The notes under the pieces are model-generated. The model saw only the letters and a list, made by a program, of their open reading frames with translations. It had not been told where the DNA came from and did not search any database. Made by a program: the position numbers and the translations under genes. Source: Bacteroidales bacterium (GTDB taxonomy: Bacteria > Bacteroidota > Bacteroidia > Bacteroidales > VadinHA17). Taken from it: a stretch of 64,000 bases of DNA. The DNA is taken from contig JALHSP010000062.1 of the NCBI GenBank assembly GCA_022865305.1, positions 209,522 through 273,521 of the forward strand, given 5' to 3'. This document shows, one piece after another, positions 1 through 64,000 of this stretch; positions within the stretch are counted from its first letter, which is position 1; each line of letters begins with the position of its first letter.

Positions 1-35
1 GTATTCATGGATTCAATGATCAATAATAAATAAAT

Positions 36-77
36 CACCCCCTCTTTGCGCAAGCAGAGAGGGGGCTGGGGGGTGAG
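36..77. repeat. G/C-run palindromic intergenic element (CCCCCTCT type)
   Basis: The element is an inverted repeat with arms CCCCCTCT and AGAGGGGG around a loop containing TTGCGCAAGC. It is followed by a further G-run. An almost identical copy in reverse orientation lies at 60188-60215. It is noncoding and probably one member of a dispersed genome-wide family. Confidence 0.75.
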
Positions 78-154
78 TTCATGTAATAAATGAAGCAGGG
101 GAGGGGTTGGGGAGAGGTCATAAGAAAATGGGAATGGATTGATTGATGGATTAA

Positions 155-202
155 ATACAATTGTAAAAGAATTTAGATGTGATTATATACAATTATAAAA
201 GA
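155..202 (+). promoter_or_regulatory. 16-bp direct repeat upstream of the GH2 gene
   Basis: Two copies of ATACAATT(g/a)TAAAAGA start 32 bp apart, at 155 and 187, and end about 65 bp before the GH2 start codon. The spacing and position suggest a promoter or activator-binding region. This is inference only, since no matching element was recognised elsewhere in the window. Confidence 0.3.
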
Positions 203-267
203 CACTTGAAATCTTTTTTGTCAATAAATTAACATTGAGTATTTTTATTGAAGGAAAAACTGCATCT

Positions 268-3200
268 ATGAGGACACTTTTTACATTTTTTTTACTGGCA
301 TACTGCTTTGCGTTTTCTAATGCCCAGTACAAATCTGCCAATACTGCAAAAAGCACCCGGATCGAAAAAAACATCAACTCTCAATGGACATTCAATTATT
401 TCCCTGATGAAAAGGCAGACACAGGATACGAATCTCCCGGTTTTGATGATTCAAAATGGCCGGCGGTCAGCATCCCTCATACATGGATGACATACGAAAC
501 AACAGGGGATATCCACCCATTCATAAAGAATGCTGCAGAAAACGATAATCCTTACTGGTGGACAGGCTGGGGCTGGTACCGGAAACATTTCTCAATTAAA
601 AAGGAATTCAGCGGAAAGAAGGTTTTTATTGAGTTTGAAGGCGTCCAGAAATATTGTAAAATCTGGATCAACGGCAAATACCTTGGTGACCATAAGGGAG
701 GTTATGGATCTTTTGATTTTGATCTGACAGGTTTTATTAATGAAGGTAAAGACAATGTCATTACTGTTGCTGTAAACAATGAGCAGAAAGATCAGTTCAG
801 AATTCCGCCCATGGCAGCAGGCAATTTTAATGTTTATGGTGGTATTTACCGCGATGTGACCATCGTTCTGAAAGATAAGCTTTATATACCTATGCAGGGA
901 TCCGCAGCTCATGAAGGAGGTACTTTTGTAACTACACCGAAGGTTTCCATAAAAGAGGGAGTTGTCCGTATACAGACATGGGTAAAAAATGATTACTCTC
1001 AACCGAAGGAGTGTATCCTGAACACTTATATTCTTGATGCAGCAAATAAAGTGGTCCAGGTACTGACATCAAGAAACACCATTAATGCAGGTCAGCTGTT
1101 TAAGTTTGATCAGACCTCAAAACCTGTTAAGAATCCGCATCTCTGGTCAAATGAAAATCCCTACCTGTATAAGATTCAATCAGAATTGGTTGACGGGAAG
1201 ACGATTGTTGATAATTATTCCAGCCCTCTGGGTTTCCGCTGGTTCCGTTGGGACTACAAGGAAAACTACCTTTATGTGAATGGCAAAAAAATGGTCATTC
1301 ATGGTGGTAACCGTCACCAGGAATATCCCTGGCTTGGTGATGCAATACCCAAATGGATCACTGTTATGGACTTCAGGGATATTGCAGAAAACCTGAATTA
1401 TAACTTTATGCGGACTGCCCATTATCCACATGACAGGCTGGTGTATGACCTTACTGATAAATATGGAATTGTAATAAATGAAGAATCTCCGAGTATAAAG
1501 AACCAGGAATTTTCTCCTGAAGTGCAGGAACAGCAAATGAAGGAGATGATACGGCGAGACCGTAACCACCCTTCAATAATGTTCTGGAGCATGGGGAACG
1601 AGACTAACCATGCAGTTGATTCGAAATTTGCAGTAGCCGAGGATACAACAAGAATCATTACCGCGCGTCGTGTACTTGATGGTTCAGCCGGAGCCTATGT
1701 TACCCATACCGACGAGAATCTGGCAATTGAAAACCTGCTTAGATGCACAATCCGCGGCTGGTATAATAAGGATGTTAAAAACCTGGAACCATCCGACCAG
1801 CAGTATTGCGGAACTGAGGAACACCAGCAGAATATGCTTAAGGCCAGCGGCCGGTTTGGTACCGGCAACCTGTGCACCTGGCTCTACGAAGATCATGGTG
1901 CCGACCGCGAATACATGAATGCCCCGCTTCTGCATGTAAATCCAAAAGGATATGTCGATGTTTACAGGATTCCGAAATATGCCTATTATTTCTGGCAGGC
2001 TACATATTATGAAAAACCAATGGTTTTCATACAGCCTCATTTCTGGCGTTCCCAATATCTTGGACAGAAAAAAGATATTGTTGTTAATTCCAATTGCGAC
2101 AGGGTTGAACTTAAAGTGAACGGAGTAAGCAAAGGATTTCAGGCACCTGATGAGACGAATTTCCATAGTGTGATATTTGAAGATGTAGCAATTGAAAAAG
2201 GGACACTGAGCGCTGTGGCAAGCAAAGGAGGGAAGACAGTTACTGCACAAATAATAATGGCAGGGGAACCGGCAAAGATAGTTCTATCAGGTTCCCATCA
2301 GAAGATTAAAGCCGATCGTGGTTCAGTTGCAATAATAACTGCAGATATTGTTGATTCAAAAGGGAATCACATTTATGGTGCCAACAACACAATAAAATGG
2401 GCAGTTACAGGTCCTGCAACTCTAGCAGGGCCGCCTGTATACGAATCGGATATAAATAAGTATCACCAAATGGATGGTGTATGGTATATGGATATGCCGG
2501 TATCTAATGTCATCAGATCGACAGGTAAGCCCGGCAGGCTCCATATTACAGTGTCAGCAAGCGGTCTGGCATCCGGTTCATTCGATATTGAGGCTGAAGA
2601 GATAATGCCAGATAATTCCGTTATAATTGAACCAATCCTGGGTGATGAAGGACGAAAACCGGTCGCAAAAGCAACCCTGATATTTGACAGACTGGAAGAG
2701 GTGCCTCAGGAGATCAAGTTAACATATAATGAATTCAATGCCGGTTCTTCAGATAAATCAGGATATGCCAGACTCATCAGGAAGCATATAATGAATAACA
2801 ATCCTTCAGTTGATTCCTCATCAATTGAATTTATATCGCTTATCGATCTTTTTACATCTCATCTTTTAAACAATAACGGTCGCCTGGTAGCTGATGATTA
2901 TAATTTCAATGTGGAACATTATAATAATTGCAGGTTAATTTCAGGGTATATTAATGCTACCAAACTTCCGGCTGTATTCAAAGAAGGGCTGAAGAAATAC
3001 TATACAGACGCAATTATATGCAGGGGCAGTGAAAAAAATGCCGGTGATGAGATGAACTGGATGAACTGGATACCATCGGGAGGAACTGTTGTTGTTTCGC
3101 AGGAAGGAAATACTCCTTCCTGGCCTAAAGGAACAATTGTGACAGGCAAAAATGATCTTGCCGATCTGATCACTGAGGTATATCCGGTTTTTTTAAAATA

Positions 3201-3381
3201 CAATGAAGAGGCAAAAGAACGAGCCCTGACTTTTATAAGCAAGATGAATCCTTACATACAGATCATTTCCGTCAGTGATCAAAGCAGGGAGGGAGATGAG
3301 AAGAAGATTACAAAGATTTCATATACAGCAGAAAAAGGAAAGCCGATACTTATACCATTAATAAAGTTTATCACAGAATAG
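268..3381 (+). CDS. Secreted glycoside hydrolase family 2 (beta-galactosidase-like)
   Basis: This is probably an exo-acting GH2 enzyme (beta-galactosidase, beta-glucuronidase or related). The start is moved to the ATG at 268 because it opens a clean signal peptide (MRTLFTFFLLAYCFAFSNAQ); the ORF-track start adds 11 non-signal residues. In order I see a jelly-roll sugar-binding domain (about residues 35-190, with GWGWYRK and WINGKYLG), an Ig-like domain, and a TIM barrel containing HGGNRHQEYPW and the acid/base motif SMGNET. The nucleophile Glu is probably in LYEDHG. A DUF4982-like and an Ig-like domain follow, then about 200 C-terminal residues I cannot assign. At 1037 residues it is a long, multi-domain member. 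The exact substrate is unknown. Confidence 0.85.
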   Translation: MRTLFTFFLLAYCFAFSNAQYKSANTAKSTRIEKNINSQWTFNYFPDEKADTGYESPGFDDSKWPAVSIPHTWMTYETTGDIHPFIKNAAENDNPYWWTGWGWYRKHFSIKKEFSGKKVFIEFEGVQKYCKIWINGKYLGDHKGGYGSFDFDLTGFINEGKDNVITVAVNNEQKDQFRIPPMAAGNFNVYGGIYRDVTIVLKDKLYIPMQGSAAHEGGTFVTTPKVSIKEGVVRIQTWVKNDYSQPKECILNTYILDAANKVVQVLTSRNTINAGQLFKFDQTSKPVKNPHLWSNENPYLYKIQSELVDGKTIVDNYSSPLGFRWFRWDYKENYLYVNGKKMVIHGGNRHQEYPWLGDAIPKWITVMDFRDIAENLNYNFMRTAHYPHDRLVYDLTDKYGIVINEESPSIKNQEFSPEVQEQQMKEMIRRDRNHPSIMFWSMGNETNHAVDSKFAVAEDTTRIITARRVLDGSAGAYVTHTDENLAIENLLRCTIRGWYNKDVKNLEPSDQQYCGTEEHQQNMLKASGRFGTGNLCTWLYEDHGADREYMNAPLLHVNPKGYVDVYRIPKYAYYFWQATYYEKPMVFIQPHFWRSQYLGQKKDIVVNSNCDRVELKVNGVSKGFQAPDETNFHSVIFEDVAIEKGTLSAVASKGGKTVTAQIIMAGEPAKIVLSGSHQKIKADRGSVAIITADIVDSKGNHIYGANNTIKWAVTGPATLAGPPVYESDINKYHQMDGVWYMDMPVSNVIRSTGKPGRLHITVSASGLASGSFDIEAEEIMPDNSVIIEPILGDEGRKPVAKATLIFDRLEEVPQEIKLTYNEFNAGSSDKSGYARLIRKHIMNNNPSVDSSSIEFISLIDLFTSHLLNNNGRLVADDYNFNVEHYNNCRLISGYINATKLPAVFKEGLKKYYTDAIICRGSEKNAGDEMNWMNWIPSGGTVVVSQEGNTPSWPKGTIVTGKNDLADLITEVYPVFLKYNEEAKERALTFISKMNPYIQIISVSDQSREGDEKKITKISYTAEKGKPILIPLIKFITE

Positions 3382-3403
3382 TCATCTGATCCTCAAATAG
3401 GCT

Positions 3404-3476
3404 GCCCCCCTGCCCCCCTAAAGGGGGGTTAAAATCAGGACGCAATTTAGCCCCCCTTTAGGGGGGATGGGGGGTG
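3404..3476. repeat. Bipartite CCCCCCTxxAGGGGGG intergenic element
   Basis: Two palindromes (CCCCCCTAAAGGGGGG and CCCCCCTTTAGGGGGG) are joined by a spacer that begins TTAAAATC and ends AATTTAG. The same spacer ends occur in the copy near 12.4-12.5 kb, so the whole arrangement behaves as one unit. It lies between the GH2 and the first BNR-4 gene and is noncoding here. It could form a strong cruciform or RNA hairpin. Confidence 0.7.
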
Positions 3477-3514
3477 AAACAAATGGGTTCACATAGGTAT
3501 AATTTAACTGAATA

Positions 3515-4891
3515 ATGAATGAGAATAAGATTCTAACCTATTTTTTATTGGTAGTTCTTCTTTTAAGAATCAATGATTCTATAGCCCAGAATCCCGTAGC
3601 AGATGGCTACAAAGGCATCTGGTTCACGCTGGGGCAGTTTTCGGAGTACGGCGATAAGTATTCCGGAGGACTTGGAACCTATACAGCAGACCATATACCA
3701 ATTGCTGTATATTCTCCTGAGGCCGGGAAAACATTTTTTGTTTATGGAGGGACAACTAAAGCTGATGAGAAGCATCTTCTTATCATGATCTCTTACTATG
3801 ATCACCGCACTAATATGGTCCCCAGGCCGGTTATTGTTTATGATAAAATGGGTATTGATGATCCGCATGATAATGCTGCATTATCAATAGACAATGAAGG
3901 ATTCATTTGGGTATTCATAAGTGGAAGAGGTCAGTCAAGGCCCGGGTATATTTTTAAAAGCCTGGCCCCTTATTCAATAGAAAGTTTCGAGAAAATTCTT
4001 GAAGATGAAATGACTTATCCTCAGCCATGGATAGTGAACGGGAACGGATTCCTCTATATGTTTACAAAATATACAAAAGGACGCGAATTATACTGGTCAA
4101 CAAGCACTGATGGCAAAAAATGGTCTGAAGATCATAAGCTTGCAGGTATGGGAGGCCATTACCAGGTTTCAAATATATACGGAGATAAGCTTGTCTCTGT
4201 CTTTAATTACCATCCCGGAGGAAATGTGGATAAGCGGACAAACATTTATGCTGTTCAGACCAGCGATATGGGAAAGACATGGAGGACAATCGAAGGGAGA
4301 GTAATTCAACCTCCACTCTCTGACCCTCATAATGAAGCTCTTATAAAGGATTATGAAGCCGAAAAAAAGCTTGTTTATATTAACGATCTGAATTTTGATT
4401 CATATGGCAATCCTGTCATACTTGCCATTATCAGCAGAGACTTCAGACCAGGTCCTGCCGGCGATCCGCGCGAATGGATTGTCATACACTGGAAAAATGA
4501 CCGGTGGAATTTTCATAAGGTATGTGAATCAACTCACAATTATGACATGGGTTCACTGTACATTGAAGGGAAAAACTGGAAAATAATCGGCCCGACAGAA
4601 CCAGGCCCGCAAAAGTACGGAACCGGTGGTGAGATTACGATGTGGATGAGTAAAGATGAAGGTAAGACCTGGACGAAGATACGTAATGTTACTGAAGAAA
4701 GTGTGCTTAATCATTCCTATGTAAGACGACCGGTAAATGCACATAAGGATTTCTACGCCTTCTGGGCTGATGGTGATGCAGACAAACTCTCTGAATCCCA
4801 TTTGTACTTTTCAAACAAAAATGGAACTAAAGTCAGGCAACTGCCATATGAAATGAACAAGAATTTTCAAAAGCCAATCAGAATAAAATGA
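3515..4891 (+). CDS. Secreted BNR-4 repeat beta-propeller protein (copy 1)
   Basis: This is a 458-residue secreted protein (signal peptide to about residue 24, ending SIAQ) with the features of the BNR_4 propeller family. It has Asp-box-like repeats (STDGKKW, SDMGKTW, SKDEGKTW) and the conserved starts DGYKGIWF and FFVYGGTT. BNR_4 folds occur in GH145 rhamnosidase-like enzymes and in several polysaccharide lyases acting on rhamnose-uronic acid linkages, so activity on a rhamnose/uronate polymer is plausible but unproven. Conserved His-containing segments (YYDHRTN, PHDNAAL, TFNYHPGG-like) could form the active site. A close paralog lies at 6992-8365, on the other side of the esterase gene. Confidence 0.75.
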   Translation: MNENKILTYFLLVVLLLRINDSIAQNPVADGYKGIWFTLGQFSEYGDKYSGGLGTYTADHIPIAVYSPEAGKTFFVYGGTTKADEKHLLIMISYYDHRTNMVPRPVIVYDKMGIDDPHDNAALSIDNEGFIWVFISGRGQSRPGYIFKSLAPYSIESFEKILEDEMTYPQPWIVNGNGFLYMFTKYTKGRELYWSTSTDGKKWSEDHKLAGMGGHYQVSNIYGDKLVSVFNYHPGGNVDKRTNIYAVQTSDMGKTWRTIEGRVIQPPLSDPHNEALIKDYEAEKKLVYINDLNFDSYGNPVILAIISRDFRPGPAGDPREWIVIHWKNDRWNFHKVCESTHNYDMGSLYIEGKNWKIIGPTEPGPQKYGTGGEITMWMSKDEGKTWTKIRNVTEESVLNHSYVRRPVNAHKDFYAFWADGDADKLSESHLYFSNKNGTKVRQLPYEMNKNFQKPIRIK

Positions 4892-4945
4892 GGTGTAATT
4901 ATATTCTTTATATTGGAGTCATTAAAATAGAATTTTTAGATCTGG

Positions 4946-5435
4946 TTTTTTTTAACCACAAAGTATCACAAAGGATTTTCACAAAGTATCACAAAGGGAA
5001 AATTATAAATTATGAATGTAGAAGAAGTATTTAAAAAAGTTTTGGATTGTTCGTTTCAGGTCCATACAGCACTTGGGCCGGGGTCGCTTGAGAGTGCATA
5101 TTTAGAGTGTTTGTTTTACGAACTTACACAATCTGTTTTAAATGTAGAAAAACAAAAACCTTTACCACTTATTTTTAAGGAGGTCAAACTTGAAGCTGGA
5201 TATAGAATTGATTTGTTAGTAGAAAATGAAATAGTTGTAGAAATTAAATCAATTGAGGCATTATGTGATATTCATATGGCGCAGATACTCATATATATGC
5301 AGCTATCAGGTTGCAAATTAGGTTTGTTAGCCAATTTTAATGTAAGACACCTTAAAGATGGAATAAAACGAGTAATTCTATAAACCTTGGTGTGACTTTG
5401 TGATGTACTTGGTGAGCCTTTGTGGTAAAAAAAAA
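4946..5435. mobile_element. GxxExxY gene cassette bounded by terminal inverted repeats
   Basis: The left end TTTTTTTTAACCACAAAG (4946-4963) is matched in inverted orientation by the right end CTTTGTGGTAAAAAAAAA (5418-5435), with about one mismatch. Inside the left end, CACAAAGTATCACAAAGG is repeated directly, and the right end carries related CTTTGTG copies. The only gene inside is the GxxExxY protein. No transposase is present, so it would be a nonautonomous or passively spreading cassette. The mobility is inferred. Confidence 0.5.
5012..5383 (+). CDS. GxxExxY protein (PD-(D/E)XK nuclease-like)
   Basis: This 123-residue cytosolic protein belongs to the GxxExxY family. The namesake motif is visible as GSLESAY (residues 24-30) after VHTALGPG. 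A PD-(D/E)XK-like core follows, with YRIDLLVENEIVVEIKS giving the D...ExK residues, and the C-terminal NFNVRHLKDGIKR is typical of the family. Its function is not established; the fold suggests a nuclease. It has no signal peptide, unlike its neighbours, and is flanked by inverted CACAAAG-type repeats. It therefore looks like an insertion into the polysaccharide locus and not a part of it. Confidence 0.85.
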   Translation: MNVEEVFKKVLDCSFQVHTALGPGSLESAYLECLFYELTQSVLNVEKQKPLPLIFKEVKLEAGYRIDLLVENEIVVEIKSIEALCDIHMAQILIYMQLSGCKLGLLANFNVRHLKDGIKRVIL

Positions 5436-5474
5436 TATACATATCTTTCAGTTATTTATTAATTCACTAAAGCT

Positions 5475-6881
5475 ATGAAAATCAAATTATTATTCGTTGT
5501 ATGTTTATTTAGTCTTCCACTTCTGATAAGGTCTCAAATACCACAAGATGTATATAAGAAGCCTCTGAAAGAGGTTATGACGGATATTGAAAAGAGATAT
5601 AAGATAAAGTTCCAGTACAACGAAAGTCTTGTTAAGGGAGTTGATGTAATGTACCCGACATGGCGGTATCGCCCAGATATTGAAACAACACTGACAAATA
5701 TCCTGATGCCGCTTGAAATGATCTTTAAGAAAACCGGCGACAATATTTACCAGATCAGTAAGTATGAATACTACAGGCGACCTGTTGAAGAGGGGAAGAA
5801 ACATCTTGACCGGCTCCTTGCCAGTTACCCGGTAGTTTCTGCATGGGAATCCAGGAAATCTGAATTAAGGAAGTGTATCACTGAACAAATGCAGCTTTTT
5901 CCCTTTCCAAAGAAGACGCCGCTTAATCCTGTTTATACTGCAATCAGGAAATTTGAAGGTTATACAGTGCAGAATGTTGGTATTGAGACAATTCCCGGCT
6001 TCTACCTCTGTGGTTCTCTTTACCGGCCAGCCAAAGGGAAAGGTCCGTTCCCGGCTGTACTTTCACCACATGGACATTTTAACAGTACTGATCTGAATGA
6101 AAATGGCAGGTACCGGCCTGATCAGCAGTACAGATGTGCCATGCTTGCAAGGATGGGAGCAGTGGTTTTCAGTTATGAGATGTTCGGTTACGGAGAATCT
6201 CTTCTGCAGATAGATAAAGCCGATCATAAAACCGGACTGGCTCTTACAATGCAGACTTTGAATTCTATAAGAGTGATTGATTTTCTTAGTTCTTTGCCTT
6301 ATGTCGATGCGAAAAGAATAGGTGTTACCGGCGAATCGGGAGGGGGAACGCAAACTTTCCTTGTGACAGCTCTCGATGACCGGATTACTGTCAGTGTTCC
6401 GGTGGTAATGGTGTCCTCTTACTTTTACGGGGGCTGTGCCTGCGAAAGCGGGCTGCCAATCCATTCATGTACTGATCTAATGACGAACAACGCCGAGATT
6501 GCGGCAATGGCATCACCGCGTCCTATGCTGGTTATTTCTGATGGCGACGACTGGACAGAAGATGTTCCTGATATTGAATACCCTTATCTTAAAAAAGTTT
6601 ATGGACTTTATGGGAAACAGGAATATGTCGAAAACGTCCACCTGGCAAATGAAGGCCATGATTATGGTGTTTCAAAAAGAATGGCAATGTACGATTTTAT
6701 GGCTCGTCATCTTGGATTGAATATCAATGCCGTAAAGGACAAAACAGACAAAATTGATGAATCAAAGGTGACTATTGAGAAATATGAAGCATTGCTTGTT
6801 TTCGGTAAGGAAGGCAAGCTGCCACTAAATGCGGTTAAAGGAGCAGGCGCTGTTCGGGAATCATTAAAATCAGTGCAATAA
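5475..6881 (+). CDS. Secreted alpha/beta-hydrolase esterase with N-terminal STN domain
   Basis: After a signal peptide (about 20 residues), residues 25-95 look like an STN (secretin/TonB short N-terminal) domain: PLKEVMTDIEKRYKIKFQYN, then IETTLTNIL and DNIYQIS. The rest is an alpha/beta hydrolase related to acetyl-xylan-esterase-type enzymes. It has the oxyanion region SPHGHF, nucleophile elbow GESGGGTQ, acidic region ISDGDDWTED and catalytic His in NEGHDYG. It probably removes acyl or methyl groups from a glycan. STN domains normally sit on TonB-dependent transporters or secretins, so the fusion is unusual. It lies between the two BNR-4 paralogs, which suggests a shared substrate. Confidence 0.75.
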   Translation: MKIKLLFVVCLFSLPLLIRSQIPQDVYKKPLKEVMTDIEKRYKIKFQYNESLVKGVDVMYPTWRYRPDIETTLTNILMPLEMIFKKTGDNIYQISKYEYYRRPVEEGKKHLDRLLASYPVVSAWESRKSELRKCITEQMQLFPFPKKTPLNPVYTAIRKFEGYTVQNVGIETIPGFYLCGSLYRPAKGKGPFPAVLSPHGHFNSTDLNENGRYRPDQQYRCAMLARMGAVVFSYEMFGYGESLLQIDKADHKTGLALTMQTLNSIRVIDFLSSLPYVDAKRIGVTGESGGGTQTFLVTALDDRITVSVPVVMVSSYFYGGCACESGLPIHSCTDLMTNNAEIAAMASPRPMLVISDGDDWTEDVPDIEYPYLKKVYGLYGKQEYVENVHLANEGHDYGVSKRMAMYDFMARHLGLNINAVKDKTDKIDESKVTIEKYEALLVFGKEGKLPLNAVKGAGAVRESLKSVQ

Positions 6882-6991
6882 GAAGATTTTAATATTGATA
6901 ATAATAAGTTCATATATAAGGTAAACACGACCAGATTATTATTAATTTTATAAAAGAGAATATCTTTACATCAATACTCAGGTTTGACAGA

Positions 6992-8365
6992 ATGTATAAG
7001 AAAACTGTGCTTCTGGCTCTGATATCACTTTTCTTTGTGGATCCCGGTACCCTATTTTCTCAGAATCCTAAGATGGATGGTTATAAGGGTATCTGGTTCA
7101 ATGCTGGTCAGTTCCAGGAGTACGGTTACAAGTTTTCAGGTGGGGTCGCTACATTTGCTTCCCGGTACAGACCTATTGCAATTTATTCTCCAGAGGTTAA
7201 GAAAACATTCTTTGTATATGGCGGTACGACTAGCGCTGATGAAAGACATCTTCTTATAATGATTTCGTATTTTGATCACAGGTATAACGTAGTACCAAAA
7301 CCGGTTATTGTTTATGATAAAATGGGGGTGAGCGAGCCCCATGACAATGCATCTCTTTCAATCGACTCCAATGGTTTTTTATGGATTTTTATCAGCGGAA
7401 GAGGCAGAACACGACCGGGACTGATATTTAAAAGCTCGAAACCTTATTCCATTGATAGTTTCGAAAAGATATTAGATTGGGAGATGATATCACCGCAACC
7501 ATGGTGGATGAAAGATTATGGATTTTTGCTGATGTTTTCAAAAAATATAAAAGGGCGGGAGCTTTACTGGAGTTCAAGCACTGATGGAAAAACATGGATC
7601 ACGAGTCAGAAACTTGCCGATATGGGCGGACATTTCCAGGTATCAAATGTTTTTGGGAACAGACTGGTAACGATATTTAATTACCATCCGTTAGGGAATA
7701 CTGACAAACGAACAAATCTTTATCTGCTCCAGACTGAAGATATGGGCAAGACCTGGAAATCCGTCGATAACAAGATCGTCAAAACTCCAATTGTTGATAT
7801 TATTAATGAAGCCTTAATAAAGAATTATGAAATTGAAGGAAAACTCGTTTATATCAAAGATCTGAATTTTGATAAAAATGGAAATCCGGTGATATTGGTT
7901 ATCCTGAGCGGAGATTCCAGTCCAGGTCCGAAGGGTGGGCCAAGGGAATGGATGATAATTCACTGGAAAGATAATAAATGGAATTTTAATAAGGTATGCG
8001 AATCAACCAACAACTATGATATGGGATCTCTCTATATTACGGATAACGAATGGAGAATAGTTGGTTCCACAGAACCTGGTCCTCAGAAATATGGAAGTGG
8101 GGGCGAAATGGCTTTGTGGATCAGCAGGAATGAAGGAATTGACTGGGATAAGGTACGTAATATTACCACAAAAAGTATATACAATAACTCTTTTGCACGG
8201 CGTCCGCTGAATGCACAGAAGGATTTCTATGCATTTTGGGCTGATGGAGATGCGGACCAGTTTTCAATCTCGAGGTTGTACTTTACCAATGAAAAATGCA
8301 ACAGGGTTTGGATGTTGCCCTATGATATGAAAAAGGACTTGGAAAGGCCAGTCAGAATAAAATAA
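6992..8365 (+). CDS. Secreted BNR-4 repeat beta-propeller protein (copy 2)
   Basis: This 457-residue paralog of the protein at 3515-4891 is collinear over its whole length and shares the start DGYKGIWF, the FFVYGGTT block, PVIVYDKMG, ISGRG and the ending FYAFWADGDADQ. The signal peptide ends near residue 23 (LFSQ). It is probably a tandem duplicate that diverged after duplication: conserved blocks are nearly identical while loops differ, which would suit different side-chain specificities. The likely role is a propeller hydrolase or lyase on rhamnose/uronate-type glycan. Exact activity cannot be read from the sequence. Confidence 0.75.
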   Translation: MYKKTVLLALISLFFVDPGTLFSQNPKMDGYKGIWFNAGQFQEYGYKFSGGVATFASRYRPIAIYSPEVKKTFFVYGGTTSADERHLLIMISYFDHRYNVVPKPVIVYDKMGVSEPHDNASLSIDSNGFLWIFISGRGRTRPGLIFKSSKPYSIDSFEKILDWEMISPQPWWMKDYGFLLMFSKNIKGRELYWSSSTDGKTWITSQKLADMGGHFQVSNVFGNRLVTIFNYHPLGNTDKRTNLYLLQTEDMGKTWKSVDNKIVKTPIVDIINEALIKNYEIEGKLVYIKDLNFDKNGNPVILVILSGDSSPGPKGGPREWMIIHWKDNKWNFNKVCESTNNYDMGSLYITDNEWRIVGSTEPGPQKYGSGGEMALWISRNEGIDWDKVRNITTKSIYNNSFARRPLNAQKDFYAFWADGDADQFSISRLYFTNEKCNRVWMLPYDMKKDLERPVRIK

Positions 8366-8367
8366 AT

Positions 8368-9711
8368 TTAATGAAGATTATAAAACTTTACCGCATTGTC
8401 ATGCAGGATCATTTTTGCTACAGTTTTTGCTTCAGACTCAGACAAATACCCATCCCTGACTTTACTGATTAAAACATTCGAAATAATTTGTTTCGCAATT
8501 ATCAATTCACCATAAATATTTTCGACACATCTGTAATCGCCTCCGAAAGCCATTATTTTACTGGCAGGCACAGTTTCAAGCCATTCATTCAGATATCTCT
8601 CGCTGTATGTTGGTGAAATGGCAAAAGCCCAGTTCATATCAATAAAGACATTTTTGAAATTTTTTGCAAGAGTAGAAAGTTCCCCTCCAAAAGGATAACT
8701 GCCATGGTATAATGTAAAGTTAATATCAGGGTATTCTGTGAAAACATTGGCCAGCAATGCAGGATTGGAATTGCCGATTATGTTACCACCTCCTGCCTGT
8801 AGTCCAGTATGGATAGCTACAGGCAGTTTATATTTACCTGCCAGATCCAATAGCTGGTAAAACATGTAATCCTGGAGTGGTTTGGCATCCCTGTAAGAGA
8901 TTACATGATCTTCATTGCCGTTAACAAGTGAACGAAATACTTTCCTCGCTGTTTCAGTTTCTACTTTATCAAAACTCAATGGACGTTTATATGCAATATT
9001 TATTTTAATTGCCACTATTCCATTTTTTACAGCATCTTCAAGAACCACTCTCATTGATTTGACGAAATCTTCGAGAGTATAGATCGGATCAATCTGCATC
9101 ACCGCCAATGAATCAATTCTATACTTTGATCTTACTGATAACCAGGGCGAAAATTTTTTAGTGTACCGGAAGAAATCATCTTTCCCTGTAAGGTAATCGT
9201 CTTCCTGAATAAGGTAATCAATTCTGCATGAATCTCTTAGGATGCGATTAAACCAGTCAGTACTGTATGCCATTTTGATTTTTTCGGAAAGCGGTCCGAC
9301 TGTAGATTCATTTAAGTCGGTTATTTTATACAGGTTTTCAATAGCAAGCAATACAACCCTGTTGAATGAGGTATTAAATGAATTTCGCCAGTATGGCTCA
9401 ATTATTTTCCATTTATTAGTTGGTGTAAGTGGTTCATTGAATAATGAATTGAACAGGGAGTCAGGCATCCCTGAAGATATTAAGTCTTCATAGCTTTGCT
9501 GGTGTATAAGCAGCATAAAATCGAGGATATTGGTTTTTATCAACTGATCAGGATCAAACAAATGTTCATGGGTATCAACGATCCTCAATGAATCGATATA
9601 ATTTTCAATACGACGTTCATATCCGAAAGCTGGTGATGATCTTATCTGTTGCTGGGCTCTTCCGGAAAAAGTAACACTAAACAGAATTAAGAATGATATT
9701 TGAAGTTTCAT
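8368..9711 (-). CDS. Secreted amidohydrolase-family protein
   Basis: This 447-residue protein has a signal peptide (to about residue 20, FSGRAQ) and an amidohydrolase-superfamily TIM barrel. The metal-binding HxH is seen in DTHEHLFDP. Later blocks AIHTGLQAGGG, LYHGSYPFGGE and FGGDYR supply the usual His, His and Asp. The overall look is of the amidohydrolase_2 group, which includes sugar-lactone hydrolases, decarboxylases and uronate-isomerase-like proteins. Export to the periplasm is unusual for such enzymes. It ends 3 bp beyond the convergent BNR-4 gene and is followed upstream by the enolase-superfamily gene on the same strand. A lactonase-plus-dehydratase pair is possible but unproven. 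Confidence 0.7.
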   Translation of the reverse strand: MKLQISFLILFSVTFSGRAQQQIRSSPAFGYERRIENYIDSLRIVDTHEHLFDPDQLIKTNILDFMLLIHQQSYEDLISSGMPDSLFNSLFNEPLTPTNKWKIIEPYWRNSFNTSFNRVVLLAIENLYKITDLNESTVGPLSEKIKMAYSTDWFNRILRDSCRIDYLIQEDDYLTGKDDFFRYTKKFSPWLSVRSKYRIDSLAVMQIDPIYTLEDFVKSMRVVLEDAVKNGIVAIKINIAYKRPLSFDKVETETARKVFRSLVNGNEDHVISYRDAKPLQDYMFYQLLDLAGKYKLPVAIHTGLQAGGGNIIGNSNPALLANVFTEYPDINFTLYHGSYPFGGELSTLAKNFKNVFIDMNWAFAISPTYSERYLNEWLETVPASKIMAFGGDYRCVENIYGELIIAKQIISNVLISKVRDGYLSESEAKTVAKMILHDNAVKFYNLH

Positions 9712-9900
9712 TAAGCGCAGGAATAAATCTTAATTGTTATACTTTCAGCACCAGTTCCCTTCTTTACCAGAAATCTGATCCCTCCCGGGATTATATAAAA
9801 GTGATCAGATAATACCATCTTCAGGAATGAAAAATATTTTGTCTGAAAGTTAGACCATTAATTATAATGAAATATTCCTGTTAAGTTTTTTTAACTTAAT

Positions 9901-11154
9901 TTACATTTTAACAATTGTATGTTTATTAATATAAGACGGATCAATTTCAATCCCCAGTCCTGGTCCGGATGGAACAGTAATGACTCCTTCATCGCTTGAT
10001 AGTGATGAAGTTTTACATTCGAAAGGCAGATCTTTATTGGATCCTTTAAATTCGTGATAGAGGCCGGCATTTGGCGTAGCTGAAACAAAGTGCATCATAT
10101 ACAGGTACCCAAGACCTCCCGAAATATGAGGAGTGCATTGTTTCCCGTATGTTTCCGCCATTCTGGCCACCTTCATTGACCTTATCATACCACCAAAATA
10201 GAACATATCAGGCTGCACTATCTGGAGGGCATCATTTGCAATAAGCCAGCGAAACATATGAAGGCTTGGTTCCTGCTCCCCTCCGGCGATCGGGATCGTT
10301 AAAGCATCGGAGACCTCTTTTGTCTCTTCATACCAGTCAAATGGTACAGGTTCCTCGTAAAAGTCAAATTTGTACTCCTCAAGTATCTTTCCGATCCTGA
10401 TAGCTTCATCTGCAGTATATGAACCGTTTGAATCAGCATACATGACCATATTATCTCCGAATGTTTTACGCACAAGAGGTATAACTTTTTCCGTACGTCC
10501 TGCAGGCGATTCAAAATTATTGCTCATTCTTCCGCCGACTTTTAACTTAAGAGCTTTGGCGTGGGTCTCTGCAACGTCTCTAATAAGGTGTTCTACAGTT
10601 ATTTCAGCGGTTATCTCCCTCTCTCCATTTGCCTGATAAACAGCAATCCGTTTATTATGAATCTCACCAATAAGTTCACCGATTGATTTTCCTGCAATTT
10701 TCCCTAGCATATCGAGGATAGCAAATTCGATTGTTGCGAGCGGTACCCAGAGAGCAAGATTCTGCATTTTGTAGTTACTCTGATATACATAAACCTCGTC
10801 AATCAGCCTGTCAAGGTTTCTGGCATCCTTCCCGGGGAAGAATGGCTGAAGACGATTGACAAAGACCGGGTAAAGCGATTTCATCTGGTCATTGTTTGCC
10901 ACAGAAATGCCTTCAGCGCCATCCTTTGACCTGACCCTGCAAAGGAAGGTGTTGTTAAGCCTGAGAAGCTCAAGAGTATCCATAATAACAGGGTCAGGGA
11001 GCAGGTCCTTCCTGAGTACGGGTCTTTTCAATATCTCATCAAGCCGTGAATATTTCTCTTTCAGTGTTACTTTTTGTTGCGAAAGGCCAGGTAAGGCTAC
11101 TGCTAGACCAGCAGTTACAGATGTTGAAATGAATTTTCGACGGTTGGTTCTCAT
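9901..11154 (-). CDS. Tat-exported enolase-superfamily (mandelate racemase-like) enzyme
   Basis: The 417-residue protein begins with a Tat leader (NRRKFIS plus a hydrophobic stretch). Mandelate racemase/muconate lactonizing family residues can be placed: the KxK pair in LKLKVGG (about 205), metal ligands in YADSNG (about 243), YEEPVP (about 270) and GGEQE (about 296), and the general-base His in CTPHISGG (about 345). Such enzymes dehydrate or cycloisomerise sugar acids (for example rhamnonate, fuconate, galactarate). Which acid is used here is not visible. Export of this normally cytosolic family suggests sugar-acid chemistry in the periplasm, in line with the neighbouring secreted amidohydrolase. 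Confidence 0.8.
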   Translation of the reverse strand: MRTNRRKFISTSVTAGLAVALPGLSQQKVTLKEKYSRLDEILKRPVLRKDLLPDPVIMDTLELLRLNNTFLCRVRSKDGAEGISVANNDQMKSLYPVFVNRLQPFFPGKDARNLDRLIDEVYVYQSNYKMQNLALWVPLATIEFAILDMLGKIAGKSIGELIGEIHNKRIAVYQANGEREITAEITVEHLIRDVAETHAKALKLKVGGRMSNNFESPAGRTEKVIPLVRKTFGDNMVMYADSNGSYTADEAIRIGKILEEYKFDFYEEPVPFDWYEETKEVSDALTIPIAGGEQEPSLHMFRWLIANDALQIVQPDMFYFGGMIRSMKVARMAETYGKQCTPHISGGLGYLYMMHFVSATPNAGLYHEFKGSNKDLPFECKTSSLSSDEGVITVPSGPGLGIEIDPSYINKHTIVKM

Positions 11155-11185
11155 AGTTTCAAATTAATTTCTATTGAGTTTTTTT

Positions 11186-11270
11186 ACCCCCTTCCCGACC
11201 TTCCCCCACCCCATAGGGGAAGGAGTTGGTTTTAACCTTTCCCCCTTGGGGGAAAATGAAAGGGGGTAAA
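11186..11270. repeat. C-run/G-run palindromic element (variant)
   Basis: The stretch holds CCCCTTCCC-type runs, an inner GGTTTTAACC, and a CCCCCTTGGGGG palindrome. It lies between the enolase-superfamily gene and the pectate lyase and resembles the bipartite elements at 3.4 and 12.4 kb, with diverged arms. Confidence 0.55.
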
Positions 11271-11281
11271 TAGATGCGGAT

Positions 11282-12370
11282 TCATTTTATCCACTTAGCT
11301 TTCCATTCCGGGTATTTTTCAAAAACCTCCTGTGGTGCATCGGTATACCAGCTATAGCCATTTCTTCTTTCATAGCCTATTTCTTCAAGAGATTTCTTTT
11401 TAATGCCGTCACGGTCACAAACGAAAGGTTGCCCGGTCTCAAGATCATAAAATCTTGCCCACATATCTCCGGCTTTTGGATCCTGAATAATACGCCTGTC
11501 TCTTTGTCCTGCGTTGTTAGTGAAAAAATCCCACCTGGTATTTTTTATCCTGTGCGAATCGAGCCATTCAATAGCTCCCTGAACAGATACGATTATTTCG
11601 GGTGACGGATCGGATATTTCCATAAGGAGCTTAATAATGCCCACCGATTCAGCACCGCTGAATGATGGTAATTCATATGTGCGGGCACCGGCTGGCAGAA
11701 GTGTCTTCTCATCATGCTGGGCACACCAGACAGTTGGCTTATCATTAACCCTGATCTGTGTCTTTAAGATGCAATCAATGCCTTTATTGTAAGCTGTTTT
11801 CGATCTGGAAAAAAATTCGGGATGAACTATGGAACTATATAATTGTTTGTTTGCACCTATATCCCTGAGCATCTCCAGGATATTGACAATTGCATTATCG
11901 TTGAAAGTAATATGAGTATAATACCCTTTTCTCAACGGAAAAAACATAGGCCATCCGCCGTTATCATACTGGGCGTCAAGAATAAATTTTAATCCCCTGT
12001 TAAATGAATCCTTGTAAGCCTCATTTTTTGTTTTATTGTACATCCTTACAAGGAACTTCATCTCGGTTGTTGTGGCGCTGTTATCAAAGATTGCATCATT
12101 AAGCCCTTTATCATCATTTATTTTGGCTTTTTCAGCGTCTGTGAGAGGTTTGTGAATTGGTATATTCTTCGGCCAACCTCCAAAATCCCTCTGATACAGG
12201 AGAACATTCTCCGCAACTGATTTTGATTCTTCCGAACCGTACCATTCATCCGGCATCCTCGTCGCAACATATTGCCATGATAGATTGCTGATCGGTGTCT
12301 GGCTTAAAATGATTTGAATATTTGAAATAAAGAAGAAAACCACCAAACCTGCATTGAAAATTATTTTCAT
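11282..12370 (-). CDS. Secreted pectate lyase, PL10 family
   Basis: This enzyme cleaves polygalacturonate by beta-elimination. I place the start at the ATG ending at 12370, which opens a signal peptide (MKIIFNAGLVVFFFISN...ILSQ). The longer ORF start at 12439 lies inside a C-run repeat element and adds a spurious leader. The mature protein has the family signatures DFGGWPKN, FDNSATTTEM (with the catalytic-site-like region), QYDNGGWPMFFP, HITFNDNA and the C-terminal GYSWYTD. The length of 362 residues is normal for a single-domain PL10. It sits in a minus-strand group with the GH67-like gene and points to pectin as a substrate. Confidence 0.85.
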   Translation of the reverse strand: MKIIFNAGLVVFFFISNIQIILSQTPISNLSWQYVATRMPDEWYGSEESKSVAENVLLYQRDFGGWPKNIPIHKPLTDAEKAKINDDKGLNDAIFDNSATTTEMKFLVRMYNKTKNEAYKDSFNRGLKFILDAQYDNGGWPMFFPLRKGYYTHITFNDNAIVNILEMLRDIGANKQLYSSIVHPEFFSRSKTAYNKGIDCILKTQIRVNDKPTVWCAQHDEKTLLPAGARTYELPSFSGAESVGIIKLLMEISDPSPEIIVSVQGAIEWLDSHRIKNTRWDFFTNNAGQRDRRIIQDPKAGDMWARFYDLETGQPFVCDRDGIKKKSLEEIGYERRNGYSWYTDAPQEVFEKYPEWKAKWIK

Positions 12371-12411
12371 ATATTTTAAAATATCTATTTTTTCTTTTTG
12401 TTTTACCCCGC

Positions 12412-12524
12412 TCCCCCCTTGATAAGGGCAACCCCCCAACCCCCCTAAAGGGGGGCTAAATTGTGCCCGTAATAGGGGCTAAGTAAGACAGATTTTAACC
12501 CCCCTAAAGGGGGGCCAGGGGGGT
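12412..12524. repeat. Bipartite CCCCCCTxxAGGGGGG element overlapping a CDS end
   Basis: Two CCCCCCTAAAGGGGGG palindromes are separated by about 36 bp that again carries the conserved inner ends (TTAAAATC and AATTTAG on the minus strand). Unlike the other copies it is read through: the last 20 or so codons and the stop codon of the upstream minus-strand gene fall inside it. Confidence 0.75.
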
Positions 12525-14058
12525 AGCTCAATTTAAATACAACATTCCCATATTCTTTCCAACCTGTTTCAGTGATTTTTTTATGATATTCACGTGCCGT
12601 TGTAGCATCGCCGCGCCAGTTCCATTGTCCCCGTGGTACTTTTTCCTTGTAACTGTCAATTTCACCTGCAATGATCAGCATGGAATCAAGGGCTCTCTTC
12701 AATGTCTTTTTCAGCCATTTAGTCTGATATTCTTCACCCCGTGCATATACCCTGTACCCGAAATAGGCTGTTGCAGTTGCCTCATAGACCTTTGCTGTCA
12801 GTAATGTCCTGTAAAAAAGATTCATTATCAAATGAGAATCATTCTCATTTAAGAATGGTTCTGCTTTACCTGCAAGCCTGAAAGCTTTTTCCGCAGACTT
12901 TACTCCAAAATGTTTTTCTGCAATTATATACTTAAGATATGTCTCATCCATTTTTTCCACAGGTGTAACCCAGTTATTCTTAATTACCACCGGAGCTTCA
13001 ACATTAAGCCCGGCTTCCGGCGTTTTGAACCTGGCAGGAGCAAGGTGCTCAATTATATCAGTCCAGTAATGGAATTCTTTATTCACTCCATGCCTGACAA
13101 ATACAACCGGGGGATCTATCCATTTCCCGGAAACGTGCCGGCCATAGCTTGATTTGTAAGGGTCATAGTCCAGCTTTGAATGATTGGCAATATTCGTTCC
13201 AAGAGTATATATTGAAGAAGAAATTATATCAAAAGCTTTCATAAAAGCAGGTTTCAGAAAGCGGACTGCTTTGTATCCATATTTTTCTGAGATAAATTCA
13301 TAATAAATTTTATCTGCGGTAACAGTCTGATCTTCAGTATATCTTTTTAGTGCATATAATAGAATCTCATTAGGAGTTCCAACCAGGCGGGTATCGCCGT
13401 AGCGGTCGGTACGGGCTACATAGCCGATAATATTTGGTCTCCTGATCAGATCACTCCACCGTTTTAAAATATATTCAGGCCAGGTGTTTGCTATCACTCC
13501 CTGCCCGTTAAATTCGTTGCAGGCATCAAATTCCATTATCGTCGGCCTGTTGATTGTTCCTGCATATTTATCATTCGGATGTGTAAGGAAGAAATCATGT
13601 GGTGTCTCCTTCATCATAAGAATGATCTTATTGCTTTTAATATGGTCAATACAACCGATGGTATTCTTATACTCCGCATCGGTATAGGCAAATGTCCTGA
13701 TGTATAATTTTTTCCCCAGTTCATCGCAGATGACGCCAGCGACAGCGTCTACCACTGCAGCAAGCTTTTCTGAACCAGTCTTAAGCTCTTCAGAATACTG
13801 ATTTTCAGCTCTTGCACCGGTCTCAATAAATGTCAACACCAGACCATCAACTCCGGGGACAAGTTTTAACATATCACGGTAATCCTGCTTAAACCATTCC
13901 CAGAAAGCCGGGTTATCAAGATTGATTGTTTCAATATCATCTGCATAACTGTCGGAAAGTATGTTCCAGCCGCGGATCTGCTGAAAATCCTGCCCGTATG
14001 ATAATGATGTTATTGATGCAATCAGCAGACTTAATATTTGTTTTATCATATTCGCCAT
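12445..14058 (-). CDS. Secreted TIM-barrel hydrolase, alpha-glucuronidase (GH67)-like
   Basis: This 537-residue protein has a signal peptide (SLSYGQ about residue 23). It looks like the catalytic barrel plus helical C-terminal domain of GH67-type alpha-glucuronidases, without the N-terminal domain: PGVDGLVLTFIETGAR, KLYIRTF, IMEFDACNEFNGQG and NIIGYVARTDRYGD fit barrel strands. The catalytic Glu/Asp residues cannot be assigned with certainty, so this is a distant call. The final stretch YPPGPPLGGLKS... is encoded by the G/C-run repeat at 12.4-12.5 kb and is probably not ancestral; the native protein likely ended near VVFKLS. It is probably cotranscribed with the PL10 gene. Confidence 0.55.
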   Translation of the reverse strand: MANMIKQILSLLIASITSLSYGQDFQQIRGWNILSDSYADDIETINLDNPAFWEWFKQDYRDMLKLVPGVDGLVLTFIETGARAENQYSEELKTGSEKLAAVVDAVAGVICDELGKKLYIRTFAYTDAEYKNTIGCIDHIKSNKIILMMKETPHDFFLTHPNDKYAGTINRPTIMEFDACNEFNGQGVIANTWPEYILKRWSDLIRRPNIIGYVARTDRYGDTRLVGTPNEILLYALKRYTEDQTVTADKIYYEFISEKYGYKAVRFLKPAFMKAFDIISSSIYTLGTNIANHSKLDYDPYKSSYGRHVSGKWIDPPVVFVRHGVNKEFHYWTDIIEHLAPARFKTPEAGLNVEAPVVIKNNWVTPVEKMDETYLKYIIAEKHFGVKSAEKAFRLAGKAEPFLNENDSHLIMNLFYRTLLTAKVYEATATAYFGYRVYARGEEYQTKWLKKTLKRALDSMLIIAGEIDSYKEKVPRGQWNWRGDATTAREYHKKITETGWKEYGNVVFKLSYPPGPPLGGLKSVLLSPYYGHNLAPL

Positions 14059-14363
14059 TTTCCCATATGTGAAACTCTATAACTTCAGCACAAAGATACG
14101 AAGGTACACTAAGTTTTAAATATGATTAAATGAGAAGCATGCCTCCGCTGCGCGGCTGGAATTCATATAAGCACCGGGAAAGGGTTAAAGATGTGACTGA
14201 AAGTATCTTATTGATTTAAAGGATAATTTGATAATTTGATAATTAAACACTTCAACTCTTTTAACTCTAAGTACTTTAGACACTTTAGGTACTTCTTCAT
14301 TACACACCTGACTTTTATATAAATATTTTCGTATATTTCGCTAAACTTTTAATCCTGATCAAC
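14059..14363. other. 305-bp divergent intergenic region
   Basis: This separates the divergent GH67-like and sugar-isomerase genes, so it should hold promoters for both. It contains a short tandem repeat of TTTGATAA (GATAATTTGATAATTTGATAATT near 14221) and repeated ACTTTAGxxACTTTAG segments near 14270-14290. No gene or RNA was recognised. Confidence 0.4.
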
Positions 14364-15242
14364 ATGAAAAAAAGAAATTTGATTACAATTATTTTATTGA
14401 TTGCCATAACAGGCTCTCTTTCAACAATCCTGTATTCCTTTAAACCGGCTCCTAAAAAGAATATCGGACTTCAGCTATATTCTATCCGCGATTCTATCAG
14501 GAAAAATGTTCCGGCAGCTATCGAAAAGGTAGCAAAGATGGGTTATACTTTTGTTGAACCTGCCGGCTATGCCGACGGTAAATTTTATGGGGTAGATCCG
14601 GTTGCCTTTAAAGAGCTCTGCAAGAAGAATGGAATGTATGTCCTGAGTTCGCACACAAGCCAGCCTCTTCCTAACGATACCAACAGGGATAAAATCATGG
14701 CCTGGTGGGACGCATGTATAGATGCACATGTTGCTGCCGGGGCAAAATATATTGTTCAACCTTCGATGGGTGGCGATGCTTACAAGAGCCTTGAAACACT
14801 TAAAAAATATTGCGACTATTTTAATGCTGTAGGAGAAAAATGCAACGCAAAAGGGATCAGGTTTGGCTACCACAACCATGACAGGGAGTTTTCAACTCAG
14901 CTTGATGGCCAGACTATGTACGATTTTATGCTTGCAAATACTGACCCTGCAAAAGTATTCTTCCAGATCGATCTTTACTGGTGTGTTGTGGGTAAGAAGA
15001 ATCCGGTTGACTACTTTAAAAAATACCCGGGCAGATTTGAGCTGTGGCATATAAAAGATAAAGAAGAAATAGGAGCAAGCGGGATGATGGATTTTGAATC
15101 AATATGGGCTGCAAAGAAAGTATCTGGAATGAAATATGGCATCGTTGAAGTTGAGAGATATAATTTCGATGAGTTTACAAGCTGTCAGAAAAGTATTGAG
15201 TTTCTGAATGCTGCAAAATTTGTTAAGATGCCGAAAAAGTAG
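14364..15242 (+). CDS. Exported sugar isomerase/epimerase (xylose-isomerase-like TIM barrel)
   Basis: This 292-residue protein of the AP-endonuclease-2/xylose-isomerase-like barrel family has an N-terminal hydrophobic export signal. Diagnostic segments are IGLQLYSIRD, KMGYTFVEPAG, FGYHNHDREF (metal/base His), FFQIDLYWC and ELWHIKD, VEVERY. Such proteins isomerise, epimerise or eliminate sugars, and secreted members occur beside Gfo/Idh/MocA oxidoreductases in Bacteroidota glycoside-oxidation systems. It has its own promoter region upstream. A GCCCTGGC/GCCAGGGC stem downstream could end the transcript. The substrate is unknown. Confidence 0.75.
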   Translation: MKKRNLITIILLIAITGSLSTILYSFKPAPKKNIGLQLYSIRDSIRKNVPAAIEKVAKMGYTFVEPAGYADGKFYGVDPVAFKELCKKNGMYVLSSHTSQPLPNDTNRDKIMAWWDACIDAHVAAGAKYIVQPSMGGDAYKSLETLKKYCDYFNAVGEKCNAKGIRFGYHNHDREFSTQLDGQTMYDFMLANTDPAKVFFQIDLYWCVVGKKNPVDYFKKYPGRFELWHIKDKEEIGASGMMDFESIWAAKKVSGMKYGIVEVERYNFDEFTSCQKSIEFLNAAKFVKMPKK

Positions 15243-15270
15243 TCTTCTGAAAATATTAATAATAAAAACA

Positions 15271-15325
15271 GCCCTGGCCCTCACAGAAAAACTAAATCTG
15301 GCAGGCAGCCAGGGCAGTTTTATAT
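15271..15325 (+). terminator. Possible weak terminator after the sugar isomerase
   Basis: GCCCTGGC (15271-15278) pairs perfectly with GCCAGGGC (15308-15315) over a 29-nt loop, followed by AGTTTTATATTT. The loop is long and the T-tract short, so efficiency is doubtful. Confidence 0.35.
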
Positions 15326-15338
15326 TTGTTAGTTAATT

Positions 15339-15676
15339 ATGAGAAACAATTTTTCGAGAAGAAGCTTTTTAAAAACATCTGCATTATCAGGAGCAGTCGC
15401 GTTATTACCGGGCTCTGTTTTTGCATCCGGACAGCTGACGAATAACAGTTCAGTGGCTTTGAATATAATTTCAACTCTGTGAAAGACCGGATAAAGGGAG
15501 TACATATGCATGAATTATGGTCTCCGGACTACCCCTACAGGTTGTTTTTTAAATTGCTGTCAGAATCCGGTTATAAAGGTTACTGCAACGCTGAAATCGG
15601 CAGGGCCAGCTGTGAACCAATTGAATTCATGAAATACTACCGTGGATTATTCCTTGCACTCCAGAATGCTATCTAA
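15339..15676 (+). pseudogene. Relic of a Tat-exported sugar isomerase/epimerase
   Basis: An ATG at 15339 opens a good Tat leader (SRRSFLKTSALSG, then a hydrophobic stretch to FASG) that reaches a TGA at 15480. A second frame then encodes about 65 residues that look like the C-terminus of a sugar isomerase: DRIKGVHMHELWSPDYPYR, followed by SGYKGYCNAEIG and the end FLALQNAI. About 200 central residues, which would form most of the barrel, are absent. Thus a leader and a tail are joined out of frame by a large deletion. The ORF-track GTG start at 15479 is not credible as a working gene. Confidence 0.75.
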
Positions 15677-15697
15677 TCCTAATAAAATTTAAATTAT

Positions 15698-16774
15698 ATG
15701 AAGAAAAATCTCTCCTTTCCGATTTTGTTAAGTTTAATACTGTTCGGCTGTCAGAGCCGTTTTTACACAGAAAATGATTTTTCGTCAGTATTGAAAATCG
15801 ACTCCCATATCCATATCAACAGCGATGACGGGGTTTTTGAAGAACAGGCAGCAGCAGATAACTTCCTGCTTATAACTCTGGGTGTGGATCATGGCGATTC
15901 TGCTAATATCAGGAAGCAGTTCAATCATGCTGTTTTATCGGCACAAAAGCACCCGGGGAAGATTTTCTTCGGTCCAACCTTTTTGTTTGATACTGCAGGA
16001 TGGGGGACAGAAGAGTGGAGCAAAAAAATAATTTCACAGCTCGATCAGGATATTTCCGCCGGTGCAATAACCGTAAAAGTGTGGAAGAATATCGGCATGA
16101 CTGTTCGTGACAGGGCAGGCAAATTCATTATGATAGATGATCCCGGCCTTGACCCGGTTTTCGATTTTATAAAGAGCCGGAATATCCTTGTTACCGGGCA
16201 TCTGGGTGAACCCCGGAATTGCTGGCTGCCCCTGAATGAAATGACTGTCAGCAGTGACAGCAGTTATTTTGCACGTAATCCTCAATATCATATGTTTCTT
16301 CATCCTGAATACCCTTCTTATGAAGATCAGATTAATGCCCGTGATAATCTTTTAAAAAAACATCCCGATCTGACCTTCATCGGATGCCACCTCGGAAGTC
16401 TGGAATGGAATGTCGATTCACTTGCCTTACGGCTTGACAGGTACCCGAATATGGCAGTCGATATATCGGCAAGGACCTGTCACCTGCAGTACCAGTCTGC
16501 AAAGGACCGCAACAGAGTCCGTGATTTTTGCATCAAATACCAGGACAGGCTGCTTTATGGAACTGATGTCGGTTACAGCGGGAGCAGTAATCCTGAGGAT
16601 TTTAAAAAACGGACGCATGACGAATGGACCGATGACTGGAAATATTTTGCAACCGATTCGGAATTGACATCTGATAAATTCAGAGGTACATTCGCCGGGC
16701 TTAAGCTGCCAAAATCGGTCATGAATAAGATCTATAGCGAAAATGCCATTAAATGGTATATGCTGACAATCTGA
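15698..16774 (+). CDS. Lipoprotein amidohydrolase (amidohydrolase_2 type)
   Basis: This 358-residue protein has a lipoprotein signal peptide (LSLILFGC, Cys at about 18). The amidohydrolase metal ligands are visible as DSHIHINSDDG (about residue 35-45), VTGHLGEP (about 165), GCHLGSLEWN (about 230) and LYGTDVGY (about 282). The family includes fuconolactone and other sugar-lactone hydrolases, so a periplasmic sugar-lactonase role is plausible. It starts 21 bp after the isomerase relic and could once have formed an operon with it. It is membrane-anchored, probably facing the periplasm or cell surface. Confidence 0.7.
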   Translation: MKKNLSFPILLSLILFGCQSRFYTENDFSSVLKIDSHIHINSDDGVFEEQAAADNFLLITLGVDHGDSANIRKQFNHAVLSAQKHPGKIFFGPTFLFDTAGWGTEEWSKKIISQLDQDISAGAITVKVWKNIGMTVRDRAGKFIMIDDPGLDPVFDFIKSRNILVTGHLGEPRNCWLPLNEMTVSSDSSYFARNPQYHMFLHPEYPSYEDQINARDNLLKKHPDLTFIGCHLGSLEWNVDSLALRLDRYPNMAVDISARTCHLQYQSAKDRNRVRDFCIKYQDRLLYGTDVGYSGSSNPEDFKKRTHDEWTDDWKYFATDSELTSDKFRGTFAGLKLPKSVMNKIYSENAIKWYMLTI

Positions 16775-16871
16775 GATATTTTTAATTTGGGCTACTCTTC
16801 GTTCATCTAATAAAATGTGCACGTTTAGCTAAGAAAATAATAAAAATCACTTGATAATCCGGATTTTTTCA

Positions 16872-16913
16872 TAAATTTACACGTGAAAGTACACGAGTAA
16901 GTAAAATATTAAT
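16872..16913 (+). promoter_or_regulatory. Operator-like element, copy 1, with -7-like box
   Basis: TAAATTTA (16872-16879, TAnnTTTA type) is followed by CACGTGAAAGTACACGAGTAAG and GTAAAATATT, aligning with the elements at 20.76 and 36.44 kb through GAAAGTnnnCGnGTAA. Here the inverted-repeat reading is clearest (TTACaCGTG / CACGaGTAA). It ends about 20 bp before the start codon of the GH43-like gene. Confidence 0.6.
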
Positions 16914-16933
16914 ATTATAAAACCCAGGATAAA

Positions 16934-18598
16934 ATGAATAAAATAAACGGACTGATTTTTACCTTGTTAATAATTTCTGTATTATTTTCTGAGGTGCGCT
17001 CACAAACAACAGTCAGGGAACGACCTGCTGAATGGAACAATCTGGTTTTAGGAGGACGATTCATTGACCTGTTTCTTCCGATGCCGAATATTGGCAAGTT
17101 GACCAGTGATACCTGGGGAGCATCCAACGTTATTCCCCGGGATATTAAAAATGGTATTGAAAACAGGAAATACTCTTTCTGGGGAGGAAATATAGTGTTG
17201 GGAGATGATGGCAAATACCATTTATTTGTCTGTGGCTGGCTTGAAAGTTCTCCTAGGGGTCATGCAACATGGCCTAATTCCACTGTTTTTCATTCCGTTT
17301 CCGATAATTCATACGGTCCGTTTGTGGTAAAAGACACCATCGGGAAGGGGCACAATCCGGAAGTATACAGGCTCACAGATGGAAGATATGTTCTTTATGT
17401 AATCAATGGTTATTATCTTGCTGATGGGATTGATGGTCCATGGACGTTTAATAAGTTCGAATTCCTTAACCGTGACCGGCGCATTATCGATGGATTGTCC
17501 AATCTCACCTTTGCTCAACGGGAAGACGGATCATATCTGATGGTAAACCGTGGAGGAGGTATATGGTTCAGCCAGACAGGATTATCCCCATATAATCAGG
17601 TTACGGAAGTAAGGGTTTACCCTCCGGTTCAGGGGGCTTTTGAAGATCCTGTGGTCTGGCGGGACAATGTGCAGTATAACCTGATTGTAAATGACTGGCT
17701 TGGCCGGATTGCATTTTATCTGCGGTCAAAGGATGGTATCACCTGGGTTGTTGATCCGGGTGAAGCCTATTTGCCAGGTATATCAAGACATGAAGACAGA
17801 ACTGTTGAAGAGTGGTTCAAGTATGAGCGCATGAAAGTTTTCCAGGATGAATACGGACGGGCAATTCAGGCAAATTTCGCGGTAATTGATGTAGAAAAAA
17901 GATTAGATCAAAGCAGGGATAATCATAGTTCAAAGAATATATGCATTCCACTCACAGTTCCCCGACTACTGACAATACTTGATAAAAAACAGATTACTGC
18001 CACGACAAAAACCATCAAAGTAAAAATAGCCTCTGAACCTGGTTTTAATCCACATACAGATATTGATATAAACTTTTTAAGGTTTGGAGCACCCCTGGAA
18101 GTGAATTTCGGCAGAGGCTGCAAAGTGGCAAAAACTAAAAGGTCCGGAGACGATTTAATTGTCACCTTTAATGGAGAAGGTAATGGCATTACTGATGATG
18201 AATTTGCCGCAAAAATGATAGGCAAAACCAACGACGGGAAACTTCTTTTCGGATATGCACGTTTGCCATGGGTTACTTATAATGAACCAATACTCTCAGC
18301 CCGTTTACCTGAAATAACACCCAGCGACAATGGATTAAATATGAAGGTTGAAGTTCAGAACTTTGGACAGGTTGCTTCAAAACCTTCAAGACTGAAAATA
18401 GTGTACGTCAAAGATGAAAAGGAAATTGAAGCCGGCGCAGGAAATATTCCGGAACTAAATCCCTGGCAAAAGACAAATGTTGAGTTTACTTGCGGTAGAA
18501 TTTTCGATAAAGGTGTCGAGTATAGCTTAATCGTGATTATTAATCCTGAAGATTTAAAACCAGTTTTATTACATGGAAAGGTGACTCCGGTAAAGTAA
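16934..18598 (+). CDS. Secreted beta-propeller glycosidase-like protein (GH43-like) with C-terminal Ig-like domain
   Basis: This 554-residue protein has a signal peptide ending near residue 23 (VRSQ). Residues 45-330 read as a five-bladed propeller of GH43-like type: GGNIVLGDDGKYHLFVCG, then GHNPEVYRLTDGRYVLY, a FEDPVVWRDN blade and YLRSKDGITW. The FEDPVVW block resembles the acid/base region of GH43 and related families, but the family cannot be fixed. The last 100 residues (LKIVYVKDEKEIEAG...) look like a CARDB-type Ig domain. It is the first gene after operator-like copy 1 and directly precedes the GH27 gene, probably in one operon. Confidence 0.6.
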   Translation: MNKINGLIFTLLIISVLFSEVRSQTTVRERPAEWNNLVLGGRFIDLFLPMPNIGKLTSDTWGASNVIPRDIKNGIENRKYSFWGGNIVLGDDGKYHLFVCGWLESSPRGHATWPNSTVFHSVSDNSYGPFVVKDTIGKGHNPEVYRLTDGRYVLYVINGYYLADGIDGPWTFNKFEFLNRDRRIIDGLSNLTFAQREDGSYLMVNRGGGIWFSQTGLSPYNQVTEVRVYPPVQGAFEDPVVWRDNVQYNLIVNDWLGRIAFYLRSKDGITWVVDPGEAYLPGISRHEDRTVEEWFKYERMKVFQDEYGRAIQANFAVIDVEKRLDQSRDNHSSKNICIPLTVPRLLTILDKKQITATTKTIKVKIASEPGFNPHTDIDINFLRFGAPLEVNFGRGCKVAKTKRSGDDLIVTFNGEGNGITDDEFAAKMIGKTNDGKLLFGYARLPWVTYNEPILSARLPEITPSDNGLNMKVEVQNFGQVASKPSRLKIVYVKDEKEIEAGAGNIPELNPWQKTNVEFTCGRIFDKGVEYSLIVIINPEDLKPVLLHGKVTPVK

Positions 18599-18666
18599 AG
18601 GAATTTTGTCCCACACATATGCGGACCTGCCGGTAAACTGATGTTTTATCCTTAAATACTATAAAA

Positions 18667-20595
18667 ATGAAAACTAAACCAGAATTCCCTGATCAGAAAG
18701 CCACCAGGCTATTCCTCAAGTATTCAATCAGAATACTGTTAGTTATATTTGTTACCATGCCATTGGTTTTCCTTAGCCGGTGCCAGTCAAATAAAACCGG
18801 TACTTCCGAAGCTGAGGGGCTTGCCTTTCACAAGTGGGCGCCAATACCGCCGCTGGGATGGAACAGCTGGGATTGTTATGGTCCTACGGTTGTTGAAGAT
18901 GAAGTAAAGGCTAATGCCGATTATATGGCAAAAAATCTTAAAAAATTCGGATGGAATTATATTGTTGTTGATATCCGCTGGTATGTAGAAAACGATAAGG
19001 CCGGTGGTTATAACCAGGACAATCCTATTTACGCAATGGATGAGTATGGAAGATTTACTCCTGCAGTTAACCGGTTTCCTTCAGCAGCAAACGGGAACGG
19101 ATTTAAACCGCTTGCTGACTATGTTCACAGTAAAGGTTTGAATTTCGGTATTCATTTAATGCGTGGCATACCGGTAATAGCAGTGAATAAAAACACTCCG
19201 ATACTGGGGACTGATATTAAGGCACAGGATATTTACACACCCGAAGGCCAGTGCAGATGGCTCAGGGATATGTACACTGTGGTTGCCGAGAAGGAGGGAG
19301 CTCAGGAATATTACAATTCCCTGTTTCAGCTTTATGCATCATGGGGAGTTGATTTTGTGAAGGTTGATGATCTTTCCGCCAGGATAAAAGAAATTGAAAT
19401 GATCAGAAAAGCCATAGACAACTGCGGAAGACCTATTGTAATAAGCATATCACCGGGTGGAGACAGGCCGGAAAATGCTGAATTTCTGAAGAATAACGTC
19501 AATATGTGGCGTACCTCGAATGATTTCTGGGACAACTGGACGCAACTTAAGAATCAATTTGCGATTCTTGAAAGGTGGATAGGACTGGGCGGACAAGGTT
19601 ATTATCCTGATGGAGATATGCTGCCTCTTGGGAAAATCGGATTAAGGGCAGAAAGGGGAGAGCCCCGCTGGTCAGGATTCACGAAAGATGAACAGTACAC
19701 CTTAATGACTCTGTTCGCCATTTTCCGTTCTCCTTTGATGTTTGGCGGAGATCTTCCGAGTAATGATGAGTTTACACTATCACTGATTACCAATAAAGAT
19801 GTCCTGAATGTGAATCAGCACAGTATTAACGGGAAGCAGCTTTTCAGGGAGAATGATCTGATTGCATGGAGTGCTGACGATCCGAAGACAGGAGATAAAT
19901 ACCTGGCCCTTTTTAATGCTTCAGATCAGCAGCCAATTGTCGAAAGCAAGGCTATCTGGAAAAGTGAACAGATGACCAATGAAGCAGGCGATCAGAGTGT
20001 AGATGTTGATATAGATATTACCGGTGCAAAGAAATTATATCTTGTTACATCTTTTGATGATGTAATCGGATTTTCCAGCCACAATTGCGACTGGATTGAA
20101 CCTAAGCTTATTGGTCCCAAAGGAAGTATCAGCCTTACAGACCTGAAATGGATTAAAGCTTCAGCAGGACGGGGAATGCCTTCGATAAATCAGACAGCCA
20201 GAGGCGGAAAACTAACCGTTAACGGCACTGAATATAAAAACGGTATCAGTGCGAATGCGACCTCTATAATTGAATATGATTTACCGGAAGGAGTAACCAG
20301 GTTTCAGGTAAAAGCCGGTCTTGATAATGGCACTGCAGGTGGTGGTTTCCGTGGCCAGGGGCCTAATTCACAGTTTGTAATGCCAAATAATGGCAAATTT
20401 CTGGTCTTCACTGAAGATCCGGCCGGCCCTGTTCCACCTGATGCTACTGAAGTTTCAGTAAAATTTGAACAGTTTGGATTAACGGGAACCCATACTGTTA
20501 AAGATCTGTGGACAGGCGAAAAGCTGGGTAAGTTTACCGATGTTTTTTCTCAGAGTATAAACCGTCATGGAGCAGGACTTTACAGAATTCATTAA
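18667..20595 (+). CDS. Alpha-galactosidase, GH27, with NPCBM domain (lipoprotein)
   Basis: This hydrolyses terminal alpha-galactosides. After a long N-terminus with a hydrophobic helix and lipobox-like LSRC (about residue 39), the GH27 barrel starts at PPLGWNSWDCYG. The nucleophile region is DFVKVDD and the acid/base region is RTSNDFWDNW, both typical for the family. Residues about 500-642 form an NPCBM-like carbohydrate-binding domain (LKWIKASAGRG, NGTEYKNGISANA). 642 residues is normal for this architecture. It fits removal of galactose side chains before import by the adjacent SusC/SusD. Confidence 0.9.
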   Translation: MKTKPEFPDQKATRLFLKYSIRILLVIFVTMPLVFLSRCQSNKTGTSEAEGLAFHKWAPIPPLGWNSWDCYGPTVVEDEVKANADYMAKNLKKFGWNYIVVDIRWYVENDKAGGYNQDNPIYAMDEYGRFTPAVNRFPSAANGNGFKPLADYVHSKGLNFGIHLMRGIPVIAVNKNTPILGTDIKAQDIYTPEGQCRWLRDMYTVVAEKEGAQEYYNSLFQLYASWGVDFVKVDDLSARIKEIEMIRKAIDNCGRPIVISISPGGDRPENAEFLKNNVNMWRTSNDFWDNWTQLKNQFAILERWIGLGGQGYYPDGDMLPLGKIGLRAERGEPRWSGFTKDEQYTLMTLFAIFRSPLMFGGDLPSNDEFTLSLITNKDVLNVNQHSINGKQLFRENDLIAWSADDPKTGDKYLALFNASDQQPIVESKAIWKSEQMTNEAGDQSVDVDIDITGAKKLYLVTSFDDVIGFSSHNCDWIEPKLIGPKGSISLTDLKWIKASAGRGMPSINQTARGGKLTVNGTEYKNGISANATSIIEYDLPEGVTRFQVKAGLDNGTAGGGFRGQGPNSQFVMPNNGKFLVFTEDPAGPVPPDATEVSVKFEQFGLTGTHTVKDLWTGEKLGKFTDVFSQSINRHGAGLYRIH

Positions 20596-20607
20596 AAAGA
20601 AGTGATA

Positions 20608-20688
20608 ATGAAAAAAATACCGATTCCGGAAGATTGGTACAGACGCAAGCCTCTTCTATTTCAGTTTGCCCGGTTGCTGCTTAAATAA
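20608..20688 (+). other. 26-codon orphan ORF after GH27
   Basis: An ATG 12 bp after the GH27 stop, preceded by AAGAAGTG, opens a 26-residue reading frame (MKKIPIPEDWYRRKPLLFQF...). It has no signal peptide and I do not recognise it. It could be the truncated start of a lost gene or a leader peptide. Being this short, it may also be chance. Confidence 0.25.
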
Positions 20689-20973
20689 CAAGCGTGAAAA
20701 CAAGATAAAAAAAATTAATTAAGTCTTGTCAGTTTATAAAAAAAGAATAAATTTATATATTTAAGTAACCGCGAAAGTAACCGTGTAAACAAATACTAAA
20801 AAACAATCTTATGTCTAACCTAAATCAATCTGCCTATGGAAACAATTATTAAATGTGTCTGATTTGCTGCCAGGACATTATAGCCTGCGCAGCACCTGTC
20901 AAATTTAAATTCCGGGAAATTGTCCGGAAGAATTAAGTACAAAAATTTAGAGACTAACCAAAAAAAAATAAAA
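20689..20973 (+). other. SusC promoter and leader region
   Basis: The stretch holds operator-like copy 2 near 20.76 kb and then about 180 bp of leader before the SusC ATG. A 13-codon mini-ORF starts at 20811 (MSNLNQSAYGNNY). No clear terminator or riboswitch was seen. The TTG at 20920 used by the ORF track is unlikely to be the start. Confidence 0.4.
20756..20799 (+). promoter_or_regulatory. Operator-like element, copy 2, upstream of SusC
   Basis: TATATTTA (20756-20763) overlaps by one base a pair of 12-bp direct repeats, AAGTAACCGCGA and AAGTAACCGTGT (20763-20786), followed by AAACAAATACTAAA. The core GCGAAAGTnACCGTGTAA is shared with copy 3 at 36.44 kb. GTAACCG resembles a LacI-family half-site. 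Confidence 0.65.
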
Positions 20974-23900
20974 ATGGAAGACAGAAATAAATTTCTTGTT
21001 ATTCCTTTTAAAGTCCGTTCACTCCAGACTGCAAGTCAGGTATTAAAAGGCTTCATGATACTGGTGATGTTATTTTCTATCCAGGTCATTGGTATTAATG
21101 TGCATGCAGCCGAAATGCAACAGGCATCAGTTGCTGGGACAATAACTGACCAGGTGGGCAATCCTGTTGCAGGAGTGACAGTGACTTTAAAGGGAACTAC
21201 AACCGGCACATTAACAGATGTTGCCGGTAAGTATTCTTTACCAAATGTTCCGCAGAATGGTACACTGGTGTTTTCATTTATCGGAATGAGAACGCAGGAG
21301 ATTCCTGTAAGCGGACGTGGTACAATTGATGTGGTGATGGTCGAGGAAGCCATTGGGCTGGAAGAGGTGGTTGTTGTGGGTTACGGAACGCAAAAAAAGG
21401 TAAACCTGACAGGGTCGGTTGCTTCAGCAAGTGGAGATGAGCTTCTTAATCGTCCGGTATCAAGCTCCTCCGCCATGCTTGAGGGTTTAATGACCGGAGT
21501 GCAGGTTGTACAGGGCCGGGGTGAACCCGGGAATGAGAATACTTTGATAACTATCAGGGGAAGAGGCACATTCAGTAACGCAGGTTCAAATCCACTTATA
21601 TTGATAGATGGTGTTCAGGGTAATCTTGAAAATCTGAACCCAAATGATATTGAAAGCGTCTCGGTTCTTAAGGATGCTGCTTCTGCTTCAATTTATGGGG
21701 CACGTGCAGCCAACGGTGTTATTCTCGTTACAACCAAAATGGGAACGGAAGGAAGAATGAACATCGATTATAATGGCAGTTATGCTATATATACATGGAC
21801 CAAAATGTTAGATCTGGTAACTAATTCGGTTGAGTACATGGAGTTGTGGAACGAGGCCAAATTAAATACTGGAATTCCTACCGGTCTTTATACTCAGGAT
21901 ATTATTGATGCATATAAAAATGCAACTGATCGCGTTCAATATCCGAACACCGACTGGCTTAGCCTTGTCTTTGAACCGGCACCTACCCAAACCCACAACC
22001 TGAGTTTTAACGGAGGGAGCAGCACGACAAAGTACAATGTCTCCTTAGGCTATCTGGACCAGAAGGGTATTATGAAAGGGTTTAATTATAAAAGGTATAA
22101 TTTCCGGTTAAACCTCTCCTCTCAGATAAATAAGGCTGTAACTTTTGGTGGCAATATGGGAATGACCTATGGTTACAGGACTGGTGCCAGACAAGGATCA
22201 GAAGATCAGTTTATAGCCACGATGGCGCAGGCACCAACTTACGGTCCGTATCTCCCTGACGGAAGTGGACGGTACACATTTAAAGCTTATTCTTTTGAGT
22301 ATAACAATAAAAACCCGATAGTTATTGAGAAAGAACAGGCATGGTCGTGGCTACGCAGCTATGCCTTCACTTCGCAGGGATGGGTTGACGTAAAGATATT
22401 TAAAGGGCTGAACTGGTACACAAAAGGTGCTTTTAACCTGGACTTCAGCGATAACAGGGTTTTCAGGCCCCAGGTTCCGTTATATAATTTCCGTACCTAC
22501 GAATATATGACACTTTGTGATGTAGGCGGTGCAGGTATGAATGCAACAGATAACCTTGGCAGCTATCTTAACCTCTATTCTTATCTCAACTACGATCTTT
22601 CATTTGGTAACGGCCACTCTTTTAAAGCCCAGGCAGGCTACAACGTTGAATCAAGCACAAACCGTTCACTGACCGGGTATCGTCAGAAATATCCAAGTGA
22701 CGTTCTTAAGGAAATTGATGCCGGTACAGCTGAGATTCAGACAGCCGGTGGAAATACAAATCAATGGGCTATAATGTCATTCTTCGGACGGTTGAATTAC
22801 AATTATAAGGATCGTTACCTGTTTGAGGCAAACCTCAGATATGATGGAACTTCAAGGCTAAGTCCTCAGGGACGCTGGGGAGCATTTCCATCTTTCTCCG
22901 CAGCGTGGAGACCCACACAGGAGCCGTTTTTCCAGGATTTCGGATTAGGATGGCTTAACAATCTTAAGATTCGTGCATCGTATGGGACTCTTGGAAATCA
23001 GAACATCGGAAACTATCCGTATCAGGCAATGCTTTCTTTTACCGGGGCTTATCCTTTTGATGATTCGGCTTTATCTCCTGGTGTTGCACAAACAGCATTG
23101 AACAATCTGAATATCAAATGGGAAACAACAACGATCACCGACGTGGGATTTGACCTGACAGTTCTGAAGGGACTTTCTCTGACATTTGACTGGTATAATA
23201 AAATAACAACAGATATTCTGAGAAGTACTCAGGTAACGGGTGTTGTGGGCCTTTCTGCCCCGACAGTAAATAACGGGACGCTGAAGAACAGTGGTTATGA
23301 GGTGAGTCTCTCTTATAGTAACGCTGTTAAATCAGGGATATTGAACGGTCTGGTCTATAACGCCGGTGTGAATTTTGACCATTATAAGAATAAGCTCGTG
23401 GAATTTGGAGCCGAGGAGAAGTCTACAAGGACAATCCGTAAGGAAGGGCTGGAGTATGATGCATTCTATATGCTCGAATGGATAGGGATTTTCCAGACCG
23501 CAGATGAAGTTGCCACTTCCCCGAAACAATATAATGACAATACAGTACCAGGCGATTTAAAATGGAAAGACCAGATAACAGTTGATTCAAATGCAGATGG
23601 GATTCTTGATGCTACTGACGGTGTTATTAATGACAACGACCGGATCCCGATGAAAGGTCAGTATCCATCATTAAATTACTCCTTTAATGGAAGTGCCAGT
23701 TGGAAGGGACTTGATTTTTCGTTTCTCTTCCAGGGAGTTAGTGGAGATAAATTCTTTGTTACTGAATGGGGTGTAATACCATTCAACCAGGGGGCACCTC
23801 CAACTACCTATTGGCGTGACCGCTGGACACCGGAAAATCCTTCCGAGACTGTTCCTCGCATTTATTGGGGACGGCCTCCTCCTACTAAAATAGATCGTCC

Positions 23901-24147
23901 TTCTTCATATTATCTTCAGGATGCTTCTTATTTAAGATTGAAGAATTTAGCATTGGGATATGTCATTCCATCCAAACTTACGAAACGGATTGGAATTGAA
24001 AGGCTCAGAGTTTATTTCTCAGGTGATAACCTGCTGACATTCACACAATATCCGGGATTGGATCCGGAACGTAGTGGAAGCAGCACCCGGTTTGTCCAGT
24101 ACCCTCAGAATAAGATATATGCTTTTGGTGTAAACGTAAAATTTTAA
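20974..24147 (+). CDS. SusC-like TonB-dependent outer-membrane transporter
   Basis: This imports oligosaccharides across the outer membrane, powered by TonB, with its SusD partner. The start is placed at the ATG at 20974 (MEDRNKF...), and the signal hydrophobic stretch follows at about residues 30-50 (GFMILVMLFSIQVIG). In order: a CarboxypepD_reg-like domain (VAGTITDQVGNPVAGVTVTLKG), a TonB-box region around EEVVVVGYG, a plug domain (ITIRGRGTF, NPLILIDGVQG, ASIYGARAANGVILVTTK) and the barrel to the C-terminal VNVKF. At 1057 residues it is full length. No STN domain is seen, so it is not of the anti-sigma-coupled type. Confidence 0.95.
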   Translation: MEDRNKFLVIPFKVRSLQTASQVLKGFMILVMLFSIQVIGINVHAAEMQQASVAGTITDQVGNPVAGVTVTLKGTTTGTLTDVAGKYSLPNVPQNGTLVFSFIGMRTQEIPVSGRGTIDVVMVEEAIGLEEVVVVGYGTQKKVNLTGSVASASGDELLNRPVSSSSAMLEGLMTGVQVVQGRGEPGNENTLITIRGRGTFSNAGSNPLILIDGVQGNLENLNPNDIESVSVLKDAASASIYGARAANGVILVTTKMGTEGRMNIDYNGSYAIYTWTKMLDLVTNSVEYMELWNEAKLNTGIPTGLYTQDIIDAYKNATDRVQYPNTDWLSLVFEPAPTQTHNLSFNGGSSTTKYNVSLGYLDQKGIMKGFNYKRYNFRLNLSSQINKAVTFGGNMGMTYGYRTGARQGSEDQFIATMAQAPTYGPYLPDGSGRYTFKAYSFEYNNKNPIVIEKEQAWSWLRSYAFTSQGWVDVKIFKGLNWYTKGAFNLDFSDNRVFRPQVPLYNFRTYEYMTLCDVGGAGMNATDNLGSYLNLYSYLNYDLSFGNGHSFKAQAGYNVESSTNRSLTGYRQKYPSDVLKEIDAGTAEIQTAGGNTNQWAIMSFFGRLNYNYKDRYLFEANLRYDGTSRLSPQGRWGAFPSFSAAWRPTQEPFFQDFGLGWLNNLKIRASYGTLGNQNIGNYPYQAMLSFTGAYPFDDSALSPGVAQTALNNLNIKWETTTITDVGFDLTVLKGLSLTFDWYNKITTDILRSTQVTGVVGLSAPTVNNGTLKNSGYEVSLSYSNAVKSGILNGLVYNAGVNFDHYKNKLVEFGAEEKSTRTIRKEGLEYDAFYMLEWIGIFQTADEVATSPKQYNDNTVPGDLKWKDQITVDSNADGILDATDGVINDNDRIPMKGQYPSLNYSFNGSASWKGLDFSFLFQGVSGDKFFVTEWGVIPFNQGAPPTTYWRDRWTPENPSETVPRIYWGRPPPTKIDRPSSYYLQDASYLRLKNLALGYVIPSKLTKRIGIERLRVYFSGDNLLTFTQYPGLDPERSGSSTRFVQYPQNKIYAFGVNVKF

Positions 24148-24157
24148 ATTCAAAGAG

Positions 24158-25687
24158 ATGAAAAGAAATATATTTTTACTGATAATTATCTCTTTACTCG
24201 CATTAAATGCATGTGAAGATTACCTGGACCTGAATCCTCTTGACAGGATTTCTGCACCTACATACTGGAAAAAGAAGGCTGATTTTGATCAGGCATTAAC
24301 TGCAATTTATGGTCAGAGACAGGCAGCTCTCTTTACTTCTAACATGGGAGTCTGGGATTGCCTCACGGATAATGGCTATGCCCAGCATGAGTCATCAGTA
24401 AAAGAGATAGTAAATGGTAATGTAAGCCCTTCGTTAGGTGGTTATGCCTCATCCGTGTACAGTACTTGTTATGCCGGAATTGCAAGAATCAATGTATTTT
24501 TAAAAGAACTTGCAGCTTATACCGGCACTGATTTTACTGATGCAGCAAAAAAACAGGCTGAGGCAGAAGCCCGCTTTCACAGGTCTTATTACTATTTCCA
24601 ATTGTACAATATATATGGTGATGTACCCCTTGTCCTCGAGCCGGTAACTATTGAAACCATGAAAATGCCGAAAGAAACTGCTGATAAGATTCTGCAGCAG
24701 GCTCTGACTGATATTGATTTTGCCATTGCAAATCTTGGTACCGGATCATACGTTACAAGTAAGGGACGTCCGGTTAAAACATCAGCACAAGCGCTTAAAG
24801 CCCGGATTATGATATCCGAAGCATATGGAAATACCGGAACTCCGGATATCGCAATGTTAACACAGGTAAGAGATCTTTGCCTTGAAATAACGGGCACTAA
24901 CTACTATGCTTTGAGCCCGGTATTTACAGATGTATTCCAGGATAAAGGTCAAAAAGCACAACCCGGAATCAAGGAAATTATTTATTCTGTTAATTTCCTT
25001 GCTCCTAACAGTGTTACTTCTTGGGATCTTTGGTATGGTGACTGGATTGTAGCAAGTCCTCTGAGAAATTTTGTTAATTCGTTTGAATGTACTGATGGAC
25101 TTGCGTGGGGAGTATCTCCATTAACAGACCCGGCCAATGAAATGCTTAACCGTGACCCGAGGTTAGGGATGACTGTCTTTAAAGACAAACCGGATTGGGG
25201 AGGGGGGAATGTACATAATCCCACCAATGCACGTCCCACAACTTATGGCGTTAAAAAATTCCTATGTCCTGAAAACGTACCTTATGGTTATACGACCCTT
25301 AGCCAGCAGAATGCTGTAATTCTTCGTTTAGGTGAGGTATTATTAATGTATGCCGAGGCACAGAATGAAATCGCAGGTCCTGACGCAACAGTTTATCAGG
25401 CTATGACTGACCTCCGTGCACGGGTAGGCATGCCTCCTTTCCCTGATTTGTTGACTAAAGATGAGATGCGTGAAAGGATAAGGCATGAACGAAGAATTGA
25501 GCTCGCCTTTGAGGGACTGCGCTATTTTGATCTTAAAAGGTGGAGGATCGCCGGTACAGTATTAAATGCTGTCACGGATGGAATTGTAGTCTATAAGTTT
25601 TTAGATAAGCATTATAAATGGCCTCTGCCTCAAACTGAAATTGACAGGAGCGGGGGAGAGCTTGTTCAAAATCCTGATTATCTGTAG
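24158..25687 (+). CDS. SusD/RagB-like surface glycan-binding lipoprotein
   Basis: This lipoprotein caps the SusC barrel and binds glycan at the cell surface. The lipobox is ALNAC (Cys at about 19), followed by EDYLDLNPLDR, the standard SusD N-terminus. TPR-like helices (RFHRSYYYFQLYNIYGDVPL) and the C-terminal RHERRIELAFEGLRYFDLKRW are diagnostic. At 509 residues it is intact. It starts 10 bp after SusC and is certainly cotranscribed with it. A strong terminator follows at 25702. Its partner specificity cannot be read from the sequence. Confidence 0.95.
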   Translation: MKRNIFLLIIISLLALNACEDYLDLNPLDRISAPTYWKKKADFDQALTAIYGQRQAALFTSNMGVWDCLTDNGYAQHESSVKEIVNGNVSPSLGGYASSVYSTCYAGIARINVFLKELAAYTGTDFTDAAKKQAEAEARFHRSYYYFQLYNIYGDVPLVLEPVTIETMKMPKETADKILQQALTDIDFAIANLGTGSYVTSKGRPVKTSAQALKARIMISEAYGNTGTPDIAMLTQVRDLCLEITGTNYYALSPVFTDVFQDKGQKAQPGIKEIIYSVNFLAPNSVTSWDLWYGDWIVASPLRNFVNSFECTDGLAWGVSPLTDPANEMLNRDPRLGMTVFKDKPDWGGGNVHNPTNARPTTYGVKKFLCPENVPYGYTTLSQQNAVILRLGEVLLMYAEAQNEIAGPDATVYQAMTDLRARVGMPPFPDLLTKDEMRERIRHERRIELAFEGLRYFDLKRWRIAGTVLNAVTDGIVVYKFLDKHYKWPLPQTEIDRSGGELVQNPDYL

Positions 25688-25701
25688 GTCATAATCAATT
25701 T

Positions 25702-25736
25702 AAAAGTGAGAGGCTTCAGACCTCTCACTTTTTTTT
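25702..25736 (+). terminator. Intrinsic terminator after SusD
   Basis: AAAAGTGAGAGG pairs perfectly with CCTCTCACTTTT across a short CTTCAGA loop and runs into a T-tract. This is the clearest terminator in the window and separates the SusC/SusD unit from the downstream enzymes. Confidence 0.85.
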
Positions 25737-25826
25737 GAAGGCTTGCCGGTTTTCCTTTTAGGACAGACATACTTACAAAGAGAATGCGTAGATTCATGAG
25801 GTATGCTTTAAATACTGACTCAATAA

Positions 25827-27098
<1,272 letters not shown>

Positions 27099-27198
27099 TA
27101 ATTAAAGAAATAAGGTTAGATTTACTTGTTTATCATTTGAGTTATGCAATGGAATAAGTATTAAGTCCCTCTGTTTATTCGTTTAAATCCAAAATAAA

Positions 27199-28197
27199 AT
27201 GAAGAGAATTTTACCTTTGATCTTATTAATAATAGGATTATCAATTCATTATGAATCGAAAGCACAGTTTCGGATGCAGTCTGAACCAAAAGATATCAAA
27301 CTTGCTGATATCCGTTGGCGTGATATGTGTATTCTTCCTGATCCGGGAACGAAAACTTACTATATGGTAGGCCCTGGAGGGAGAGGTGTAGGATGCTATA
27401 CGAGCAAAGATCTTCGGAACTGGTACGGACCGACAAGAATCTATAATGCACCGCAGGATGTATGGGGAGAGATGCCTATTGTCAGTATCTGGGCTCCCGA
27501 AATGCATAATTATAAGGGTAAATATTATCTTTTTCTTACATTCGATACCCGCAATAAGTTATGTGAACAATGGTTCAACTGGGAACGCAATGGACGTGTA
27601 ACCCGTGGATCTCAGATATTTGTGGGCGATTCACCAACAGGTCCGTTCGCTTCTTTTCGAAACCACTCCACCCTGCCAGTCGATATGATGACACTTGACG
27701 GAACATTATGGGTTGAAGATGGTACCCCGTATATTGTATTTTGCCACGAATGGGTGCAGATAACCAATGGGTCTATTTGTTATATGCAACTTAAAGATGA
27801 TCTCTCTGAAACAGTTGGTGAACCCATTAAACTTTTTCACGCAAGTGAAGCATCATGGAGTAACACGGGTAAGCAATACGGGAACAATGTTACGGACGGT
27901 TGTTATCTCTACAAGGGCAAAACAGGTAAGTTATATATGTTATGGACCAGTGGGGGGAAGGGTGGTTATACGCAGGGAATAGCTATATCGGAATCAGGTA
28001 AGCTGGCTGGTCCGTGGACTCAGCAGGATAAGCCACTTTATAACCAGAATGGAGGGCATGGGATGGTTTTTAAGAGTTTTGATGGCAAAATAATGATGAT
28101 TCTGCATTCTCCAAACGATAGAGAATCGCGCCCAAGGATCTTTGAAATGGAAGATACCGGAAATACACTGGTAGTTGTTAAAGAGTTGACAGAGTAA
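27199..28197 (+). CDS. Secreted glycoside hydrolase family 43
   Basis: This 332-residue enzyme has a signal peptide ending near residue 22 (ESKAQ) and a five-bladed propeller. DIRWRDMCILPD holds the likely base Asp, SIWAPEMH the conserved blade-2 motif of GH43, and DGTLWVEDGTPYIVFCHEW a later blade with the acid/base region. Its expected products are arabinose, xylose or galactose from side chains. The length is that of a single-domain enzyme. It starts 100 bp after the esterase and precedes the GH35-like gene by 28 bp, so the set is probably cotranscribed. Confidence 0.85.
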   Translation: MKRILPLILLIIGLSIHYESKAQFRMQSEPKDIKLADIRWRDMCILPDPGTKTYYMVGPGGRGVGCYTSKDLRNWYGPTRIYNAPQDVWGEMPIVSIWAPEMHNYKGKYYLFLTFDTRNKLCEQWFNWERNGRVTRGSQIFVGDSPTGPFASFRNHSTLPVDMMTLDGTLWVEDGTPYIVFCHEWVQITNGSICYMQLKDDLSETVGEPIKLFHASEASWSNTGKQYGNNVTDGCYLYKGKTGKLYMLWTSGGKGGYTQGIAISESGKLAGPWTQQDKPLYNQNGGHGMVFKSFDGKIMMILHSPNDRESRPRIFEMEDTGNTLVVVKELTE

Positions 28198-28225
28198 TCT
28201 AATGTAAATTATTAAATCAAATACT

Positions 28226-29920
28226 ATGAGAACTAACCTTAAATTATTGCTTATCTCTCTTGTCTGCCTGTTTTACATAAACCCAGTATTAGCCCAGATA
28301 CCTTTCCTTAAAAGGAATGAAAATGATGTCACCCAACTGATTGTGCATGGGAAACCTTTTTTAATGTTTGCAGGAGAAGCAAACAATTCATCAGGATCGA
28401 ATATTGCACACATGGAAAAAACCATGAAATCGCTTAAGGAAGCCAATCTGAATTCATTGCTTGTGTCCGTTTCGTGGGAAATTATTGAACCACAGGAAGG
28501 AGTATTTGATTTCACTTCCGTGGATGAGCTTATAAGAGTTGCCAGGGAAAATGATATGAAATTGTGCATTTTGTGGTTTGCCTCGTGGAAAAACGGGTTC
28601 TCGCCATACTCTCCAATGTGGGTATTGAATGATACAAAACGTTTTCTCAGGGTGAAAGACGAAAAGGGTCAGAATACAAGAACTCTTACTCCATTATGTA
28701 ATGCAACAAGAGATGCAGATGCAAAGGCATATGCCGCATTAATGAAACATATAGCATCAGTCGACAGTGAAAAAAATACCATAATTGCCATGCAGATTGA
28801 AAATGAGGCAGGTGTTCTTCGTCAGACAAGGGATTTCAGTGCTGAGGCCAATAAAGCAATTGCATCACAGGTACCTGATGTATTGATTCAATATATGGTA
28901 AAAAACAAAAAGACACTTGAGATTGAGCTGAAAACTGCCTGGGAGAAAAATGGTTCTAAAACAAAAGGAACATGGAGTGAAGTATTTGACCCGGGTGATG
29001 ATGCTGATCTTTTCTTTATGGCCTGGAATTATTCCAAATTTGTTAATGCAGTTGCTGAAGCCGGCAAGAAGGAATATAATCTGCCGATGTTTGCCAACTG
29101 CTGGATGCCTCAGCCAAGACCGAATCCAGGCAAACCAGGAAATTATCCGAGTGGCGGTCCTATTGTTACTGTTCTTGATATATGGAAAGCAGGAGCTCCT
29201 TCGGTCGACATACTGGCACCCGATCTTTATGGCGCAGATTTCAAAGTTCAGGTAAACAATTTTCACAGGGCTGATAATCCATTGTTTATTCCTGAAACCA
29301 ACACAACCGATGGTCCTGCAAGCTGGGCATTTGCAGAAGAAGATGCAATATGCTTTTCCCCGTTTGGAATCGATAACAGGGGAAATGTGATGGAGAAAGA
29401 ATATGGGCTGTTAAACCAGTTAATGCCGGTTATAACTCAATACCAGGGAACCGGTAAGATGTTCGGAATTTATAAACATCGGGGAGATTCCACAACCGGT
29501 CGCGAATTCACATTAAATAATGATGTAAAAGTATCAGTTACCTATTCGCGTGGATTTATGCGTCCACCTTCCGCAACAGCTGCAGCTGCAACACCAGGAA
29601 CAAATAACCCGATGGCTCAGCAAAATCAGGAGCCTTCTTCTTATGGCATTTTCATTCAAACAGGAGAGAACGAATTTATTGTAGCAGGTTTTAACCTGTC
29701 CGTCAGTGCTTCTTCAATAAATCCAAAGAAAGAAATCTGGTTAAAAGATGCATGGGAGGGAACTTATGAAAACGGAGTATGGAAACCAAAAATGCTTCAT
29801 AACGGAGATGAGGCAGGATTTCTGAGAAGCGATAATCCTACTTACGGAATAAGGGCATACAGGACAAATCCTCCTGAACCGGCAATATTCAATTTCAAAG
29901 TTTTGGTTTATGACCGTTAA
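28226..29920 (+). CDS. Secreted GH35-like beta-galactosidase with DUF5597
   Basis: This 564-residue protein (signal peptide to about residue 23, PVLAQ) has a GH35/GH42-type barrel. GKPFLMFAGEANNSSG is the entry motif, SWEIIEPQEGVFDF follows, the acid/base is in MQIENEAG, and the nucleophile is probably in FIPETNTTDG. The C-terminal part is a DUF5597-like domain (GYFVQTGENEF-like, seen as GIFIQTGENEFIVAG). It removes terminal beta-galactose or a related sugar. A Pro/Ala/Gln-rich insert near residue 450 (29573-29640) resembles inserts in neighbouring genes. Its 3' end overlaps the ORF-track start of the next frame by 11 bp. Confidence 0.85.
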   Translation: MRTNLKLLLISLVCLFYINPVLAQIPFLKRNENDVTQLIVHGKPFLMFAGEANNSSGSNIAHMEKTMKSLKEANLNSLLVSVSWEIIEPQEGVFDFTSVDELIRVARENDMKLCILWFASWKNGFSPYSPMWVLNDTKRFLRVKDEKGQNTRTLTPLCNATRDADAKAYAALMKHIASVDSEKNTIIAMQIENEAGVLRQTRDFSAEANKAIASQVPDVLIQYMVKNKKTLEIELKTAWEKNGSKTKGTWSEVFDPGDDADLFFMAWNYSKFVNAVAEAGKKEYNLPMFANCWMPQPRPNPGKPGNYPSGGPIVTVLDIWKAGAPSVDILAPDLYGADFKVQVNNFHRADNPLFIPETNTTDGPASWAFAEEDAICFSPFGIDNRGNVMEKEYGLLNQLMPVITQYQGTGKMFGIYKHRGDSTTGREFTLNNDVKVSVTYSRGFMRPPSATAAAATPGTNNPMAQQNQEPSSYGIFIQTGENEFIVAGFNLSVSASSINPKKEIWLKDAWEGTYENGVWKPKMLHNGDEAGFLRSDNPTYGIRAYRTNPPEPAIFNFKVLVYDR

Positions 29921-29972
29921 TAAAACTTGCTCAATCTGTTTTTTTGATAGATATACATATAATCTGAAAAGT

Positions 29973-31708
29973 ATGGCAGGAAAATTTCTATTACTTTTCT
30001 TTTTACTCATCAGGTTTATTGGTGAAACACAGGCACAAACAGCAATTTATGTCTCTCCAGACGGGAGCGACAAAAACAAAGGGAGTAAGGAGAAACCATA
30101 TGCAACCATTGGTAAAGCACAAATCGAAGCAAGACAAAAAAAAGAAGCCGTAAATATAATCCTTCGGGGCGGGACCTATTATTTAACCCAACCAGTAATT
30201 ATTACTTCACAGGACTCCAGACCTGTCGATGCTCCCGTTGTGTACAAATCTTACCCGGGCGAAAATGTTGTGATCAGCGGAGCTGTCCCTTTGAAACTGA
30301 AATGGAATCCATGCAAAAATGGGATATGGCAGGCAAAGGTTGAAAAACATGTGATTTTTGATCAGCTATTTGTAAACGGTAAACTTCAGCGGATGGCCAG
30401 GTATCCAAATTATAACCCGAAAGCAAGGTTCCTTGGTGGCACAGCCGCAGATGCATTGAGTGCTGAACGCATAAAAAAATACAAAAATCCTGAAGGAGCT
30501 TATGTTCATGCTTTACATTCAGCTGAATGGGGTGATTTTCATTATGTTGTAAAAGGCAGGGATGAAAAGGGAGAACTTGTGCTTGAGGGAGGCTGGCAAA
30601 ATAACAGGCGTATGGGAATGCTGTCTATTTCAGTAATTATAACAGGAAAAATGAAGTATCCGGATGCATTATTTCCTGTGCAGGAGCAAGTGCGGTGAGC
30701 TTCGTGGGAGACCATGAAGCTGTTCGCTCACCCAGTTTCGAGTACAATGAATTTGTTCCGTATAAATCATTGGATCTGATCCCGGGACCAAAAACAAATA
30801 ATTTTCCTGCAAAATGCTTTGTATATGATAACCTTATTCATAACATAGGATATACCGAAAAACAGAGCTCCGGAGTACAGATTTCCATGTCGCAGGAGAT
30901 TACAATTTCGCATAATACAATATACGATGTTCCCCGTGCAGGGATCAACATCAGTGAAGGAACATGGGGCGGACATATGATTGAATACAACGATGTTTTC
31001 AATACTGTACTTGAAACAGGTGACCATGGCTCGTTTAATTCCTGGGGCCGCGACAGGTTCTGGCATCCTGACCGGCGCACCATGGACAGCCTGGCTGCTG
31101 CACATCCGGAACTTATACTGCTGGATGCTGTCAAAACAACTACTCTCCGCTTTAACCGTTTCCGTTGCGATCACGGCTGGGATATTGACCTGGATGACGG
31201 ATCTTCCAACTATGAGATTTATAATAACTTATGCTTAAACGGAGGGATTAAGCTCAGGGAAGGATTTTTCCGCATTGTATATAATAATATTATGATCAAC
31301 AACTCATTTCACCCGCATGTCTGGTTTAAGGACAGCAGGGATGTTTTTATGCATAATATTGTATCTACACCATATGCGCCGATAAGAGTACCATATTATG
31401 GGAATTTTATTAATCATAATGCTTTCCGCGATTCTGCATCACTTGTGAGGGCACAGCGGAATAAAACTGACCTTAACTCGGTTTTCGGAAATCCAAAGTT
31501 CATTGATCCGGCGAATGGTAATTACCAGGTAGCTGAAGGATCTCCTGCACTTAAATGCGGTTTTATAAATTTTGAGATGGATAAATTTGGGGTTGTCTCC
31601 CCCAAATTAAAGGCAATGGCAAAAAAAATTGCACTGCCTGCAGCAATTGTTATAACAGAACAGAAAGGTAATGAGATCACTGAATTTATAGTATTTAATC
31701 CAAATTAG
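29973..31708 (+). pseudogene. Broken right-handed beta-helix protein
   Basis: An ATG at 29973 opens a signal peptide (MAGKFLLLFFLLIR...TQAQ) and a start typical of DUF1565-type parallel beta-helix proteins: IYVSPDGSDKNKGSKEKPYAT. After EGGWQNNRR the frame continues only as unrelated residues to a TGA at 30696. The other frame then carries YGNAVYFSNYNRK and continues through SFVGDHEAVRSP, GINISEGTWGGH and DIDLDDGSSNY to 31708. The central part expected between these two halves (about 200 residues) appears to be missing, so this is a deletion plus frameshift, not a simple indel. The GTG start at 30695 gives a protein without signal peptide or first rungs. Confidence 0.8.
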
Positions 31709-31929
31709 AATTTCAATTCTGTAATTTTAAAAACACGAACAAGCTTCTCAACACAATTTCTATTTCATATATGAATACAATTCCCAACTAAAGAAGAAAC
31801 TTTTTAAAATCAATTGCCATGAGCAGCATGTCTGGACTGATTATTCCCTGGTTTCCTGATATTAATACATAATTTTCTTATGCGATCCGTAAATTTTTAA
31901 AGAGTACTTAAATCATTAAACTGCCTTAT

Positions 31930-33537
31930 ATGAAAAGAATATTACGATTTTCATTGATTCTGATTCTGAATTATTGTATGCTTTATAGTTTATCGGGACA
32001 AGTCACCGGTAAGCTGCCAAGAAGTACCCCTGAAGCAGAAGGTGTTTCTTCAAAAGATATTATTGATTTCCTGAATGCAATAGATACCGGTAAAATTGAG
32101 ATACATAGTTTTATTTTCATGCGGCATGGTAAGATAATTGCAGAAGGCTGGTGGAATCCATATGGCCCGGATCTGAAGCATTTAATGTATTCCGCAAGTA
32201 AGACCTTTGCTGCTACCGGGGTGGGACTTGCAATTGCGGAAAACAAATTAAGCCTGTCTGATAAAGTGGTCTCATTCTTTCCTGCATCTCTTCCGGATAC
32301 ATTAAGCGAGTTTATGAAGATGATGACTGTAAAGGATCTGTTAACAATGTCTGTGGGACAGGATGCTGAACCACGGAGAGGGCAAAATGATGACTGGATT
32401 AGATCCTTTCTCGAAAAAGCTCCGGTTTATAAACCCGGAACAACTTTTAAGTATAATAACACAGCATCCTTCATACTTTCTGCAATAGTTCAGCAGGTTA
32501 CAAATCAATCCCTTTTCGATTACCTTCTCCCAAGAATATTTCAGCCCTTAGGTATCCGCGGGATTGACTGGGATCTTAATCCCCAGGGAATTAACCTGGG
32601 ACTTATGGGATTAAGGCTTCGTACCGAGGATATGGCAAAATTCGGACAATTATTATTGCAGAATGGTGAATGGAATGGCAGACAACTGATCCCTAAAGAA
32701 TGGGTTAAAGAGGCGACTACTTTCAAGATTAAAAGTCAGGGAGGAACTGATAAAATCCCTCCGGAAATAAATGACTGGTACCAGGGATACTGTTACCAGA
32801 TGTGGAGAGGTAAGAACAATAGTGTAAGGCTGGATGGTATGGCAGGACAATTTGTAATTCTGGTACCTGATAAAGATGCTATTGTGGTATTGACAGCTAA
32901 TGCATCGGATACCCAGAAGGAGATGGATCTTGTCTGGACATACCTTCTTTCTGCAATTAAAGGTAGCAAGCCTTTACCTGCTGATCCTGAGATTAATACC
33001 GAACTTCAAAGAAAGCTGGCATCACTTTCTGTTCGACCTGCTCCGATGAAATCCGTTGTATCAACTTTTACCTCAAGGATCTCAGGAAAATCAGTCGAAT
33101 TCCAATCAAACAATTATGGGATCCAGGCGCTGGGATTTAAATTTAATAATGATATTTGTGAGCTGGCAATCAAAAGAGATAATATTACTTATTATATTAA
33201 AGCTGGCCAGGATATCTGGAAATATTCCGGAACAAATCTATCATCCCTGTTTTCAGGTCCCCGGACAAATGTTTCGAAATCTATAGATGCAAATTACGGG
33301 ATAATTCAACCGACTATCAAGTTAGCTGCAAGTTACTCATGGACAGATAAAAACACTCTTGAATTAACTGCACGTTTTGTTGAAGAGAGTCTTGGCTCCG
33401 AAGGGTTCATCTGCAGGTTCACAGAAGAGGGAGGAGCCATTAATGTAATTCTTGAACGTAAGACCGGCAGAGGTATACGAATGGGACCGGGAGTACAGAC
33501 AACTCCCATAGTTTTAAATGGTAAGGTTATTGAATGA
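31930..33537 (+). CDS. Secreted serine hydrolase, beta-lactamase (class C) superfamily
   Basis: This 535-residue protein has a signal peptide to about residue 24. It carries the SxxK motif in YSASKTFAATG and the YxN motif in KYNNTASF, with a third motif probably in LDGMAGQ. The family contains esterases, D-aminopeptidases and lactamases; in polysaccharide loci it is usually an esterase-like enzyme. The last 180 residues form a separate beta-rich domain of unknown role. It opens a group with the mutarotase (45 bp gap) and the GH50-like lipoprotein. A relic of another member is at 35910. Confidence 0.8.
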   Translation: MKRILRFSLILILNYCMLYSLSGQVTGKLPRSTPEAEGVSSKDIIDFLNAIDTGKIEIHSFIFMRHGKIIAEGWWNPYGPDLKHLMYSASKTFAATGVGLAIAENKLSLSDKVVSFFPASLPDTLSEFMKMMTVKDLLTMSVGQDAEPRRGQNDDWIRSFLEKAPVYKPGTTFKYNNTASFILSAIVQQVTNQSLFDYLLPRIFQPLGIRGIDWDLNPQGINLGLMGLRLRTEDMAKFGQLLLQNGEWNGRQLIPKEWVKEATTFKIKSQGGTDKIPPEINDWYQGYCYQMWRGKNNSVRLDGMAGQFVILVPDKDAIVVLTANASDTQKEMDLVWTYLLSAIKGSKPLPADPEINTELQRKLASLSVRPAPMKSVVSTFTSRISGKSVEFQSNNYGIQALGFKFNNDICELAIKRDNITYYIKAGQDIWKYSGTNLSSLFSGPRTNVSKSIDANYGIIQPTIKLAASYSWTDKNTLELTARFVEESLGSEGFICRFTEEGGAINVILERKTGRGIRMGPGVQTTPIVLNGKVIE

Positions 33538-33582
33538 GAAAAAAGGGATTTTATACAACAATTCTAAACTAATTCTAAAAAT

Positions 33583-33906
33583 ATGAAAAGATATGGTCAG
33601 ATAATAGGAGTAAAACCGGAGGATTTTGAGCGGTATAAAAAATACCATGCTGCAGTATGGCCGGAGGTTCTTGATATGATAAAAAAGTGTAACATTCATA
33701 ACTATTCGATCTTTCATAAAGACAACAGGCTTTTTGCATATTTTGAGTACACTGGCTATGATTTTGAAGCCGATATGGCTAAAATGGCTGCTGATTCGAA
33801 AACTCAGGAATGGTGGGCAATCATGGAACCGATGCAGGATCCCGTGTCAACACGAGTTAAAGGTGAATGGTGGGCAAATATGGAAGAAGTTTTCCATATG
33901 GACTGA
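33583..33906 (+). CDS. L-rhamnose/L-fucose mutarotase family protein
   Basis: This 107-residue cytosolic protein of the RhaM family interconverts anomers of 6-deoxyhexoses. Family signatures are YGQIIGVKPEDFERYKKYHAAVWPEV, the SIFHKDNRLFAYFEY strand and the C-terminal EWWANMEEVFHMD. The length matches the family. It is one of the few enzymes here without an export signal, so it works on sugar already imported. Together with FucP and the fucosidases, it suggests that L-fucose or L-rhamnose reaches the cytosol. Confidence 0.9.
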   Translation: MKRYGQIIGVKPEDFERYKKYHAAVWPEVLDMIKKCNIHNYSIFHKDNRLFAYFEYTGYDFEADMAKMAADSKTQEWWAIMEPMQDPVSTRVKGEWWANMEEVFHMD

Positions 33907-33971
33907 CAGAATTATAAAGTCATTACTTCTAACGAAATGCCAGAACGAAGTGTTAATTAAAGTAACAAACA

Positions 33972-35885
33972 ATGAACAAAAATATTCTGAGTGGTATTAT
34001 CTGCATCTCTTTGCTGTTTACATGCTGCAGCAAACAAACGGATATTAAATTTGCTTTTAGTGACGGAGATATTTCGAAACATTCTTTTTCGACTGCCTCT
34101 GTTAATCCTGATCTTCCTTCGGACTGGTCTGATTACAAATACATGATACTTACATTCCAGGCATCTTCATCGCAAAGATTTGAAGTAGGTCTGAGAAATC
34201 CTGATGGTTATTTATTTAAAAGGATCCATCCTTTTGCCGGGGCACTTGTACGGTTTGTTGTCCCGCTTGATTTTTACAGGGAACAACCTACACGAGGGAA
34301 TGATATGGCCGCTACCTGGAATCAGCCACGCACCATGGGATGGATAAATGTGGAACACGGAGGTTTCGGGAAAGTGGGAATTATTGACAGTATAATGTTC
34401 AGAATGATAAAACCTCTGAATAATCCTACCCTGGAAATAAAATCTGTTAAGCTTTCAATGACCGATCCCGGGGATTCATTATTGTCGCCAAAGGTTCTGG
34501 TTGATGAATTTGGCCAGTGGATTCCCGACACATGGGAGGGGAAAGTCAATAACTTTGAGGAGTTGAAAGCAATCTGGGATCTTGAAGATAAAAACCTTAC
34601 ACCGGGTGATTTTAATTACGGGAAATTCGGGGGCTATCTGAATACACAGGTGAAAGCCACCTGTTTCTTCAGAGTTGAGAAGATAAACAACCGCTGGTGG
34701 TTTGTTGATCCTGAAGGACATCTGTTTTTATCGACGAGTGCAAACGGTATTGGATCGGGATCTACAGGCACAACAATGAGGGGACGCGATTCTATTTTCA
34801 AAATGATACCGCCCCCACCACCTCAGAATCCGGCTATGAGTCAGCAGCAGGGAGCTCAGCCTCAGAACCGTATGATGGAGAATCGTCCCAGAAGTCTTAA
34901 TTTCCTCGGCTGGAATCTCCAGCGCCGTTATGGAGAAAGCTGGAGAGAGAAATCTACTGAAATGACAATCCGCAGGATAAATGCATGGGGATTTACAACA
35001 GGTTCCCAATCATTGCAAAAACCTTATATCACATATTTCAGAGCTTTTGGAGGCGGTGCGGAAATAATGGGTATTCCTGATGTATATTCAAAAGCATTCA
35101 CAGATAATGTTGAGCAAAGAGCCAAAGAACAACTGGGGGCTCAAAAGGATAATCCATGGATAATAGGATACTTTATCGGGAATGAGCCGCCATGGCCGAA
35201 CAGGGAGTCACTGGCTGTCACAAAACTACTTGAAGGCCCCGATACTGATACACGTAAAGCTCTGGTTGAATTTTTGAAAGAAGGAGATACTCCTGAAAGG
35301 AGGATAGAGTTTTGTAAACAAACATTCCAGAAGAATCTTGATATTATGACCGGGGCAATCAGAAAATACGATCCGAACCATATTATTCTCGGAATCAGGT
35401 TTGGCGGGACACCACCGGATTATATAATTAAGATGGCTGGTATTTTTGATATTTACAGTCTTAATACTTATGCATACAGACCGGACCCCGATTATCTTGA
35501 CAAGGTAAGTTCCCTTTCGGGAAGACCTGTATTGATTGGTGAATACCACTTCGGTACCCCCGGGAGGGGCATGGCTTCCGGTTTATGCCAGGTAAAAGAT
35601 CAGTATAACAGGGGAGTCGCTTACAGGTACTATACCGAAAATGCTTTTTCACATCCTTCAGTTATCGGTGCTCACTGGTTCCAGTGGACCGACCAGGCAA
35701 ATACAGGCAGGAATGATGGTGAGAATTATAACATCGGTATAATCGATGTAACTGACCGTCCATATAAGGAACTTACTGATGCGATAACTCTAACTCATAA
35801 AAACCTTTTCAGGGTGCATGCAGGGGAAATGCCTCCCTCAGATATTTTACCGGAAGGAAGAGTAAAGGTGGATTTTAAATATTAA
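33972..35885 (+). CDS. Lipoprotein glycoside hydrolase, GH50-like TIM barrel
   Basis: This 637-residue lipoprotein (FTCCSK, lipid Cys at about 16) starts with a beta-sandwich carbohydrate-binding-like domain to about residue 180. It continues as a barrel resembling beta-agarase-type GH50 proteins: DEFGQWIPDTWEGK, NRWWFVDPEGHLFLS, acid/base GYFIGNEPPWP and nucleophile LIGEYHFGTP. The two Glu positions fit a retaining clan-A glycosidase. The exact substrate may be a galactan. A Pro/Gln/Met-rich insert (PPPPPQNPAMSQQQ, 34808-34890) lies in the barrel. It starts 65 bp after the mutarotase. Confidence 0.65.
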   Translation: MNKNILSGIICISLLFTCCSKQTDIKFAFSDGDISKHSFSTASVNPDLPSDWSDYKYMILTFQASSSQRFEVGLRNPDGYLFKRIHPFAGALVRFVVPLDFYREQPTRGNDMAATWNQPRTMGWINVEHGGFGKVGIIDSIMFRMIKPLNNPTLEIKSVKLSMTDPGDSLLSPKVLVDEFGQWIPDTWEGKVNNFEELKAIWDLEDKNLTPGDFNYGKFGGYLNTQVKATCFFRVEKINNRWWFVDPEGHLFLSTSANGIGSGSTGTTMRGRDSIFKMIPPPPPQNPAMSQQQGAQPQNRMMENRPRSLNFLGWNLQRRYGESWREKSTEMTIRRINAWGFTTGSQSLQKPYITYFRAFGGGAEIMGIPDVYSKAFTDNVEQRAKEQLGAQKDNPWIIGYFIGNEPPWPNRESLAVTKLLEGPDTDTRKALVEFLKEGDTPERRIEFCKQTFQKNLDIMTGAIRKYDPNHIILGIRFGGTPPDYIIKMAGIFDIYSLNTYAYRPDPDYLDKVSSLSGRPVLIGEYHFGTPGRGMASGLCQVKDQYNRGVAYRYYTENAFSHPSVIGAHWFQWTDQANTGRNDGENYNIGIIDVTDRPYKELTDAITLTHKNLFRVHAGEMPPSDILPEGRVKVDFKY

Positions 35886-35909
35886 TCTTCAGATTTTATA
35901 ATCTGCTCT

Positions 35910-36311
35910 ATGAAAAGAGATTATTTATTGACAGAAACTTCTATACAAATCCGTTGTTACCTGGTTCTTCTAATGATTTCCCTCAATGTTTCAGGGCAGA
36001 AGCTGACGGTTGATAAACCTGAAAATATAGGTCTTTCATCAGACCGGCTTATGCGTATTGATAATGTGATGAACGAAGGTATAATGGGGGACAAGTTTGG
36101 TTTGGGATTTGGAATACGCACAGAACGCGGAGTTTATGATGAACTTGAATCAATCGGGACTTTTGGTTGGGATGGAGCTTTTTATACCCGTTTCTGGGTT
36201 GATCCGAACGAAGACCTTATCGGCATTTTCTTATCACAGGTCGATAATTACTGGAGCGAAAATCTGATAGGCAAATTCAGGGTTCTTGTCTATCAGTCAA
36301 TTTCAGACTAA
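35910..36311 (+). pseudogene. Internally deleted beta-lactamase-family relic
   Basis: The 133-codon frame starts with a hydrophobic leader and PENIGLSSDRLMRIDNVM, the usual opening of a class C beta-lactamase-like serine hydrolase. It then jumps to its C-terminal part: FGLGFGIRTE, GTFGWDGAFYTRFWVDP and the terminal helix ENLIGKFRVLVYQSI. The SxxK and YxN motifs and most of the catalytic domain (about 200-250 residues) are absent. The reading frame is still open, so it would make a short dead protein. It follows the GH50-like gene by 24 bp. Confidence 0.8.
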
Positions 36312-36432
36312 ATGTTTATATTTAAAATTATAATTCCTTTTTTTAACTTCGGGCCCTTAAATTGGATGTAAAAAAAATTTCATTGAAATTAATAGCAAAA
36401 ATAATTTGCAAGGGGAAAATTATTATTACTTT

Positions 36433-36480
36433 TATATTTATAAGTAATCGCGAAAGTTACCGTGTAAGTAAATATTAAAT
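36433..36480 (+). promoter_or_regulatory. Operator-like element, copy 3, upstream of the epimerase gene
   Basis: TATATTTA (36433-36440) is followed by 12-bp repeats AAGTAATCGCGA and AAGTTACCGTGT and a partial third (AAGTAAATATTAAA), starting at 36442. The core GCGAAAGTTACCGTGTAA differs from copy 2 at one position. It ends about 10 bp before the start codon, so a bound protein would block transcription initiation or elongation. Confidence 0.65.
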
Positions 36481-36490
36481 TTTTTATTTA

Positions 36491-37492
36491 ATGAAAAAGA
36501 TCATTGTTGCAGGAGCAGGTGGATTTATTGCCGGCCACCTGGTAAAAGAGCTGTTGAAGAAGGGTAATATTGTAAGGGCAGTGGATATTAAACCTCTTAA
36601 TGAATGGTATCAGGTTTTTCCTGAAGCTGAAAATCTGGTTCTGGATCTGCGTCTCAGGGAAAACTGTTATAAAGCTGTGAATGGGTACAATGAGGTTTTC
36701 AACCTGGCTGCTGACATGGGAGGAATGGGTTTTATTGAAAACAACAAGGCTGCCTGCATGATTAGCGTCCTGATAAATACACATCTGCTGATCGCATCAA
36801 AAGATTGCGGGATTAACAGGTTATTTTATGCATCATCTGCATGTGTGTATAATGGTGAAAAACAGACTGATCCCAATAATCCGGGATTGAAGGAATCAGA
36901 TGCATATCCGGCACTTGCCGAAGACGGATACGGCTGGGAAAAGCTGTTCAGCGAAAGGATGTGCCGCCATTTTATGGAAGATTTCGGACTGACATCGAGG
37001 ATCGCAAGGTTCCATAATGTTTATGGACCTTTCGGAACCTATGACGGCGGTAGGGAAAAGGCTCCTGCTGCAATCTGCCGTAAAGTTATAGAGGCATCAG
37101 TTACCGGTAAGAAAGAAATAGTTATCTGGGGTGACGGACACCAGACAAGAAGCTTTATGTATATTGATGACTGTATAAAAGGAATCCAGGATATCATGTA
37201 CAGCAATATAGAGGAACCTATAAATCTGGGAAGCAGCGAAATGGTTTCTATAAACCAGCTCGTTGATATCGTTGAGGAAATTGCAGGTTATAAACTTGAA
37301 AGGAAATATGATCTTGATGCGCCAAAAGGAGTGAGAGGCCGGAACAGCGAAAACAGCCTGATAAGGCACTATCTTGGCTGGGAACCATCAATACCTTTGA
37401 AGACAGGAATGAAAAAAACTTATGATTGGATTAAGGAACAAATGTTACAGGATTCGGAAAGCAAAAAAGAAATAAGCAGGTTTAATAAATAA
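36491..37492 (+). CDS. NAD-dependent SDR epimerase, GDP-mannose-3,5-epimerase-like
   Basis: This 333-residue cytosolic short-chain-dehydrogenase fold starts with a Rossmann loop (VAGAGGFIAGHLVKELL). The blocks FNLAADMGGMGFIE, SSACVYNGEKQTDP, catalytic Tyr-x3-Lys in YGWEKLFSERMC and RFHNVYGPFGTYDGGREKAPAA closely follow GDP-mannose 3,5-epimerases, which make GDP-L-galactose. This is anabolic nucleotide-sugar chemistry within a degradation locus. It is the first gene after operator-like copy 3 and lies 13 bp before the nucleotidyltransferase-kinase fusion. Another NDP-sugar substrate cannot be excluded. Confidence 0.8.
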   Translation: MKKIIVAGAGGFIAGHLVKELLKKGNIVRAVDIKPLNEWYQVFPEAENLVLDLRLRENCYKAVNGYNEVFNLAADMGGMGFIENNKAACMISVLINTHLLIASKDCGINRLFYASSACVYNGEKQTDPNNPGLKESDAYPALAEDGYGWEKLFSERMCRHFMEDFGLTSRIARFHNVYGPFGTYDGGREKAPAAICRKVIEASVTGKKEIVIWGDGHQTRSFMYIDDCIKGIQDIMYSNIEEPINLGSSEMVSINQLVDIVEEIAGYKLERKYDLDAPKGVRGRNSENSLIRHYLGWEPSIPLKTGMKKTYDWIKEQMLQDSESKKEISRFNK

Positions 37493-37505
37493 ACCCTCCA
37501 GGGTA

Positions 37506-38642
37506 ATGAAAATCAAAAAGGTACTGGTAAGCGGTTGTTTTGATCTGTTGCATGGCGGGCATATAGCATTTTTCAAGACAGCAGTATCCTATGGCAGACT
37601 CTACGTCAGTGTCGGCAGGGATGACAACCTGCTAATGCTGAAAGGTAAAAAGCCATTTTTTTCACAGGAAGAACGGTTATACATCGTAAGATCAATAAAA
37701 TATGTCGATGAAGCATTCCTGGCGACCGGTTCCGGAATGCTTGATTTTGAACCGGATATCATCAGGATCAAACCTGATATTTTTATTGTTAATGAAGACG
37801 GGCATACTTCCGAAAAAGAGAAACTCTGCAAAAAATCAGGAGTTGAATACATAGTTCTTGAACGGATTCCTGAAGAGGGATTGCCCGCCCGTTCCAGTTC
37901 AGGTACAAAAAAAGAGCTGAGATTTCCTTACCGGCTTTGTCTTGCAGGTGGCTGGATCGACCAGCCATGGGTATCCAAAATATATCCCGGATCAGTTGTT
38001 GTCGCACAAATATGGCCAACTATGAATTTTAATGGAAGATCAGGTCTTGCAACAAGCTCACGTGATTTTGGAATAAAAATCTGGGGAGACAGGTACCCGG
38101 AAGGTGATCCTGTTGAAAACGCAAAAATTTTGTTCGGAGCTGAGAACCCACCCGGGGAAAAATATATTTCCGGATCTCAGGACCATTTAGGGTTGCTTCT
38201 GCCAGGAGTCAACAGGCTCTGTTACAATGGAGGATACTGGCCAGATAAAATTGAATCAACCATCAATAAAGATATCTGCGACTGGCTTTCGGATGTTGTT
38301 TACCTGGTACGGCTGAAACCAAGGCCGGAGGGCTATGATCCGCTGAAAGAGATGCACCTGGAAAAACCTTTTATCAGAGAGCTCGGTGAAGCAGGAGACA
38401 GATGCTGGGAAAGCATCCTGAAAAAGGATATTTACGGGCTGGGCAAATCATTGACCGATACTTATCTTTCGTGGAAAAAAATCCTGCCGCTGACTGTCCC
38501 GGATGAAATATTGAAGGAGATGGAAACAAAATATTTTCCGGAATACCCGGGAGCAATCACATCAGGAAGCGGCGGTGGTTATGTTATAGTTGTTTCTGAG
38601 AAAAAGGTGCCGGGAGCAGTTAGAATAAGAGTGAGATATTAA
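37506..38642 (+). CDS. Bifunctional sugar nucleotidyltransferase-GHMP kinase fusion
   Basis: Residues 1-140 are a cytidylyltransferase-fold nucleotidyltransferase with the HxGH motif (SGCFDLLHGGHIAFF) and the KPFFSQEERLYIVRSI helix, similar to the HldE-type nucleotidylyl domain. Residues about 140-378 resemble a GHMP sugar kinase: FPYRLCLAGGWID, the ATP-loop-like RSGLATSS, GSQDHLGLLLPGVNRL and GSGGGYVIV. This pairs sugar 1-kinase and nucleotidylylation in one chain, a plan analogous to Fkp (fucokinase/GDP-fucose pyrophosphorylase) but with an unrelated transferase fold and reversed look. The kinase half is shorter than usual. Its neighbours suggest a fucose-like or L-galactose-like sugar. Confidence 0.7.
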   Translation: MKIKKVLVSGCFDLLHGGHIAFFKTAVSYGRLYVSVGRDDNLLMLKGKKPFFSQEERLYIVRSIKYVDEAFLATGSGMLDFEPDIIRIKPDIFIVNEDGHTSEKEKLCKKSGVEYIVLERIPEEGLPARSSSGTKKELRFPYRLCLAGGWIDQPWVSKIYPGSVVVAQIWPTMNFNGRSGLATSSRDFGIKIWGDRYPEGDPVENAKILFGAENPPGEKYISGSQDHLGLLLPGVNRLCYNGGYWPDKIESTINKDICDWLSDVVYLVRLKPRPEGYDPLKEMHLEKPFIRELGEAGDRCWESILKKDIYGLGKSLTDTYLSWKKILPLTVPDEILKEMETKYFPEYPGAITSGSGGGYVIVVSEKKVPGAVRIRVRY

Positions 38643-38656
38643 GTAAAAAAGCTATC

Positions 38657-38691
38657 AGGTTGTTGAGTTATTAGGTTATTGAGTTATTAGG
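38657..38691 (+). repeat. 16-bp tandem repeat
   Basis: AGGTTGTTGAGTTATT and AGGTTATTGAGTTATT are adjacent, followed by a third AGG start. They lie between the fusion gene and GH29. No function is evident. Confidence 0.5.
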
Positions 38692-38713
38692 TAGTTCATT
38701 AATAAATTTATAC

Positions 38714-40255
38714 ATGAAAAGGATATTAGTTATGAGAAGAAATGCAATTAAGCAGATCAACATGTGCATAGTTTTATTTTTAGTGACAATTTCAATTAAT
38801 GCACAGAAAGGAAAACTTCCTATTGCTGACGGGCCTTACAAGCCAGCAGATGAATCATTACAGCAATATGAGTACCCTGAGTGGTTCCGTGATGCAAAAT
38901 TCGGAATATGGTCACACTGGGGACCTCAGGCTGTTCCGCGTCAGGGCGACTGGTACGCAAAAAGGATGTACCAGGAAGGCGGAGATGCTTATAAATACCA
39001 CCTTGAGCATTATGGCCACCCATCTGAGTTTGGCTATAAAGATATTATACCTCTCTGGAAAGCTGAAAGATGGGATCCTGACAAATTAATGGAACTGTAT
39101 AAAAAGGCAGGTGCAAAATACTTTGTGAGCATGGGTACCCATCATGATAATTTCTTCCTGTGGGACTCCAGGATCCATAAATGGAATTCAGTCAATATGG
39201 GTCCGAAGAAAGATGTTGTGGCTCTCTGGCAGCAGGCAGCTATGAAACAGGGTTTAAAATTTGGCGTATCAGAACATCTTGGTGCCAGCTTCACCTGGTT
39301 CCAGACTGCTCATTTATCCGATAAGCAGGGACCAAAGGCGGGTGTGCCTTACGATGGTGCTGATCCGAAATTCAGCGACCTTTACCATGCGAATACAACA
39401 CCTGATGACAGAGGATGGTTAACCAATAACCTGGTGTTCCAGATAGAATGGTTCAGCAGCATTAAAGAGCTTATAGACAACTATCATCCCGACCTGCTTT
39501 ATTCCGACAGCCAGATGCCTTTTGAAGATGTCGGGCGCAGTCTTGTTGCTCATTACTATAATCAGGATATATCAAGGAATAACGGAACTCTTGACGTGGT
39601 ATATACATGCAAGCAGCAGTCAGGAGGGAAATGGGTTCAGGATGTTGAACGTGGTGTATTGGATACTGTCAGCGCTTATCCATGGCAAACCGATACATCT
39701 ATCGGCGACTGGTATTACCGCACCGGGCAGAAATATAAAACTGCAAACGAGGTTATTCAGATGCTGGTTGATATCGTAAGCAAAAATGGCAACCTCCTTA
39801 TAAATGTTGTTCAGACACCTGAAGGAGACCTTGAGCCGGATATGCTCCAGATCCTGAATGAGATAGGAGCATGGACCGCTGCAAACGGAGAAGGAATTTA
39901 TGGAACACGTCCCTGGAAAACATACGGTGAGAAATCTGTCGAGGCGAAAGCTGTCAAACCTGGAAGATTCAACGAAAATTATAAATTCAACTCAAAAGAT
40001 ATTCGTTTTACAACAAAAGACGGAATTCTGTACGCTTTCTGTTTAGGTACTCCGGCTGAGGATATCCTTATAAAGTCGCTTGGAAAGAATTCGAAGTTTT
40101 CAGGAAGTCCGGTAGCTTCTGTGAAAATGCTCGGGAGTGATGTGAAGATCAGATGGTCACAGGAAGCAGATGGGATGGTTATTAAAAAACCCGCAAAACT
40201 TCCTTCATGGCAGGTTATTGGATTTAAAATAGAGTTCAAAGCTTTAAAAAAATAG
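38714..40255 (+). CDS. Secreted alpha-L-fucosidase, GH29
   Basis: This 513-residue enzyme releases alpha-linked L-fucose. The signal peptide ends near residue 30 (SINAQ). The GH29 signature runs from YEYPEWFRDAKFGIWSHWGP through GGDAYKYHLEHYGHPS and FVSMGTHHDNFFLWDS. The nucleophile Asp is in HPDLLYSDSQ (about residue 265). The C-terminal beta-sandwich (KDGILYAFCLG) is present, so it is complete. It precedes FucP by 43 bp, and that coupling supports fucose, rather than another sugar, as product. Confidence 0.92.
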   Translation: MKRILVMRRNAIKQINMCIVLFLVTISINAQKGKLPIADGPYKPADESLQQYEYPEWFRDAKFGIWSHWGPQAVPRQGDWYAKRMYQEGGDAYKYHLEHYGHPSEFGYKDIIPLWKAERWDPDKLMELYKKAGAKYFVSMGTHHDNFFLWDSRIHKWNSVNMGPKKDVVALWQQAAMKQGLKFGVSEHLGASFTWFQTAHLSDKQGPKAGVPYDGADPKFSDLYHANTTPDDRGWLTNNLVFQIEWFSSIKELIDNYHPDLLYSDSQMPFEDVGRSLVAHYYNQDISRNNGTLDVVYTCKQQSGGKWVQDVERGVLDTVSAYPWQTDTSIGDWYYRTGQKYKTANEVIQMLVDIVSKNGNLLINVVQTPEGDLEPDMLQILNEIGAWTAANGEGIYGTRPWKTYGEKSVEAKAVKPGRFNENYKFNSKDIRFTTKDGILYAFCLGTPAEDILIKSLGKNSKFSGSPVASVKMLGSDVKIRWSQEADGMVIKKPAKLPSWQVIGFKIEFKALKK

Positions 40256-40298
40256 TTATAAATTACCGCTACCAACAGTTAAATAAAAACTATACTTT

Positions 40299-41597
40299 AT
40301 GGACAGCACTAAAGTCTCCGGGCTGAAAGCAAGGCTTATAGCTCCTGAGAACAGGATTCCCTTTATTCTTGTCACAGCATTATTCCTGTTCTGGGGTATT
40401 CCTAACAATCTGAATGATATATTGATAAAGCAATTCATGAAATCTTTTGAGATAACACGTCTCGAGGCGGGCCTGATTCAGAGTGCTTTCTATATGGGTT
40501 ATTTTCTGCTGGCTGTACCTGCCGCTATGATAATGCGGAAATACAGCTATAAAGTGGGTCTGATAACAGGTATGTTCCTGTACAGCATAGGAACTTTCCT
40601 TTTCTGGCCGGCAGCACATTCCGGACAATATCTCTTTTTTCTTTTTGCCTTATTTGTTATAGCCAGCGGGCTATCGTTCCTTGAAACAGGAGCCAATCCG
40701 TTTATTGCCGGATTAGGTAATCCTGAATCGTCGGAACGAAGATTAAATTTCTCCCAGGCTTTCAATCCTTTTGGAGCTATCCTGGGGGTTCTGATAGGAA
40801 CAATATTTATCTTCTCCGGAATTGAACACGACCAGGCTAAAATTGAGATGATGAAACAGGCAGGAGAGTATTCAGCTTATCTCGAATCTGAAACAATGAG
40901 GGTTGTAAGGCCATATATGGTACTCGGGGTTGTTATATTTCTCTGGGCACTTCTCATAATGAGAACAAAATTCCCGGTTATAGCGGCTGAAGAAGATAAC
41001 AGTGAAAATAAAGGCAATCCACGCGAATTACTGAAATACCGCCATTTCCTGACAGGTGTTCTGGCACAATTCTGTTATGTAGGCGCCCAGGTTGGAACAT
41101 GGAGCTATTTCATACAGTATGCACAGGATTATACCGGAATAGCAGAAAAATCGGCAGGCTTTTTTCTTACAGGTACGCTGGTAGCTTTTCTCATCGGCAG
41201 GTTCTCGGCTACAGTGTTAATGAAATATATTAAACCTGGTAAACTGATGGGTATTTACGGCATAATGAACATTTTACTTATTTCGATTGCAGTCATCTTC
41301 CCGGGCTGGCTTGGAGTATGGTCAATCTTCCTTTCGAGTTTCTTCATGTCTTTAATGTTCCCGACAATTTTTGCACTTGGTATCAAAGGACTGGGAGCAA
41401 ATACAAAAATAGCGGGATCAGTTATCGTTATGGCCATTATCGGAGGAGGAGTATTCACTCCTTTAATGGGGCTTATTGCATCTGACAGTATGGCTCATGC
41501 CATGCTGATTCCCCTGGGTTGTTACTGTATTATTGTTTTCTATGCTTTCTGGTGGTCACACCCTGTACCTCTGAAAATCATCAACAAACAAGATTAA
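40299..41597 (+). CDS. fucP: L-fucose permease (MFS)
   Basis: This 432-residue inner-membrane proton-coupled sugar symporter of the FucP/GluP group has about twelve hydrophobic segments. Family blocks include FLFWGIPNNLNDILIKQFMKSF, the SAFYMGYFLLAVPAAMIM helix with MRKYSYKVGL, and GLSFLETGANPF. It probably brings into the cytosol the fucose set free by GH29 and GH95. It is the last gene of the plus-strand fucose block and converges with GH95. Confidence 0.9.
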   Translation: MDSTKVSGLKARLIAPENRIPFILVTALFLFWGIPNNLNDILIKQFMKSFEITRLEAGLIQSAFYMGYFLLAVPAAMIMRKYSYKVGLITGMFLYSIGTFLFWPAAHSGQYLFFLFALFVIASGLSFLETGANPFIAGLGNPESSERRLNFSQAFNPFGAILGVLIGTIFIFSGIEHDQAKIEMMKQAGEYSAYLESETMRVVRPYMVLGVVIFLWALLIMRTKFPVIAAEEDNSENKGNPRELLKYRHFLTGVLAQFCYVGAQVGTWSYFIQYAQDYTGIAEKSAGFFLTGTLVAFLIGRFSATVLMKYIKPGKLMGIYGIMNILLISIAVIFPGWLGVWSIFLSSFFMSLMFPTIFALGIKGLGANTKIAGSVIVMAIIGGGVFTPLMGLIASDSMAHAMLIPLGCYCIIVFYAFWWSHPVPLKIINKQD

Positions 41598-41614
41598 TGA
41601 CAGGTATGTAATAA

Positions 41615-43951
41615 TTAATTCTTGTAGTCTGATAAGCCCTCTCCAAAAACATAGGATTTCCCCTTTTCGGTTTTTTCAAGCTGAATGAATTTACCCTGAT
41701 AACTCAGCTTCAATGGATTTCCCAGTTTTGAAGTTATCATGGCCTGTTTCAGTTTCCCGTTATCCCAGTCAATATCAACTTCAAAACCGCCACGGGCCAT
41801 AAGGCCATGAATATAGCCTTTCTTCCATGCTGATGGAAGTGCCGGTAATAATTCCACCTCTCCTGCATGGCTCTGCAGAAGCATTTCGGTAATACCGGCA
41901 GTTCCTCCAAAATTACCGTCAATCTGGAATGGAGGATGGTTATCAAAAAGGTTATTAAGTGTTGAATTTCTAAGCAGTGCCAGTACATTTTCATAGGCTT
42001 TCTCTCCATCCAGCAATCTTGCAAAAAAATTGATGATCCAGGCGCGGCTCCAACCGGTATGCCCTCCGCCATGTGCAAGCCTGTACTCGATAGTTTTGCG
42101 TGCTGCGTCGAGGTATTCGGAATTGTGCTGCTTTGTTATCTGATCTCCCGGGTGAAGGCCAAAGAGGTGAGAAATATGCCTGTGACCGGGTTCAGGTTCT
42201 TCAAATTCCTCTGTCCATTCCAGGATACGGCCGTCGGAACCTATTCTTACCGGAGTGAGTTTCTCAAGGGTTTTTCCCATTTTTTTACGAAAAGCCTTAT
42301 CCGTATCCAGAACAACACTTGCTTTTATTGTGTTCTGTAGAAGGTCGCGTATTATCATGTGGTCCATAGTTGGTCCCATAACCATGCTGGCATTTCCTTC
42401 CCCTCCGGGAATCTTAAACCTGTTTTCAGGAGAAATGGAAGGACCTGAGACCAGATATCCTGTCTTCGGGTTTACCACAAGCCAGTCTAAGCAGAATTCA
42501 GCAGCTTCTTTCATTATCGGGTAAGACTTTGTCCTTAGATATTCCACGTCGCCGCCAAACTGATAATGGTCCCAGATGTTCTGACAGCTCCAGGCAATGC
42601 CCATCGGCCACATTCCATACCCGATAGAACCAGTCGGTTCTGTGAAATGCCATGAATCAGTTGTATAATGTGCTACAATACCCTTCATACCATATACTTC
42701 TTTTGCCGTTCTGCGGGCGTTTGGACGCAAAGCATCGATGAAGTCTATAAAGGGTTCCTGCAGTTCCCCAAGGTTGGTGTTTTCTGATGGCCAGTAATTC
42801 ATCTGGATATTGATATTGATATGATAGTCGGCGCTCCATGGCGGGCGCAATCCGTCAGCCCATATTCCCTGGAGGTTTGCAGCAAGGTCACCGGGGCGGG
42901 AACTGCTTATAAGAAGGTATCTGCCAAACTGATAATAGAGCTCTATAAGGTCGGTATCAACATACCCGTTCTGCATTGCTGTAATCCGTGCATCAGTGGT
43001 GAAGTAGTTTCCGTCGCCTGATCCCAGGTCAAGATCAACGCGTTTAAAAAACGACTGATAATCAGCGATATGATCTTCTTTGATTTTATTGAATTGTTTA
43101 CCTGATACAGCCATCATCTGTGCGGAACTAGTCGTTTTCGGATCATTGCCAAAGTAATCTGTTGCTGCTGTAAGGAATATTGTTACTGCGTCAGCATTGT
43201 CAACCCTGATGCTGTCTCCTCCGGATTTTATTTTCCCTCCTTCAGGGATAAGTCTGAGACGGCATGCCATTTTAACTCCAATACCATCGCCAACGTGTTC
43301 ATCCATTGTGATTTCATTTCCGGAAACAGTAATCTGAGCTTTATTCCCGGGCCGTGAGAGACGAAGGGTAAAAGAAAGTGAACCGGCTTTATCAGCAGTA
43401 AGCCTTATTACTACGGCCTGGTCGGGAGCACTTGAAAAAACCTCCCGCAGAAAATTAACCTGGTTGGCTGTATATGACACCCTTGCAACTGCTTCCTCAA
43501 TATCAAGTTCGCGACGGTAATTAGTCAAGCGCTGCCGAGATCCGAAGTCAAGAAAAATATCACCAAGGGTCTGGTAAGAAGCAGCCGGATTTCGCGGTTT
43601 GCTCCCCATAATGCCTTTTTGCGTAAGTGCTTCAGCTTCCCTGTATTTGCCTTCAAAAAGCAATTTCCTGACTTTTGGGAGATTCTCCAGAGCATCGGGA
43701 TTTGCATCCCATCTTGGCTCGCCTGTCCATACAGACTCTTCATTTAGCTGAAGCCGCTCTTTTTCAATTCCTCCAAAAACCATTGCTCCTAGCCGTCCGT
43801 TACCAACAGGAAGGGCATCATTCCATGTTTCAGCCGGTTTATTGAACCAGATTGTCATTCCTGAAGTTTTACTGTTATCCTGTGCAGAGAGAGCAAAACT
43901 CAATAATAACGATCCCGAAATTACCGCTGTCAAAAATCTTTTTAATTTCAT
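41615..43951 (-). CDS. Secreted GH95 alpha-L-fucosidase/alpha-L-galactosidase
   Basis: This 778-residue inverting enzyme is given the start at the ATG ending at 43951, which opens a signal peptide ([24 protein letters not shown]). The longer ORF-track start adds a spurious 20 residues. GH95 signatures are [48 protein letters not shown] (region of the catalytic Asn/Asp system), [10 protein letters not shown] and [13 protein letters not shown]. Family members cut alpha-1,2-fucosides, and some cut alpha-L-galactosides. It is divergent from the LacI-type regulator with about 100 bp between them. Confidence 0.92.
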
Positions 43952-43957
43952 GATAAT

Positions 43958-43975
43958 GGATATTAAAACATATCC
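43958..43975. promoter_or_regulatory. Inverted repeat between GH95 and the regulator gene
   Basis: GGATAT and ATATCC flank a 6-bp TAAAAC spacer, just upstream of the GH95 start. The position in a divergent regulator/target intergenic region fits an operator, but the repeat is short and AT-rich and differs from the GTAACCG-type elements. Confidence 0.3.
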
Positions 43976-44053
43976 AATGATAATCAAAAACTCTGAAAAT
44001 AAATGATACAATTTGATTAGTTTTACATGATTATTTTAAATGCTGAATCCAAA

Positions 44054-45073
44054 ATGGTCAATGTAAGACAATCTGATATTGCGAAAGAGCTCAACATCTC
44101 AAGAGTCACCGTTTCTAAAGCATTGCGCGACCATCCTGATATTTCCCAGGCAATGAAGAAAAAAATCAGCGAGACTGCCAGGAAAATGGGGTATATTCCA
44201 AATCTGATCGCACGTCAGCTTAATTCAAGAAGGACATTTACCATCGGCATAGTTGTCCCGGATCTGGAAAACAGTTTTTTCTCATATGTTGTTGACACTA
44301 TGATAGATTATGCAACAGAGCATAATTATTATGTTATACTGACTGTCTCTCGTGAGAAGCAGAATATTGAGAAACAGAACATTGAAAATCTCATTGGAAT
44401 GAGGGTTGACGGATTGCTGGTTTGTCTTTCACAGGAAACAACAGACAACAAGGTGTTTAAAATGGTCGAAAAGATGAAGATCCCACTCGTTTTTTTTGAC
44501 AGGGCTTTTGAAAATATGAGATTCTCAAGAGTAATATTCGACGATAAGTCTGGCGCAGTAAATTCAATGAACCGGATCATTCAGGAAGGTTATACTAAAA
44601 TTGCCAATTTTGCCGGGTATTCGACAACAAATATCGGGAAAAAACGAACTGAGGGTTTTTATGAAGCAATTAAGAAAAATAAGATTCCATTACGAAAAGA
44701 ATGGATACTTGAAAGTGGTTTTGAATTGAAAGATGGTTATGAATCGTTTAAAAAACTGAATAGTTCAGGAAACCTCCCTGAAATAATTTTTACAGTTAAC
44801 GACCGAGTAGCTCTTGGTGCATATAAGGCCGCAAAGGAAGCAGGACTCATGATACCTAAAGATATTGGAATATTCGGGTATGGTTTCAATGAAATTACAG
44901 ACTTCTTTGATCCCCAATTAACGGTAATCAATCAGGACCCCAGAAAGTTAGGTCTGGAAGCTATTAAACTCCTGATAAGTGAAATTGATAAAAAAACTAA
45001 GATCAGACAAAGTATTATATCAATCGATGAAGAATTTCTCTGGAGAAAGTCAGTGAAACGCAAATTAAAATAA
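44054..45073 (+). CDS. LacI-family transcriptional regulator
   Basis: This 339-residue protein has an N-terminal LacI helix-turn-helix (VRQSDIAKELNISRVTVSKALRDHPDIS) and hinge helix (PNLIARQLNSRRT). A periplasmic-binding-protein-like sensor domain follows (FTIGIVVPDLENSFFSYVVD, ending with DPRKLGLEAIKLL). The start at the ATG at 44054 gives the standard N-terminus; the upstream 44027 start adds nine residues. It is the only transcription factor in the window, so it is the best candidate to act on the operator-like elements and on the divergent GH95 gene. The effector is probably a sugar but unknown. Confidence 0.92.
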   Translation: MVNVRQSDIAKELNISRVTVSKALRDHPDISQAMKKKISETARKMGYIPNLIARQLNSRRTFTIGIVVPDLENSFFSYVVDTMIDYATEHNYYVILTVSREKQNIEKQNIENLIGMRVDGLLVCLSQETTDNKVFKMVEKMKIPLVFFDRAFENMRFSRVIFDDKSGAVNSMNRIIQEGYTKIANFAGYSTTNIGKKRTEGFYEAIKKNKIPLRKEWILESGFELKDGYESFKKLNSSGNLPEIIFTVNDRVALGAYKAAKEAGLMIPKDIGIFGYGFNEITDFFDPQLTVINQDPRKLGLEAIKLLISEIDKKTKIRQSIISIDEEFLWRKSVKRKLK

Positions 45074-45080
45074 TTGTAAT

Positions 45081-45841
45081 ATGGAAACTCAGAACAATTC
45101 ACGTCGCAGCTTTATTAAAAAAGCTGCCATCGGCACTCTAGCAGCAATCAGCATCCCTGAGATACTGTCGGCAGCCGTTCCAAAAGGAGGTTCAAAAAAA
45201 TAGAGCTCCTTAAAGACCAGGTAATACTTTTCCAGGGTGATTCAATTACCGATTCAGGAAGAAATAAAGAGGATAACAGCTTCAATAATCCCAGGGCGCT
45301 TGGATCAGGTTATGCAATGCTTGCAGCTGCTCAGATGCTGGAAAAGTATGCTCCGTTAAACCTTAAGATATATAATAAGGGGATATCAGGAAATAAGGTT
45401 TATCAGCTTGCTGAAAGATGGGATAAGGATTGTCTCGATATAAAACCTGATGTTTTGAGTATCCTTATAGGAGTAAATGACATCTGGCATAAATTAAACG
45501 GACAGTATAACGGAACGATTGAAATATACAGGAACGATTATATTGCACTTCTCGAAAGAACTAAAAAAGCTCTTCCGAATGTCAAGCTTGTTATTTGTGA
45601 ACCATATGCAGTACCCGGCGTCAAAGCTGTGGATGATAAATGGTACCCTGAGTTTTATGAATATCAGAAAGCTTCAAGGGAAATTGCAGACCGCTTTGGA
45701 GCGACATTTATTCCTTACCAGGCAATTTACGATGAAGCTCAGAAACGTGCACCTGGTGCTTACTGGACCGGCGACGGTGTCCATGCATCATTTGCCGGTG
45801 CCCAGCTGATGGCAGGGGCATGGATTTTTGTAATAAAATAA
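45081..45841 (+). pseudogene. Tat-exported SGNH/GDSL hydrolase split by a frameshift
   Basis: The ATG at 45081 opens a Tat leader (SRRSFIKKAAIGTLAA) that stops at TAG 45201 right after a run of seven A (45194-45200). One more A would join it to IELLKDQVILFQGDSITDSG, the SGNH block I, and on through IGVNDIWHK (block III) to WTGDGVHASFAGA (catalytic Asp-x-x-His). So a single-base change in a homopolymer separates leader and enzyme. It is either a true lesion, a sequencing error or polymerase/ribosome slippage. The ORF-track start at 45317 lacks the nucleophile. Function when intact: acetyl or other ester hydrolase. Confidence 0.8.
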
Positions 45842-45859
45842 AGTATTCTACTTTAGTTG

Positions 45860-45893
45860 ACCCCTCAACCCCCCTGAAGGGGGGCAGGGGGGT
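45860..45893. repeat. CCCCCCTxxAGGGGGG intergenic element
   Basis: CCCCCCTGAAGGGGGG followed by CAGGGGGGTAA, in the convergent gap between the SGNH hydrolase and the FAD oxidoreductase. It is a half-copy of the bipartite elements at 3.4 and 12.4 kb. Confidence 0.65.
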
Positions 45894-45895
45894 AA

Positions 45896-47368
45896 TTAGA
45901 TCTCAAAATAAACATTCCCTTTTTCAAGGGCATTCCTGAGATCAGCATATTTCAGTTCACGCGTAGATGCTTTTCTTAATGCACATAGAGCTGCTGCTGT
46001 TCCTGCTGCCTGACCCTGTCCCATGCAGCAGACAGTATTTCTTGTCGACATATGAGCCTGAAAATCTGATGTTATCAGCATACCAGCTGCCAGAAGATTT
46101 TCAATACCTTTAACTCTTAATGCTTTATAAGGTACTCCGTATGTTCCTCCATTTTTTACCTGGTACCTTGGAGCGGAATCATGGAATCCATATACCATAA
46201 TATCATCCTCAAAGTGCCTGGCTTCAATCACATCATTGAGTGTAATGTCATAATCGCAGGTTATTGTCCGTCCACGCCGGATATTCAAAGAAGGACTCGT
46301 GCGGGCAATAAATGCATTTTCACAACCCGGCAAATATTTTCTGAATAATTCCAGTGTTTTATATTGATTTTGCCGTATAATCAATTCTGCTTTGGCAACT
46401 TCATCCCTGTTTGTAGGACTTACAGGTAATTTGTAATTCACCTTGATGAACATCAGGTAATTATCATGGACCGTGGTTGTTATAAGTCCTGATCCCAGTT
46501 TTACCACTCCATCGACAAATTCCTGTGGCAGCTTGCCCCTGATAGTGTAGCCACTTTCGCTTCCCATTCTAATGATCTGTCCTTCCTTACCGTCACGCAG
46601 ACCATAAGCCATATCTCCTAATGCATTGTTTTTCACCAGATAAGCATAGAGTTTCTCAATGTTTACATTTCCCATCCCCATGCTGTTGCATACAGGATGG
46701 TCATTCAGCTCTTTAAATTCGGCACCGGCATATGCGGAAAGATCTCCGTATGCAGTACTGTCGACAAAACATTTTCCTTTAAAAACCTCCCTGCCCATCC
46801 GGCTCTGAGTAATTACACCCTCAACAGTTGAACCCTTCTTTACTGTTCCGGCAACAAGGGTATTTGTAAAAACGCTGACTCCTGCTTCTGAAAGCATTTC
46901 CAGGACAACCAGCTTGTACAATTCAGTATCGATTGCAGTGCAGACACAGTCATAATCTATCTTTCCGGTTACATCGCCGTGTCCGGTTGTTCCGCCAACA
47001 AGCATCAGCCTGTCAATAATCTCCTGGGCTATTCCCTTTACGACCTGGCGCTTCTCAACACCCGGAAAAGTTTTCCACAGATTAAAGAAACTATGGAGTG
47101 CCGTTCCACCTTCAACAACCGTTCCTCCGACATATCCTTTACCCTCCAGAAGGGCAGTTTTCGCTCCTGTATTTGCCGATGCAATTGCTGCAACAGCGCC
47201 GGCTGTACCTCCGCCGGCAACTACTACATCAAATTCCCTTACCGGGAGATTTTTAGTATCTTCCTTAAACATCCCATCTTCAGAAGAAGATGAAAAAGAA
47301 TTACTATTCAGTGCAGGAAAAGCAGCTCCTGCAACGATCATTTTTTTTGAGAATTTCCTGCGGTCCAT
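45896..47368 (-). CDS. Exported FAD-dependent oxidoreductase
   Basis: This 490-residue protein carries a Tat-like N-terminus (DRRKFSKKMIVAGAAF). It then has the FAD Rossmann motif VVVAGGGTAGAVAAIASANTG and the following GKGYVGGTVVEGGT. This is the FAD_oxidored type, which oxidises substrates with a bound flavin. SRMGREVFKGKCFVDSTAYGDLSAYAG matches the conserved second FAD-contact block. The C-terminal AGMLITSDFQAHMSTRN ... GQAAGTAAALCA is also typical. Substrate and electron acceptor are not evident. It is divergent from the NagA-like gene. Confidence 0.8.
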   Translation of the reverse strand: MDRRKFSKKMIVAGAAFPALNSNSFSSSSEDGMFKEDTKNLPVREFDVVVAGGGTAGAVAAIASANTGAKTALLEGKGYVGGTVVEGGTALHSFFNLWKTFPGVEKRQVVKGIAQEIIDRLMLVGGTTGHGDVTGKIDYDCVCTAIDTELYKLVVLEMLSEAGVSVFTNTLVAGTVKKGSTVEGVITQSRMGREVFKGKCFVDSTAYGDLSAYAGAEFKELNDHPVCNSMGMGNVNIEKLYAYLVKNNALGDMAYGLRDGKEGQIIRMGSESGYTIRGKLPQEFVDGVVKLGSGLITTTVHDNYLMFIKVNYKLPVSPTNRDEVAKAELIIRQNQYKTLELFRKYLPGCENAFIARTSPSLNIRRGRTITCDYDITLNDVIEARHFEDDIMVYGFHDSAPRYQVKNGGTYGVPYKALRVKGIENLLAAGMLITSDFQAHMSTRNTVCCMGQGQAAGTAAALCALRKASTRELKYADLRNALEKGNVYFEI

Positions 47369-47494
47369 ATTAATAGCTTTAATTTCTAAAATATAATTTC
47401 TTATAAATAATGCTGAATCAAAGTATACAAACGTAAGTTACTAATCTTTCGGTTTTTTTTCATATTTTGTATTCAAATTATACTGCGTTATAAG

Positions 47495-48754
47495 ATGAGA
47501 AAAGTACGAATTATGCCAACCTGTTATCCGAAATTTTACCTTGTACTGTTGTTAATTCTTTCTTCTCCTGGTTCTTATTGTCAGCAAAAGATCAATGGTT
47601 TATTATATTCTGATAATAAACCCGTCTCCATAACAATAAAAGATGGAAAAATAACCGCTGTTAAAAGGATAAAGAAGCTTCCTGAGGGAGATCCCGCTCT
47701 GTTTGTTGCACCCGGTCTGATTGACAACCAGGTAAACGGATTTGCCGGTGTCTCTTTTACTTTCGGGGGAGACGAGCTTACAGCAGAAGGCGTGAAAAAA
47801 GCTACTGAGGCATTATGGAAAACAGGTGTAACTACCTATCTTCCAACGCTTACCACAAACAGCAAAGAATTGCTGGAAAAGAATTTTACCGTCCTGGCAC
47901 AGATAAAGGATGACCCATCGTTGCTGGGCTCCATCCCGGGTTTCCATCTTGAAGGTCCCTATATTTCTCCTGTTGACGGATACAGGGGCGCCCATCCTTT
48001 GACACATGTCCGTAAACCCGACTGGAATGAGTTCCTCGAACTTAATGAAGCATCAGGGAAAAATATTCTTCAGGTCACAGTAGCCCCTGAGGTGGAGGGA
48101 GCTCTCGATTTCATTTCGAAGTGCAGGGAAAACGGGATTGTTGTGGCACTTGGCCACCATAATGCTTCTGCTGAAACAGTATCTGCGGCAATTGACCGCG
48201 GCGCACGTATTGCAACTCACCTCGGCAACGGTTGTGCCAATATGATAAACCGTCATGTGAACCCGTTATGGCCGCAGCTGGCAGATGACCGCCTCATGAT
48301 AAGCATTATCGGTGACGGTTTTCACCTGAATCCTGAAGAGATCAGGGTCTTTTACAAAGTCAAGGGGACTGACAGAACCATCATAACATCAGATGTTACC
48401 AGCTATGCCTCATTGCCACCCGGTAAGTTTGTAAATAGTGAAGGCGATACCATTGAACTCACACCGGAAGGTATGATCAGATATCCTGCCCAGAATGTAC
48501 TGGCCGGATCTGCATCACCTGTCAGGAAAGGAGTGTATAATGTAATGAAGGTTACAGGATGCTCCCTGGCAGAGGCTATTCAAATGACAAGCGCTAATCC
48601 CGCCCATCTGTACGGACTTAATGACAGAGGGGAGATAGCGATCGGAAAGCGTGCTGACCTGATCCTGTTTCAGATCCGTGATAATGAGTTGTTTATTATG
48701 AAAACATTTGTCAACGGACGGCTTGTTTATGAATACACGGAGGATCGTAAATAA
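47495..48754 (+). CDS. Secreted NagA-like amidohydrolase
   Basis: This 419-residue protein aligns with N-acetylglucosamine-6-phosphate deacetylase: PGLIDNQVNGFAGVSF, the metal Glu in HLEGPYISP, metal His in LGHHNAS and THLGNGCAN, IGDGFHL and the Asp in ITSDVTS. It carries a clear N-terminal signal (LVLLLILSSPGSYCQ). The start may be either Met1 or Met7 (47513). A phosphorylated sugar would not be expected outside the cytosol, so an N-acyl or other deacylation of a non-phosphorylated sugar is more likely. It precedes a Gfo/Idh/MocA gene by 56 bp. Confidence 0.8.
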   Translation: MRKVRIMPTCYPKFYLVLLLILSSPGSYCQQKINGLLYSDNKPVSITIKDGKITAVKRIKKLPEGDPALFVAPGLIDNQVNGFAGVSFTFGGDELTAEGVKKATEALWKTGVTTYLPTLTTNSKELLEKNFTVLAQIKDDPSLLGSIPGFHLEGPYISPVDGYRGAHPLTHVRKPDWNEFLELNEASGKNILQVTVAPEVEGALDFISKCRENGIVVALGHHNASAETVSAAIDRGARIATHLGNGCANMINRHVNPLWPQLADDRLMISIIGDGFHLNPEEIRVFYKVKGTDRTIITSDVTSYASLPPGKFVNSEGDTIELTPEGMIRYPAQNVLAGSASPVRKGVYNVMKVTGCSLAEAIQMTSANPAHLYGLNDRGEIAIGKRADLILFQIRDNELFIMKTFVNGRLVYEYTEDRK

Positions 48755-48810
48755 CTAAGAATTATAATAAAATATTTATCGTCAATTTGGTTTCTGTAAA
48801 TCCTGAGGAT

Positions 48811-50172
48811 ATGAAAACGACTACAATTTCCAGACGCGGATTTATAAACAAATCTGCTTTCGCTGCAGGAGGAGCAATGGTTGCTCCCGCTTATCTCAAA
48901 AATATGATCACCAACAGCCCCAACGAAAGGATTAATATTGCAGTTGCAGGTATAAGTGGTGACAGGAAGCTGGTACGGGGAATGATTTCAGGAAGAGGCA
49001 AAGTCCATATTAATACTTATGCTGAAATTCCAAACGTCACCATTAAGACAATTTGTGATGTAGATGAGCGTCTGTTCCCGGGAGTTACAGCGACTGTTGA
49101 AAAATTATTCGGATCAAGACCGGCAACAGAGGTTGATTTTCGTAAGCTATTGGATAATAAAGACATAGATGTTATTTCAATAGCTACACCCGATCACTGG
49201 CATGCCCTTATGACAATCTGGGCATGTCAGGCTGGAAAGGATATATATGTAGAAAAGCCTGTCTGTCATAATCTCTCTGAAGGACGCAAAATGGTTGAGG
49301 CAGCAAGAAAATACAACCGTATTATACAATCGGGAATTTGTTACAGGAGCAGTAAAGCGGTCAAAGAAGGAGTTAAGTTTGTTCATGATGGTAAACTGGG
49401 TAAAGTCTATATGGCCAAGGGTATTACTTACAGATACCGTGTTCCTATAGAACATGTACCCGACAGCCCTATCCCGGAGGGTGTACACTGGGATCTTTTC
49501 CTCGGACCTGCTCCCTACCGTCCGTTCAATGAGAACAGATATATCTATCAATGGCACTGGTTCTGGGATACTGGTACAACCGAGTTTGGAAACAACGGTA
49601 TTTACAGGATGGATACTATAAGGTGGGCTTTAAATAAAAAGACTCACCCGGTAAAGATCCATTGTGCAGGCGGGAAATTTGTCCGTGATGATGACCAGGA
49701 GGTCCCGAATATCATGATCGCAAATTATGAATATGATGATGGTACAATCATCCAGAATGAAGTGAGGAGTCTTTGTACCAATACGGAAGGTAAAGACGAT
49801 TCTTCTGACTGTTTCCTGTACAGCGACCAGGGATGGATGTCCTTCAGCGGAGACGGATATAAAACTTATTTCGGTACAAAAAATGAACCCGGACCAGCCA
49901 GGTCTGAAAATGATTTCCCTGTTGAAGAAAGAAGCAATGGGTGGAAGAATTTTATAGATTGCGTACGAAGCAGGCGCATGGAAGATCTTGACAATGACAT
50001 ATTGGAAGGGCACATGTCAGCAGCCCTGGGACATCTTGGGGTAATCTCTTACCGTACCGGCAGAAAATTAGTTTTTAATCCTGAAGCTGAAAAATTTGTT
50101 AAAGACCGGGAAGCAGATAAATTGCTTACCAGGAACTATCGAAAACCTTACGTGATACCAGTAAGTGTTTAG
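48811..50172 (+). CDS. Tat-exported Gfo/Idh/MocA oxidoreductase (copy A)
   Basis: The start is set at the ATG at 48811 to give a Tat leader (SRRGFINKSAFAAGGAM); the ORF-track TTG at 48787 is unlikely. The NAD(P) Rossmann start is INIAVAGISGDRK, followed by IATPDHWHALM, the EKPVCHN motif and GVHWDLFLGPAPYRPF. The C-terminal half carries HWFWDTGTTEFGNNG, probably the substrate site. The end LLTRNYRKPYVIP is shared with the copy at 58700. Exported members of this family oxidise glycosides, typically at C3, with a bound cofactor. Length (454) is normal. Confidence 0.85.
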   Translation: MKTTTISRRGFINKSAFAAGGAMVAPAYLKNMITNSPNERINIAVAGISGDRKLVRGMISGRGKVHINTYAEIPNVTIKTICDVDERLFPGVTATVEKLFGSRPATEVDFRKLLDNKDIDVISIATPDHWHALMTIWACQAGKDIYVEKPVCHNLSEGRKMVEAARKYNRIIQSGICYRSSKAVKEGVKFVHDGKLGKVYMAKGITYRYRVPIEHVPDSPIPEGVHWDLFLGPAPYRPFNENRYIYQWHWFWDTGTTEFGNNGIYRMDTIRWALNKKTHPVKIHCAGGKFVRDDDQEVPNIMIANYEYDDGTIIQNEVRSLCTNTEGKDDSSDCFLYSDQGWMSFSGDGYKTYFGTKNEPGPARSENDFPVEERSNGWKNFIDCVRSRRMEDLDNDILEGHMSAALGHLGVISYRTGRKLVFNPEAEKFVKDREADKLLTRNYRKPYVIPVSV

Positions 50173-50208
50173 TAAACTGCGCCCCACGCCCCACGCTCCA
50201 CGCCATTC

Positions 50209-50826
50209 TTATGATCCGCCTCTCAGCTTTTTAAGCTCATTGAAGTGTTCCATTGACATTTTTTCCCGGGCTTCCCTCGAAGTTTTCCGGTAAGCTTCAA
50301 ACTCATCTTTCAGGTCCTTTAATTCTTTTTTTAAGTTAGTGGTGACTGAGATATTTCTTTTGAATGCAAGAAATCCGAATACCAGCAGTGCGACTAATCC
50401 GGTAACAAGAAGCCACATTAAAGTATTATAAGTAATCTTATTAACCTCAAGACCAAATACCTTAATATTGTTTTTGGTCCTGGTTATTTCTTCTAACTGA
50501 CTTTGTGTAGAATCCAGGGATGCGTTAACAGAATCGATGGTGTAGTTTAGTTTGTTTTTGAGAATTTTAAGTCCAGCAATCTCAGTTTTGGCAGCTGAAA
50601 GAGTATCTAATGCATTTCTCTTGATCTTCTGGAACATGTCCTCCCTGATTGCCCTATATTCCTGATATATCCGGGTACGCTCCTCGAGATATTTCATCTG
50701 TTCTTTAAATGTATTCTTAATGAGTTCTTCCGGCATGGTTGTCTGTCCGATTCCTTTAGTGGACATCAATAATACCATTAATAGTATTAATACATATTTG
50801 ATTCCTGATGCGCTTATTTTCTTCAT
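50209..50826 (-). CDS. Coiled-coil membrane protein of unknown function
   Basis: This 205-residue protein has a signal-like N-terminal helix, then a charged helical region (about residues 40-130, RTRIYQEYRAIREDMFQKIKR) and a membrane helix (NTLMWLLVTGLVALLVFGFLAF, about 135-155). A coiled-coil tail (KKELKDLKDEFEAYRKTSREAREKM) follows. I do not recognise a function. Similar Bacteroidota proteins often carry a misleading RNA-methyltransferase name, for which I see no support. It is transcribed away from the flanking genes. Confidence 0.6.
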   Translation of the reverse strand: MKKISASGIKYVLILLMVLLMSTKGIGQTTMPEELIKNTFKEQMKYLEERTRIYQEYRAIREDMFQKIKRNALDTLSAAKTEIAGLKILKNKLNYTIDSVNASLDSTQSQLEEITRTKNNIKVFGLEVNKITYNTLMWLLVTGLVALLVFGFLAFKRNISVTTNLKKELKDLKDEFEAYRKTSREAREKMSMEHFNELKKLRGGS

Positions 50827-51023
50827 AGTTTAAAAATGAAAAAATGAATATTCCTTTAATAATTTTAAACGCATAAGTTAATTGAAAATTTTAATTCAAA
50901 AAAATGTAAATTTAAAAACCAGAACAGGATAAGGGATACTTATTGATTATCTTTAATTTAGCATCAGGCTGTATAGAATAAGTCTTAACCTTAATATGAT
51001 TAATATTTAATAAAAGTAGCTTC

Positions 51024-52163
51024 ATGAAGTCAATTTTCAGGATTCTCTTTACCGTAATTCCACTAGTTATTCTGACAAACAGAAGTGCTGATGCTCAGAA
51101 TGAACTTGATGTGATCAGGAATAACTGGCTTGAATACAGTGATGCAGCCAACTCACTTTATCACCATCTTACTTTGCAGGCTTTTAGCCTTCTGAAAGAA
51201 AGGGAAAATAGAATAAGTGTATTTAATACACTTATGGACTGGCAAAATAGACAAAACCATATTAGAGAAACCCTGGCAGATATCGTTGGATCTTTTCCTG
51301 AAAAAACTCCGCTAAATGCCAGGATCGGGATAACCGGCCGGTCGGGTGGAGGGACGCAATCAGCGTATATAGCTGCAATGGATGACAGGATTTATGCCGC
51401 TGCTCCGGAGAATTATATTACGAATTACACCAGGGTTATTCCTTATCTTTTATTCAAACCCGCGAAACCTGATAATAGATTTATGATCTACCTGCTCCCA
51501 TCGGGGAAAGCAGCTGAGGCTTCATCAGGAGGAGAAATTGAAGGATTTGTAAATAAGGGAATTACAGTACTGGCACCAGATCTTATCGGAACAGGAGAAA
51601 CAGGTACTGGTGCACTGCGGGGTGATGCATATTTTGAAGGTGTTTCGCATAATCTGTGGTACGCATCTATGCTGATTGGAAGAAGTATAGCAGGGATCCA
51701 TGCTGGTGACGTTGTCAGATTAGTAAGATTGCTGAAAAAGAATAATAATGAAGCTGAGATCACAGGTTTTGCCAGAAGAGAAATGACTCCTGTATTATTA
51801 CATTCAGCAGCATTTGAACCCGATATTGAAAATATAATACTTTCTGAGCCTTATTCATCATATAAAACCATTGTGATGAACAGGTTTTATGAACCTCATT
51901 TTATACTCAGCGCGGTCCCGGGCGCATTGAAGGAATATGATCTGCCTGATTTAGCCGGTTCTCTCGCACCCCGAAGGCTGTTCATCTCTGGAACAACTGA
52001 CGGAAATGGGAGCCTTACTGACTCTACAGGTATCGATGCGGATCTTTCGGTTATAAAGAATGCATTTCATATCAGGAAAGCAGACAATGAGTTGATGATA
52101 TTACCCAGGCAGTCAGAAGATAAAAGCTTAGATCAGTTAATGGAATGGATAAACAAAAAATAG
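51024..52163 (+). CDS. Internally deleted two-domain alpha/beta-hydrolase (acetyl-xylan-esterase-like)
   Basis: This 379-residue frame is open but looks rearranged. It has a signal peptide, then the N-terminal block of a long two-domain esterase (WQNRQNHIRETLADIVG, then PEKTPLNA). It jumps to the nucleophile elbow RIGITGRSGGGTQSAYIAA, then from YITNYTR to the second domain VIPYLLFKPAKP and VLAPDLIGTGE. Homologs as I recall them are about 700 residues, with about 140 residues between the first pair and about 200 between the second. Both losses keep the frame. The product would lack core strands of domain one, so it is probably nonfunctional despite the intact ORF. Confidence 0.65.
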   Translation: MKSIFRILFTVIPLVILTNRSADAQNELDVIRNNWLEYSDAANSLYHHLTLQAFSLLKERENRISVFNTLMDWQNRQNHIRETLADIVGSFPEKTPLNARIGITGRSGGGTQSAYIAAMDDRIYAAAPENYITNYTRVIPYLLFKPAKPDNRFMIYLLPSGKAAEASSGGEIEGFVNKGITVLAPDLIGTGETGTGALRGDAYFEGVSHNLWYASMLIGRSIAGIHAGDVVRLVRLLKKNNNEAEITGFARREMTPVLLHSAAFEPDIENIILSEPYSSYKTIVMNRFYEPHFILSAVPGALKEYDLPDLAGSLAPRRLFISGTTDGNGSLTDSTGIDADLSVIKNAFHIRKADNELMILPRQSEDKSLDQLMEWINKK

Positions 52164-52178
52164 CTATAGTTCCGGATC

Positions 52179-52910
52179 CTATTTAAGTGAAGCTTTCGAA
52201 AATGTATTCTCCGGGATTATCTCATCAAGCTTGATTGTCACAATAATAAACTGGGTGCCATCACCTGCCTTTAACATATCTTTATACACAATTTTCATTG
52301 GGAACCAGCGACCCTGGATCCTGGTTACCTCTGACAGTTGAGTCCTTTTCAGAAGCTTACCGCTTTTACCGTATAATTCTTCCCTGAGAGGGACATACCT
52401 CTCCTGGTCGACCCATATTTTTCGTACTTCATAGGCTTCACCTTCGGCCAGAGCATTTAGCTGCAGGACCCAGCATTTTCGATCCTGAACAGTATCTGAT
52501 GCAACCACTGAAGCACTATAATGACTTGTCAGGTCAGGATCTTCCATCATATCTTCATACGAGAGATCGGAACCCATCACCGACTGGCGGAGCATCTGCC
52601 CTGTTATCTGGATTATCCTGTCGGTAGAAGGGGAGAAGATCCAGAGTTTGTCCTCAACCTTCAGCATCTTTGTGCCTTTTTCCCGTGCGGGATTTGTGTA
52701 TTCTGTAAAAGCCCGGTCTTCACCTTCTGCCCAAGTTTTGAATTCTATTGTTCTGCTTCCCCTGGCTCCGTTTATAATCATTTTAGCTGTCATTATCCGT
52801 GTCCTGGCAGTCAGGTTCTTATCGATAAGATTAAGAATTTCTTTCCCTGATGGCTGGGAAAACAGAGGAGTTGTTAACAGGAAAATTATTAAGTAAATAT
52901 ATGTTTTCAT
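52179..52910 (-). CDS. LolA-like outer-membrane lipoprotein-sorting family protein
   Basis: This 243-residue periplasmic protein has a signal peptide (LLTTPLFSQ). The family start is visible as ILNLIDKNLTARTRIMTAKMII, with FKTWAEGEDRAFTEYTNPAREKGTKMLK and WIFSPSTDRIIQI following. These form the half-barrel that carries lipid or lipoprotein in LolA/LolB-like proteins. It lies immediately downstream of two FtsX-type permeases and so is probably the periplasmic carrier of that ABC system. The natural cargo cannot be read from sequence. Confidence 0.8.
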   Translation of the reverse strand: MKTYIYLIIFLLTTPLFSQPSGKEILNLIDKNLTARTRIMTAKMIINGARGSRTIEFKTWAEGEDRAFTEYTNPAREKGTKMLKVEDKLWIFSPSTDRIIQITGQMLRQSVMGSDLSYEDMMEDPDLTSHYSASVVASDTVQDRKCWVLQLNALAEGEAYEVRKIWVDQERYVPLREELYGKSGKLLKRTQLSEVTRIQGRWFPMKIVYKDMLKAGDGTQFIIVTIKLDEIIPENTFSKASLK

Positions 52911-52930
52911 AATCAGATACTTTTTCTCTT

Positions 52931-54208
52931 CTATTGTAATTGCAGCTCCTTGAAAAGCCGTGCTGTTTGCCTCTTATAAATGCCGATTCCTGAAAGCATT
53001 GTTCCCAGGACTGTGGCAATAATTCCGGGTATAAAACCGATATACCATGCTTCAGGAGTAATTCTTGTTCTGAATATCCCCGGCAATAACATTGTTGCAT
53101 TCTGCATGGCACTGCTGAAGTCAAGCCCTTTTTGCTGCATCAGGTACGAGAGTAATAAACCTATGGCTACACCGATAACTGATCCGGTTAATCCGACTGC
53201 TACAGATTCTGCTATCATTGATCCGTAGATATGACCTTTTTCTTCTCCCATTGCCAGTCTGAGTCCAACCTCCCCATACCTGCGCAATCCTCCAACCAGT
53301 CCTGCATTCCACAGGACAACAGACAGTACCAGTATAAAAATAAAGCTGACAATACCAACAACACCTGACATCATATCAATTAAGCCTCCAAGGTCATTCT
53401 GATCACGAAGTCTGATCATTACAGGGGCGAACTGATCATTTCCTGAAGAATTTTCATTATTGAAGGATGTCATCAGCTCTGTCGCTTTTGTATCATCATA
53501 GTAGTCGACAGCAGTGAAGCCAAGGATCTCGTTACAAGCATCCTCCATATCGAGAGCTTTTCTTGCATCAGAAATATCCATAATCACTGAACCTCTGTCG
53601 AGAGCGGCAATACCATACCTTATAGTACCTGCAACAGTGAAATTTACTATTGTCATTCCTCCGTACATTGTGGATCCGATAAAGGTAACCTTATCGTTCA
53701 TATTGATCCCGAGCTTCTCTGCAAATGAGTGGCTTACCAGGATTTCGCCGGCAACCGAAGGCAGTTTACCTTTAACAAGAATATTACTTAAGTTAAGCCT
53801 TTCTGCCTCACCGGAATCAGGATCAAATAAATCAATTCCAAATCCTGCGAAAGGTCCCTGGCTTTTTGTCTCACCGTTTTCATCAGGGACATCCAGCAGA
53901 CCCCCGAACTGAATCCTTTCAACCCATGAAGCAGTGGGATAATCTTTCTTCAGTTCACTTATAAGTGCCTGCGTCCCGGTAAGTGAAAGATCAATCGGGA
54001 TCTGGTCCATGCTTTCCCTGTAAGCCCTGGTAATGACTTTGACATGACCTGTAGCCAGTTTGGCGTTAAGATTAATGGAATCCCCAAGTACTCCGGTTAT
54101 CCATGTGGTCATCAGGACAGTCAGCATTACTCCGATTGCAACCACAATCAGCGGAAGCCTGCTCCTGTGCTTATCCCTCAGCAATCCCTTAATTAAAAAT
54201 TTTATCAT
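52931..54208 (-). CDS. FtsX-type ABC transporter permease B
   Basis: This 425-residue permease of the LolC/E-MacB type has an N-terminal helix (LPLIVVAIGVMLTVLMTTWITG). A large periplasmic domain follows (about residues 45-280) and three C-terminal helices (around IVSFIFILVLSVVLWNAG, AESVAVGLTGSVIGVAIGLL and WYIGFIPGIIATVLGTM). It overlaps permease A by 4 bp (ATGA), so the two are translationally coupled. It should form a heterodimer with it and be driven by the ATPase at 55390. Confidence 0.85.
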   Translation of the reverse strand: MIKFLIKGLLRDKHRSRLPLIVVAIGVMLTVLMTTWITGVLGDSINLNAKLATGHVKVITRAYRESMDQIPIDLSLTGTQALISELKKDYPTASWVERIQFGGLLDVPDENGETKSQGPFAGFGIDLFDPDSGEAERLNLSNILVKGKLPSVAGEILVSHSFAEKLGINMNDKVTFIGSTMYGGMTIVNFTVAGTIRYGIAALDRGSVIMDISDARKALDMEDACNEILGFTAVDYYDDTKATELMTSFNNENSSGNDQFAPVMIRLRDQNDLGGLIDMMSGVVGIVSFIFILVLSVVLWNAGLVGGLRRYGEVGLRLAMGEEKGHIYGSMIAESVAVGLTGSVIGVAIGLLLSYLMQQKGLDFSSAMQNATMLLPGIFRTRITPEAWYIGFIPGIIATVLGTMLSGIGIYKRQTARLFKELQLQ

Positions 54209-55380
54209 TGTACTTTCCCCCTTAATGCTTCTGTTGGTTTCATTCCGGCAATTTTCCTAGACGGGATATAACTTACAATTGTTGTTGTAACCAATATAAT
54301 AATAGTCATCGTAATAATTGTACCAAGGCTGTAGACCGGAAAGATCTTTTCAGCAATGGTAAGTCCATATCCTTCAGTAGCTTTAGGCATGGCGAATCCG
54401 TATTTCGCCACAAGGTACAGGAGAGGCATACCCCAGATTGCTCCTGCAACGACTGAGAGTATCGAATGCATGGCTCCTTCAATCGTAAAAAGCCGGACTA
54501 CCTGCCATCGGGTCATTCCAAGAGCTATATAAGTACCTATTTCCTTTTCCCTCCTGAATATAGAAAGAACCTGCGTATCAAATACTGCAAGAAGTGCAAG
54601 TGACAGCAGGATAATATAAAGCACCAATCCGCCAATGCTCTTTGATTTGATGATTGTATCTAATTCACTGAAAAGTATGTCGTGACCCTTGTAAATCCAT
54701 CCAGGAACCGTTGGTGCCGATGTAATACCCTGTTTGAGAATGATATAAGTGGCATTCCCATCGAGTCCGGTCATTTTCTGAAGCTTGTCAAGCGGTATCC
54801 ATATCTGGTTATTGTCAATACTTGCAACATTCGTATGGAATATACCGGCAATTCTTATTTCTGTGGCATCAAATGTTCCGTTAGCATCTCTCCATCTTAC
54901 TGTAACCATATCATTTTTGTTGAGTCTGGTGGCATTTGCCATCCTGTTGCCGATCAGCGCATTTATAACTAATGAATCACCTTTCATCAGGGAGGCAGGC
55001 AGCTTTACAATATTTTGTGAGGGATCGATACCTTTTAATAAGATGTTTCTCATTCTTCCTTCCGGATAGACTGAGGCTTGTGTAACGAGAACAGGTACGG
55101 CCTGGCCATCATTATAAAGTTTTTTCAGTTCAGAAGGAAGGGAACCGTGTCCGTCATTTAATGAGAGGGGATCATACGGATCATATAGATTATGCCAGTA
55201 CTCTCCGCCGCCGACTTCCCATTCAGTCATATCAATTTTAGCCTGCAGGTCCCATCCATGTATAATACCTGACTGGAAGACAATCATCACAAGCGCAAGT
55301 GAAAGTACAAAGACATTCAGCCATGTTCTCAGACCTGCGCCGATAAGATTTTTTAAAGCAAGTTTAAATGCGAGCATCAC
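54205..55380 (-). CDS. FtsX-type ABC transporter permease A
   Basis: This 391-residue LolC/E-MacB-like permease has one N-terminal helix (WLNVFVLSLALVMIVFQSG), a periplasmic domain with LQAKIDMTEWEVGGG, and three C-terminal helices (LVLYIILLSLALLAVF and others). The conserved loop FRREKEIGTYIALGMTRWQV contacts the ATPase. It starts 10 bp after the ATPase stop and overlaps permease B by 4 bp, so it is part of one operon. Confidence 0.85.
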   Translation of the reverse strand: MMLAFKLALKNLIGAGLRTWLNVFVLSLALVMIVFQSGIIHGWDLQAKIDMTEWEVGGGEYWHNLYDPYDPLSLNDGHGSLPSELKKLYNDGQAVPVLVTQASVYPEGRMRNILLKGIDPSQNIVKLPASLMKGDSLVINALIGNRMANATRLNKNDMVTVRWRDANGTFDATEIRIAGIFHTNVASIDNNQIWIPLDKLQKMTGLDGNATYIILKQGITSAPTVPGWIYKGHDILFSELDTIIKSKSIGGLVLYIILLSLALLAVFDTQVLSIFRREKEIGTYIALGMTRWQVVRLFTIEGAMHSILSVVAGAIWGMPLLYLVAKYGFAMPKATEGYGLTIAEKIFPVYSLGTIITMTIIILVTTTIVSYIPSRKIAGMKPTEALRGKVQ

Positions 55381-55389
55381 TCTTAAGTT

Positions 55390-56088
55390 TTATTGTTTAA
55401 TGTTTTCATCACGTGATACCTTGCCATCAATGAGGGTTATCTTCCTCTTCAGATGACTTATTACTTTGTCATCGTGTGTTGCAAAGATGAAAGTAGTCTT
55501 CAACTCCTTATTAAGTTTCTCCATAGTCTGCAGAATGTGATGTGAGTTATCAGCGTCAAGGTTGGCGGTCGGTTCATCTGCAAGAACGATTTCAGGCCGT
55601 TTTACCATTGCCCTTGCAATAGCGACCCTCTGACATTCACCACCTGAGAGTTGTGCGGGTTTTGATCTGACCTTGTCGGAAAGGCCTACCCATTCAAGTG
55701 CATCGAGTACAGCTTTTTTCCTTTCACCTGTGCTCATTTTGAGCAGTAACAGCGGAAATTCGGCATTCTCGAAAACAGTATAAACAGGTAAAAGGTTATA
55801 TGTTTGAAATATGAATCCCATATGCTTCCTCCTTATAAGGGCAGCCTGCCTGACAGAAAGGTCTTTGCTTGAGTTCCCTAGAACAGTAGCATCCCCATCG
55901 CTTGGATTATCAAGTAATCCTATGATATTCAGTAAGGTTGTTTTCCCTGAACCTGATGGTCCGACAACACCTGCAAATTCACCTTTAAAGAAGGTCAGGT
56001 TTATGCCATTCAGAGCAGTGAATTCACCTAATCCCATCGGGAATTTCTTTGTCAGGTTTTTTACGGAAATTATTTCTGCGTTATTCAT
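55390..56088 (-). CDS. LolD-like ABC transporter ATP-binding protein
   Basis: This 232-residue ATPase shows all motifs: Walker A GPSGSGKTT, the Q-loop FIFQTYNLLPVYT, signature LSGGECQRVAIARA, Walker B EIVLADEPTANLD and the switch His in FIFATHD. The type is LolD/MacB, which powers movement of lipoproteins or periplasmic substrates and not import. It is the first of four tightly spaced genes, with both permeases and the LolA-like gene downstream. A beta-barrel gene lies just upstream (138 bp). Confidence 0.93.
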   Translation of the reverse strand: MNNAEIISVKNLTKKFPMGLGEFTALNGINLTFFKGEFAGVVGPSGSGKTTLLNIIGLLDNPSDGDATVLGNSSKDLSVRQAALIRRKHMGFIFQTYNLLPVYTVFENAEFPLLLLKMSTGERKKAVLDALEWVGLSDKVRSKPAQLSGGECQRVAIARAMVKRPEIVLADEPTANLDADNSHHILQTMEKLNKELKTTFIFATHDDKVISHLKRKITLIDGKVSRDENIKQ

Positions 56089-56225
56089 CTGAATTATTTT
56101 GTAATAAAAATTTTATCGTTAATTACATGTTCCTGGTTGCTAGTTACTTGTTGCTTGTTTTTGGTTATCAGCTTTAAGATTACCGGACAAACCGGCAACC
56201 AGCAACCTATGTCTCTTTTTCTTAA
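56089..56225. repeat. Intergenic GGTTGCT/AGCAACC repeats
   Basis: Segments such as GGTTGCTAGTTACTTGTTGC are followed by CCGGCAACCAGCAACC, giving inverted GGTTGCT and AGCAACC motifs. It looks like a dispersed intergenic repeat family. No gene was found. Confidence 0.35.
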
Positions 56226-57368
56226 TCAGTAATTATACACCACCATTACCTGTCCTCCCGCACCTGCAAACATATTCGGACCTGAACCGTAATTAAATAT
56301 CTTAAAATCATTTGGATTCCAGAAACCGATTATATTAAATGCAAGATTATCAAAGGTAAACGATAAATTGGCAAAGCGGTAAAATCCGTTGTTTTTCCAG
56401 TCATAAAAAACGATTGTACTTACCCTTGTGATAATTGATAAGGGAATTCCCAGGGAGATTCCTGTAAAAGACAATCCCTCTCCATCAGAAAATAGTTTTT
56501 CAGAGGAACAGATTAATAGATGCTCTGCCATAATATTCAAGCCATTTCCAATTCCTAAGGTATAGTCAGCACCTAAAGTCATTGCTTTTGTAAATGCCGG
56601 TATTTCATCCTGTTTCTGATGGGTGACAGATCCCTCAAACCATAAACCTACACCCATGTCGATTTTAATGTCAAAACCGAAACGATTTTCCGGGAAATAT
56701 CTGCTGCCTGTTATGGGCGGTTGCCAGTTATCGGGGAATTCAGCAAAACGGTTATGATAGCTCAGAGCAAGTTCGCCCCTCGGAACAGGAAACTGCAGCC
56801 TTCCTCCAAACTCAGGTCTGTTCCGTCTCGACGGAATTAATTCCCATCCTTTGGTATTCTTATTACCGTAAAGAATCCATAGCCATACACTTGCATTATT
56901 GCTGAAGTAATATTTCCCCTGGAGAGCATATACACCCCTGGTGAGTTTCAGAGGATCTCTCGGATCGATCCTGTCAAACCACATCAGCGGTCTCAGCATT
57001 GATGCTGACCCGAAATTGATCTTCTGCAATCCTGCACGTATCTCAAACCTGTTGCCTGAATACCTTAACCAGAACCTGTATAGGCTTGCATTCGCATCAA
57101 AAATATTGTCAGTATCCGATAGATTAGAGTAATTAAGGTAACTATCGGCTGAAAGCTCACCATCTAATTTGAAATTTTTACTCGCCGGTATTTCGAATAA
57201 CAGCTGAGGGATATATCTCAGCCCGGTTTGAAATCCGAATCCGCCGGAATTATTGGCAGTAATCCATCCTGCAGCCTGGCCATTAAAATTTATTGATTGT
57301 CCGGAAACGTAAGAGACTGGTAAAAGGCAAAATATTATTATATAAGAACTTTTTAGAAAGCGATACAT
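56226..57368 (-). CDS. Predicted outer-membrane beta-barrel protein
   Basis: This 380-residue protein has a signal peptide (LLPVSYVSGQ). Alternating aromatic/polar strands extend throughout (ASLYRFWLRYSGNRFEIRAGLQ, YRFANLSFTFDNLAFNIIGFW) and it ends in an aromatic residue pair, as outer-membrane barrels do. I do not recognise a family. It is encoded upstream of, and on the same strand as, the ABC/LolA cluster, so it may be the outer-membrane component of that export route. Confidence 0.6.
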   Translation of the reverse strand: MYRFLKSSYIIIFCLLPVSYVSGQSINFNGQAAGWITANNSGGFGFQTGLRYIPQLLFEIPASKNFKLDGELSADSYLNYSNLSDTDNIFDANASLYRFWLRYSGNRFEIRAGLQKINFGSASMLRPLMWFDRIDPRDPLKLTRGVYALQGKYYFSNNASVWLWILYGNKNTKGWELIPSRRNRPEFGGRLQFPVPRGELALSYHNRFAEFPDNWQPPITGSRYFPENRFGFDIKIDMGVGLWFEGSVTHQKQDEIPAFTKAMTLGADYTLGIGNGLNIMAEHLLICSSEKLFSDGEGLSFTGISLGIPLSIITRVSTIVFYDWKNNGFYRFANLSFTFDNLAFNIIGFWNPNDFKIFNYGSGPNMFAGAGGQVMVVYNY

Positions 57369-57596
57369 TCTGCTGTCAGTTTATAAAGTAAAATTACGGA
57401 AAAGAAAATATCTGTAACTACCAATAGGCCGAACTGTTTTAAAACATATACTTTTATATTTCACCATTTGATTGTGTTGAATTAAAAACTATTAAATTTA
57501 TATTGATAAAAACAAATCCGGATACCTGATCTTCTTTTTAAGATTTAGTTTTAAAAAATATTAATATTCAGATATTTAGAATAAATAATCCATAAG

Positions 57597-58640
57597 GTGA
57601 ATAACCATATCAGACGTCGGACATTTATTAAAGCAGCAGCAGCCGGAGGTATTGGCCTTGGTTTGCAGGGTAAATCTTTAATTGATAAAGAATTCACAAA
57701 TTCGGAGCCAGGCAGGGTTGGCATTATCGGTCTGGATACATCACATAGTACAGCATTTACTAAGGTGCTTAATGATCCCGCTGCCGGTCCGGAGTTTGGC
57801 GGTTACAAGGTTGTAGCTGCGTATCCAAAGGGAAGCAATGATATCAAAAGCAGTGTGGACAGGATACCAGGTTATACAGAAGATGTAAAAAAGCTTGGAG
57901 TTGAGATAGTTAATTCTATTGAAGACCTGCTCCCGAAAGTTGATGTGGTGCTCCTCGAAACAAATGACGGGCGCCTGCACCTTGAACAGGCTTTACCGGT
58001 ACTCAGGGCAGGTAAAAGGATGTTCATTGACAAGCCCATAGCTGCAAGCCTGGCTGATACGATAGCAATTTTTGAGAATGCAAAACATTTCAATGTGCCG
58101 GTTTTCTCTTCATCTTCTCTGAGATATATATCAGGAGTAAAGGAAATTGCTGAAGGTTCTGTTGGAAAAGTCATGGGAGCGGATACATTTAGTCCGGCTA
58201 CGCTTGAAAAGACCCATCCGGATCTATTCTGGTACGGTGTGCATGGTGTCGAGATACTTTTTACAGTTATGGGAACCGGATGTAGGAGCGTTGCACGTAC
58301 ATATACCGATAATTTCGATAAGGCAGTCGGAGTGTGGGAGGATGACAGGATAGGAGCTTTCAGGGGCTTGCGTTCGGGAAGGACTGATTATGGTGGTACG
58401 GTATTCGGAGAGAAGGGAATAACCGTACTTGGTAAATACAGCGGGTATAATCCGTTATTAATTAAGATAATTGAATTTTTCAGGACAGGAATTCCTCCTG
58501 TAAGTGCTGAGGAAACCATTGAGATTTTTACCTTTATGGCAGCTGCCGATGAAAGTAAACTGAAAGGCGGCATTCCTGTAGATATGGAACCTGTATTGCA
58601 GAAGGCCAGGCTGGAAGCAGAGAATAAAATTATCAGATAG
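57597..58640 (+). CDS. Tat-exported Gfo/Idh/MocA oxidoreductase (copy B, short type)
   Basis: The 347-residue protein starts at a GTG with a strong Tat leader (RRRTFIKAAAAGGIGLG). The Rossmann start is VGIIGLDTSHSTAFTKVL, with a His-rich loop, and the EKP motif is replaced by DKP (FIDKPIAAS). It is shorter than copies A and C and has a C-terminal domain of a different type, so it belongs to another subfamily. The likely role is periplasmic sugar oxidoreduction with bound NAD(P). It precedes copy C by 59 bp. Confidence 0.8.
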   Translation: MNNHIRRRTFIKAAAAGGIGLGLQGKSLIDKEFTNSEPGRVGIIGLDTSHSTAFTKVLNDPAAGPEFGGYKVVAAYPKGSNDIKSSVDRIPGYTEDVKKLGVEIVNSIEDLLPKVDVVLLETNDGRLHLEQALPVLRAGKRMFIDKPIAASLADTIAIFENAKHFNVPVFSSSSLRYISGVKEIAEGSVGKVMGADTFSPATLEKTHPDLFWYGVHGVEILFTVMGTGCRSVARTYTDNFDKAVGVWEDDRIGAFRGLRSGRTDYGGTVFGEKGITVLGKYSGYNPLLIKIIEFFRTGIPPVSAEETIEIFTFMAAADESKLKGGIPVDMEPVLQKARLEAENKIIR

Positions 58641-58699
58641 CCGGGCAGGATAAGAACAGAAACTAAAATCATATAGAGTCAAATTAAAACTACCTAAAA

Positions 58700-60067
58700 A
58701 TGACAAACCGAAGAGATTTTATTAAGAAAAGTGCACTGGGTACAGCTGCTATCGCAATTGGTGGAATGAAGCTCAATGCGAAGTCGTATAAATCGATCCA
58801 GGGAGCAAACGATCGTGTTACTGTTGCTGTAATAGGTATCGGCGGACAGGGCGGAACACACATTAACAGCTTCTGCGGATTGAAAGACAAAAAGAATGTT
58901 CGTCTGAAAACTATTTGTGATGCGGATGAAAAATTCTTCCCGGAACGTATAAAAACCGTCCAGTCCAGGACCGGAGAGACACCGGTCACTGTATGGGATA
59001 TGCGTAGGGTTCTGGAAGATAAGGAAATAGATGCTGTTTCATTTGCCGTACCAAACTTCTGGCATGCCCTCGGGACAATCTGGGCCTGCCAGGCAGGCAA
59101 ACATGTATATGTTGAAAAACCTGCAACACATAATGTATTTGAAGGCAGGAAGATGGTTGAGGCAGCACGTAAGTATAATGTACGTGTTCAGACCGGTATG
59201 CAGAACCGTTCGATTCCCGGAGTCATTGAAGCAATAAAGTTCCTGCACAATGGAGGGATAGGCGAAGTATTTATGGCAAAAGGGCTGTGCTATAAACCAC
59301 GTGATTCTTTCGGGATTGCAAAAGATGGCGAACCGCCATCAACGCTTCACTACGATTACTGGCTTGGACCCTGTCAGTGGAGGCCTTACAATGAGAAACG
59401 TGTCCATTATAACTGGCACTGGCATTGGGATACAGGCGGTGGTGATACAGCAAACCAGGGTCCTCATCAGTTCGATATAGCGCGCTGGGGACTGAATAAA
59501 AATGAACACCCGGTTACCATTTATTCGATGGGTAATATTTTCGGGATAAATCCCGCAGAATGTTCACAGGAGACACCAAATACGCAGACCTCATTATTTA
59601 AATATAAGGATGGGAAAATACTTGAATTTGAAACGCGTGGTCGTTATACAAATGATGAGGGCGATCTCGGAGTCCGTATCGGTAATTTGTTTTATGGGAC
59701 CGAAGGGTACATGGAAATTGATGGTGGTACCTGGAAAGCTTACAGGAAACGTGAAAATAAACCATTTGCGGGCTCAGATGTTGGAGAAAAATCAACCGAT
59801 CCGACATTTATGGCACCTCCAGGCGGATCAAATCATTATGGCAATTTTATAGATGCCATCAGGTCAGGCAAGAATGAAGACTTGCATGCCGATATTCTTG
59901 ACGGGTATATGTCTGCGGCCCTTCCGGCGCTGGCAAATATATCGTACCGTGTTGGCAGGGAGCTGATTTTTGATGGTGCAAAGGAAAAGTTTGTGAAAGA
60001 TAAAGAAGCTGATAAACTCCTGACCAGAGTCTACCGTAAACCTTATATGGTTCCATTGGTGGTATAA
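58700..60067 (+). CDS. Tat-exported Gfo/Idh/MocA oxidoreductase (copy C)
   Basis: The 455-residue protein starts with the Tat leader NRRDFIKKSALGTAAIAIGG. It has the Rossmann loop AVIGIGGQGGTH, FAVPNFWHALGTIWACQAGKH, the EKPATHN motif and YWLGPCQWRPYNEKR. The HWHWDTGGGDTANQG block parallels the one in copy A, and the ends (LLTRVYRKPYMVP) match almost residue for residue. It is a paralog of copy A. Together with copy B, the isomerase at 60348 and the DUF6807 gene, it forms a plus-strand oxidoreductive cluster. Confidence 0.85.
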   Translation: MTNRRDFIKKSALGTAAIAIGGMKLNAKSYKSIQGANDRVTVAVIGIGGQGGTHINSFCGLKDKKNVRLKTICDADEKFFPERIKTVQSRTGETPVTVWDMRRVLEDKEIDAVSFAVPNFWHALGTIWACQAGKHVYVEKPATHNVFEGRKMVEAARKYNVRVQTGMQNRSIPGVIEAIKFLHNGGIGEVFMAKGLCYKPRDSFGIAKDGEPPSTLHYDYWLGPCQWRPYNEKRVHYNWHWHWDTGGGDTANQGPHQFDIARWGLNKNEHPVTIYSMGNIFGINPAECSQETPNTQTSLFKYKDGKILEFETRGRYTNDEGDLGVRIGNLFYGTEGYMEIDGGTWKAYRKRENKPFAGSDVGEKSTDPTFMAPPGGSNHYGNFIDAIRSGKNEDLHADILDGYMSAALPALANISYRVGRELIFDGAKEKFVKDKEADKLLTRVYRKPYMVPLVV

Positions 60068-60149
60068 GTAAAGGTACAAAGGCTTAGAGGAGTAAATACG
60101 TAAGGATAAGTGTGATACCCTGGCTCCTTTGAGCTTCATGAGCTCGCTC

Positions 60150-60295
60150 CCAAGCCCCCTTTGAGCCGCATGTACTCACCCCCCCGCCCCCCTCTCTGCT
60201 GGCGCAAAGAGGGGGTAGAGTAAAATACTGTAAATATGGTCATTCCCCCTCTTTACGGAGTAGAGAGGGGGAAAAAAGGGGGTGAGTATATGTGA
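60150..60295. repeat. Cluster of CCCCCTCT-type palindromes
   Basis: Two palindromes, at 60188-60215 and 60245-60271, carry arms CCCCCTCT and AGAGGGGG. The first is the reverse complement of the copy at 36-77 with about one mismatch. They fill the gap between copy C of the oxidoreductases and the isomerase. Confidence 0.75.
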
Positions 60296-60347
60296 TTAAA
60301 GAAGATGAGATAAACTATTTTGTACGAAATAACTAATGAAAACATAA

Positions 60348-61238
60348 ATGAAAAACGAAATATCAAGAAGGCAATTTATTCAAAAAACAGCCTTGGCAGG
60401 CATCGGTCTGGCAGCCATCCAGCCACTGCTGGCGATGAAAAAGAAATCAAAAAAAGGGATGAAGTTTGGCCTTGTAACTTATCAATGGGGCAGGGACTGG
60501 GATCTTCCCACATTGATTTCCAACTGTGAAAAGGCAGGCTATCAGGGTCTGGAACTCAGGACTCAGCATGCACACAAAGTAGAAACAAATCTTAATGCTG
60601 CTCAACGGGCTGAGGTAAAAAAACGATTTGCGGACAGTTCTGTAAAATGCCTGGGCTATGGCGCTAATTTTGAATATCACAGTCCCGATCCAAAACAACT
60701 CCGGAATAATATTGATCAGACAAAAGAGTATATTATTCTCTGCAAAGATATCGGTGCAACCGGCATAAAGGTTAAACCTAATTACCTGCCTCCGGAAGTG
60801 CCGCGTGAAAAAACTATTGCACAGATTGCTGCATCACTGAATGAGTGCGGGAAATTTGCTCAGGATTATGGTCAGCTGGTAAGAGTGGAGGTGCATGGTA
60901 ATATTACTCAGGAAATTCCGAATATGAAGGCTATCTTCGACCAGGTTACCGAAAAAAATGTTAAAATGTGCTGGAACTGCAACGATCAGGATCTGCTTCC
61001 TCCCGGGCTTGAAGGCAACTTCAACATGGTGAAAAAGTGGTTTGGCGATACGGTTCATATCCGTGAACTGAATGAGGGAAATTATCCTTACCAGCAACTT
61101 TTTGACCTGTTTACCGGGATTAAATATAATGGATGGATACTTCTTGAAGCACGGACCGAACCTGCTGACAGGGTTGCAGCAATGAAAGAACAGCTTGCAT
61201 TGTTTAATAAAATGATAGAAAATTCAAAAAAGAGCTGA
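60348..61238 (+). CDS. Tat-exported sugar isomerase/epimerase
   Basis: This 296-residue xylose-isomerase-like barrel has a Tat leader (SRRQFIQKTALAGIGLAAIQP). Its core blocks are FGLVTYQWGRDWDLPTLISNCEKAGYQGLELRT, the strand VRVEVHGNITQE, MCWNCNDQD and HIRELNEGNYPY, which carry the usual metal-binding and acid/base residues. In Bacteroidota, family members next to Gfo/Idh/MocA enzymes take part in cleavage of oxidised glycosides. Its substrate is unknown. It lies between copy C and the DUF6807 gene in the same direction. Confidence 0.8.
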   Translation: MKNEISRRQFIQKTALAGIGLAAIQPLLAMKKKSKKGMKFGLVTYQWGRDWDLPTLISNCEKAGYQGLELRTQHAHKVETNLNAAQRAEVKKRFADSSVKCLGYGANFEYHSPDPKQLRNNIDQTKEYIILCKDIGATGIKVKPNYLPPEVPREKTIAQIAASLNECGKFAQDYGQLVRVEVHGNITQEIPNMKAIFDQVTEKNVKMCWNCNDQDLLPPGLEGNFNMVKKWFGDTVHIRELNEGNYPYQQLFDLFTGIKYNGWILLEARTEPADRVAAMKEQLALFNKMIENSKKS

Positions 61239-61379
61239 GAGATATTAAAACAAGATAGAGGTCATTTAAAACCTTTGTGCCCCTTTGTTACGCACTTAAG
61301 GTCCTTTGTGTTAAAAAAAAGGTGTAATGACCGGACTATCTATTTTTTACATTACAGAACAAAATAACATTATCAAGGG

Positions 61380-62426
61380 ATGAAAAAAAGAATTGCATTT
61401 ATATTGCTCCTGGCTTTTACCTGTACACTGATTCCCGGACAATCAAATGTCAGAAATCAAAGTGTTACATTTATTAAAAAGGAATCTGAGAAGAGGGTTG
61501 AAGTATTAATAGATGGTAAGCTATTTACTTCCTATTGCTGGCCGGATAATGTTTATAAGCCAATTCTTTACCCTGTATTTACTGCCAAAGGTACTGAAAT
61601 CACCCGGGGATTTCCATTGAAGCCCAGGGCTGGTGAGCGAAACGATCATATACATCAGGTGGGCATCTGGCTGAATTACGGAAATGTCAACGGGTATGAT
61701 TTCTGGGGTAATGGATCAACAGGAAAAAAGAGTGAGAATGGTGGAGAAGTAAAGCATCTCAGGATTGATGAGATGAAAAATGGAAAAGGGGAAGGAGTTC
61801 TGATCGCTTCATCCAGTTGGCTCGATCCAGCAGGAAAAGAGCTTCTGGCAGAGAAAACGGAATACCACTTTATGGCTAAAGGTTCAGTATATTTTGTTGA
61901 CAGGATCACAACTTTAACGGCAACAGGAAATATTGTCTCGATGAAAGATACAAAAGAGGGGATGTTCGGTATACGAGTCGCCAGGCAGCTTGAATTACCA
62001 TCAAAAGAGGCACTAATACTACTGGATACTGATGGCAAACCGGCCAAAGAAAAAGTTGTTACCAATGAGGGTGTCACCGGTAATTACAGGAGCAGTGAAG
62101 GGATTACAGGTGAAGCTGTATGGAGTACTCGCGCAAAATGGATGAATCTTTACGGCAGCATTGGTGATGAAAAGGTCTCTCTTGTTGTATGTGATCACCC
62201 GAAAAATCAAAGCTATCCCACCTACTGGCATGCGCGGGGTTATGGACTTTTTGCAGCGAATCCTCTTGGGTGGAGCGATTTTACTAAAGGAAAAGAAGTT
62301 CTTGATTTTTCAATACCAGCAGGACAATCTGTCACTTTCAGGTACAGGGTGATCATCAGTTCCGGGATACATTTGACTGATAATGAAATCAATGCATATG
62401 CAGATGATTTTAACTCAAAGTATTGA
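61380..62426 (+). CDS. Secreted DUF6807 family protein
   Basis: This 348-residue protein has a signal peptide (LLLAFTCTLIPGQ). The family blocks are YKPILYPVFTAKGTEITRGFP, HIHQVGIWLNYGNVNGYDFWG and the C-terminal YPTYWHARGYGLFAANPLGW. The conserved His residues suggest a metal or catalytic site. Members are also named PmoA, although a link to methane oxidation is not supported. They are often found in glycan loci beside Gfo/Idh/MocA genes. The activity is not established. Confidence 0.75.
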   Translation: MKKRIAFILLLAFTCTLIPGQSNVRNQSVTFIKKESEKRVEVLIDGKLFTSYCWPDNVYKPILYPVFTAKGTEITRGFPLKPRAGERNDHIHQVGIWLNYGNVNGYDFWGNGSTGKKSENGGEVKHLRIDEMKNGKGEGVLIASSSWLDPAGKELLAEKTEYHFMAKGSVYFVDRITTLTATGNIVSMKDTKEGMFGIRVARQLELPSKEALILLDTDGKPAKEKVVTNEGVTGNYRSSEGITGEAVWSTRAKWMNLYGSIGDEKVSLVVCDHPKNQSYPTYWHARGYGLFAANPLGWSDFTKGKEVLDFSIPAGQSVTFRYRVIISSGIHLTDNEINAYADDFNSKY

Positions 62427-63182
62427 TTTTTGAAATAAAATTAGCTGAGAGTATTTAGACGGGGCTTTAGCCCAAAAAATCCTGACGGAGTCATTTATTA
62501 TATTTATTATCAGACAATTACCGTTGGCTGAAGCCAACGGTGAACCGGTCTGCTACCCGGGACTTTAGCCCAATATGTCTCAAGTTCTGGGGGAAATGGG
62601 TAACTTTTTATAAAAAATTTATAAAGGACAGAATCGAGTTTAAAAGACACTTTAAGCTCCTGACAAAAATCGATCTTTCCTAAAAGCAGCCTTTTATGTA
62701 TGAATTTTATTAGTTGGTCAAATTAAGTTCGGTTTTTCTTGCAAATCATTTATTTTAGCTGTCGTATTTAGAATTAGAGGCTGAGCATTACATACTTTTC
62801 AAGTCTTATTCCTGATCATTTTTGGGAAAGAGGTTAAATCTTTAAAGATTTAATATGATATGTATCGCTCCAATAAGCCGGAAATGGGATTTCAAGCCCT
62901 GTTTTGTTAGCCATCTCTGATGGGACTGACGGGGCGAAAGCTTATCCGGAGGTGAAGTAAAATCATTTGCTAACAAATTGTTAAGGGATTTAAAACTTTA
63001 AAGAGTTATTTTTTGTTAAGGTTGCATAATAAAGCATTTCCAACCGACATCATTTGAAAAATAACTCTTAAATTGTATGTTGATAACCTGTGTATAACTT
63101 TTGCAGTTATCTCAAGATCCTCAGATTAAGTAAACATTTAAGAATCCCTAATAAGTAAGGGTGTAATATCCTAGCTTTCGAT
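62427..63182. other. 756-bp intergenic leader before the repeat adhesin
   Basis: No gene was seen. It contains GGGGCTTTAGCCCAA-type repeats (62461, 62558), a perfect CCGTTGGCT/AGCCAACGG palindrome (62521-62540), a candidate structured RNA (62868-62951), and a 13-bp inverted repeat (63001-63013 with 63057-63069, AAGAGTTATTTTT). The proximal 180 bp should contain the adhesin promoter, but no strong match stands out. Confidence 0.5.
62868..62951 (+). promoter_or_regulatory. Candidate structured RNA (three-way junction) in adhesin leader
   Basis: The plus strand can form an outer stem (CTCC/GGAG plus ATAAGC/GCTTAT), a hairpin GAAAT-GGG-ATTTC (62881-62893), and a long arm GCCCTGT/ACGGGGC (62896-62902 with 62929-62935) capped by CCATC-TCT-GATGG. 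A GAAA strand joins the arm to the outer stem. This is a nested, well-closed fold, but I matched it to no known riboswitch. It may also be a repeat or chance. Confidence 0.35.
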
Positions 63183-64000
63183 ATGAAAATAGTTTTGCGT
63201 AAGACAGATGAATTAATTCACAAAAGAAGACTATTCAGGGTTTTGTTCCTGAGTAGTCTTTTTTTGTTGATATCAGTGAAGGGGTGGGGGCAAGATGCAC
63301 CGGTAGTGACTGGTATATCTGATCAGACAATAGCAGAAGGATCAGCATTTGCAACGATAGCTCTTGATGATTATGTATCTGATATAGACAATACTGATGC
63401 AGAGATGGTATGGACCTGGTCAGGTAATACAGCTCTGACAGTATCGATAGTATCCAGGGTAGCCACGATAACTACACCGGGCGCAGACTGGAATGGTGCA
63501 GAGACTATCACCTTCAGGGCGACAGATCCCGGAGCACTATATGATGAAGATGCAGCAACCTTTACTGTGACAGTGGATAATGATGCACCGGTAGTTACAG
63601 TTATACCTGATCAGACAATAGCAGAAGGATCATCATTTGCAACGATAGCTCTTGATGATTATGTATCTGACATAGACAATACTGATGCAGAGATGGTATG
63701 GAGCTATTCAGGTAATACAGCTCTGACAGTATCGATAGTATCCAGGGTAGCCACGATAACTACACCGGGTGCAGACTGGAATGGCGCTGAGACTATCACC
63801 TTCACAGCCACAGACCCCGGACTTCTTTCAGGCAGTAACCCTGCAACCTTTACTGTGACAGTGGATAATGATGCACCTGTAGTAACAGATATACCTGACC
63901 AGACAATAGCAGAAGGATCATCATTTACAACGATAGCACTGGATGATTATGTATCTGATATAGACAATACTGATGCAGAGATGGTATGGAGCTATTCAGG
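63183..64000 (+). CDS. Giant tandem-repeat surface protein, N-terminal part (continues past the window)
   Basis: An open frame starting at the ATG at 63183 runs to the window end (272 codons) and is absent from the ORF track because it has no stop here. It opens with a basic stretch and a signal helix (RVLFLSSLFLLISVKGWGQ). Nearly identical 96-residue Ig/cadherin-like modules follow (PVVTxIPDQTIAEGSSF...TVTVDNDA), of the tandem-95 repeat type. Three units start at 63294, 63582 and 63870. Such proteins are surface adhesins, usually exported by the type IX system, but the C-terminal signal is outside the window. Confidence 0.85.
   Translation, partial: MKIVLRKTDELIHKRRLFRVLFLSSLFLLISVKGWGQDAPVVTGISDQTIAEGSAFATIALDDYVSDIDNTDAEMVWTWSGNTALTVSIVSRVATITTPGADWNGAETITFRATDPGALYDEDAATFTVTVDNDAPVVTVIPDQTIAEGSSFATIALDDYVSDIDNTDAEMVWSYSGNTALTVSIVSRVATITTPGADWNGAETITFTATDPGLLSGSNPATFTVTVDNDAPVVTDIPDQTIAEGSSFTTIALDDYVSDIDNTDAEMVWSYS
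63227..63265 (+). terminator. Terminator-like hairpin inside the adhesin signal-peptide codons
   Basis: AAGACTATTCAGG (63227-63239) pairs with CCTGAGTAGTCTT (63248-63260) over 13 bp with a single G-U wobble and an 8-nt loop, and is followed by seven T (63259-63265). It lies within codons 15-28 of the adhesin. It has the full form of an intrinsic terminator but is inside the reading frame, so it may act as an attenuator or be tolerated. Confidence 0.5.
63294..64000 (+). repeat. 288-bp near-identical tandem repeat array
   Basis: Units start at GATGCACC at 63294, 63582 and 63870, exactly 288 bp (96 codons) apart. Long stretches are identical at the nucleotide level between units; differences gather near the end of each unit. 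This indicates recent duplication or ongoing gene conversion. The array continues past the window end. Confidence 0.9.

Follow-up and report, generated by a model that had tools for sequence, protein, structure and literature searches.

The locus and its genes

The window is the whole stretch of DNA that was analysed (64,000 nucleotides of contig JALHSP010000062.1, from a Bacteroidales bacterium). It includes three transcription units, each preceded by a copy of one short intergenic element and by a promoter box, and a gene encoding a LacI-family regulator (Table 1). The cluster also encodes a GH95 enzyme.

Table 1. Genes, operator copies and promoter boxes of the locus (positions in the window)
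Feature	Position	Strand	Characteristics
-7-type promoter box (TAnnTTTR) of unit 1	16872..16879	+	TAAATTTA; -10 from first CG
Putative operator copy 1, class A	16878..16901	+	12-bp units TACACGTGAAAG / TACACGAGTAAG; kept in orthologous loci
First gene of unit 1	16934..18598	+	554 aa; no Pfam/NCBIfam match
GH27 alpha-galactosidase-type protein, unit 1	18667..20595	+	PF16499
-7-type box of the SusC/SusD unit	20748..20755	+	TAAATTTA; -22 from first CG
Putative operator copy 2, class B	20766..20789	+	12-bp units TAACCGCGAAAG / TAACCGTGTAAA
SusC-type TonB-dependent receptor	20974..24147	+	PF07715, PF00593; ATG 20974, ORF opens 20920
SusD-type lipoprotein	24158..25687	+	PF07980, PF14322
-7-type box of the epimerase unit	36427..36434	+	TACTTTTA; -22 from first CG
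Putative operator copy 3, class B	36445..36468	+	12-bp units TAATCGCGAAAG / TTACCGTGTAAG; precedes the same gene in many relatives
SDR protein	36491..37492	+	Closest solved relative GDP-mannose 3,5-epimerase (2c59_A, E 4e-98)
Cytidylyltransferase-like protein	37506..38642	+	PF01467
GH29 alpha-L-fucosidase	38714..40255	+	PF01120
FucP-type L-fucose permease	40299..41597	+	TIGR00885, 423 bits (cut-off 280)
LacI-family regulator, proposed repressor	44027..45073	+	Recognition helix SRVTVSK, hinge ARQL

The relative of the plant-type GDP-mannose 3,5-epimerase and the nucleotidyltransferase-like protein that follows it (36491-38642) are encoded in a cluster for catabolism (fucosidase, FucP); relatives keep this pair beside the operator, and its role may be in L-galactose metabolism. 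Predicted proteins of 554, 637 and 537 aa (16934-18598, 33972-35885 and 12445-14058, respectively) have no Pfam match; the first two also have no NCBIfam match, and their homologues are found in related clusters. The 133-aa ORF at 35910-36311 resembles the beta-lactamase-fold family PF00144, the match being limited to the C-terminal part of the family, and may be what remains of a domain or one piece of a split gene; similar short matches are found in relatives (L070, L087, L135). A PDDEXK_3-family protein (PF13366, 123 aa, 5012-5383) is encoded amid the glycan-degradation genes.

The regulator carries a LacI-type HTH and a periplasmic-binding-protein-like core (PF00356, 39.7 bits for a cut-off of 27; PF00532, 114.5; PF13377, 86.3). 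It aligns to CcpA over residues 12-344, and the LacI fold is kept. The conserved Ala and Leu of the hinge helix (ARxL) are found as ARQL in the window protein and as ARxL or a close form in the alignment. The ORF opens at 44027; 44054 (MVNVRQ...), the start given in the first-pass annotation, is the likelier one by alignment. The same annotation counted a single LacI-type regulator, and no second transcription regulator appeared among those window proteins that were searched with Pfam. No operator was found upstream of the regulator's own gene in the window genome.

Sequence and specificity of the three copies

The cores GAAAGTnnnCGnGTAA, reported earlier at 16885, 20773 and 36452, are present exactly as written. 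All are intergenic and on the + strand, and the window includes no further match at 0-1 mismatches. Aligned on their CG, the three copies are tandems of two 12-bp units T-W-M-N-C-G-N-G-W-A-A-G, with CG centres 12 bp apart. Agreement between the two units is 10/12 (copy 1), 9/12 (copy 2) and 8/12 (copy 3). Copies 2 and 3 are thus direct repeats of 12 bp, as first described, but copy 1, previously set apart as an inverted repeat, is the best direct repeat of all; the palindrome CACGTG makes it legible as an inverted repeat too. A palindrome with a central CG is found in part, the left half having one mismatch in copy 1 and two in copies 2 and 3.

The 19-mer CGNGAAAGTNNNCGNGTAA has three exact matches in the genome (4.98 Mb), which are the three copies and lie in one cluster, none at 1 mismatch and a background level of matches at 2 mismatches; the pattern was derived from the window sites, so these counts indicate specificity, not significance. 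A matrix was trained on 26 orthologous sites of other genomes, the window genome being excluded. It gives scores of 45.0 (the maximum), 42.1 and 28.9 for copies 1, 2 and 3, and 15.6 for the runner-up, located within an ORF (about 326,000 positions scanned), with some circularity as the training sites were retrieved using the window consensus. The first-pass annotation had proposed such a scan and expected background-rate hits if its proposal were wrong; the three sites score well above all other scanned positions. A match in the same genome (C34) and matches outside the genus (G046, G053) lie within ORFs, have near-background scores and were rejected.

Promoter phase and site classes

A TAnnTTTA box had been noted just before each core. 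The boxes are present; their placement is stricter than this wording, as it follows two fixed registers. Across orthologues and relative to the first CG, TAnnTTTR begins at -10 in all 13 sites of class A (copy-1-type) and at -22 in 13 of the 16 sites of class B (copy-2/3-type). The difference is exactly one 12-bp unit, so that class B looks like class A shifted one unit downstream; an AT-rich remnant (TTTATATTTTAAAG for TTTACACGTGAAAG) replaces the first unit. In related genomes, most class A sites (consensus TTTACACGTGAAAGTACACGWGTAAGTAA) precede the GH27/GH95-like unit; two precede the epimerase gene and one the LacI gene. Class B sites (consensus AAGTAATCGCGAAAGTTAYCGTGTAAGTAA) mostly lie ahead of the GDP-mannose 3,5-epimerase-like gene, at a distance of 40-50 bp. 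The flanks vary across orthologous sites; the lattice of 12-bp units and the -7 register are conserved. A -33 TTG is found in 5/13 class A and 11/16 class B sites (raw counts).

Conservation and co-occurrence with the regulator in the genus

Within the genus, 20 of 62 genomes have the site at no more than 1 mismatch, located in the same gene cluster. The comparison of orthologous upstream regions, also proposed at first pass, retrieved the same sites before the same genes. An orthologue of the window LacI protein (57-85% identity) is encoded by 19 of these genomes. Both are found in 16 genomes, LacI only in 3, the site only in 4 and neither in 39. The site is therefore found in 16/19 genomes encoding the regulator vs 4/43 others (Fisher p 1.3e-8, uncorrected for relatedness). 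The genomes with LacI only are G007, whose contig is truncated, and G024 and G070, whose sites are diverged but still 12-bp tandems. A strict three-unit pattern is absent from 198 genomes of the class and yielded no further loci.

No LacI orthologue was found in G025, G016, G028 and G082 despite well-conserved sites (L132:9509, L133:3827, L136:12724, L134:15806, L135:10347). Incomplete assemblies may explain some of these cases. In G025 (96% complete), the site precedes a GH31 gene on a large contig without adjoining regulator, and the cluster looks reduced. The regulator may have been lost recently, its gene may be unlinked and lie in the part that the assembly lacks, or the site may serve another regulator. 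The other LacI proteins of G025 are unlikely users of this site, as their helices differ (SPSTVSK, SIGTVDR, SGTLVSL).

Distant homologues

An orthologue-alignment scan of 85,462 species' genomes gave 80 loci. Many of the distant LacI homologues (39-66% identity), from Bacteroidota, Ignavibacteriota, Calditrichota, KSB1 and others, show the same architecture ahead of the LacI gene: TACCCGCGAAAGTTCGCGAGTAAGT (L164, 58% identity), TACACGTGAAAGTTACCGAGTAAGT (L170, Melioribacter, 57%), TACCCGTGAAAGTACACGAGTAAGT (L173, Calditrichaceae, 55%) and TAACCGATAAAGTTATCGGTTAAGT (L178, KSB1, 43%). The pattern TWMNCGNNWAAGTWMNCGNNWAAGT is found at no more than 2 mismatches within 200 bp upstream in 34/80 loci, the reversed pattern in 0/80 and shuffles in 0/800. 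As this pattern was composed after inspection of the upstream regions, the spacing of half-sites is a cleaner test. Among 60 distant upstream regions, 20 have half-sites CGNNWAAG spaced by 12 bp on the same strand (expected 0.00); every other spacing from 6 to 30 bp is found in 0 or 1 region, and exact half-sites at 13 bp in none of the 60. Half-sites on opposite strands sharing one CG, i.e. the palindrome CTTWNNCGNNWAAG, are found in 16/60 regions (expected 0.02), and 13 of 16 exact palindromes have a 12-bp partner. Beyond the half-sites, the distant sites have little in common with the window consensus. On the sequences compared, the 12-bp spacing is near-obligate and ancient.

The longest array seen includes four units spaced by 12 bp, TACCCGTGAAAG TACACGCGAAAG TACACGAGAAAG TTATCGGGAAAG (L172:2336-2385), immediately ahead of the LacI gene at 2394. 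In the Melioribacter group (L194, L218, L220, L222), the 12-bp tandem is kept upstream of the LacI homologue but the central CG is changed to CA or CC (e.g. TTATCAATAAAGTAAACCATAAAGT); a T at residue 15 of the recognition helix accompanies this change.

In LacI proteins, half-site bases are recognised by residues 15/16 and 20 of the DNA-binding domain, according to the published code (PMC2978694). All members shown have K at residue 20, and their sites have T where those of R20 regulators have G. All scored homologues with CGNG units carry R at residue 15 (19/19) and all those with CGNT units carry K, T or V (26/26), these bases being assigned by hand from the listed sites. On the protein tree, the R group is a single well-supported clade, so this agreement amounts to one joint change and is weaker than independent changes would be.

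Proposed operator and mechanism

Each element is very probably an operator of the LacI repressor encoded at 44027-45073, composed of two overlapping CG-centred operators 12 bp apart. A single LacI regulon covering the three transcription units, as suggested at first pass, is supported by the orthologous sites, the co-occurrence with LacI, the elements upstream of distant LacI genes and the agreement between helix and site. A direct repeat of 12 bp had been judged odd for a LacI dimer, and rightly so: each unit is a probable LacI operator and the two overlap. At 12 bp, two 14-bp units share 2 bp and one inner half-site is always imperfect. Because the shared 2 bp fit only one palindrome (AG vs CT), the pair looks like a direct repeat and copy 1 can be read both ways.

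A dimer bound to the CG-centred unit of copy 1 would cover the -7 box and the start region and block RNA polymerase. On copies 2 and 3, it would cover the early transcribed region, one unit further on, and also block RNA polymerase. Both positions would follow from the phasing of the lattice to the -7 box. The dimer would bind either register, one at a time, which would widen the blocked stretch and raise occupancy. A sugar from the target glycan would bind the core domain and release the repressor. An L-fucose- or L-galactose-type sugar is the natural guess for this inducer, given the GH27, SusC/SusD, GH29, FucP-type permease and GH95 proteins of the cluster. Exclusive registers are the simplest and most likely reading; simultaneous binding would be the interesting one.

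Alternative explanations

It is possible, if unlikely, that at least two dimers of the same repressor occupy the lattice simultaneously in a non-canonical mode, giving cooperative, switch-like repression. Three or four DNA-binding domains would be engaged, neighbours being about 51 degrees apart around the helix, and the dimers would wind along the promoter as a helical array (at most four units, in L172), a binding mode absent from solved LacI complexes. The exact 12-bp spacing across several phyla suggests that the lattice itself is read; the four-unit array and the one-unit phase shift between site classes point the same way, and overlapping LacI sites, argued to be functional, may need a special binding mode (PMC4052901). 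However, the shared bases always fit just one inner half-site. Furthermore, LacI contacts extend about seven bp from the centre (PMC4052901), so that the right and left DNA-binding domains of adjacent dimers would compete for the same groove. If true, simultaneous dimers on adjacent units would make a cooperative switch along the promoter.

Head-to-tail bridging of two right-hand half-sites by one dimer, the central palindromes being unused, is improbable. It would account for class B sites, in which both right halves are good and neither left half is, and CytR is a LacI member able to use direct repeats (PMC3454398). But half-sites lie back to back on one CG in 16/60 distant upstream regions, the hinge motif ARxL is conserved, and the spacing is fixed at 12 whereas the spacers of CytR vary.

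Binding of the repeat by another regulator (e.g. an AraC-type HTCS), with the LacI gene no more than linked, is very unlikely. The four genomes with sites and no LacI orthologue would fit it, as would the common occurrence of HTCS on direct repeats in such loci (PMC3878776); against it, in several phyla the element immediately precedes LacI genes, HTCS repeats are on average 21 bp apart instead of 12, and scanning of parts of the clusters revealed no other regulator.

That the element is part of an RNA leader, or a chance similarity, is scarcely credible. It does lie at or after the presumed transcription start, and the fold of copy 1 is somewhat better than that of shuffled sequences (z -2.4). 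This does not hold for copies 2 and 3 (z 1.2 and -0.5), so that a leader structure was rejected, and the flanks differ whereas the lattice and the -7 register are conserved; chance is excluded by the orthologous loci, the distant upstream regions, the spacing test and the matrix scores.

Comparison with known systems

As in the HTCS and SusR motifs of Bacteroides, direct repeats would control genes for polysaccharide utilisation. The spacing is about 21 bp for HTCS and 67-77 bp for SusR (PMC3878776) vs 12 bp here, and both belong to other protein families, none of which was found in the scanned window proteins. A fucose-type glycan cluster would here form a local LacI regulon; the regulators usually expected in this group are HTCS and SusR.

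CytR operators are also direct-repeat sites of a LacI-family regulator. They have variable half-site spacing (a spacer of about 1 bp in direct repeats), a weak consensus and CRP dependence (PMC3454398); here, by contrast, the spacing is fixed at 12 bp and the hinge motif is conserved. CcpA (1rzr, 2hsg) is the closest solved relative of the regulator, with a common fold over residues 12-344 and a CG-centred operator. Its cre is a single palindrome of 14-16 bp, and its helix is SMATVSR vs SRVTVSK here.

The canonical LacI operator is an even palindrome with a central CG (PMC4052901, PMC2978694). A 2014 survey described LacI sites that overlap, with a distance of about 13 bp, before 110 operons; its authors argued for their function but could not reconcile them with known structures (Ravcheev et al. 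2014, PMC4052901). Standard LacI structures likewise cannot fill units spaced by 12 bp with two repressors at once. No 12-bp LacI lattice was found in the open-access literature (weak evidence of absence).

The closest case is GntR at gntKU of Escherichia coli, where two CG-type LacI palindromes overlap in a way that bars side-by-side canonical dimers (PMC4052901); the operator centres of gntK are 13 bp apart, as measured in this analysis. Here too, the centres are closer than one site length. The spacing differs from the 13-bp peak of the survey (PMC4052901): it is exactly 12 bp and near-obligate. The present sites also differ from gntKU in forming arrays that reach four units and in their fixed promoter phase, and the regulator subfamily and the genes differ. 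The present case appears to be of the kind reported in 2014 (PMC4052901), with a different, exact spacing of 12 bp and near-obligate use. Near-obligate and exact spacing, natural arrays of two and four units and the one-unit shift between classes make this subfamily a system in which the overlap question raised in 2014 can be tested.
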